The notes under the pieces: model-generated
Told to the model about the DNA's origin: nothing
The model's database searches: none
The model's input: only the letters and a program-made list of their open reading frames with translations
Program-made: the position numbers and the translations under genes
Shown here: one piece after another, positions 1 through 36,073 of the stretch
How positions within the stretch are numbered: position 1 is the stretch's first letter
How the letters are laid out: each line of letters opens with the position of its first letter
Assembly (NCBI GenBank): GCA_002731115.1
Contig: PBZO01000001.1
Coordinates: 39,023-75,095 of the forward strand
Source of the DNA: Candidatus Pacearchaeota archaeon
GTDB lineage: Archaea > Nanobdellota > Nanobdellia > Pacearchaeales > GW2011-AR1
Direction of reading: 5' to 3'
DNA length: 36,073 nucleotides

Positions 1-2
1 AT

Positions 3-2426
3 TTCTTATCAATTTTCTCAAAAGAAATTACAGTTACTTATTCTGCAATTTTATTTCCTGCAGTGATGTTTGCATTAACAACAATTGCTTTTTTCCTCTT
101 TGCAAGAATTATATTTTACAAAGAAAATAAAAAAACAAGAAATATAATTGCATTAATTGCAACTAGCTTTTTTGTGCTTATTCCTTCATTATTGCCAAGA
201 ACAATTGCAGGAATCCCTGAGAAAGAATCAGCTGCTTTCTTTTTTATGTTTATTGCCTTCTATTTTTTCATGAAAGCATTTACTTCAAATAATTTGAGAA
301 AGGGCATGATTTTTGGAATTCTTGCAGGAATCTCTACTGCAGGAATGGCCTTAATTTGGGGAGGTGTTCTTTTTATATTCTTTACAATTTCAACTTCTGT
401 CTTGCTCGCATTTATTCTAGGGAAGATCAAGAAAAATGAACTAATTATTTATGCTACCTGGATGATTACTTCTTTTATTGTAATGATGCCCTTCTCCACA
501 AGATATATTTTAAAAAACTTAGTTATGTCAATATCTACTGGATCTGCTATTAGTGTTTTTGTAATTATTAGTCTGAGTTTATTAATCATGAAAACAAATA
601 AACTAGAAAAAATAAGAAAGAAAACAAAACTTCCAGATGAGTTATCTTCTGTAATTATTTCCATCTTTATCTTAATCTTAATTGTCTCAATTAGTCTTGG
701 CCCTAGTTTTATTTTTGAACAAGTACATAATGTAAAAAGTTCACTAATTCAACCAATAGAGAATAGATTTAGTCTAACAGTTGCAGAAAATAAACAACCT
801 TATTTCTTAAACGATTGGAGAAATAATTTTGGACCAATTGTATTTAATATACCTCTATTTTTTTGGTTATTCTTTATTGGGTCTGTTCTTTTATTTAATA
901 ATATGATAAAAAAACTAAAGAAAAAAGAAAAGATAATCTTGACATCTAGCTATCTTATCTTTTTAATTTGTTTAATATTTAGTAGATATGCATCAGGGCA
1001 TATCTTAAATGGGACAAGTAGATTTAGTCTACTAGTTTATTTTGGAGGGTGGTTATTTTTTCTAGGAACTTTTGGATATTTCTATTACAAAATATACAAT
1101 GATGGAGATTTCTCCTTATTTAAAGCCTTTAATTTTAATTATATACTCTACTCGCTAATTTTAACCTTAGGCATTATTGGGGCAAGAGGGGGAATAAGAT
1201 TAATTATGGTTCTTGGAGCAGTAAGTCCTGTTGTTATTGGTTTTTTAATTGTTAAAATATCTAAAAAATATTTTGAGGAAAAAGATGAAGCAATGAAACT
1301 TTTTGTAGGAATTACTGCTGTATTAATTTTAATTGCAGCTGTATTAATTTTAATTGGAAATCCTCTTTTAATGCTTAAGGGAGATAGTTTTTGGGGTTGG
1401 GGGGGATATTTTCAACAAGATAAAATTACTGCAGATTATTTTGCTCCAGGTCCATATCAATGGCAATGGCAAAAAGCAATGAGTTGGGTAAGGAATAATA
1501 CATCTGAAGAGGCTGTTTTTGCACATTGGTGGGACTATGGTTATTGGTTGCAATCAATTGGAAAAAGATCCACTATTCTTGATGGAGGGAATGCAATAGC
1601 ATATTGGAATCACTTAATGGGAAGACATGTTTTAACAGGAGATGATGAAAATAAAGCCTTAGAATTTCTATATACTCATAATGGAACCCATCTTTTAATT
1701 GATTCAACAGAAATTGGAAAATATACTGCATTTTCTAGTATTGGTTCAGATGAAGACTATGATAGAATCTCCTGGATTACTGTTTTCTTAATGGACGAAA
1801 AACAAACACAAGAAACTAAAAATGAAACTATTTATGTCTATACAGGGGGAACTTTGTTAGATGAAGATATAATCTGGGAACAAGACGGAAAAGAGATCTT
1901 TTTACCTAAAAGAAGAGCAGGAGTTGGAGCAATTATTCTAAAGAGAGATAAAGATGAAAAGATAACCAAGGTAGAAGCAATTTTTGTGGATAATGGACGA
2001 CAGTATAGAATCCCTTTAAGATTTGCCTATTTTGATAATGAATTGCATGATTTTAAAGAGGGATTAGATGCAGGAGTTTTCTTATTCCCCAGATTAGATG
2101 CTTTGTCTGGTGGAAGAACTAGTCTTAATGAAATAGGTGCATCAATGTATTTAAGTAGAAGGACTATTCATTCTCAATTAGCTAGCCTGTACTTATTTGA
2201 TCAAAAAACAGATTATTTTAATCTTGTTCACACTGAGAATAGTTTGGTTATTGAAGATATACTGAAACAGGGATTTGATATAGGGGACTTTGTATATTAT
2301 CAGGGATTTCAAGGACCAATTAAAATCTGGGAGATTAAATATCCTTCATATATAAAATTAAATCCGGCTTATTTAGAAACAGATTATCCTGAAAAATTAC
2401 AAGAGTTAAAACAAGGAGAATATTAA
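3..2426 (+). CDS. Oligosaccharyl transferase STT3/AglB family, 5'-truncated by the window edge
   Basis: The ORF is open back to base 3 (FLSIFSKEITVTYSAILFPAVMFALT...), so the listed GTG start at 63 is not the real start. WWDYG catalytic motif (AHWWDYGYWLQSIGKRSTILDGGN), many TM helices, and a C-terminal soluble region with MYLSRRTIHSQLASLYLFDQ. Confidence 0.93.
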   Translation, partial: FLSIFSKEITVTYSAILFPAVMFALTTIAFFLFARIIFYKENKKTRNIIALIATSFFVLIPSLLPRTIAGIPEKESAAFFFMFIAFYFFMKAFTSNNLRKGMIFGILAGISTAGMALIWGGVLFIFFTISTSVLLAFILGKIKKNELIIYATWMITSFIVMMPFSTRYILKNLVMSISTGSAISVFVIISLSLLIMKTNKLEKIRKKTKLPDELSSVIISIFILILIVSISLGPSFIFEQVHNVKSSLIQPIENRFSLTVAENKQPYFLNDWRNNFGPIVFNIPLFFWLFFIGSVLLFNNMIKKLKKKEKIILTSSYLIFLICLIFSRYASGHILNGTSRFSLLVYFGGWLFFLGTFGYFYYKIYNDGDFSLFKAFNFNYILYSLILTLGIIGARGGIRLIMVLGAVSPVVIGFLIVKISKKYFEEKDEAMKLFVGITAVLILIAAVLILIGNPLLMLKGDSFWGWGGYFQQDKITADYFAPGPYQWQWQKAMSWVRNNTSEEAVFAHWWDYGYWLQSIGKRSTILDGGNAIAYWNHLMGRHVLTGDDENKALEFLYTHNGTHLLIDSTEIGKYTAFSSIGSDEDYDRISWITVFLMDEKQTQETKNETIYVYTGGTLLDEDIIWEQDGKEIFLPKRRAGVGAIILKRDKDEKITKVEAIFVDNGRQYRIPLRFAYFDNELHDFKEGLDAGVFLFPRLDALSGGRTSLNEIGASMYLSRRTIHSQLASLYLFDQKTDYFNLVHTENSLVIEDILKQGFDIGDFVYYQGFQGPIKIWEIKYPSYIKLNPAYLETDYPEKLQELKQGEY
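1317..1358 (+). repeat. 21-bp tandem duplication within the STT3 gene (gctgtattaattttaattgca / gctgtattaattttaattgga)
   Basis: Two copies, 20/21 identical, encoding AVLILIA-AVLILIG within a TM segment. Confidence 0.85.
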
Positions 2427-2427
2427 G

Positions 2428-3423
2428 ATGGAACCATTATTAATTATCCCACTAATTTTAAGTTTTTTAATTACTTTATTTTTCATACCTGTCTGGATTA
2501 AAAAAGCAAAACAAATTAAACTTGTTTGGGAAGATATGAATAAAAAAAATAAGACTAAAAAAATTGCGGGATCGGGAGGGATTGTTGTTGTTTTTGGATT
2601 TATTCTAGGTGTTTTAATTTATGTCGCATTAAAAACATTTTATTTTAACTCAACAGAAAATTTAATTGAAGTATTTGCTATTTTAACATCAATCTTAATA
2701 ATATCTGTTGTGGGCTTAATTGATGATCTTTTTGGATGGCAAAAAGGAGGATTATCTAAAAAATCAAGGATAATCTTATTCTTATTTGCAGCAATCCCAC
2801 TAATAGTTATAAATGCTGGAGAATCTAGGATGATTGGAATTGAATTTGGATTATTATATCCTCTATTTTTAGTTCCATTGGGAATTATTGGAGCATCAGC
2901 AACATATAATTTTCTTGCAGGATATAATGGGCTTGAAGCAAGTCAGGGAATCTTAATCTTATCCTCCTTATCATTGATTACTTTTCTTACGGGGAATAGT
3001 TGGCTAAGTTTAATCTCTCTAACAATGGCTATTTGTTTAATTGCATTTTATATACATAACAAATATCCTGCAAAAATCTTCCCTGGAGATGTTTTAACTT
3101 ATTCGATTGGGGCAATGATTGCAATTATTGCTATCTTGGGAAATATTGAAAAAATTGTAGTATTTCTTTTTATTCCATATATTCTTGAAACTATATTAAA
3201 AGTAAGAGGAAAATTAAAGAAGTATAGCTTTGCTAAATTAAACAAGGATGGTGGTTTAGATGTTCCTTATAAAAAATTCTATGGATTAGAACATATATCT
3301 ATTTATTTATTAAAAAAATTCAAAAATAAAGTTTATGAAAAAGATGTTGTTTATCTAATCAATTTATTCCAGATATTAATAATTATTTTGGCATTTATTT
3401 TATTTGGAGGAGAAATATTTTAA
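2428..3423 (+). CDS. MraY/WecA/AglH-like polyprenyl-phosphate sugar-1-phosphate transferase (glycosyl transferase family 4 fold)
   Basis: Polytopic membrane protein with GLIDDLFGW, FLAGYNGLEASQG and FPGDVLTYSIGA motifs typical of GPT enzymes; directly follows STT3. Confidence 0.9.
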   Translation: MEPLLIIPLILSFLITLFFIPVWIKKAKQIKLVWEDMNKKNKTKKIAGSGGIVVVFGFILGVLIYVALKTFYFNSTENLIEVFAILTSILIISVVGLIDDLFGWQKGGLSKKSRIILFLFAAIPLIVINAGESRMIGIEFGLLYPLFLVPLGIIGASATYNFLAGYNGLEASQGILILSSLSLITFLTGNSWLSLISLTMAICLIAFYIHNKYPAKIFPGDVLTYSIGAMIAIIAILGNIEKIVVFLFIPYILETILKVRGKLKKYSFAKLNKDGGLDVPYKKFYGLEHISIYLLKKFKNKVYEKDVVYLINLFQILIIILAFILFGGEIF

Positions 3424-4355
3424 TGAAGATAAAAAAATATCTTCCAATAATAGGAATTATTATTTTCTTATATATATTATTTAAATTAGATATATCAAAT
3501 ATATTAAGAGAAATCAGTAATTCAGATATAAATTTTTTATTGATTGCAATACTTCTTATATTTATTTCATTTATAACTCAAACATTAAAGTGGTTTACAA
3601 TTACCAAAATTCAATTAACAAACATTTCATTTATTGAAGCATTTAAAGTCAATATAATGAGTATGTTTTATGGTTTTATTACCCCCTCAAGAATAGGAGG
3701 AATTATCAGAGCAGAATACCTAAGAAAATATAACAATAATAATCTTGGGAAAGGCGTTAGTAATTATGTCTTAGACAAAGTTTTAGATTTAGGTTCTCTT
3801 GCTTTTCTTGCAGGATTATTCTCACTTATGTTTAAAGATTTAGTATCAATTAATTACTTTTATTATTCTCTTTCTGGTTTTATATTAATTGTAATTCTCT
3901 TGATGATATTTAGGGATGAAAAAAGAAGTAGATCTACACTAAGAATAATTTATGTAAAATTGGTTCCGGAGAAGATGAAAGAGAAAGTAAAAAATGGATT
4001 TAATTCATTTTACCAAGATATGCCTAAAAAGAGGTATTTTATTTTATTCTTCTTATTAAATGTCTTAAATTGGGTTGTTTTATATGCATCAACTTTCTTT
4101 ATCGGAATTTCACTCGGAATAGATATTTCTTTTTATTACTTCCTTGCAATTCTACCAATTGCTACCCTTATTGGACAGATACCCATAACTATAAGCGGAT
4201 TGGGAACAAGAGAGGCTGTTATGATTAGTTTATTTGGGGTGATTGGCATAAGTGCTACAAAAGTATTTTCAATGTCATTAATTAGTATATTCCTTGCAGG
4301 AGTAATTCCTGCCTTAATAGGAAGTTTTTTAATTTTCAAAAATAAAGAAAAATAG
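3423..4355 (+). CDS. Lysylphosphatidylglycerol synthase TM region / UPF0104 flippase-like membrane protein
   Basis: About eight hydrophobic segments, PSRIGGIIRAEYLRK motif and ITISGLGTREAVMISLFG motif; TAATG overlap with the upstream gene. Confidence 0.8.
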   Translation: MKIKKYLPIIGIIIFLYILFKLDISNILREISNSDINFLLIAILLIFISFITQTLKWFTITKIQLTNISFIEAFKVNIMSMFYGFITPSRIGGIIRAEYLRKYNNNNLGKGVSNYVLDKVLDLGSLAFLAGLFSLMFKDLVSINYFYYSLSGFILIVILLMIFRDEKRSRSTLRIIYVKLVPEKMKEKVKNGFNSFYQDMPKKRYFILFFLLNVLNWVVLYASTFFIGISLGIDISFYYFLAILPIATLIGQIPITISGLGTREAVMISLFGVIGISATKVFSMSLISIFLAGVIPALIGSFLIFKNKEK

Positions 4356-5117
4356 ATGGAAAAAGTAAGCATAATAATTCCTGCGCATAATGAAGAAAAA
4401 AGAATAGGAAAGACTCTAAAAGAATATATTTCTTATTTCAAAAAGAAATCGCTTGATTTTAAGATAATTGTTGTCTTAAATGCCTGTTCAGATAATACTA
4501 TTGGGATCGTTAAAAAACATAAAGTTAAGGAATTAGAAATCTTAAATTTCAAGCAAGGCGGGAAGGGATTTGCAATTATTGAAGGATTTAAGAAATCCTT
4601 AAAAGGAGATAGTAATTTAATTGGTTTTGTTGATGCAGATATGGCTACTCCTCCTAAAGCATTTTATGATTTAATTAGGAATATTGGAGATAATGATGGA
4701 GTTATAGCAAATAGGTGGGATAAAAATAGTATTGTAAAAGTACCTCAGACAATCTTTAGGAGAATTATTGGAAGAGGCTTTAATTTAATTGTTAGGATGT
4801 TGTTTATTCTGCCTCATCAGGATACTCAATGCGGGGCAAAATTATTCAAACGAGAATTATTAGAAAAGATTATACCAAAATTAGGATCAAGTGAATGGAG
4901 TTTTGATGTTGACTTATTGTTTTATGCAAGAAGAGAGAAAGCTAAAGTAGAATCAATTCCAACTATCTGGAATGATAAAAAAGATTCAAAGATAAATATC
5001 AAGAAAAATATCTTAACAATGTTTTTATCTGTTGTTAGACTAAGACTTGTTCATTCTCATTTTAACTTTATTGTGAGAATTTATAGAAAATTGCCTAATT
5101 GGATGAGAGTTCATTAA
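4356..5117 (+). CDS. Glycosyltransferase family 2, dolichyl-phosphate hexose synthase-like
   Basis: VSIIIPAHNEEKRIGKTL start, FVDADMATPP (DxD), DTQCGAKLFKRELL motif typical of DPG/DPM synthases. Confidence 0.88.
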   Translation: MEKVSIIIPAHNEEKRIGKTLKEYISYFKKKSLDFKIIVVLNACSDNTIGIVKKHKVKELEILNFKQGGKGFAIIEGFKKSLKGDSNLIGFVDADMATPPKAFYDLIRNIGDNDGVIANRWDKNSIVKVPQTIFRRIIGRGFNLIVRMLFILPHQDTQCGAKLFKRELLEKIIPKLGSSEWSFDVDLLFYARREKAKVESIPTIWNDKKDSKINIKKNILTMFLSVVRLRLVHSHFNFIVRIYRKLPNWMRVH

Positions 5118-5141
5118 AAGTGTAGAAAGGATTGCAGAAAT

Positions 5142-5151
5142 CTTTATAATA
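5142..5151 (+). promoter_or_regulatory. TATA-like box (ctttataata) upstream of the GT2 at 5172
   Basis: AT-rich TATA-like element centred about 25 nt upstream of the ATG, in a 54-nt intergenic gap. Confidence 0.5.
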
Positions 5152-5171
5152 CCTTTAATTTACCTTAAATT

Positions 5172-6149
5172 ATGAAATTTTCGCTAATAATCCCTCTTGC
5201 TCCTGAAAGAGATGCCGAGATAATAGAGTCTATTAGGAAATTAGATTACCCTAAATCTGATTTCAGTGTAATTATTGTAAAAGGCAAAAACCCTTCCGAT
5301 AATAGGAATAAGGGAGCAATGAATGCGAAAGGGGAGATAATTGGTTTTTTAGATGACGATGCACTAGTTGATGAAGATTTATTAAAAAATGTTGAAGAAT
5401 TCTTTGAAGAACATCCTGATATCGATATTGTCGGTGGACCTCAATTAACCCCTTATGATGAAGTTGGTTTTGCAAAAACTTCAGGTTATGCTTTAAGTTC
5501 TAAATTTGGTGCTTGGAATTTATCTCAAAGATATTCAAGAAAAAAACTAAATTTAAATGCTGATGAAGGATCCCTTACTTCTGCAAATCTTTTTGTTAAG
5601 AGGGCTGTTATGGATAAGATAAAATTTGATTCAAATTTATTCCCTGGAGAAGACCCCAAATTTATTGATGATGCAAAAAAATATGGATTTAATGTTGCAT
5701 ATTCTCCTGATTTAATTATCTATCACAGAAGACGGCCTAAAATTAAGAGTCTTATAAAACAAATATTTAATTATGGTAAAGTTAGGCCTGCAAAGGAATC
5801 TTTTATTAGTACTCTTAAAAAACCATTTTTTCTTATTCCAAGTCTTTTTCTAATTTATTTATTCATATTAGCAATCTCTATCTTAGTGAATCCAACAATA
5901 ATTAGGGGAGCTATAGGAATTGGGAATAATCTTAATTATCTAACCTTAAATTTTTTATTATTTGTCCCTTTGTTTCTGTATATTTTTATTGATTTAGGAT
6001 TCTCTGTATATGATTCAATAAGAAATAAAGCTTATAGCGCGATTTTCCTCCTGCCTTTTATTTACCCTACAATCCATATCAGTTATGGTATTGGAATGAT
6101 TTATGGTTACCTTAAAAAACTGAAGAAAATAGTCTTACTTTCTAAATAA
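5172..6149 (+). CDS. Glycosyltransferase family 2 with C-terminal transmembrane helices
   Basis: FSLIIPLAPERDAEI, GFLDDDALVDEDLL (DDD), SANLFVKRAVMDKI, and hydrophobic C-terminal segments. Confidence 0.85.
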   Translation: MKFSLIIPLAPERDAEIIESIRKLDYPKSDFSVIIVKGKNPSDNRNKGAMNAKGEIIGFLDDDALVDEDLLKNVEEFFEEHPDIDIVGGPQLTPYDEVGFAKTSGYALSSKFGAWNLSQRYSRKKLNLNADEGSLTSANLFVKRAVMDKIKFDSNLFPGEDPKFIDDAKKYGFNVAYSPDLIIYHRRRPKIKSLIKQIFNYGKVRPAKESFISTLKKPFFLIPSLFLIYLFILAISILVNPTIIRGAIGIGNNLNYLTLNFLLFVPLFLYIFIDLGFSVYDSIRNKAYSAIFLLPFIYPTIHISYGIGMIYGYLKKLKKIVLLSK

Positions 6150-7307
6150 GGATTTTCCATCTATCTTTGATTGAAACTTTAATTGCATTAATTGCAAAAG
6201 TGTTGGAAATAAATCCTCCATTTTTGCCTGTTTTCTAAATTTTCTATTTATTATTAAAAAAGTTGTTTCATTTCTATCAGAAAGATCATATCCATGCATT
6301 CCCTTAACCGGAACATTATTAAAAAAATTTGGGTATAGAAGTGTTCCTGAATTTAATAAAAAAATTTCATCCCCATAAAGATTATTATTAAAATCAATTT
6401 TTAGACTCTTTTTATCTTGTTTTGACAATATTTTTCCTTTATCCTTATGTTTTTCTAGAATAGACAAAACTTGTTTTTTTATTTTTTTATTAAAAAACCA
6501 AAATCTAGCCATCGTAGATTCTAAGAAATATATATAATCTTTTCCAAATCCCGGAAGTTTTGATTGTAAATCAAATATTTTATTTATTGGAACCATCCCA
6601 TGATCAGACCATATTAGAATATTATCTTTTTCTAAATCAAAATTAGATAAAATCTCCTTAACTAGCCCATCTGTTTTTCTCAAAGTTCTCTTTATCTCAC
6701 TCGACTTTGGTCCAAACTTATGCCCTATTGAATCAAGATCTGTTAAATGAATATAATAAAAAGAATGTTTATTAATAAGTTTTAGGAATTTTTTTGCCCT
6801 AGCCTCATCATTATTTCTAAAGGTATAATGAATTCTTGACTTTCCGTTTTCAATAATAAAGGGGAAATCATAAAAAAGATATCCTATTTCATTTCTTTTA
6901 AATACACTAAATAATGTCTCTATAGAATCTTGTTGAAAAAAATGCTTTTTTTGTTTTAATTTAAAATATTTAAAATAATCCATATTTATTGATGGATAAG
7001 ACATATCATTACCCTGTAAATGATTAAAAAAATTTATTAAATGAAATTTTAATTTTCCTGGAAAGGGGGATAATAATATCGAATATGGAAACGCCCTTAT
7101 TTTCTTATCATAGATATAATTAGTAAATAAACCCAATTTCCTTGGATGAACTCCTGTATAAAAACCAACAGTATTTTTGAATCCAAAATGTTGTTTTAAT
7201 TGCCCAAGCCCATATTTCCTAGTCAAACCATATAAAAAAGGGGTGTTTCTAGATGTGATATAATCTCTTCTAAAAGCATCAAGCATTAAAACAATTGTCT
7301 TAACCAT
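6135..7307 (-). CDS. Alkaline phosphatase superfamily protein (type I phosphodiesterase / nucleotide pyrophosphatase-like)
   Basis: VLMLDAFRRDYI N-term metal motif, TVGFYTGVHPRKLG, DLDSIGHKFGPKS, WSDHGMVPI and MHGYDLSD metal-ligand motifs; 3' end overlaps the convergent GT2. Confidence 0.82.
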   Translation of the reverse strand: MVKTIVLMLDAFRRDYITSRNTPFLYGLTRKYGLGQLKQHFGFKNTVGFYTGVHPRKLGLFTNYIYDKKIRAFPYSILLSPFPGKLKFHLINFFNHLQGNDMSYPSINMDYFKYFKLKQKKHFFQQDSIETLFSVFKRNEIGYLFYDFPFIIENGKSRIHYTFRNNDEARAKKFLKLINKHSFYYIHLTDLDSIGHKFGPKSSEIKRTLRKTDGLVKEILSNFDLEKDNILIWSDHGMVPINKIFDLQSKLPGFGKDYIYFLESTMARFWFFNKKIKKQVLSILEKHKDKGKILSKQDKKSLKIDFNNNLYGDEIFLLNSGTLLYPNFFNNVPVKGMHGYDLSDRNETTFLIINRKFRKQAKMEDLFPTLLQLMQLKFQSKIDGKSLFRK

Positions 7308-7339
7308 TATTCCCTAAGAAAATTTAGTTTTAAAAAATT

Positions 7340-8734
7340 ATGTTTTTGGAGATGATAAACATTATAAAGGCCATTAATTTTTTAAAAATTACATTGAATA
7401 TGAGATATACAAAAAATAAGAGTAAACGGGTAGAAGATTATCTAAATGAAAAAATTGAGATAATTACTGATATAATTCGCAAAAGAATTCCTGATACAAT
7501 AGGCATTATAATGGGAGGGGGATTTGGAAAAGGAGAGGGGAGTGTAGTTGTAGAAAACAAGGAAGTTATACTAATAAATGATTTTGATATGTATGTTGTT
7601 GCAAAAAAAGAATATGATGAAGACATAATAAATGATATTGCACAGGAAGCTTCAAGAAAAATTGGAAAAAAAGGGATTAGTTCTTTTGTAAAATTCAATA
7701 AAAATAGGCCTCTTTTAAAAGATTTTTTTTATATTGATTTAAAAGTTATTCCTATTGATTATCTAAAAAAATTACCTCCAATGGTAAAATTTTATGATTT
7801 AAGAAATTCAAGTAAGATAGTTTATGGAAAGAATACTTTAAATAAAATCCCTGATTTTAAACCAGATGATCTTCCAATAGCCGAGGGTGCAAGACTTTTA
7901 TTAAATAGGATGAGTCATCTAGTTCAGCATTTTTACTCTTCATTTCTTACAAAAAATGTAAAAGAGAATGATCATCAAATATTTTTATTACATACTATTA
8001 AGACCTATACCGATGCTTGTGGTGCTTTACTAATATTATCCAAGAAATATGAAGCAACTTATAGTAAAAGACTTAATATCTTTAAGAAAAGATATTCGGA
8101 AGATTTTCCTGAATTAAAAAAACTTATTCCAGAGTATGTTGAAAAATTAAAAGAATTTACCGAACTTAAACTTAATTTTAATTTAAATGCATATAAGGGA
8201 AAAGACTTGGAATTATGGAAGCAATCAAGAAATTATATCGGTATTGCAACTAAATATTTCTTTAAGAAATTCCTAAATAAAGAAGTAAATAATTATTATG
8301 ATTTATCAAAAGCTATTGAAGAATCTGCAGTAAAATATTATAATCCTTATATTAGATATATTCTCAAAAGAAAGTTTAAACTAGATACTAATAATAAATA
8401 TATTCTTAGTTTGGGTTCAATTGCAGCGCATATCTACATGAATTTTCTATATTTTAATCGTATGAGAGAATGCCATAATAAACTCTATATTCGAGGATTA
8501 TTTAGAATAAAACCTCCTGAATTAACATTCTTTTCAGCATTACCTTTAATATTATACAGCTTAAATGATGATGGCAGGGTTAATTTAAAGATGTTAGAAG
8601 AGGGGAAAAGAAAATTACAAAAAGTATATCCTGTGAATGTAAAACATAATGGAAGTGATTTAAGATATTGGGAGGATATTGCTAATGTTTATTCTAATGC
8701 TTATGTTTTATTTGCATTTTTAAAACTGAAATAA
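7340..8734 (+). CDS. Nucleotidyltransferase-like protein with GGGFGKGEG...NDFDMYV motif, unknown substrate
   Basis: IIMGGGFGKGEGSVVVENKEVILINDFDMYVV resembles a pol-beta-type nucleotidyltransferase G-rich loop followed by acidic residues. The start may be the ATG at 7400, since a TATA-like attataaagg lies at 7361-7370. Confidence 0.6.
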   Translation: MFLEMINIIKAINFLKITLNMRYTKNKSKRVEDYLNEKIEIITDIIRKRIPDTIGIIMGGGFGKGEGSVVVENKEVILINDFDMYVVAKKEYDEDIINDIAQEASRKIGKKGISSFVKFNKNRPLLKDFFYIDLKVIPIDYLKKLPPMVKFYDLRNSSKIVYGKNTLNKIPDFKPDDLPIAEGARLLLNRMSHLVQHFYSSFLTKNVKENDHQIFLLHTIKTYTDACGALLILSKKYEATYSKRLNIFKKRYSEDFPELKKLIPEYVEKLKEFTELKLNFNLNAYKGKDLELWKQSRNYIGIATKYFFKKFLNKEVNNYYDLSKAIEESAVKYYNPYIRYILKRKFKLDTNNKYILSLGSIAAHIYMNFLYFNRMRECHNKLYIRGLFRIKPPELTFFSALPLILYSLNDDGRVNLKMLEEGKRKLQKVYPVNVKHNGSDLRYWEDIANVYSNAYVLFAFLKLK

Positions 8735-8735
8735 A

Positions 8736-10211
8736 TCAATCTACCAACTTCTTATAAAGAGAAAGAACATAATGCTCTATCATTAAATTAAAAAAATTAA
8801 ATTTAAACCTTGCTCTAGCAATTGGTTCATAAAGTTTACTTAAAATTTTAATCACTCTTTTTATATCCAACAAATTTGATCCTTTTTGATTAAGAAAATA
8901 AGATGCAAACTGAATATTAGATAACCTTTTTTTCTCCTTAGAATCTACCCAGGGGGTCCTTATTTTATCCCCTGTATATTCTATCCATCCTTCTATTGAT
9001 TTTGGAGACACAAATCCAAATTTTCCTAAATTATTGTATAAGGGAGTCCCTGGATAAGGAGTATAACAATAAACCCCATTTATTTCTGCATGGGGATTTT
9101 CTTTTAATAATCTTAAGGCACTATTTAAGGTTAATTTTACATCTTCTTTAGTTTCTGTTGGAAATCCAACTACAAAATTATATCCCGGAGTAATTTTGAA
9201 TTTTGATATTTTCCTATTTAACTCGAATACATCTTCAATCTTTTGGGGTTTATTAACAAGCTTTAAAATTCTGTTTGACCCACTTTCTACTCCTACTTCT
9301 AATCTCTCTAGTCCCGCTTTACTCATCTTCTTAAAATACATATCACTCATTCTTTTTGAAGAAGGTATTTCCAAAGTTCCTTTCCAAATAATATCCATTT
9401 TATTTTTGATAATATCATCTGCAATTTTCTCCATCCTATCGAGATTAACAAATAAGTTATCATCCAGAAAATCAAAATACCTTATATTATGTTTATGATA
9501 TAATGTAGATATAATTTTAAATGCATTTTCTGCTGTTAACGTTCTCCAACGACTTTTATTAAAAATTGAATTATAACAATAAGTGCAAGCAAAGGGGCAA
9601 CCACGAGATAATTGAACATGTAAACTTCTTCTTCCTTTATATTTCCCAGTATATTTCTCTAAATCAATTAAATTATAAGGAATCTCTGGTAATTTATTCA
9701 AATCAATAAAACCTCTTTCAGGATTACTAATTATTTTCCCCTCCTTACTCTTAAATGAGATTCCTTTTATTGATTTTATATTCTTATTTTTTTCTAAATG
9801 ATTAATTAATTCTTTAAAGGTCTCTTCACCTTCTCCCCTAACAACAATATCTATATTTTTATTTTTTAAGACATTATGAGAATCCAGGGTTGGATGTATT
9901 CCTCCCCAAATAACTGGATAATTACCTTTACTTTTAATTCTTTTACTAATTTCTAGGGCATAATAAAGTTGTTCGCCAGTCATAGAAGTTAAACCAATAC
10001 ATACTGGATTTTTCTCAAGTAATCTATCAATTTTCTTCTCCCAATCAGAATGAATTCTTTGATCAAAAATGATAACTTCATAATCCTTATGAATCATCGA
10101 TGCAACAGATAATAAAGCTAAAGGAATTGCATAATTAGTTTTAACACTATCTAGATAACCTACTTTGGGCTGTATTAATATTACTATATTTTTCTTTGTT
10201 TTTTTAACCAT
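8736..10211 (-). CDS. B12-binding-domain radical SAM protein
   Basis: N-terminal Rossmann/B12-like domain (VIWGGIHPTLDSHNV...VVRGEGEETFKEL), then LSRGCPFACTYCYNS (CX3CX2C). Confidence 0.9.
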   Translation of the reverse strand: MVKKTKKNIVILIQPKVGYLDSVKTNYAIPLALLSVASMIHKDYEVIIFDQRIHSDWEKKIDRLLEKNPVCIGLTSMTGEQLYYALEISKRIKSKGNYPVIWGGIHPTLDSHNVLKNKNIDIVVRGEGEETFKELINHLEKNKNIKSIKGISFKSKEGKIISNPERGFIDLNKLPEIPYNLIDLEKYTGKYKGRRSLHVQLSRGCPFACTYCYNSIFNKSRWRTLTAENAFKIISTLYHKHNIRYFDFLDDNLFVNLDRMEKIADDIIKNKMDIIWKGTLEIPSSKRMSDMYFKKMSKAGLERLEVGVESGSNRILKLVNKPQKIEDVFELNRKISKFKITPGYNFVVGFPTETKEDVKLTLNSALRLLKENPHAEINGVYCYTPYPGTPLYNNLGKFGFVSPKSIEGWIEYTGDKIRTPWVDSKEKKRLSNIQFASYFLNQKGSNLLDIKRVIKILSKLYEPIARARFKFNFFNLMIEHYVLSLYKKLVD

Positions 10212-11194
10212 TTTATTTCGTCGTCAATACTTAATTTTACGGGTTTTGGAGAAAAACCAAGTTCTTTTTTTGCACGAGATATTGAATAATTCCTATCTTG
10301 AGACATTGAATAAACTCTTTTTCTTGAGATAAAAGGTTGTGTTTTGAAAATTTTTGCAAGATACTCAAATATATCACCCATAACTAACATTAAAGGTTCG
10401 GGTATGGGTATAATAATTGGTTTTCTTGAGATGATATTATTCTTAATTAAAGAATTAGCTATCATATTAACTAATTCTCTTTGTTTATATGATTTCTTAT
10501 CAGAAATAATATATGTCCCAAATATCTTGGTATTTTTATTTAGACAACAAATTATTGCATCAGAAACACTATCAACTGATACAAGTATTGTATGAAATTT
10601 TCCTCCACTCAATAATGGAACAAATCCTTTTTTAATCATGTTTACAAGTCTTATAATATCTTTTTTCCGGTCCCCCTTCCCTATTACCCAGGTGGGTCTC
10701 AAAATAAAAACTTTGAGTTTAGATTTACTTGAAGTTTCATGAAGAGCTAATTCAGACTCCCATTTACTTTTCTCATAAGGGATTACTGGATTAGGTTTAC
10801 TATTCTCATCCATTATCCCATTACAATAAGAGCCCATTGCAGCAACACTGCTTAAATATATAAATTTTTTGACTTTTGCCTTTATGCTTGCTTCTGCAAT
10901 AGTTTTTGTTCCTTCTACATTTATTTTCTGATATAATTTGTATGCTTCATCTGAATTTTCAGAAACATTTCCAATACCAACTAAATGTATAACCACATCT
11001 ATTCTTTTTAGACTCTTAACTAACTTATTATAATCTGAGAGTTCACCAATAACAACCTTGCATCCTTTCTTTTCTAATTCTGATTTATATTTAGAATTCC
11101 TAATATAACAGGTTAGATTATTATTCTTTTTTAGTAATTTACCTAATAAATTCAATCCGATAAATCCTGTAATTCCTGTTATAAAAACTTTCAT
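10184..11194 (-). CDS. NAD-dependent epimerase/dehydratase (extended SDR)
   Basis: MKVFITGITGFIGLNLL (GxxGxxG), YLSSVAAMG, PYEKSKWESE (YxxxK). Confidence 0.88.
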   Translation of the reverse strand: MKVFITGITGFIGLNLLGKLLKKNNNLTCYIRNSKYKSELEKKGCKVVIGELSDYNKLVKSLKRIDVVIHLVGIGNVSENSDEAYKLYQKINVEGTKTIAEASIKAKVKKFIYLSSVAAMGSYCNGIMDENSKPNPVIPYEKSKWESELALHETSSKSKLKVFILRPTWVIGKGDRKKDIIRLVNMIKKGFVPLLSGGKFHTILVSVDSVSDAIICCLNKNTKIFGTYIISDKKSYKQRELVNMIANSLIKNNIISRKPIIIPIPEPLMLVMGDIFEYLAKIFKTQPFISRKRVYSMSQDRNYSISRAKKELGFSPKPVKLSIDDEIKWLKKQRKI

Positions 11195-12294
11195 TTAATT
11201 AATCCCCCCAGCCCATATAACAATGTTAGATGTAAATTCTGGGGAATACTTGTATTTGCAGCAACAGCAAGATAACATCCCTTGCAAGTTGGGAATGATT
11301 TATTTTTCACCTTCTTTCTTATTTCATCTGCTTTCTTAGAGAACCATATTTTCTTAAAATCAAAATCCACATTATGTAAATTTCCTAGAGGAGATTTATC
11401 GGCCATCATACAGCAAGCCCATACATTTCCATTAGTTGTTATCTGGACATGGTTAAATGTTGCATAACATGGCAATCCCTTACCTTTAATATATTTATCA
11501 ATATATATCTTTCTTACAAGATTTGTTAATTTTGTTACATTTTTATTAGTGCTATAGACTCTAAAGACTTTAGCAAGATCTTCTTTTTTAGGCAAAATAT
11601 CCGTCTTAATTGTGCCTAGTTCATATCTCAATTCAGAAGGCTCCATTATGTAAACATCGGGTTTTAATTTATTCACAACATAATCATAAATTTTAGGAAC
11701 ATCGTGAACATTCCATTTGCTTACAACAGTATGATAACATAAATTAGGATGTCCATATTTTTTCTGTAGTCTTCTTATAACTTTAGTTGTTTCAAGTAAT
11801 TTTTTCCAATTACCAGGGATCCCTCTTATTTCATCATGCTTTTCTTCAATATGGTCTAGAGAAATATTTACTGTGAGATTTATATCTTTGTTCATTTGCC
11901 TAATAAATTTATCTAAAACTTTTTCTATTCTCTCAGGAAAAGTTGCATTTGTACAAATAGTTAATATTTTTGGTTTTTTATATTTTTGAATTCCTAAAAG
12001 TAATTCATAGGCATCTTTTCTTAGAAATGGCTCTCCTCCAGTAAATACACAAAAAGTAGAAGGGCCCATTGTTTTCCATGTTTTAATCCATTGCTTTGTT
12101 GTCATCTCTTCTTTTGCAAGTTTGGAATTTTTCCTATATTTCTCCCATATATGGCAAGTCTTGCATCTACTATTACATGCATTGGTTACTGAAAAAACAG
12201 AATTTGAAGGCATCATTTTAGGAAATCCAAATGCTCTAAATCCCTTATAACCCATAATCTGAAAAGAATATTTCAAATAATCTATTGTTTTCAT
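11191..12294 (-). CDS. Radical SAM / SPASM-domain protein
   Basis: SVTNACNSRCKTCHIW (CX3CX2C), CVFTGGEPFLRKD, C-terminal Cys-rich region CCMMADKSPLGNLHNVDFDFKKIW...CKGC. Confidence 0.9.
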   Translation of the reverse strand: MKTIDYLKYSFQIMGYKGFRAFGFPKMMPSNSVFSVTNACNSRCKTCHIWEKYRKNSKLAKEEMTTKQWIKTWKTMGPSTFCVFTGGEPFLRKDAYELLLGIQKYKKPKILTICTNATFPERIEKVLDKFIRQMNKDINLTVNISLDHIEEKHDEIRGIPGNWKKLLETTKVIRRLQKKYGHPNLCYHTVVSKWNVHDVPKIYDYVVNKLKPDVYIMEPSELRYELGTIKTDILPKKEDLAKVFRVYSTNKNVTKLTNLVRKIYIDKYIKGKGLPCYATFNHVQITTNGNVWACCMMADKSPLGNLHNVDFDFKKIWFSKKADEIRKKVKNKSFPTCKGCYLAVAANTSIPQNLHLTLLYGLGGLIK

Positions 12295-12341
12295 TTTAAT
12301 ATTTAATTTAGATTCCCTTTAATAAACTTTTGTTAGGAATA

Positions 12342-13931
12342 CTATTGTCTTATATTAGATTCATAGATAATTAAAACTGGTTGATTATCCTTTTCATAAA
12401 CTTTGGCTGGAATCCACTTGTCTGCATTTTCCTGGGGATAATTATATGTCCATTGAGGATAAGGCTCAAATATAGATATCATCAAAAATCTTGGATTTAA
12501 CTCCTGTATTTGTTGTTCAAAATCAGATAAATTTCTAGAAAAAGTATATGTATCTCTTTCTGAATAATATTGTACTTGGGGTTGAGAATCACTCATGATT
12601 ATATCTTCTGGGTTTGAATTCTCTTTTAACCATACTCCTGCTTGTTTAACTTCTAAATAAGATGTTTTTTTAACCTCAATTAAACTATTTCCAAATTTAA
12701 TATTTGGAATTAATAAAAGGCTTAGGATTATCAATATTATTAAAATTATAGTAAACTCCTTTAATTTATATTTCTTAATTAAAAAAGATTCTAAAATCAC
12801 AAAAGGAGAAAATGCAATTAAAAATAAAAAGGGTAATGTCTGCATCATATATCTTTGTTCTAAATGGGGGGCAATATACCCTAAAAACATGAGTGCAAAA
12901 GCAACCCATAAAAAAACAAAAAATTTCTTTTGTACAATCTCGTCCTTAAAAATCTTATCAAATCCTAAAAATAGATCAATGAAAAAATAAAAAAACCCGA
13001 TTATAAATAGAAAATAAATTGGACTTAAAACAAATAGTGAACTATAACCTGCTTGATTTCCATCTAATATATAAGGGATATTTTTAATATAAACAAAAAT
13101 AGTTTTAAATCCCCCAACACCTGCAACTTCTCCTGTTTCCGATACACCGGATAATTGTTCAATTCCAAGATGATAGGTTAAAAGATCTATTAATGGATTT
13201 CCATAATGTTGAGCGTGAAGGATAACTTGAGGGGTTATAATTAAACCAAATATTCCAAGAGTTATCCATAGTTGCTTATTTCTTATAAATCTAAATTTTT
13301 CCTTTACAAAGAAAAATATTAAAAAAACTGGTACAAACATTAGATATTGCATTCTTGTCAAGATTGCAAGTGCAAAAAATGCTCCAAAAAGATAAATGAA
13401 TTTATTCCCCTTTTTAAGAACATACCCCTTCCAGAAAAATAGTAATGAAGTTAAGAGAAAAAAAGTTGCTGGAATTGAAGTTAAGGGTCTTGCTGTGAAA
13501 AATAAAAATATCCATGATAAACTTAAGCCCAAACTTGTTAAAAGAGCTAGTTTTTTATTAAACATATCTTTTATTAAAAAATAAGAAGCAGCTATAATCC
13601 CTGTTGAAAATAAGACTTCTGACAATCTTAAACCTACTTCCCCTAATCCTATTTTGAAAAATATTGCACTAAAAAATGGCCAAAAAAATCCTCTTCTATA
13701 ATACCAGGTATCTCTTATATCAAGTCCTAAACCAAATCTTTTTGCAGTTGACAAATAATCTCCCGCATCCCACCAAATAGGCTGATTCATTGTCTTAAAA
13801 AATATCCAAAGCCTTATTAGAAAAGCTGCTGTTAAAATCATTAAAAAAGTTTTATCATAATTATCTGTTATCCAATTAAATAAAACTCCTCTTACTTTTT
13901 CTTCTCTTTTCCCTATATCCGGATTTTCCAT
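12342..13931 (-). CDS. PMT/ArnT-like integral membrane glycosyltransferase (dolichyl-phosphate-mannose-protein mannosyltransferase family)
   Basis: Multi-TM protein with an early acidic loop after TM1 (QPIWWDAGDYLSTAKRFGLGLD), ARPLTSIPATFFLL, APHLEQRYMMQTLPF, and a C-terminal soluble stretch (KENSNPEDIIMSDSQPQVQYYSER). Confidence 0.8.
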   Translation of the reverse strand: MENPDIGKREEKVRGVLFNWITDNYDKTFLMILTAAFLIRLWIFFKTMNQPIWWDAGDYLSTAKRFGLGLDIRDTWYYRRGFFWPFFSAIFFKIGLGEVGLRLSEVLFSTGIIAASYFLIKDMFNKKLALLTSLGLSLSWIFLFFTARPLTSIPATFFLLTSLLFFWKGYVLKKGNKFIYLFGAFFALAILTRMQYLMFVPVFLIFFFVKEKFRFIRNKQLWITLGIFGLIITPQVILHAQHYGNPLIDLLTYHLGIEQLSGVSETGEVAGVGGFKTIFVYIKNIPYILDGNQAGYSSLFVLSPIYFLFIIGFFYFFIDLFLGFDKIFKDEIVQKKFFVFLWVAFALMFLGYIAPHLEQRYMMQTLPFLFLIAFSPFVILESFLIKKYKLKEFTIILIILIILSLLLIPNIKFGNSLIEVKKTSYLEVKQAGVWLKENSNPEDIIMSDSQPQVQYYSERDTYTFSRNLSDFEQQIQELNPRFLMISIFEPYPQWTYNYPQENADKWIPAKVYEKDNQPVLIIYESNIRQ

Positions 13932-13950
13932 AAATAAACTGGGATTAATT

Positions 13951-13970
13951 AGTTTTTATTAGTTTTTATT
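13951..13970. repeat. Perfect 10-bp tandem direct repeat agtttttatt x2
   Basis: Direct read of agtttttattagtttttatt, 20-40 nt upstream of the minus-strand start at 13931. Confidence 0.8.
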
Positions 13971-13975
13971 TGTTA

Positions 13976-14881
13976 TTATTTTGTTGATTCTATTCTTTTC
14001 CAAGCATCTGAATATTTCCTATCTTTTACCTTACTATTATAAAATAAATTTAACCAAATATAAAATCTCGCAGGAAAAAGAAGTAATGTAAAAATAAATT
14101 CTTTTAAATCTTTAGGATAGTAGAATAATCTAAAACCATCAAAGATCTCATTTGCAAAAGTTTTCATTCTAGGAATTTTTCGTGGATTTACATATCTACT
14201 AAGTGTGTCATGCGATGCTGCTGCCCTTATCTTTTGTTTGATAAAATCATTAAATTTATTCGGATATCTAACATAAACTTCTGAATTTGGAGCATATCCT
14301 ATTTTATAACCCTTTAAGTAAAACATTATTGGAACAATTGTATCTTCAGCAGTATCTATTGGAAATTTTTTAATTATATAATTCCTAAATGCCCATAAAT
14401 ACCCTGAACATTCTAAGAATTCACCTTTTTTTGCTCTCTTTTTTCTTAATTCATGCGCCCCTGCATCAACTAAAACATGTGACCAATAACCCAGGATAGT
14501 ATTTCTCGGTTCAATTGATCTAGGTCTTCCACTAACACAGCCAACTGTCTTATCTTTGAAATACTTTAAGATTTCATCTACAGAATTTTGGGATACAAAT
14601 ACATCACCATCAGTTAGAATTATTATCTCGCCTTTTAATTTTGGCAAAATAGAATTGAGTGCATAAGATTTCCCTTTACCCTTATCCTTAAAAAGTTTAA
14701 CTTCTTTATATTTTCTAACAACATCATGTGTTTTTTTATCTGGAGCCGATACAATTAATTCATATTTCTCCTTAATATTTTGTTGTAAAAAAGATTCTAT
14801 TGCTTTGCCAATTGTCCTTGGCTCATTAAATGAAGTAATTATTATTGATATCATTTTAAGCTTTATATCTAACTTTATCAT
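13976..14881 (-). CDS. Glycosyltransferase family 2
   Basis: ISIIITSFNEPRTIGKAIES, ILTDGDVFVSQ (DGD), GYLWAFRNYIIKKFPIDTAEDTIVP. Confidence 0.87.
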   Translation of the reverse strand: MIKLDIKLKMISIIITSFNEPRTIGKAIESFLQQNIKEKYELIVSAPDKKTHDVVRKYKEVKLFKDKGKGKSYALNSILPKLKGEIIILTDGDVFVSQNSVDEILKYFKDKTVGCVSGRPRSIEPRNTILGYWSHVLVDAGAHELRKKRAKKGEFLECSGYLWAFRNYIIKKFPIDTAEDTIVPIMFYLKGYKIGYAPNSEVYVRYPNKFNDFIKQKIRAAASHDTLSRYVNPRKIPRMKTFANEIFDGFRLFYYPKDLKEFIFTLLLFPARFYIWLNLFYNSKVKDRKYSDAWKRIESTK

Positions 14882-16391
14882 ACCAAACCTTAAAACTAGA
14901 GGGAAAAGAATGATAAATTGGTTTTAAAACTCTTTCTCTAAAGGAATCATAAATTTCTACAAAGTATAATATGAAATAAGTAAATCTAATATATCTAATA
15001 TTTTTTCTAACTCTTTTAGGAATTAATAACCAATTAATTAAAAAATTAGGCATAGGTCCAAATCTTGTCTTTGTAACAGACCCCCTCATTAAATTAAGAA
15101 TTAAAATTGGATAGGCATTTTTACTTTTAAGTTTAATATGTTTTGCCCTATCCCAATAATTAAGTTGATATGCTGCATCTGATTCTTTCTTTATTAATCC
15201 GTCTATTTTTGCTCTAGTATAAAGTTTGGTTCCTGGAAAAAATACTAAATTGTTTACTGATAAAAAATAGGGTTTTCTTAATTTCTGTAAGAGTTTTATT
15301 AGATTGATTATATCTTCAGTAGACTCATAAGGGTTGCATGTTATAACATCATACATTACTGCAAGTTTATTCTTATATTTATTGATAATTTTACTTGCTC
15401 TAATTATTGCTTCATCTGATTGTGCACGGTGATAAATCTCCTTATTTGTTCTCTCTGTACCTTGTATTCCAATAATTATATCTGTACATCCTGCATCTAC
15501 AAGTAATTTAACTTTTTCATCAGTTATTGTTTTTGGATCTGCCAAGCATTTAAATCTCATATTAACCTTTTCCTTGTATAATCTACAGAATTTTTTTATG
15601 TCTTCTAAACTTCTTAATGAAAAAGTATCATCTCTTATATCAAAATAACCTAGTGTCGGAAATTTCTTTTTAATCTCAAGTATTCCATTTATTATATATT
15701 CAGGAGAATGCCATCTTAAAACTTTTTTTCTCTTTCCTTTGTAAAGTTCATTAAAAAGGCTATTGCTACAATAGTCACATCCATAAGGGCAACCTCTGCC
15801 TGTTAAAAAAAAAATTTGTCCATCTAAATCATTTTCCTTAAATTTTCTAATTATTCCATTATCTAAAATATAGTGGTCTTTGATGTCATAATCTGGAAGA
15901 GGGAGAATATCTAAATTATCTACTAAATTTCTTACAGGATTCTTAATTATCTTATCTTGTTTTTTTATCCAAAGATTTTTTATTTTGTCTATTTTTTTGT
16001 TTTTATTTATTGCATCTGCTAGCTCTAAAATCGCCTCTTCTGCTTCTCCAACACAAATAATATCTGCATATTCTATGCAGTCTTGGGGGGAAATTGTTGT
16101 ATGAACTCCTCCATAGATTATTGGTATATTTAGTCGCTTTTTTAGAAAATTTATTATTCTTGAAGCCCTATTGGCCGTTGATGCAAAAGAATTTATTCCA
16201 ATTAAATCACTTCCATTACAGATTCTTTCTAATTGCAATAATTCTTGTTTCGTATAATTCTTTGAATAATCTTCACTTAATCTCATAAAAACTATTTCTA
16301 CATCATATCCTTTATCTTTTAAAACCGCTGAAATAGTTCTTATTCCCTGGTCAGAGGGGTATGTTGCAGGGGATATTAAGGTTATTTTCAT
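14856..16391 (-). CDS. B12-binding-domain radical SAM protein
   Basis: MKITLISPATYPSDQGIRTISAVLKDKGYDVEIV (B12-like domain), YGGVHTTISPQDCIEYADIICVGEAEEAI, LTGRGCPYGCDYCSNS (CX3CX2C). I prefer the ATG at 16391 over the listed TTG at 16400 because of the TATA-like box at 16411-16420. Confidence 0.9.
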   Translation of the reverse strand: MKITLISPATYPSDQGIRTISAVLKDKGYDVEIVFMRLSEDYSKNYTKQELLQLERICNGSDLIGINSFASTANRASRIINFLKKRLNIPIIYGGVHTTISPQDCIEYADIICVGEAEEAILELADAINKNKKIDKIKNLWIKKQDKIIKNPVRNLVDNLDILPLPDYDIKDHYILDNGIIRKFKENDLDGQIFFLTGRGCPYGCDYCSNSLFNELYKGKRKKVLRWHSPEYIINGILEIKKKFPTLGYFDIRDDTFSLRSLEDIKKFCRLYKEKVNMRFKCLADPKTITDEKVKLLVDAGCTDIIIGIQGTERTNKEIYHRAQSDEAIIRASKIINKYKNKLAVMYDVITCNPYESTEDIINLIKLLQKLRKPYFLSVNNLVFFPGTKLYTRAKIDGLIKKESDAAYQLNYWDRAKHIKLKSKNAYPILILNLMRGSVTKTRFGPMPNFLINWLLIPKRVRKNIRYIRFTYFILYFVEIYDSFRERVLKPIYHSFPSSFKVWYDKVRYKA

Positions 16392-16410
16392 ATTTAACAA
16401 GAATAAATGG

Positions 16411-16420
16411 GTTTTATAAG
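16411..16420 (-). promoter_or_regulatory. TATA-like box for the minus-strand B12-rSAM gene (cttataaaac on the minus strand)
   Basis: Centred about 25 nt upstream of the ATG at 16391. Confidence 0.5.
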
Positions 16421-16474
16421 GATTACTTATATGAGATATTCTCTCAAATCTATTCTTATATAAGATAGATAAAA

Positions 16475-16484
16475 CTTAAATAGG
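16475..16484 (+). promoter_or_regulatory. TATA-like box (cttaaatagg) for the fusion gene at 16507
   Basis: Centred about 27-28 nt upstream of the ATG at 16507. Confidence 0.5.
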
Positions 16485-16506
16485 CATCACTTAAGAATTA
16501 ATTACA

Positions 16507-18381
16507 ATGAAAGCATTAATTTTGGCAGGCGGGAGAGGTTCTAGATTAAATGAATTAACAAAAAATAAGAGTAAAAGTTTAGTAAAAATATTTGAGAAAT
16601 CTCTAATAGAATATAATTTAGACCGCGCAGTTGAACTTGATGTAAATGAAATAGTAATTGTTGTAGGATATAAAAAAGAGGAAATAATAACTTATATTGG
16701 TAAGGAATATAGAGGAATTAAAGTTAGATATGCTTTCCAGAAAAAACAAGAAGGAGTTGTTCATGCAATTGAATGTGCAAAAGATTCAATTGGTAATTCT
16801 GATTTTATCCTAATGCTTGCAGATGAAATTGTTTTAGATGCAAAAATCAAAGATATGATGAAGAAATTTAAAGAACAAAACCTATTTGCAATTTGCGGGA
16901 TTGTTAATGAAAAAGATAAATATAGTATTGGAAAGACTTACACTGCAATGTCAAATGAAGAAGGACGCGCTTTTAGATTAATAGAAAAACCAAAAGTAAA
17001 AATAAATAACACTAAGGGAACAGGACACATTATCTTTAAAAATGAAATTTTAAATTATATTGAAAGAACCCCTATAAATGCATTTAGAAATCAAAAGGAA
17101 TTAGTTGATATGATCCAGGTTGCAATAGATGATAATCGAAAAGTTTACATTTACCCTATCACAAAAAATTACATTAATATCAATACAAAAGAAGATTACA
17201 ATTTAGCAAAAAAAAGTATTAAAGAAAATAATCCCAAGGTCTTAATTATTCATAATCAGATGAAATATTATGGAGGCGCAGAATTATTAATTGTAGAACT
17301 AGCGAACTGGATGACTAAAATGGGAATTAAAAATGATATCCTAACACTTTCCAAATCAAAAAAAGTTGAAGATTTATTAATTGACACAGATATAATCATA
17401 CCCTCAAATAATATAGATTTAAGACCTCCAGGATATAAGAATATTAAAGATATTTTTAAAGCAATAAGAGTTTTTAGAAAAAAATTAATTGAAATAAAGG
17501 ATAATTACAATATAATAAATTTCCATGATTTTCCGGTTACTTGGAGTTTGTGGCCAAGAAAAAAATCTGCAGTTTGGTTTATGAATCAACCACCTAATTT
17601 ATGGAGCAAACCTAACGCTGGATGGTTTTACAAATTACTTAATAAAATAAGGATATGGTCTGATCGATTTATTGTAAGACATGGAATAAATGAGATATGT
17701 GTTCTAGATAACTCATTTCACAAGCAAGCATATAAGCGATATGGAATTAACTCGAATATTGTTTATTGCGGTGTTAATCATGATTTCTTCTCTTATGGAA
17801 ATAGAGAAAAAGCAATTAGAGAATATAATCTAAAAGGGAAATTTATTATTATGTATTCTGGCCAAATTGCAGAAGGGAAAAATACTCTTGATTGTGTAAA
17901 AGCGATTGAAAAAATAAAAGATAAAATCCCAAATATTCTTTTAATCTTAATTGGAAAAGAAGATCTAAAATATAAAACTGAGATGGATTCTTATATTAAA
18001 GAAAGAAAGCTTGAAAAATATGTCAAATTTATAGGAATGATTAATAAAAAAGAAAAATTGCAAGATTTATATAAGGCAGCGAATGTTGGATTATTCCCTG
18101 TTGGAAAACAAGGAGGATGGATTGCGCCATTTGAAATGGTATCATCAGGAATTCCGACAGTGATGTCAAGCGATATGGGAAGTTCTACTATTGCTAAGGA
18201 ACATAATCTTTGTATTGTTACAAAGGAATATGATAAGGCAATACTTGAGATTTATAACAATTATAATAAATATAAAGAAAACACAAAAAAAGCAGCGATT
18301 TATATAAAAGACAATTTTTCATGGAAACAATATGCTGAAAGGATGATCTACATCTTTAGAAAAACATGGAAAATACCTTAA
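16507..18381 (+). CDS. Bifunctional fusion: N-terminal sugar nucleotidyltransferase plus C-terminal GT4-type glycosyltransferase
   Basis: N-term MKALILAGGRGSRLNELTKNKSKSLVKI (LAGGxGSRL...K) to about residue 245. Then PKVLIIHNQMKYYGGAELLIVELANWM, MYSGQIAEGKNTLDCVKAI, and AANVGLFPVGKQGGWIAPFEMVSSGIPTVMS, a GT4 donor-site region. One uninterrupted ORF. Confidence 0.9.
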   Translation: MKALILAGGRGSRLNELTKNKSKSLVKIFEKSLIEYNLDRAVELDVNEIVIVVGYKKEEIITYIGKEYRGIKVRYAFQKKQEGVVHAIECAKDSIGNSDFILMLADEIVLDAKIKDMMKKFKEQNLFAICGIVNEKDKYSIGKTYTAMSNEEGRAFRLIEKPKVKINNTKGTGHIIFKNEILNYIERTPINAFRNQKELVDMIQVAIDDNRKVYIYPITKNYININTKEDYNLAKKSIKENNPKVLIIHNQMKYYGGAELLIVELANWMTKMGIKNDILTLSKSKKVEDLLIDTDIIIPSNNIDLRPPGYKNIKDIFKAIRVFRKKLIEIKDNYNIINFHDFPVTWSLWPRKKSAVWFMNQPPNLWSKPNAGWFYKLLNKIRIWSDRFIVRHGINEICVLDNSFHKQAYKRYGINSNIVYCGVNHDFFSYGNREKAIREYNLKGKFIIMYSGQIAEGKNTLDCVKAIEKIKDKIPNILLILIGKEDLKYKTEMDSYIKERKLEKYVKFIGMINKKEKLQDLYKAANVGLFPVGKQGGWIAPFEMVSSGIPTVMSSDMGSSTIAKEHNLCIVTKEYDKAILEIYNNYNKYKENTKKAAIYIKDNFSWKQYAERMIYIFRKTWKIP

Positions 18382-18383
18382 TT

Positions 18384-18395
18384 AAATATATAAAC
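18384..18395 (+). promoter_or_regulatory. TATA-like box (aaatatataaac) for the B12-rSAM gene at 18416
   Basis: Centred about 26 nt upstream of the ATG at 18416. Confidence 0.55.
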
Positions 18396-18415
18396 TGGTT
18401 ATTTTAGGATATCTC

Positions 18416-19777
18416 ATGGCAAAATTAGTACTTGTAAACTCTGGAAAAGATTATGAATATGGTGTTCATGAACCATTACACTTACTTGTTCTTGCAGCAT
18501 ATGCTAGAAAACATGGCCATCAAGTTGCAATTGCAGACCAAATAGCAGGTGAAGATATATTTAAAAAAATAAAGAAATTAAACCCTGATTTTGTTGGAAT
18601 AACCGGGACAACTGCAGTTATTAATGAAGCATATGAAATATCTGATTGGTGCAGAAAAAATGGATTTAGAACAATTCTCGGAGGAGTTCATGTTAGTGTT
18701 AGGCCCGAGGAAGGTTTAGAACATGCAGACTATGTTGTCAAGGGAGAGGGCGAAGAAGCACTAATCAAAATTCTAGAAGGATCAAAAGAGAAGATTGTTA
18801 CAGGAAATCCTATAACAGATTTGGATAGACTCCCAAAGATAAATAGAGACTTAATAAATACCAAATATTATCAAAAAGGAAAAGATAGAAATCCCGGAAC
18901 CCATTTACATTTTGTCCCTCCAAACACCAAGCTAAACTCGGTTTTATTCACTAGAGGTTGCCCATTTAATTGTATCTTCTGTCATAACAGCTGGAGAGGG
19001 TTAAAAGTTAGATTTCATAGTGCAAAAAGGATGATAGAAGAATTAAAGGAATTAGAAACAAAATATGGAACAGAAGCAGTATTTTTTATGGATGATGATT
19101 TATTATGCCATAAACAAAGAATAGTAGAATTTTGTGAATTATTTATTAAAGAAAAACTAAAAATTTTTTGGGGATGCCAATCAAGAGTAGCTATGGTTAA
19201 TAAAGATCTACTAAAATTATTGAAGAAAGCTAATTGTAGACAAATTACTTTTGGATTAGAAGCAGGAAGTCAAAGAATATTAAGTATGTTAAAAAACGAT
19301 ACAACAACAATTGAACAAAATAAAAGAGCAATTAAAATGGTAAAGGATGCAAAAATTCTTGCTTGTGGCTCATTTATGATTGGAAGTCCCGGAGAAACTG
19401 AAGACGAAATAATGCAGACAAAAGAGTTCATAATTAAAAATGATTTAGACGGATTTGGAGCAACTGTAACAACTCCATTCCCTGGAACAAAATTATGGCA
19501 AATGTGTGAAGAAAAAAAGATTATCCCTCAAAAGATAAACTGGAAAAATTTTAATTTAAATAAACTAACATTTGGCTTAACTGAAATTTCCCAAGAGAGA
19601 ATGGAAGATATAAAAAAAGAATTTATAAATTTGGCACTAAAAAGAAATCCTGGAATGACCCCAAAAGATATGCTAAAAATTTCAATAAAACATCCAAAAA
19701 AAGCAATTACAAGAGTTGTTAAAAATCCAGGATCACTTATTACAATCCTTAAACGATTAACAAATTCTAAAAATTAA
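18416..19777 (+). CDS. B12-binding-domain radical SAM protein
   Basis: GGVHVSVRPEEGLEHADYVVKGEGEEALIKIL, FTRGCPFNCIFCHNSWRG (CX3CX2C), FGLEAGSQRILSML, TTPFPGTKLW. Confidence 0.92.
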   Translation: MAKLVLVNSGKDYEYGVHEPLHLLVLAAYARKHGHQVAIADQIAGEDIFKKIKKLNPDFVGITGTTAVINEAYEISDWCRKNGFRTILGGVHVSVRPEEGLEHADYVVKGEGEEALIKILEGSKEKIVTGNPITDLDRLPKINRDLINTKYYQKGKDRNPGTHLHFVPPNTKLNSVLFTRGCPFNCIFCHNSWRGLKVRFHSAKRMIEELKELETKYGTEAVFFMDDDLLCHKQRIVEFCELFIKEKLKIFWGCQSRVAMVNKDLLKLLKKANCRQITFGLEAGSQRILSMLKNDTTTIEQNKRAIKMVKDAKILACGSFMIGSPGETEDEIMQTKEFIIKNDLDGFGATVTTPFPGTKLWQMCEEKKIIPQKINWKNFNLNKLTFGLTEISQERMEDIKKEFINLALKRNPGMTPKDMLKISIKHPKKAITRVVKNPGSLITILKRLTNSKN

Positions 19778-19787
19778 GATAAAATAT

Positions 19788-20891
19788 CTATCCTTTCCCG
19801 ATATATACCGGACAATTAATACATTCTTTTGGACATTTATTTTGCCTTATTTGTTTTCTTAGATTAACATATCTCTCTGAATACCAAATTTTTCTAAAAG
19901 GAGTTTTTAATGCATCTCCTAGAGAATTTTCATGCTGCCATGTTCTTTGATTGTTCTCATTTTGACCACAACAAGGAGTTACGCCTCCTCCAACAAAAAT
20001 AAACGGCATAATATATTGTTTACAATTAGTAATATCTGTTTTATCTTCTTCTGAACACTGATTAAAAGTTACTGGCAATCCCTTACTACGAGCATAATTA
20101 ACTATTTTCTTTCTATAAGCTTCATCCACCTTTACTTGAAAACCTCTTGCATGTTTAAACCCATGTAAAAGAGGGGTAATTAATACTTCTCCAATTTCTG
20201 TATTTAGACTTTTAATAAAATCGATAAACTCAAATAATTCATCTTTTGATTGCTTGGTTACAATAAAATGAAAACTAAGAATTGGAAATCTTTTTTTCAT
20301 CTGTTTTTTTAGTCTTACAAAAGTTCTTATGTTTTTGACAACATTATCAAAATTAGATCCTTTACATATATATTCAGATGTTTTCTTTGTCCCGCCATAA
20401 ATAGAAACAAACTGAAAATCAGGTCCAATCTCAATTAATTCCTTAATTTGATTATCATCTTTAAAATTTCCAAAATGATCAAATACTTCAATTATTGTTC
20501 CTCTTGATTTTATATAAGCCATCATTTTATGATAATCTTTATTTAAATATCCTGAACCAATTCCTGTAAGACCTATCCATTTTGGTCGCCCAAAATCATC
20601 AAATACTTTTTTAAAATCCCTGAAAGACATGCTTTCTGAAGGTTCCTTCCAATATGTCCTCTCACAAATCTTACACCTAAAATTACAAACAGTTGTTGGT
20701 TCTATTTCTAAGAAAGGAGGGAATAGATCAATTCCTAATTTTGGAAAAAGCCTATTTAATAGAAATGAACTCATCTTATGATTCCACCACAGAGGATAAA
20801 CCCAAAACATATTGTAGATCTCCCTAAATCTTCTAGCTTTAATAAAATTAGAAAACAATTTCAATTTGTGATTTAATGACATTGAGGGCAT
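19788..20891 (-). CDS. Radical SAM / SPASM-domain protein
   Basis: EIEPTTVCNFRCKICERTYW (CX3CX2C); C-terminal CCGQNENNQRTWQHENSLGDALKTPFRKIWYSERYVNLRKQIRQNKCPKECINCPVY. Confidence 0.9.
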   Translation of the reverse strand: MPSMSLNHKLKLFSNFIKARRFREIYNMFWVYPLWWNHKMSSFLLNRLFPKLGIDLFPPFLEIEPTTVCNFRCKICERTYWKEPSESMSFRDFKKVFDDFGRPKWIGLTGIGSGYLNKDYHKMMAYIKSRGTIIEVFDHFGNFKDDNQIKELIEIGPDFQFVSIYGGTKKTSEYICKGSNFDNVVKNIRTFVRLKKQMKKRFPILSFHFIVTKQSKDELFEFIDFIKSLNTEIGEVLITPLLHGFKHARGFQVKVDEAYRKKIVNYARSKGLPVTFNQCSEEDKTDITNCKQYIMPFIFVGGGVTPCCGQNENNQRTWQHENSLGDALKTPFRKIWYSERYVNLRKQIRQNKCPKECINCPVYIGKG

Positions 20892-20910
20892 ATAATTCTT
20901 AAAAAAATAG

Positions 20911-20920
20911 GGTTTATAAA
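20911..20920 (-). promoter_or_regulatory. TATA-like box (tttataaacc on the minus strand) for the SPASM gene starting at 20891
   Basis: Centred about 25 nt upstream of the ATG at 20891. Confidence 0.5.
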
Positions 20921-20943
20921 AATGGTGTAAGAAAACTACAAAA

Positions 20944-20955
20944 CCTATTTAAATT
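20944..20955 (+). promoter_or_regulatory. TATA-like box (cctatttaaatt) for the B12-rSAM gene, supporting an ATG at 20975
   Basis: Centred about 26 nt upstream of the ATG at 20975 and overlapping the listed TTG start at 20954. Confidence 0.5.
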
Positions 20956-20974
20956 GAAAAAATCCAATTATTCA

Positions 20975-22486
20975 ATGAAGAAAATATTGTTTTTAAGAGC
21001 AAATAGTGGATGGAAAGATCCTTCTCCTCCCCTGGCTTTTAGCTATTTAGGGAAAATTGCAAAAGACAATGGATTTGAAGTTTTAGTTGAAAATTTAAAT
21101 GCTCAATATAATAATAAAACTACTGAAGATATTATTAATTTAATAAAAGAAGAAAAGCCATCTATTGTTGGAATAAGCATCTTTACAAATTATGCTATAG
21201 ATTCATATGAATTATTAAAGAAAATTAGGAAATATTGTGAATTAATTATTGTGGGAGGGCCTCATGTTACTATTTATCCTGAAGAATGTCTTGAAATGGG
21301 AGCAGATATAGCTTTTATTGGAGAAGCAGAAAATTCTTTCCAAAAATTATTAAAAGTATTGAACTCTGATGGTAAACTGGAAAAAGTTGAAGGAATTGTT
21401 TATAAAAAAGGGGATAAAATAAATAAGACAGAAATTCCTAAACCAATAGATATAAATCATCTTCCCATTCCCGATAAAGAAATTCATAGAAAAAATGATT
21501 ATATAAAAGTAAGAGGGGAAATAAATAATTTTGGGGGAATTCTATCTAGCAGAGGATGTCCTGGAAGATGTACTTACTGCTACCATTCTCTATTTGGCAG
21601 AGGTTTTAGATATAGGTCTACTGAGAAAATATTTAAGGAGATTGAATATCTTTACAAAAACTATGGTATCAAACATATTAACTTTATAGATGATGCTTTT
21701 ACAATTAATAAGCAGAGATTAGTTGAATTATGTAATATGTTCATTGAATCAAAACTCCCCATAGAATGGGTATGTGCAACTAGAATAGATTTTTTAGATG
21801 GAGAAATTATCTTAAAGATGAAAAAGGCAGGGTGTGTTATGATAAGTCTCGGTGTTGAAAATTGTATTCCAGAAACTTTAATAAAAATAAAAAAAACAGG
21901 AGACCCAAAATGGTATATTGAACATGTAGGAAACATCTTAAAATGGTGCAAGGAAGCAAAAATAAGGGTAGGTGTAAACATACTTACAGGTTTTCCATGG
22001 GATACTGTTAAAGATATTAAAAAATTACAAGAATATGTAAAGAGAATCAGTCCTTATGTTACCCAAGGTTTTTGTGGAGGAATCTTACAGCCATTGCCTA
22101 ATACCGAGATTTATGATAAATATGCAAAAGAATATAGATTTGAAAAATGGTGGTTATATAAAAAACCATTATTTACAGAGAACTATCATCCATTTTTTAT
22201 GCTCTACTACCATCCATTTTGGGAACAATTAAATAATAATTTTTTTAATCTAGATAAAAATGTTTTTGGAGAGATTGATAAGCTTTATAGGATAATGGGA
22301 AAATGGAACTTGAAGATATTAGTTAAAAGACGTTTTAAAAATCCCTTAATAAGGCCAATATTATATAATGGATTATTAATATCAAGTAATATCTCTCTTT
22401 TTCTATATAAAATTTCACCTAATTTAGAAAAAAGTATTATGAGAACCTTATCCAATTTTAGTTATAAATTTAAATATAAGAAATAA
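20975..22486 (+). CDS. B12-binding-domain radical SAM protein
   Basis: MKKILFLRANSGWKDPSPPLAFSYLGKIA, VGGPHVTIYPEECLEMGADIAFIGEAENSF, SSRGCPGRCTYCYHSLFG (CX3CX2C). Confidence 0.91.
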   Translation: MKKILFLRANSGWKDPSPPLAFSYLGKIAKDNGFEVLVENLNAQYNNKTTEDIINLIKEEKPSIVGISIFTNYAIDSYELLKKIRKYCELIIVGGPHVTIYPEECLEMGADIAFIGEAENSFQKLLKVLNSDGKLEKVEGIVYKKGDKINKTEIPKPIDINHLPIPDKEIHRKNDYIKVRGEINNFGGILSSRGCPGRCTYCYHSLFGRGFRYRSTEKIFKEIEYLYKNYGIKHINFIDDAFTINKQRLVELCNMFIESKLPIEWVCATRIDFLDGEIILKMKKAGCVMISLGVENCIPETLIKIKKTGDPKWYIEHVGNILKWCKEAKIRVGVNILTGFPWDTVKDIKKLQEYVKRISPYVTQGFCGGILQPLPNTEIYDKYAKEYRFEKWWLYKKPLFTENYHPFFMLYYHPFWEQLNNNFFNLDKNVFGEIDKLYRIMGKWNLKILVKRRFKNPLIRPILYNGLLISSNISLFLYKISPNLEKSIMRTLSNFSYKFKYKK

Positions 22487-23661
22487 TGAAACAAAAATTA
22501 AAAGTAATTCATATTGAACATTGTTCCCATTCCTACTTTGTATCTGATAATAAAAATCTTGATGAAGTTGTTAAAGGAAGTTGGGGAACACAAGTTGGAA
22601 GAGAAGTTAAAAGATTTTACCCAAATATAGAAGTTGAATGCTGGTTTCCTGAGAAAATTGAGAAAGAAAAAAGAGTATTTAATTATCTTAATATGAAAAT
22701 GAAGATATTCCCTACAACATTCTCGCCAATGTACGCTCTTGATTTTTCCTTACAGATGATAAGAGAATTAAAGGAAGAAATAAATAACTGTAAAATAAAC
22801 AATATAAAATTAATAATACATATACATGAGTACCATAATCTCCATGGATTATTAATTGCCGGATTATTTAAAAGACAAAAAATGATTGCCCAGCATCATG
22901 GAGGTAGTTGGCCATTAAAACACTTAAAACAAACAAAAAAGTATCTTTTATTTTTCCCCTTTTTCTTAATTGGACAAATATTAGAAAAAATAGTCTTAAA
23001 AAATATTGAATGTTTTTTTGCCTTAAGTCAAGAAGAAATAACTTATTTAAAAAAGATTTCTCCTCATTCAAAAGTAAAATTTCAAACAATGGGAATTGAA
23101 GAAGAATATTTTGAAAATATAAATAAAAAATTAGCAAGAAAAAAATTAAAACTACCTGTGAACAAAAAAATATTTATCTTTATAGGAAGAATTAACAAGG
23201 AAAAAGGGATAAAATATTTATTAGATTCTATGGAAAATTCAAAAAATATAGATTTAAAAATAATTGGTTATACTCAAAGTATTGATTATTTTAAAGAATA
23301 TTCAAGAAAACTTAAACTAAAAAATGTTGAATTTTTAGGAGGAGTTTTTGGTAAGAAAAAGCTGTTGTATCTAAGTGCTGCAGATGCCTTAATCCTCCCA
23401 TCATCTAAAGAAGGTGCTCCTGTGACAATAATGGAGGCATTTGCAAGAAATCTCCCTGTAATTACGACGAATGTTGGAGGGATTCCTTTAATGGTAAAGG
23501 ATAAAAAGAATAGCTTAATTATAAAAGAGAAAAATTCAAAAGATATTATTAGAGCAATTAATCAATTTATAGAAAAACCAATAAAAAATGTCAAAAAATA
23601 TAGTGAGAAATATAAATGGAGAAACATAATTAAAGATACTATTAAGGAATATGAAAATTAA
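22486..23661 (+). CDS. Glycosyltransferase family 4 (GT-B)
   Basis: FIGRINKEKGIKYLLDSM, SAADALILPSSKEGAPVTIMEAFARNLPVITTNVGGIPLMV (EX7E-like region). Confidence 0.9.
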   Translation: MKQKLKVIHIEHCSHSYFVSDNKNLDEVVKGSWGTQVGREVKRFYPNIEVECWFPEKIEKEKRVFNYLNMKMKIFPTTFSPMYALDFSLQMIRELKEEINNCKINNIKLIIHIHEYHNLHGLLIAGLFKRQKMIAQHHGGSWPLKHLKQTKKYLLFFPFFLIGQILEKIVLKNIECFFALSQEEITYLKKISPHSKVKFQTMGIEEEYFENINKKLARKKLKLPVNKKIFIFIGRINKEKGIKYLLDSMENSKNIDLKIIGYTQSIDYFKEYSRKLKLKNVEFLGGVFGKKKLLYLSAADALILPSSKEGAPVTIMEAFARNLPVITTNVGGIPLMVKDKKNSLIIKEKNSKDIIRAINQFIEKPIKNVKKYSEKYKWRNIIKDTIKEYEN

Positions 23662-24382
23662 TGAAAAACGATGGAATCTCGCACAGAGCTCCGAAGAGAA
23701 ATACTGGGAACAATTTACAACAAAATCTCTTTTAGAATATCTTGAAAAAGAATATAAAAAGGACTTAGATAAACTTTTAAAGAGATTGAGGAAATTTATA
23801 ACTATAAATAAGAATACTAAAATTCTTCAAATTGGATGCGGCCCACTAGACATAATAAATTATTTTAGAAAAGGAAAAACATATTCTATAGATCCTTTAG
23901 CAGAGTTTTATAAGAAAAGATTTAAAATAAATTATAAGTCAACTCACTTAAAAAAAGCTTCAGGAGAACAAATTCCCTATGAAGATAACTATTTTGATTT
24001 AGTTATCCTAAATAATGTCCTGGACCATACTAAAAATCCTGAAAAAGTACTCTCTGAAATTTTCAGAGTTTTAAAAAAAGAAGGTATACTTCACCTAGAA
24101 ATTCAAATTTATCAAGAAATATTCTTAATACTCTCAAAAATATGGGGTCCTCTTAAAAAATTATTTACTAAGGAAATGTTTAATATACATCACCCCCATA
24201 TGTTTCTTTCAAAAGATGTGGAGAAAATAATATCCCAGAAATTTATAATCCTGGATAAAGAATATGAAGATATAGAAAAATTAAAAGAAGAAAGAAAAAA
24301 ACAAAGATTTACCTTAAGATTTTTAGCTTTATTTAAAATCTGGGGAAATATAAATTACAGATTTATTTGCAAGAAAAAATAA
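23651..24382 (+). CDS. Class I SAM-dependent methyltransferase (Methyltransf_11-like)
   Basis: ILQIGCGPLDIINYF, IPYEDNYFDLVILNNVLDHTKNPEKVLSEIFRVLKKEGILHLEIQ. Confidence 0.87.
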   Translation: MKINEKRWNLAQSSEEKYWEQFTTKSLLEYLEKEYKKDLDKLLKRLRKFITINKNTKILQIGCGPLDIINYFRKGKTYSIDPLAEFYKKRFKINYKSTHLKKASGEQIPYEDNYFDLVILNNVLDHTKNPEKVLSEIFRVLKKEGILHLEIQIYQEIFLILSKIWGPLKKLFTKEMFNIHHPHMFLSKDVEKIISQKFIILDKEYEDIEKLKEERKKQRFTLRFLALFKIWGNINYRFICKKK

Positions 24383-24383
24383 T

Positions 24384-25445
24384 ATGTCCTATAAAACTAT
24401 GAAACTAAAGAAGTATTATGATTTCCTAAAAAGTAATAATTCATTTTTAAAAACCAAATCTAATCAGAAGCTAAAAATTCTCCTTAATATCACAAAATAT
24501 CTAAAATCAAAAAAGAAATTAATTGTTAGAAATAAACCAATAATTGCCCAAATAGAGCCTACTTCTCATTGTAATCTTAAATGTGAAATGTGTATTAGAG
24601 AAAAAATAGATGTTCCTATTGGAACGATGACTTTTAAAGATTTCGAGAAAATTCTAGAAGAATTAGATTCTTTATCAAAAATACATCTTTCAGGACAAGG
24701 AGAACCTCTTCTTAATAAGGAATTATTTGATATGATAAAATATGCAAATAATCGTGGCATAACCATCTTTTTTACAACAAATGGAACAATGTTAACAAAA
24801 GAGATAATCAATAAAATCTGCAAAGTAGATATAGGAGAGATAGGGATATCTATTGATTCTACAATTAGAAAAAAATATGAGAGAATAAGAAAAGGTGCTA
24901 ATTTTAATAAGGTTAAAATAAATATAAAAAATTTAGTTTTAGAATTAAAAAAGAATAAAAAGAAAACTATTGTAAGTACTAGTGCAGTTATTTTGAAAGA
25001 TAATCTTAATGAAATGCCTGAATTTATTAAATTAGCAAATAGTCTTGGTATAAAAAAAGTAGGATTCCAAACAGTCCAAGAAAAAAAAGATTATTTGGAT
25101 AAATATAATCCAAGAACAAAAACTCAAGTAGTCTCAAATTTTAATGGAAAATTAAAAGAGAAAATTAAAGAAGCCAAGAAAATTGCAAAAAAATATAATA
25201 TAACAATTATATTTGATGAAGAAGAAAGTGTTGGATGTATCTGGCCTTGGAGAAGTATTTATATTACATGGAATGGAAATATTACTCCTTGTTGCAAAAT
25301 ACTTGATTATAAAAAACCTTACTTTGGAAATATTTTAAAAAAAGATTTCTGGGAAATCTGGAATGGAAAAGAATACCAATTAACTAGAAAATTATTAAGA
25401 AAAAGAAAAGCCCCTCTAGAATGCAAGGGATGTAATATGGTTTAA
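24384..25445 (+). CDS. Radical SAM / SPASM-domain protein
   Basis: QIEPTSHCNLKCEMCIREK (CX3CX2C), LSGQGEPLLNKELFDMI, C-terminal CIWPWRSIYITWNGNITPCCKILDYKKPYFGNILKKDFWEIWNGKEY...CKGC. Confidence 0.92.
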   Translation: MSYKTMKLKKYYDFLKSNNSFLKTKSNQKLKILLNITKYLKSKKKLIVRNKPIIAQIEPTSHCNLKCEMCIREKIDVPIGTMTFKDFEKILEELDSLSKIHLSGQGEPLLNKELFDMIKYANNRGITIFFTTNGTMLTKEIINKICKVDIGEIGISIDSTIRKKYERIRKGANFNKVKINIKNLVLELKKNKKKTIVSTSAVILKDNLNEMPEFIKLANSLGIKKVGFQTVQEKKDYLDKYNPRTKTQVVSNFNGKLKEKIKEAKKIAKKYNITIIFDEEESVGCIWPWRSIYITWNGNITPCCKILDYKKPYFGNILKKDFWEIWNGKEYQLTRKLLRKRKAPLECKGCNMV

Positions 25446-26056
25446 GAAAGAATATATAAAATATCTCTTGCAAAACTTTGAGGGAATATCTTTGCTAAAA
25501 AATTCTTAAAAACTTGTGGTAAAAAAGAAGGATTGGTTGAGGCAATATAATCTTTCTTTAAAACTTTAAATCCACTATTAATTAAAAATCTTTCTCCTGT
25601 TTTTATTGAAAAATAATGCAAATGTCCATAAGGATCAAAGGGATTTTCTGTTATAGACCTATTAAAGAGAAATCTAACCTTATTTAGAAGATGATAATCA
25701 TTAGGAAGAGTTATAATAATCTTCCCCGATTCATTTAATCTTTTTTTTGATTCAATAAGAAGCTTTTTTGAATCTATTACATGTTCTAAGATATCTAATA
25801 GAAGAATATAATCAAACTTTTGATTTTTAAATGGAATTTCATCTTTATTTAAATCAGCTTGTTTAGCTTTTATATTCTTTTTAATTAGTTTATTAACTAG
25901 ATTTTTATCGATATCTACCCCATAATATTTACAATTTGGGATAAACCTCCTGAACATCCCATTATTACATCCAATATCCAATACTTTAGAATTCTCTCTA
26001 ATTAATTCTGCAACTTTCTTAAACTTATTCTCCAAAAAAATTTGATGATTGCCCAT
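25442..26056 (-). CDS. Class I SAM-dependent methyltransferase
   Basis: SKVLDIGCNNGMFRRFI, IPFKNQKFDYILLLDILEHVIDSKKLLIESKKRLNESGKIIITLPN. Confidence 0.86.
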   Translation of the reverse strand: MGNHQIFLENKFKKVAELIRENSKVLDIGCNNGMFRRFIPNCKYYGVDIDKNLVNKLIKKNIKAKQADLNKDEIPFKNQKFDYILLLDILEHVIDSKKLLIESKKRLNESGKIIITLPNDYHLLNKVRFLFNRSITENPFDPYGHLHYFSIKTGERFLINSGFKVLKKDYIASTNPSFLPQVFKNFLAKIFPQSFARDILYILS

Positions 26057-26086
26057 CTGATAATTAGTAAAACTCTCCTTAAAAAT

Positions 26087-27010
26087 TTAAGTAGATTGTA
26101 TTTCTTTTATCTCCACACTAGTATGTTTTAGTTCTTGTTTATAATTTGTTTTAAGTTTAACATCGCAAGGATTACATTGTCCATATTGATTACATCGTCT
26201 AAAAATGTCTTCTATCTGGAAATTAAGATTAGTTATATCGCCAATACTATTTTCTTTTGCATAAAGATCTCTATGACACTTATATATATCTCCTTTTGGT
26301 CCGATTAATAATTCAGAGGTTTTACACATACAATTCTTAGTATTCTCTTCTAGAATTGAATTAGGGTATTTTGAATAATCTCCATGAGTAATAGAGAAAG
26401 GTCTATCAATATCATCAAATCCCTCATATTTTCCTGTAAAATCTTTTTCTCTATAATTTATCCCAGAATCTATACACCTAAATTGCATCTGAGTGTTTGC
26501 AGCAGATAGCATTGGATCTGGGTGTTTTAATCCGTAGATTCCTATATCAAATCCAGCATCCTTAAATTTCCTTACATTTTCAACTAGTTTCTTTCCATCT
26601 TCCATCTGTTCTGGATGATAACTGACTCTAATTGAGGCATATTTAGACTTTCTATTAATCTTTTTTGGATCGACTTCTGAAATAAATCTCTCTAATCCTT
26701 TATCTCCAATATAAAGATTTGTTAATATATCAATATTAAGTTCTGGTTTTAAATTATTAATTATATATATAAAATCCTTATGTAAGAATGGTTCACCTCC
26801 ACAAAAAGTAATTGGAAGATTTTCTCTTGATTCAATTCTATTTAATGCTTTAACCCACTCTTCTCCCGAGAGTTCATGAAATCCTTTTCGATTTAATATC
26901 TCTCCAAAATCATTTAGACAAAAACTACAACTAAGATTACAATTCATAGTTAAAAATGCTGCAATATATTTATATGAATCCGGAATTTCAATGGTTTTCT
27001 GTTTACTCAT
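26087..27010 (-). CDS. Radical SAM protein with SPASM/twitch-like C-terminal Cys region
   Basis: FLTMNCNLSCSFCLNDFG (CX3CX2C), TFCGGEPFLHKDFI, C-terminal CMCKTSELLIGPKGDIYKCHRDLYAKENSIGDIT...CNQYGQCNPC. Confidence 0.88.
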   Translation of the reverse strand: MSKQKTIEIPDSYKYIAAFLTMNCNLSCSFCLNDFGEILNRKGFHELSGEEWVKALNRIESRENLPITFCGGEPFLHKDFIYIINNLKPELNIDILTNLYIGDKGLERFISEVDPKKINRKSKYASIRVSYHPEQMEDGKKLVENVRKFKDAGFDIGIYGLKHPDPMLSAANTQMQFRCIDSGINYREKDFTGKYEGFDDIDRPFSITHGDYSKYPNSILEENTKNCMCKTSELLIGPKGDIYKCHRDLYAKENSIGDITNLNFQIEDIFRRCNQYGQCNPCDVKLKTNYKQELKHTSVEIKEIQST

Positions 27011-27067
27011 AAACTGGAACTAAAAAGAAGGTTTAAAAGAATTATTATAGATAAATATATACAGAAA

Positions 27068-27465
27068 CTATAGTCCTAATTTTTCCTTATTTTGCACAAT
27101 AAAATTTAGGTAGTACTGAGCAAGTTTTATTTTAAATAATTCCTTAAATTTAAAATAATTTAATGTTGACCCTCATTTAATTTTATTTTATTTAAGGGTG
27201 TATCTACTTTGCCAACAAAGATGGAATTACTGCAATTATCACTTGCAAAAATCTCTCCAAGAAACTCTATTTTATTTATATTAACATTTTCTATCTCCTC
27301 GTTTATTTCTCTTTTAATTGCTTCTAAATCTGTTTCATCTCCCTCTATTCTCCCTCCAATAAAATCCCAATATCCTGGAAAAGGTATATCCAATTTATTG
27401 TCTCTTAAAAATAACAAGAATTCTTTCTTAGAATTTAATAATATTATTTTTGATGCTCTCTCCAT
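27068..27465 (-). pseudogene. NUDIX hydrolase interrupted by an apparent single-base (-1) frameshift near 27160-27168
   Basis: The ORF at 27160..27465 has a NUDIX-box-like GGRIEGDETDLEAIKREINEEIEN but stops right after KLNEGQH. The adjacent minus-strand frame continues as TLNYFKFKELFKIKLAQYYLNFIVQNKEKLGL* (stop at 27068-27070), the expected NUDIX C-terminus. Together they give about 132 aa, a normal NUDIX length. Confidence 0.72.
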
Positions 27466-27535
27466 TTTAATAAACTTGTGTAAACTTTATAATTTTTAAT
27501 TCTTTTGGAGGAATTATTTTTTTTATAAAAAAGAA

Positions 27536-28516
27536 TTATTCCTTATGAATATATTCTAAGGGGAGTGTTTTAATTACATCCCAATTTTTATCTACCCACT
27601 TAACACATTGTTCAATTCCTTTATCAAAATCTACTTTGGGTCTCCAATTAAATCTTTCTCTTGCTTTACTTGAATTTAGAATATATTCCTTATCTTGCCC
27701 TTTTCTTTCATCAACTATCTCAGAAAAATCATCAAAATCTTTTCCTATTTTATTAGAGATCTTCCTAACTAGATTATTAATACTAATTCCTGAATCTGGA
27801 GATAAATGATATACTTCCCCCTTATTAGTATCCTCTAATATCTTTAATATACCACTACAATCATCTTTAACATGAAGGTAAGATTTTATTGCTTTTCCTC
27901 CTCCTTGAAGTTGTAATTTCTTTCCTAATTTAGCATAAATTATTGTGCGAGGGATAATCCTAAATAATTGTTGGCAAGGGCCATATACATTAGTAGATCT
28001 TACAAAATTTGCAGGAAAATTAAATTGTTTTACCAAATTTTGTATAAACATATCTCCTGCTGCTTTCGATGATGCATAAGGAGTACTGGGATTATAAGAT
28101 GTATTTTCATCAATTTCATTGCATGAACCATAAACTTCCGGAGTAGAAATCTGAACATATTTCTCAAAGGATTTTATCTTTCTTAATTTATTTGTTAAAT
28201 TAGCAATTCCTAAACAATTAGTACGAAACCAATGTTCTGGATTATCCCAACTTTGTCCAACCATCCCCTGAGCAGCAAAATTAACTACTTTTTTTACATC
28301 TTCTTTTCTAAGAATATTAACTATATTGCTTAAATCATCATTTATATTTTCTTGAAAAAATTTAAATCCTTCTTTACCTTTGTATGGAAGAAAGATCGAA
28401 TTAGATTCTGGAGATCTGCTAATTCCGATTACTTTATAATCAGTATTTTCCAAAAGGTGGTCAACAAAATGAGCTCCTGAAAATGAATTACTTCCAATAA
28501 CTGCAACTTTCTCCAT
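27536..28516 (-). CDS. NAD-dependent epimerase/dehydratase (extended SDR; nucleotide-sugar 4,6-dehydratase/epimerase-like)
   Basis: VAVIGSNSFSGAHFVDHLL, VQISTPEVYGS, PYASSKAAGD (YxxxK), NVYGPCQQLFRIIPRTI. Confidence 0.87.
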   Translation of the reverse strand: MEKVAVIGSNSFSGAHFVDHLLENTDYKVIGISRSPESNSIFLPYKGKEGFKFFQENINDDLSNIVNILRKEDVKKVVNFAAQGMVGQSWDNPEHWFRTNCLGIANLTNKLRKIKSFEKYVQISTPEVYGSCNEIDENTSYNPSTPYASSKAAGDMFIQNLVKQFNFPANFVRSTNVYGPCQQLFRIIPRTIIYAKLGKKLQLQGGGKAIKSYLHVKDDCSGILKILEDTNKGEVYHLSPDSGISINNLVRKISNKIGKDFDDFSEIVDERKGQDKEYILNSSKARERFNWRPKVDFDKGIEQCVKWVDKNWDVIKTLPLEYIHKE

Positions 28517-28555
28517 TTTATAAATTAAATAGGTTTATTTTTAAAGATTTATATG

Positions 28556-29689
28556 TTAAATAAAATTAATATGTAGCGGACGTTTTCCTTTTGGTTCTTC
28601 TAATTTAATTTTCCCTTGTTTTAAATCCCATAAATACTCGTTAATTCTATCTTGGCAGCACATGACTCCGCAATCAGTATGAACATTATGTTTATTAGAT
28701 GCTAGATGATTTACAACTTCCCAATATTTATCACTTTTTAAGATATCTTTAAAAGGTTCTTCTGTGATATTTCCTATATGGTGTTTTTGGTATTTTGAAT
28801 TAAAAAGTTGGCCACATGGAGCAACTAATCCTGAACCGGATAATTGCATAAGAAAAGGGGTTCCATAACATTTAGAATATTTCTTTCTCCCTCCACTTAG
28901 AATTTTAGACCATTTAGCCTTAACAAAATAATTTTCATCAGAATATGTTTCAGCTTCTTTTAAAATATTAATTAAATCAGATTCAAGATATTCTTGATAA
29001 TCTGATCCAAGCTTTCTTTTTTCATCATCACTACAATGTTTTATGACTAAGTAATCTACTCCAAGGTTTTTTCCTAATTTTGTAAGAGGAATAACATCTT
29101 CCTTAAACTTTGGCATAAATACCATTTGCATTCCAATTGTTACATCTAATTTTTTTTCTTTTTTAATTTTAACACTCTTTTTAATATTCTCTATAACTTT
29201 ATAGAACTCTTCTTCCTTACAACCATGAATTTCCGAATATCTTTTTGGGATCCCTGCAGAAATATTAAATCTGAACCAGGTGGAAGAAGATAATATGCTT
29301 CCCAATTCTTCTTCCTTTAAAAGAGCACCATTTGTTGCAACAGCCATGTCTATTCCATTCTTTTTTCCATAAACTAAAGTCTCTGCAAAATGAGGGGAAA
29401 CCGTGCTTTCGCCATCTCCCATAAGAATTACTCCTTTAACACCCATTTCTGCACAATCATCTAGAAATCTAAAGGTGTGTTTCTTAGACATCTTAGTATT
29501 ATCATTTTCTTGCAATTGACTATAACAATAAGTGCATTTGTAATTACAAGCTCTTGTTAAAGCATAATCTATTGTAATGGGGACAATTCTTTCACCCCTT
29601 AACCATGCTTCAACTCTATCTTTATGCCAAGCTAATTTATGCCCATCCAAAATTATTGGTTCTTCTCTCTTTTTTCCTTCTTTGTTCAT
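28556..29689 (-). CDS. Radical SAM / SPASM-domain protein (paralogue of the next gene)
   Basis: DYALTRACNYKCTYCYSQL (CX3CX2C), ILMGDGESTVSPHF, LVAPCGQLFNSKYQKHHIGNITEEPFKDILKSDKYWEVVNHL...CGVMCC. Confidence 0.9.
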   Translation of the reverse strand: MNKEGKKREEPIILDGHKLAWHKDRVEAWLRGERIVPITIDYALTRACNYKCTYCYSQLQENDNTKMSKKHTFRFLDDCAEMGVKGVILMGDGESTVSPHFAETLVYGKKNGIDMAVATNGALLKEEELGSILSSSTWFRFNISAGIPKRYSEIHGCKEEEFYKVIENIKKSVKIKKEKKLDVTIGMQMVFMPKFKEDVIPLTKLGKNLGVDYLVIKHCSDDEKRKLGSDYQEYLESDLINILKEAETYSDENYFVKAKWSKILSGGRKKYSKCYGTPFLMQLSGSGLVAPCGQLFNSKYQKHHIGNITEEPFKDILKSDKYWEVVNHLASNKHNVHTDCGVMCCQDRINEYLWDLKQGKIKLEEPKGKRPLHINFI

Positions 29690-29731
29690 TTTTTTGATTG
29701 AATAGATTTGTTTATAAATTTTATGTATTTT

Positions 29732-30772
29732 TTATATAAAGTTATCATGAGATCTTGGATTCTTTACCCTATGGAGATATCTATTAAGAGGATCTAATCT
29801 ACACCCTTCCCTGCATCCTTCAATATTTATCTTTTTGCTAATCTCTTTCCTTTTTTTCCCTTCCCAAATTTCTGAAAAAGAATTTTTATATAAATTCCCG
29901 TAAGTAAATTTTCCCTCTTTATAAAATAAATTGCAGGGGATAATATTCCCTTTTGAATCTATTAATGTAAAAAAAGGAAGTCCATGACATTCAGAATAAT
30001 TAATTCCTTCATTAATTCTTTTTGCTGTTTGTCTTCTAAATAAAATCTTAAAATTATCTGAATTAAATCCTGCTAATTTTCCTTCAAGTTTATTAAATTC
30101 ACTAATTCCTATTGCATAATTATTATTACTATTTGGGTGTTTAGAATAAGGTTTAATTTGAAGATTATCTACTCCAATATCTCTTAATATCCTTGCAAGT
30201 TTTGGGGCCTCATCTATATTTTGGGATATTGCTAAAAATTGGATTCCTATTGTTGTATCTAAATTATTCCTTATCTTATACTCAGTACATCTTTCTATAT
30301 TTCCTATGACTCTAGAGAAATCTTTCTCACTTGTTCCATGAACCTCTGAATAATTTTTAGAGCTACCTGAATTAACACTAAATCTTAACCATGAAAGATG
30401 GGGTAAAATTTGACTTATCTTTTTATCATTAAAAGGAACGCCATTTGTGGTTATAGAAACATCCATCCCTTCTTGTTTTGCAGTTTTTACAAATAGACTT
30501 ATCTCCTTATGTAATAAAGGTTCTCCTTCTCCTGCAAACATTACTGATTTTATCCCTTGTTCCCCCATATCTTTTAATGTTTGCAACATAACATCCTTAT
30601 CAATAAAATCTTTTCCATATTCTAAATAAGAAAGCGCACAAAATCCACATCGATGATTACAAGTATTTGTGGGTCCTATTTCTGCATAAATTGGAGCGCA
30701 ATCTCCTTTTTCTTCCCATTCAGAAACTCTTTCAGGGTGATACATTAGTTTATGATTATCTACATCAGTCAT
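29732..30772 (-). CDS. Radical SAM / SPASM-domain protein (paralogue of the preceding gene)
   Basis: EIGPTNTCNHRCGFCALSYLE (CX3CX2C), VMFAGEGEPLLHKEI, NIIPCNLFYKEGKFTYGNLYKNSFSEIWEGKKRKEI...CREGC. Confidence 0.9.
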   Translation of the reverse strand: MTDVDNHKLMYHPERVSEWEEKGDCAPIYAEIGPTNTCNHRCGFCALSYLEYGKDFIDKDVMLQTLKDMGEQGIKSVMFAGEGEPLLHKEISLFVKTAKQEGMDVSITTNGVPFNDKKISQILPHLSWLRFSVNSGSSKNYSEVHGTSEKDFSRVIGNIERCTEYKIRNNLDTTIGIQFLAISQNIDEAPKLARILRDIGVDNLQIKPYSKHPNSNNNYAIGISEFNKLEGKLAGFNSDNFKILFRRQTAKRINEGINYSECHGLPFFTLIDSKGNIIPCNLFYKEGKFTYGNLYKNSFSEIWEGKKRKEISKKINIEGCREGCRLDPLNRYLHRVKNPRSHDNFI

Positions 30773-31878
30773 TTTTTATTTTTAAAGAATTTATGAATAG
30801 TCTCTATTACATATTCTACTTGTTCATTAGTTAACTCTGGATAAATTGGGAGAGATAAAATCTCTTTACATATCTTCTCTTGCAGGGGAAGATGATAATT
30901 AAGGAGGTTTAACTTTTGATTATGGTATAATGGTTTTGAAAAATGAGAAAATATCTCTATTCCATTTAGTTTTAGAAAATCAATAAGTTCTTGATGATAA
31001 GATGTACGAATAACATAGGAGTTATATGTATCAAAAAAATCTTGTGGTGATGGGGAAGGTGGAAGTATCAAGGGCAAATCTGCTAATCTTTTAGAATAAA
31101 TAGATGCTATTTCTCTTCTTCTTTTTATCCAATTATCAAGTAGTTTAAATTTTATATTTAATAAAGCTGCATGAAGATTATCTAATCTACTATTATAACC
31201 AAAATCAAAGATATCTCCTCTTGTTTTTTGGCCATGGTTTCTCAAATATCTTATTTTTTCAGCTATTTCATCATTATTTGTAGAAATAAATCCACCGTCT
31301 CCAGCACAACTAAGAGTTTTTAATGGATGTGTGGAAAAACATCCTGCAAGTCCAAAACTCCCTGCTTTCTTACCTTTATATAACGAGCCAAGAGATTGAC
31401 AGGCATCTTCTATGATTATTAAATTATGTTTTTGTGCTAGCTCCATTAATTTACCCATATCACATATTCTTCCATTTAAATGAACAGGAATTATTGCTTT
31501 TGTCTTAGAGGTTATTGCTTTCTCAACTTCTTCCATGTCCATATTAAAGTCATCCTTAATATCAACTAAAATTGGTTTAGCTTTTCTATGAACTATTGCT
31601 GCAATTGTTGCAATAAAAGTATGTGCAACAGTAATAACTTCATCTCCTTCTTTTATCCCTGCAACTTCTACAGAAAGGGATAAAGCATCTGTTCCAGAAT
31701 TAACTCCTATAACATGTTTTACTCCAAGGTATAATGCCATATTATTCTCAAATTTTTCAACATCATTTCTAAGAATAAAACTTCCTTCATTCATAACTCT
31801 CTTAAATTCTTCTGTAATTTCCTGCTCTGAATTCTTAAATTGCAAAGAAAGATCAATAAAGGGAACTTTCCACTTCAT
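30769..31878 (-). CDS. DegT/DnrJ/EryC1/StrS family aminotransferase
   Basis: VPFIDLSLQF, VNSGTDALSLSVE, EDACQSLGSLYKGKKAGSFGLAGCFSTHPLKTLSCAGDGGF (PLP-Lys region). Confidence 0.95.
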   Translation of the reverse strand: MKWKVPFIDLSLQFKNSEQEITEEFKRVMNEGSFILRNDVEKFENNMALYLGVKHVIGVNSGTDALSLSVEVAGIKEGDEVITVAHTFIATIAAIVHRKAKPILVDIKDDFNMDMEEVEKAITSKTKAIIPVHLNGRICDMGKLMELAQKHNLIIIEDACQSLGSLYKGKKAGSFGLAGCFSTHPLKTLSCAGDGGFISTNNDEIAEKIRYLRNHGQKTRGDIFDFGYNSRLDNLHAALLNIKFKLLDNWIKRRREIASIYSKRLADLPLILPPSPSPQDFFDTYNSYVIRTSYHQELIDFLKLNGIEIFSHFSKPLYHNQKLNLLNYHLPLQEKICKEILSLPIYPELTNEQVEYVIETIHKFFKNKK

Positions 31879-32827
31879 TTTTTAATAAATTTTTTACCTC
31901 CTTATAAACAGTTTTTGGAGAAATAGATTCCATACACAATTCTTCTTCATTACATCTTACATCAAAACAGGGAATACACTTTTTATATCCTTCTGGCAAA
32001 ATTGCTTTTCCTCTGCCATAAAAATGAACTTCTTTATGAGGTGTTGGTCCAAAAAGCCCCAATACTTTCTTCTTAAGAGCTATTCCTAGATGCATACCTA
32101 AACTATCATTTGTGGCAACTAACCTACAAGAATCAATCCAATCAATATATTTATTTAGATTTGTAAGGATTTCATCAGATTGCTTATCTTGCCTACTTAC
32201 TTTAAGTCCATCTTTGACTAAAATTGATTCTAATTCATCCCAATTTTTTTTAGACCAGCTTTTTATGGGCCACTTAGGGCCAATTTGAGTATTCAACCCT
32301 ACATCATAAATTTCCTTATTATTTGGTTTATAACCTAAGACATATTCCTCCTCTTCCCATTTCTTACCAACAATTTCAAACAAAAGTTTTTGAGCAGTTT
32401 GCAAATTATTTTTTTTAAGATGCGGGCTAATACTCAAGGATAATATATCAAAGGCATTATCAAATGCCCCTGTTTTTCCCAACTTCCGATCAAATCTAAA
32501 TCCTTTTTTATTCCAAGCATCTATTTTATTTGCAAATCTACAAATATCCTTATCCTTTTCTAGATTAATTAAAGTATCGAATTCTTCATCTAATAAATGT
32601 ATTGCATTTTCAAAATCAAGATATAATAATCTATCAATATATTTATTTTGTTTTAATAAAGGAAATGCAGATTTATCTGTTAACCATGTAACATTACTTT
32701 TTTTATAAAGATTTAATAATGCTGTTGATCTTAAAATATCTCCTAAACTAACTTTCTTTAGATGATTTTCCACATCTAAAATCTCAGAATAACCTGTTTT
32801 AATAATTAATACTCTCTCCTTTTCCAT
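31853..32827 (-). CDS. Glycosyltransferase family 9 (heptosyltransferase-like)
   Basis: VLIIKTGYSEILDV...SLGDILRSTALLNLYK, LNTQIGPKWPIKSWSKKNWDEL, VATNDSLGMHLGIALKKKVLGLFGPTPHKEVHFYGRG. ATG at 32827 preferred over the listed 32878 because a TATA-like ttttaaatt (minus strand) lies about 25 nt upstream of it. Confidence 0.82.
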   Translation of the reverse strand: MEKERVLIIKTGYSEILDVENHLKKVSLGDILRSTALLNLYKKSNVTWLTDKSAFPLLKQNKYIDRLLYLDFENAIHLLDEEFDTLINLEKDKDICRFANKIDAWNKKGFRFDRKLGKTGAFDNAFDILSLSISPHLKKNNLQTAQKLLFEIVGKKWEEEEYVLGYKPNNKEIYDVGLNTQIGPKWPIKSWSKKNWDELESILVKDGLKVSRQDKQSDEILTNLNKYIDWIDSCRLVATNDSLGMHLGIALKKKVLGLFGPTPHKEVHFYGRGKAILPEGYKKCIPCFDVRCNEEELCMESISPKTVYKEVKNLLKNEVESSLY

Positions 32828-32880
32828 GTAAATGCAAGATAAAGATGAATTTAAAAAGATTATGTATCTAAAATTCAATC

Positions 32881-34146
32881 TTATTTATCTTTAACAACAT
32901 TCTTAACAAACTTCTCTAATCTTGGAAAATTCTTATTCATATCAAAATCTTTTCTTGCTTTTTTGACATTTTCTATAAGTTTTGAATAATTTAGTTTATT
33001 TAGTCTCTTTTTTAATGTCTTTAGATTTTGAATTTTATAGGGTATATTAATCTTATAATTAGTTAACAATTCTCCTGTAAAAATAGCATCATCCTCATAG
33101 ATAAGTGGAAGTCCTGCTTCTAAATAAGAAGCTATCTTATTCCCTGTTGAAAATTTTAATTCTAAATCATACTCTGATAATTCTGTTTTTGGTCCTGAAG
33201 GATAAAGTCCGTAATCATAATTAGATATCTCTGCTGCAATTTTATCTGGTTCTAAGGGGGAATGGAGATGGAAATAATTTGATTTTAAAAGACTTCCATA
33301 CGATTTTGTGAATTCAGATTCTTCTTTAAAGAATTTCATTAATTGCTCTTTTGAAATAGAATTAGGTCTTGAATATATGTGTATATGAATTTTTTGATTT
33401 ACTAAATCTTTTAAGGTATTATAAACATATCTTGCCCCAATAGGTCCAACACTTCCCATAGAATCTATATGAACTATATGAATCTCTTTATCTTTTCTTG
33501 AAAGTTTATTTTTATTAATAGGAACATTGAATTCTTTTGAACAATAAGGAAGAAAACTTAAAGTAAGGGGGGATAATTTTATTTTATCCCCTAACATTCT
33601 TCCATTTAAGAATTCTAATTCTCTTGGATAACCCTTATGAATTATTCCATCTGCATTTTCAAAACAAAACCTCTCTGCCTTGAGCTCAAATTTTGACATT
33701 CCTCCAAATTTTATTGCATGTTCTACACTCTTATAATATTGGCAACGAATATCGTAAGGAAAATAAATAATTGGAATTTTTTTAAATAACTTCATAGTTA
33801 ATGCACAAGGCCAACTTGGAGAGCCTCTAGTAAAAATAACATAAGGTTTTAATTTTAAAATTGAGATAATTGACTCTATTAATCCCTTTAATTTCTTAAC
33901 AAGAGACATTAAGATTAAATGAACATTTTTTAAATTTATCTTGAAAAAACTAAGATCAAAAAAGATTATCTTATCAAAAGCTCCTTTATGAAATTCCTTT
34001 GAAGCTCCTTTTGATTCCAAAAGAATTATCAAAATTGTTTTATAGCCTTTCTTTCTAAATAGTCTTGCTATTTTATAAACCATAACTGTTGGAAAGGGTT
34101 CTAAAAAAACTATTTGTTTTTTATTTTTCTGTTTAAATTTCATCAT
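32881..34146 (-). CDS. GT-B type glycosyltransferase-like protein
   Basis: KQIVFLEPFPTVMVYKIARLFRKKGYKTILI, IVHIDSMGSVGPIGARYVYNTL, FSTGNKIASYLEAGLPLIYEDD. Confidence 0.7.
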   Translation of the reverse strand: MMKFKQKNKKQIVFLEPFPTVMVYKIARLFRKKGYKTILIILLESKGASKEFHKGAFDKIIFFDLSFFKINLKNVHLILMSLVKKLKGLIESIISILKLKPYVIFTRGSPSWPCALTMKLFKKIPIIYFPYDIRCQYYKSVEHAIKFGGMSKFELKAERFCFENADGIIHKGYPRELEFLNGRMLGDKIKLSPLTLSFLPYCSKEFNVPINKNKLSRKDKEIHIVHIDSMGSVGPIGARYVYNTLKDLVNQKIHIHIYSRPNSISKEQLMKFFKEESEFTKSYGSLLKSNYFHLHSPLEPDKIAAEISNYDYGLYPSGPKTELSEYDLELKFSTGNKIASYLEAGLPLIYEDDAIFTGELLTNYKINIPYKIQNLKTLKKRLNKLNYSKLIENVKKARKDFDMNKNFPRLEKFVKNVVKDK

Positions 34147-34160
34147 ATCTCATAATTTAG

Positions 34161-34176
34161 TTGTTTTATAAAACAA
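34161..34176. promoter_or_regulatory. Perfect 16-bp palindrome TTGTTTTATAAAACAA containing a TATA-like core upstream of the minus-strand gene at 34146
   Basis: Self-reverse-complementary by direct read; centred about 22 nt upstream of the start codon. Confidence 0.45.
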
Positions 34177-34197
34177 TACTATCCCAAATACATAAAT

Positions 34198-34207
34198 CTT
34201 TAAAAAG
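34198..34207 (+). promoter_or_regulatory. TATA-like box (ctttaaaaag) for the E1-alpha-like gene at 34228
   Basis: Centred about 26 nt upstream of the ATG at 34228. Confidence 0.5.
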
Positions 34208-34227
34208 ACAGCCATTTAGAAAAATTT

Positions 34228-34818
34228 ATGAGTATTACAAAAGAATATCTTATTAATTTTGAAGAAGAGATAAAAAATTTATTTTTAAATAGAAAAATAA
34301 AAGGACCAATTCATTTGAGTGTTGGTAGTGAAGATTATCTAATTAAAATTTTTAAAAAAATAAAAGAACAAGATTGGGTATTTTCTACGCATAGGCCCCA
34401 TTACCATGCATTATTAAAAGGCATACCTAGAGAAAAAGTAAAAGAAGAAATACTTGCAAAAAGAAGTATGCATATCAGTAGTAAAGAGTATAAATTTTTT
34501 ACTTCAGCAATTGTTGGAGGGAATTTGCCTATAGCTGTTGGAACTGCAATGGGGATTAAAAGAAAAGGCCTTGATGAAAAAGTATGGTGTTTTACAGGTG
34601 ATATGGCTGCAGAAACAGGAATTTTTCATGAATGTGTAAAATACTCTAAAGGACATAATTTACCCATAACTTTTGTAGTTGAAGATAATGGATTGGGAGT
34701 TGCAACCCCTACAAGAGAGGTATGGGGAATTACAGATAACGCTAAATCTAATATTACAAAATTTAAATATTCTAGAAAATATCCCCATGTAGGTTGTGGG
34801 AAATCTATAACTTTCTAA
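34228..34818 (+). CDS. Small thiamine-pyrophosphate enzyme, E1-alpha/transketolase N-terminal-like subunit
   Basis: STHRPHYHALLKGIP, GGNLPIAVGTAMGIK, CFTGDMAAETGIFHECVKYSKGHNLPITFVVEDNGLGV (GD...N TPP-binding region). Confidence 0.85.
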   Translation: MSITKEYLINFEEEIKNLFLNRKIKGPIHLSVGSEDYLIKIFKKIKEQDWVFSTHRPHYHALLKGIPREKVKEEILAKRSMHISSKEYKFFTSAIVGGNLPIAVGTAMGIKRKGLDEKVWCFTGDMAAETGIFHECVKYSKGHNLPITFVVEDNGLGVATPTREVWGITDNAKSNITKFKYSRKYPHVGCGKSITF

Positions 34819-34819
34819 A

Positions 34820-35347
34820 ATGATTTATAAAGATGAATTAACAAAAGCTATGAAAATTCTTGCAAAAGATAAAAAAGTTTTATTTTTAGGTCAAACAGTG
34901 GGATATAAAGGAAGTGCCCTGCATGAGAGTCTAGAAAAGATATCTAAATCAAAAAGAATAGAACTCCCTGTAATGGAAGATACTCAAATAGGAATCTCTA
35001 CTGGATTAAGTTTACAAGGATATATCCCTGTTTCTGTTTTTCCAAGATTTGATTTCTTAATTTGTGCTACAAATCAATTAGTTAATCATCTAGAAAAAAT
35101 AAGTGAAATGACTAATAATGAATTTAATCCAAAAGTAATAATACGGACTGCTGTTGGTGCAACATCTCCTTTATATCCAGGAGTTCAACACTGTTCAGAT
35201 TATACAGAAGCATATAAATTAATGTTAAAAAATATTGAAGTAGTAAAACTAGAAAATAAAGAAGATATAGTCCCTGCATATAAAAAAGCATTAAAAAATA
35301 AAAAATCTAGTTTATTAGTTGAATTTTCTAATAAATATAATACCTAA
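34820..35347 (+). CDS. Small thiamine-pyrophosphate enzyme, E1-beta/transketolase pyrimidine-binding-like subunit
   Basis: IYKDELTKAMKILAKDKKVLFLGQTVGYKGSALHESL, ELPVMEDTQIGISTGLSLQGYIPVSVFPRFDFLICATNQLVNHLEKI; one base after the partner's stop. Confidence 0.83.
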   Translation: MIYKDELTKAMKILAKDKKVLFLGQTVGYKGSALHESLEKISKSKRIELPVMEDTQIGISTGLSLQGYIPVSVFPRFDFLICATNQLVNHLEKISEMTNNEFNPKVIIRTAVGATSPLYPGVQHCSDYTEAYKLMLKNIEVVKLENKEDIVPAYKKALKNKKSSLLVEFSNKYNT

Positions 35348-35348
35348 A

Positions 35349-36073
35349 ATGTCATCAAATTTAGACTTACTTTTAATTAATGTTGGAGGAACAAAAAAGA
35401 AAGTATATCAAGATTTAAGCAAAGATTTTTCTGCAATAGAACCTCCATTTTGGGCTGCATTAACAGCCGGGTTTATCAGAAATAAGGGCTATAATGTAAA
35501 AATAATAGATGCAAATGCAGAAAACTTAACTCATAAGGAAACAGCAAGAATTGTAAAAGAAGATAATCCAAAATTAACTAATATTGTTGTTTATGGTCAA
35601 CATCCTTCAGCATCAACACAATTAATGACAGGTGTTGGAGAATTATCTAATGAAATAAAAAAAATAGAACCAAATAGAAAAATAATCTTAACAGGACTTC
35701 ACCCATCTGCACTGCCTAGAAGAACCTTAAAAGAAGAAAATTGTGATTTTGTCTGTCAAGGAGAAGGATTTTACACTCTACAAGGATTGTTAGAAAACTC
35801 TAAACCGAATAATATCCCTGGATTATGGTGGAAAGAAAATGGAAATATAAGAAATACTCCAAGAGAAAAAAATATGCAAAATCTCTCTAAAGAATTAGAT
35901 AGTGTTGCATGGGATTTATTGCCAATGGATAAATATAAAGCTCATAACTGGCAGTGTCTAGATAACTTGGATTCAAGATTTGGATATGCATCTATCTCGA
36001 CAAGTCTTGGTTGTCCTTTTACATGTGATTTTTGTTCTATTCATGAAACTTTTGGAGAAAAAAGAATAAGAAC
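35349..36073 (+). CDS. B12-binding-domain radical SAM protein, 3'-truncated by the window edge
   Basis: Not in the ORF track. Reads MSSNLDLLLINVGGTKKKVYQDLSKDFSAIEPPFWAALTAGFIRNKGYNVKIIDANAENL...ILTGLHPSALPRRTLKEENCDFVCQGEGFYTLQGL...SISTSLGCPFTCDFCSIHETFGEKRIR with no stop to the edge (CX3CX2C). Confidence 0.9.
   Translation, partial: MSSNLDLLLINVGGTKKKVYQDLSKDFSAIEPPFWAALTAGFIRNKGYNVKIIDANAENLTHKETARIVKEDNPKLTNIVVYGQHPSASTQLMTGVGELSNEIKKIEPNRKIILTGLHPSALPRRTLKEENCDFVCQGEGFYTLQGLLENSKPNNIPGLWWKENGNIRNTPREKNMQNLSKELDSVAWDLLPMDKYKAHNWQCLDNLDSRFGYASISTSLGCPFTCDFCSIHETFGEKRIR

Follow-up and report, generated by a model that had tools for sequence, protein, structure and literature searches.

In Euryarchaeota, genes for glycan assembly are clustered with the gene for the oligosaccharyltransferase AglB (PMC8993221). 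The locus described here resembles such agl clusters (e.g. in Haloferax volcanii) in that glycosyltransferases and other glycan genes are grouped with AglB, but differs from them in its hypervariable content, with a cargo of up to 14 radical SAM (rSAM) enzymes, and in its fixed position, with the spc operon/SecY on one side and SecD/SecF on the other. Bacterial O-antigen and capsule loci share with it a fixed site, a hypervariable glycan cargo and a Wzx-type flippase, whereas transfer in the present locus would proceed via archaeal AglB and its cargo is rich in rSAMs. We found no description of such an rSAM-rich, fixed-site, hypervariable agl locus in the open-licence literature.

The window, that is, the whole stretch of 36,073 nucleotides that was analysed, belongs to a 484.6-kb assembly of a Pacearchaeota-like DPANN archaeon. 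We propose, with a probability of roughly 0.7, that the island in this window is the chromosomal agl assembly locus of the archaeon and that the rSAMs are its glycan-tailoring cargo. AglB with its WWDYG motif, an initiating glycosyltransferase (PF00953), GT2, GT4, GT9 and PMT enzymes and a flippase are all present. The preliminary description had presented a candidate rSAM glycan-tailoring island with eleven rSAMs in about 27 kb; a glycan-assembly island in a DPANN genome is indeed what we see, but as the cargo of an AglB N-glycosylation locus rather than free-standing. Because DPANN archaea live in attachment to other cells, the glycans on their surface probably form an interface with hosts and viruses.

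All eleven of those rSAM reading frames, with their CX3CX2C motifs, were recovered at the positions given for them (Table 1). PF04055 exceeded its cut-off in ten of them and, when the full 498-aa protein was used, in the eleventh (66.9 bits). The number was nonetheless an undercount, because the island extends beyond the window to a total of about 50 kb and holds three further rSAMs; all 14 island proteins carry the motif and PF04055 above cut-off. Pfam also found the five B12-binding domains expected in the window and the glycan genes (GT2, GT4, GT9, PMT, SDRs, DegT, methyltransferases, TPP enzymes), and it matched PF13186 in five of the six proteins credited with SPASM/twitch-like C-termini. 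The sixth, rSAM-8, gave no Pfam SPASM match; it has C-terminal cysteines and a partial match to the SCIFF maturase.

Genome-wide, 15 rSAM genes were counted, and 14 of them lie within 37.8 kb inside the island (P about 2e-13 for 14 of 15 falling by chance in 10.3% of the genome length). The only one outside is TYW1, a housekeeping tRNA enzyme (337 bits against a cut-off of 318). With about a tenth of the assembled length of a reduced genome and 14 of its 15 rSAM genes, the locus is a costly investment. The 14 enzymes share at most 32% mutual identity and are therefore not tandem duplicates. These data suggest that the surface sugars are heavily remodelled by as yet uncharacterised radical chemistry.

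Table 1. Features of the AglB locus. Positions are those of the window unless a contig or locus (C1, L003) is named.
Feature	Position	Strand	Evidence and remarks
AglB/STT3 oligosaccharyltransferase, left island border	3..2426	+	Pfam STT3, STT3-PglB_core; 5' end outside window; catalytic WWDYG intact, at 1527
Full AglB, 926 aa	C1:38668-41448		
Glycos_transf_4, DPAGT1/MraY/WecA-type initiating GT	2428..3423	+	PF00953 1.2e-29
LPG_synthase_TM-family membrane protein	3423..4355	+	PF03706
GT2, DPM-synthase-like	4356..5117	+	PF00535
GT2	5172..6149	+	PF00535/PF13641
Phosphodiesterase/alkaline-phosphatase-like	6135..7307	-	PF01663; homologues in G024, G036, G054 AglB loci
Conserved unannotated 464-aa protein	7340..8734	+	No Pfam match; homologues in G024, G036, G054 AglB loci
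B12rSAM-1 (CPFACTYC)	8736..10211	-	PF04055 1.4e-22, PF02310 6.5e-18
SDR1	10184..11194	-	PF01370; 28-bp overlap with B12rSAM-1; same pairing in L048
rSAM/SPASM-2 (CNSRCKTC)	11191..12294	-	PF04055, PF13186
PMT/GT39-like membrane glycosyltransferase	12342..13931	-	PF13231
GT2	13976..14881	-	PF00535
B12rSAM-3 (CPYGCDYC)	14856..16400	-	PF04055, PF02310; orthologues 69-87%
Nucleotidyltransferase fused to GT4-type glycosyltransferase	16507..18381	+	PF00483 + PF00534
B12rSAM-4 (CPFNCIFC)	18416..19777	+	PF04055 9e-28, PF02310; Foldseek 6fd2
rSAM/SPASM-5 (CNFRCKIC)	19788..20891	-	PF04055, PF13186
B12rSAM-6 (CPGRCTYC)	20954..22486	+	PF04055, PF02310
GT4-type glycosyltransferase	22486..23661	+	PF00534 1.9e-34
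SAM methyltransferase	23651..24382	+	PF08241
rSAM/SPASM-7 (CNLKCEMC)	24384..25445	+	PF04055, PF13186
SAM methyltransferase	25442..26056	-	PF13489
rSAM-8 (CNLSCSFC)	26087..27010	-	PF04055 8.6e-9; homologues 49-64% identical in cassette loci
NUDIX hydrolase	27160..27465	-	PF00293
SDR, NDP-sugar 4,6-dehydratase-like	27536..28516	-	PF16363; TIGR01181 1.8e-65, below cut-off
rSAM/SPASM-9 (CNYKCTYC), cassette member	28556..29689	-	PF04055, PF13186; homologues 58-67% identical in cassette loci
rSAM/SPASM-10 (CNHRCGFC), cassette member	29732..30772	-	PF04055, PF13186
DegT/DnrJ/EryC1 sugar aminotransferase	30769..31878	-	PF01041 1e-106; 4-bp overlap with SPASM-10
GT9 heptosyltransferase-family glycosyltransferase	31853..32878	-	PF01075; recurrent in cassette loci
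Glycosyltransferase-like protein, weak assignment	32881..34146	-	Only PF13439, E 0.013; alongside GT9 in G001, L042
TPP enzyme alpha half (E1_dh)	34228..34818	+	PF00676 8e-24
TPP enzyme beta half (Transket_pyr)	34820..35347	+	PF02779
B12rSAM-11 (CPFTCDFC)	35319..36073	+	Cut by window end; complete at L003:341-1837
Past window, in order: NUDIX, SPASM-12, split transketolase, CgeB-like GT, B12rSAM-13, Wzx-like flippase, B12rSAM-14, SecD, SecF			
The three rSAMs past the window	L003:2289-3446, L003:6952-8331, L003:9941-11551		
Glycan flippase (Polysacc_synt, Wzx-like)	L003:8370-9902		

The order of the locus is spc ribosomal-protein operon, SecY, AglB, variable cargo, Wzx-like flippase, SecD and SecF. 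Relatives in the genus, family and order share its borders, a SpoIIM-like gene with AglB on one side and SecD/SecF on the other, and every AglB in the 12 genomes examined carried WWDYG. The number of rSAMs at the site was 14 in the present genome (G000), at least 8 in G001, 9 in G036, 8 in G047 and 3 in G046, with significant clustering in G000 as above, G036 (P 4e-5) and G046 (P 0.005). Co-localisation with AglB and glycan genes recurs in relatives, so that a lack of such recurrence, which the preliminary description had named as refuting it, was not observed. G002, G003, G012 and G045 have a single rSAM at the site, which counts against the agl-cargo reading and indicates that these enzymes are optional. 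The most plausible interpretation of the island is a hypervariable N-glycan (agl) locus, with a cargo that ranges from 1 to 14 rSAMs among relatives.

A shared locus is no proof of a shared pathway, and the site could be a permissive hotspot where rSAMs were gathered by transfer without taking part in a single pathway. The hypervariable cargo fits this, as does the finding that the 14 rSAMs are closer to genes of other genomes than to one another. However, the remaining cargo is overwhelmingly glycan-related, and genes overlap by 4-29 bp (SDR1/B12rSAM-1, SPASM-10/DegT, TPPb/B12rSAM-11), which suggests co-translation. The composition of the island is no different from the remainder of its contig, giving no sign of recent insertion, and the SPASM-10/TPP/SDR association is maintained across phyla. 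We regard a hotspot as very unlikely.

In the proposed agl pathway, a GT4-family enzyme would prime polyprenyl phosphate, GT2, GT4, GT9 and PMT enzymes would build the chain, the Wzx-like flippase would turn it outward, and AglB would move it onto protein. SDR, DegT, nucleotidyltransferase and TPP enzymes may supply unusual activated sugars, and the 14 rSAMs would change C-H and C-O bonds on activated sugars or on the lipid-linked glycan. The anatomy of the locus, its conserved position, the clustering of the rSAMs, the conservation of a cassette within the cargo and the predicted folds are direct results of the analysis; the destination of the glycan, the substrates and the reactions are inferred.

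Thirteen of the 14 island rSAMs were scanned against NCBIfam, with the 25 best matches listed per protein. Among the matches listed, none of the 13 reached a curated cut-off, including the equivalog cut-offs of housekeeping enzymes for tRNA modification and cofactor maturation; a predominance of housekeeping rSAMs, which the preliminary description had named as refuting it, thus finds no support. HpnJ, below its cut-off, was the top-scoring model for B12rSAM-11 and B12rSAM-14, and the ladderane lipid model TIGR04072 recurs among the below-cut-off matches. Lipid-modifying rSAMs are established in archaea, and DPANN contain Gms homologues (PMC11186832, PMC8941075). The B12-type rSAMs might therefore mainly modify archaeal lipids, whether in tetraether rings, in headgroups or in the polyprenyl carrier, like Tes, Grs and Gms, and be merely co-located. 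We consider this unlikely, because the lipid-family scores in the NCBIfam scan are all far under curated cut-offs (e.g. 174 of 578 bits for HpnJ) and the surrounding genes encode glycosyltransferases, SDRs, DegT, TPP enzymes and AglB. In bacteria, moreover, whose lipids differ, it is heptose-sugar genes that the SPASM-10 cassette accompanies.

In seven island proteins the N-terminal B12-binding domain lacks DxHxxG, which is what class B cobalamin-dependent rSAM methylases would be expected to show. The one that was modelled, B12rSAM-4, has as its closest solved fold in Foldseek AprD4, a radical SAM sugar diol dehydratase (6fd2; TM 0.74 both ways, about 20% identity), followed by MgmA, a cobalamin-dependent methylase. 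The likeness to AprD4/AprD3, the diol dehydratase and NADPH reductase of apramycin C3' deoxygenation, is one of predicted overall fold; the best score seen with the AprD4 equivalog NF033070 was 80.6 of 500 bits, for B12rSAM-4. The island also has an overlapping B12rSAM-SDR gene pair, but its SDR partners B12rSAM-1, not B12rSAM-4. The B12-type set includes at least one candidate for AprD4-like radical deoxygenation, and the other members may be true cobalamin methylases.

The 'heavily C-methylated' glycan of the preliminary description was drawn from the B12-binding domain and is not supported in that form. The domains lacking DxHxxG and the MgmA fold are consistent with C-methylation, and GenK and GenD1 are sugar precedents for cobalamin-dependent rSAM methylases (PMC5461906). 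On the other side stand the AprD4 fold of the single enzyme modelled among seven and the low scores with methylase models: among the matches listed, every methylase cut-off was missed by the six B12-type proteins scanned (all but B12rSAM-13). A FecCD permease, which has the fold of cobalamin importers, was not found in the five genomes searched; other routes of import are possible, and our own genome is 80.5% complete. C-methylation throughout, a variant compatible with the agl-cargo reading, is possible, although on balance we doubt it; the predicted fold makes deoxygenation at least as likely. SAM synthetase and SufB/D were likewise not recognisable in our own genome at this completeness. 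Whether the surface chemistry depends on the host can be tested, given that SAM synthetase is apparently lacking.

SPASM-10 has invariant cysteines at 38/42/45 and 262/280/320/324 in an alignment of 43 sequences, and its AF2 model has a pLDDT of 94.7. The best Foldseek E-value was to SuiB, a peptide maturase, which counts against the agl-cargo reading; the nearest folds also include the sugar-acting DesII and BlsE, with DesII giving the highest query-normalised TM-score among the matches listed (0.73). Since the SPASM domain is a typical feature of peptide maturases, the SPASM enzymes could modify ribosomal peptides in a RiPP-type cluster. We find this extremely unlikely: the AglB-SecF interval is 98% coding with no intergenic gap over 149 bp and thus leaves little room for precursor peptide genes, no RiPP model reached cut-off for the scanned rSAMs among the matches listed, and the context is one of nucleotide-sugar and glycosyltransferase genes in archaea and bacteria. 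The overlap of SPASM-10 with the DegT gene recalls DesI/DesII of desosamine biosynthesis, a DegT aminotransferase and an rSAM ammonia-lyase, but SPASM-10 scored only 38.5 bits with the DesII model TIGR04426 (cut-off 450), and DegT lies within 5 kb in just 3 of 35 cassette loci.

The strongest comparative clue, missed by the preliminary description, is a recurrent rSAM, TPP enzyme and heptose cassette. It comprises SPASM-10, SPASM-9, rSAM-8, the NDP-sugar dehydratase-like SDR, a split TPP/transketolase pair and GT9. Its most likely product is a modified heptose-like or branched higher-carbon sugar, which it would also transfer. As in the ADP-heptose pathway (GmhA, HldE, HldD) with GT9, the cassette in other archaea and bacteria has an SDR and proteins resembling HldE and GmhA, and GT9 adjoins it in several loci; it differs in its two extra rSAMs and split TPP enzyme. 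HldE-like genes occur in 20 and GmhA-like genes in 13 of the 35 strict loci, with scores under the equivalog cut-offs. Neither was found in the island of our own genome, a point against the agl-cargo reading, and the only matches in that genome lie on a compositionally foreign contig.

We can imagine radical-edited archaeal N-glycans: starting from a heptose-type precursor, rSAMs and split TPP enzymes would yield higher-carbon sugars that are deoxygenated or carbon-branched. The symbiont itself would produce neither SAM nor cobalamin, and its surface chemistry would be tied to host cofactors. This picture is speculative and rather doubtful. If true, the rSAM and TPP cassette would represent a sugar pathway not yet described, common to archaea and bacteria. 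The cassette offers a concrete, expressible enzyme set with which to probe for a new one. Relatives of SPASM-10 were found at 59 loci in archaea and bacteria; 22 of the 35 strict ones have a TPP gene no more than 5 kb away, and the cassette is kept from Pacearchaeota to methanogens, Omnitrophota and Proteobacteria. Unselected neighbouring genes belong mostly to TPP, PfkB, cytidylyltransferase, SIS, SDR and glycosyltransferase families.

All eleven ORFs with CX3CX2C motifs reported in a preliminary description were present in the window as stated. A Pfam check placed ten of them over the radical SAM (rSAM) cut-off within the window, and the eleventh passed it when read past the window end. The number of B12-binding domains, five, was likewise as described, and five of the six proteins claimed to be SPASM-type carried a Pfam SPASM domain, but for the sixth the evidence was limited to cysteines in the C-terminal part and a partial match to a maturase. 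The assembly of the window's genome (G000; 484,604 bases, 15 contigs, 80.5% complete), in which the window occupies C1:39023-75095, yielded 15 PF04055 matches in all, and 14 of these rSAM genes lie together on contig C1 (see the table). The clustering is extreme: under uniform placement, 14 of 15 rSAMs would fall within 10.3% of the genome with a P of about 2e-13. The single rSAM outside is the enzyme TYW1, which scores 337 bits where 318 are required. Housekeeping rSAMs were ruled out as the content of the island by this position of TYW1 and by NCBIfam scans, in which, among the matches listed, none of the 13 island rSAMs scanned reached a curated cut-off; B12rSAM-13 was examined apart from these, with Pfam alone. 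The proposed glycan island is real, but it exceeds the size stated, it has its anchor in the AglB locus, and one part of it is a conserved cassette of rSAM and TPP sugar enzymes.

The fourteen island rSAMs are not one family. Tandem duplication of one rSAM was ruled out because the best identity for any pair among them is 32%. Each has a higher-scoring relative in some other genome, with up to 90% identity within the same genus. The tetranucleotide composition of the island matches the remainder of the contig; on this ground a recent insertion of foreign DNA was rejected, and the genes do not look recently arrived. A RiPP cluster was also rejected because there is scarcely any space for precursor genes.

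Comparison of the flanks revealed a conserved site with the order spc ribosomal-protein operon, SecY, SpoIIM-like, AglB, cargo, SecD and SecF. The order is kept in G002, G003, G012, G045 and G046 and also in G001 and G047, where the site is divided between two contigs. In G036 the AglB and SecDF borders are those of the site in its relatives. A Wzx-like gene adjoins SecDF in most of the genomes compared. The site holds 14 rSAMs in G000, at least 8 of 10 in G001, 9 of 16 in G036, 8 of 14 in G047 and 3 of 11 in G046. A universal association of rSAMs with AglB was ruled out by G002, G003, G012 and G045, which have only one rSAM each at the site. Clustering was significant in G000, G036 and G046 and non-significant in those single-rSAM genomes that were tested. 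Because their loci are split, G001 and G047 entered the rSAM counts but not this test. Because the cargo varies at a conserved site, the locus behaves as O-antigen loci of bacteria do; here AglB is the transferase, and the rSAMs are cargo that is optional. In Euryarchaeota, genes for N-glycosylation are known to cluster with aglB (PMC8993221), and we found no report in the open-licence literature of rSAMs in DPANN glycan loci. Two further protein types were seen at such loci. A conserved 464-aa protein with no Pfam match recurs in the AglB loci of G024, G036 and G054 (29-41% identity), and CX4CX2C (e.g. CWWGKCTFC) replaces CX3CX2C in five B12/rSAM proteins, each about 476-486 aa long, of which four belong to relatives' AglB loci.

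Features of the island, its surroundings and relatives' loci (window, positions in the window; G, genome; C, contig; L, stretch around a locus)
Feature	Location	Content
Island rSAM genes	G000:C1:47,758-85,551	14 of 15 rSAMs
TYW1	G000:C1:14,338-15,330	rSAM outside island
Left of rSAMs		AglB, intact WWDYG; Glycos_transf_4 initiating enzyme; LPG_synthase_TM-family protein; two GT2s
Right of rSAMs, beyond window		Wzx-like flippase; small membrane protein; SecD; SecF
464-aa protein	window 7340-8734	
Sixth SPASM-type claim	window 26087-27010	
SPASM-10	window 29732-30772	
Small contig (L101)	G000:C2:1-7276	GmhA-like/cytidylyltransferase fusion, HddA-like kinase, DegT, formyltransferase, SDR
Acetolactate-synthase-type TPP enzyme	L011:15848-17623	
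Acetolactate-synthase-type TPP enzyme	L022:7893-9680	
Acetolactate-synthase-type TPP enzyme	L042	
Acetolactate-synthase-type TPP enzyme	L082	
CX4CX2C B12/rSAM	G001:C13:9436-10896	
CX4CX2C B12/rSAM	G024:C30:10114-11571	
CX4CX2C B12/rSAM	G036:C1:348116-349573	
CX4CX2C B12/rSAM	G054:C13:5932-7389	
CX4CX2C B12/rSAM	G054:C34:38231-39661	

In the window, the gene of the cassette enzyme SPASM-10 has an overlap with a DegT gene, and after it come SPASM-9, the dehydratase-like SDR2, a NUDIX gene and rSAM-8; GT9 lies upstream and a TPP pair 3.5 kb off. A second split transketolase follows SPASM-12, beyond the window. A search with SPASM-10 in one genome per species gave 59 loci, in Pacearchaeota/Nanoarchaeota, Methanoregula, Methanocalculus, Omnitrophota, Planctomycetes, Proteobacteria, Nitrospinae and Butyrivibrio. 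The named records nearest to the window's own protein were MAGs of Candidatus Pacearchaeota, which suggests that taxon for G000. Among the 35 strict loci, a TPP-enzyme gene lay within 5 kb in 22, often directly downstream, and HldE-like proteins occurred in 20, SDR2 in 18, GmhA-like proteins in 13 and SPASM-9 in 10. Pfam annotation of 120 unselected neighbours from 17 loci was led by Transket_pyr, Radical_SAM, CTP_transf_like, E1_dh, PfkB and Epimerase, with SIS_2 and GT2 next. In a separate sample of the phylum, 24 of 377 genomes carried the SPASM-10 family; a TPP gene was within 1.5 kb in seven of the nine best non-self loci, and the more distant loci with a single match had none, so that TPP adjacency is confined to the closer homologues and is not a trait of the entire superfamily. 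The methanogen version is a compact operon of SDR, HldE, GmhA, SPASM-10, TKT_N and TKT_C (L051). Some SPASM-10 loci with an acetolactate-synthase-type TPP enzyme (about 590 aa) are without the split pair, as though one kind of TPP enzyme had taken the place of the other. An H-x-N-F-I tail is conserved at the end of SPASM-10 and SPASM-9 proteins (homologues in L042-L082), and for SPASM-10 it is kept across archaea and bacteria.

The heptose reading of the cassette is well supported. Neither GmhA nor HldE was found in the window's island, and the only candidates in G000 are on contig C2, so a heptose in this genome would be proposed by analogy only. The tetranucleotide distance of C2 is 0.29, where values on C1 do not exceed 0.18, and notwithstanding equal GC this contig may be misbinned or derive from a mobile element; its foreign composition rules it out as heptose evidence for G000.

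The substrates and reactions of the island enzymes are in every case those that we infer. The predicted model of SPASM-10 (pLDDT 94.7) has as its nearest solved folds SuiB, which acts on a peptide, and the sugar enzymes DesII and BlsE, with the top query TM (0.73) for DesII. Across 43 homologues, seven cysteines are invariant: the three that belong to the rSAM cluster and four auxiliary ones. The model of B12rSAM-4 (pLDDT 87) was nearest to AprD4 (TM 0.74), whose B12-like domain is degenerate, and then to MgmA, OxsB and TsrM. An SDR overlaps B12rSAM-1, and the same pair recurs in L048. This pair resembles the arrangement of AprD4 with its reductase AprD3, which deoxygenate a sugar (PMC5461906); AprD4 likeness by fold was tested only for B12rSAM-4. 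Given this fold and this pair, deoxygenation by the B12-type enzymes would deserve at least equal weight with C-methylation. The idea of a heavily C-methylated glycan is not supported.

We also examined cofactor supply. No archaeal SAM synthetase (PF01941) and no SufB/D were found in G000, G001, G036, G047 and G054, with archaeal controls positive; FecCD permease was likewise missing from these five. G054 is about 100% complete, G000 is incomplete, and the PF01941 search left out G003, G012, G045 and G046. A bacterial-type SAM synthetase was found in one of nine genomes and IscU in eight of nine, the latter missing within those five only from G036. The simple reading would be that SAM is imported from a host. 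Despite lacking PF01941, SufB/D and FecCD, these five genomes carry 10-22 rSAM genes each.
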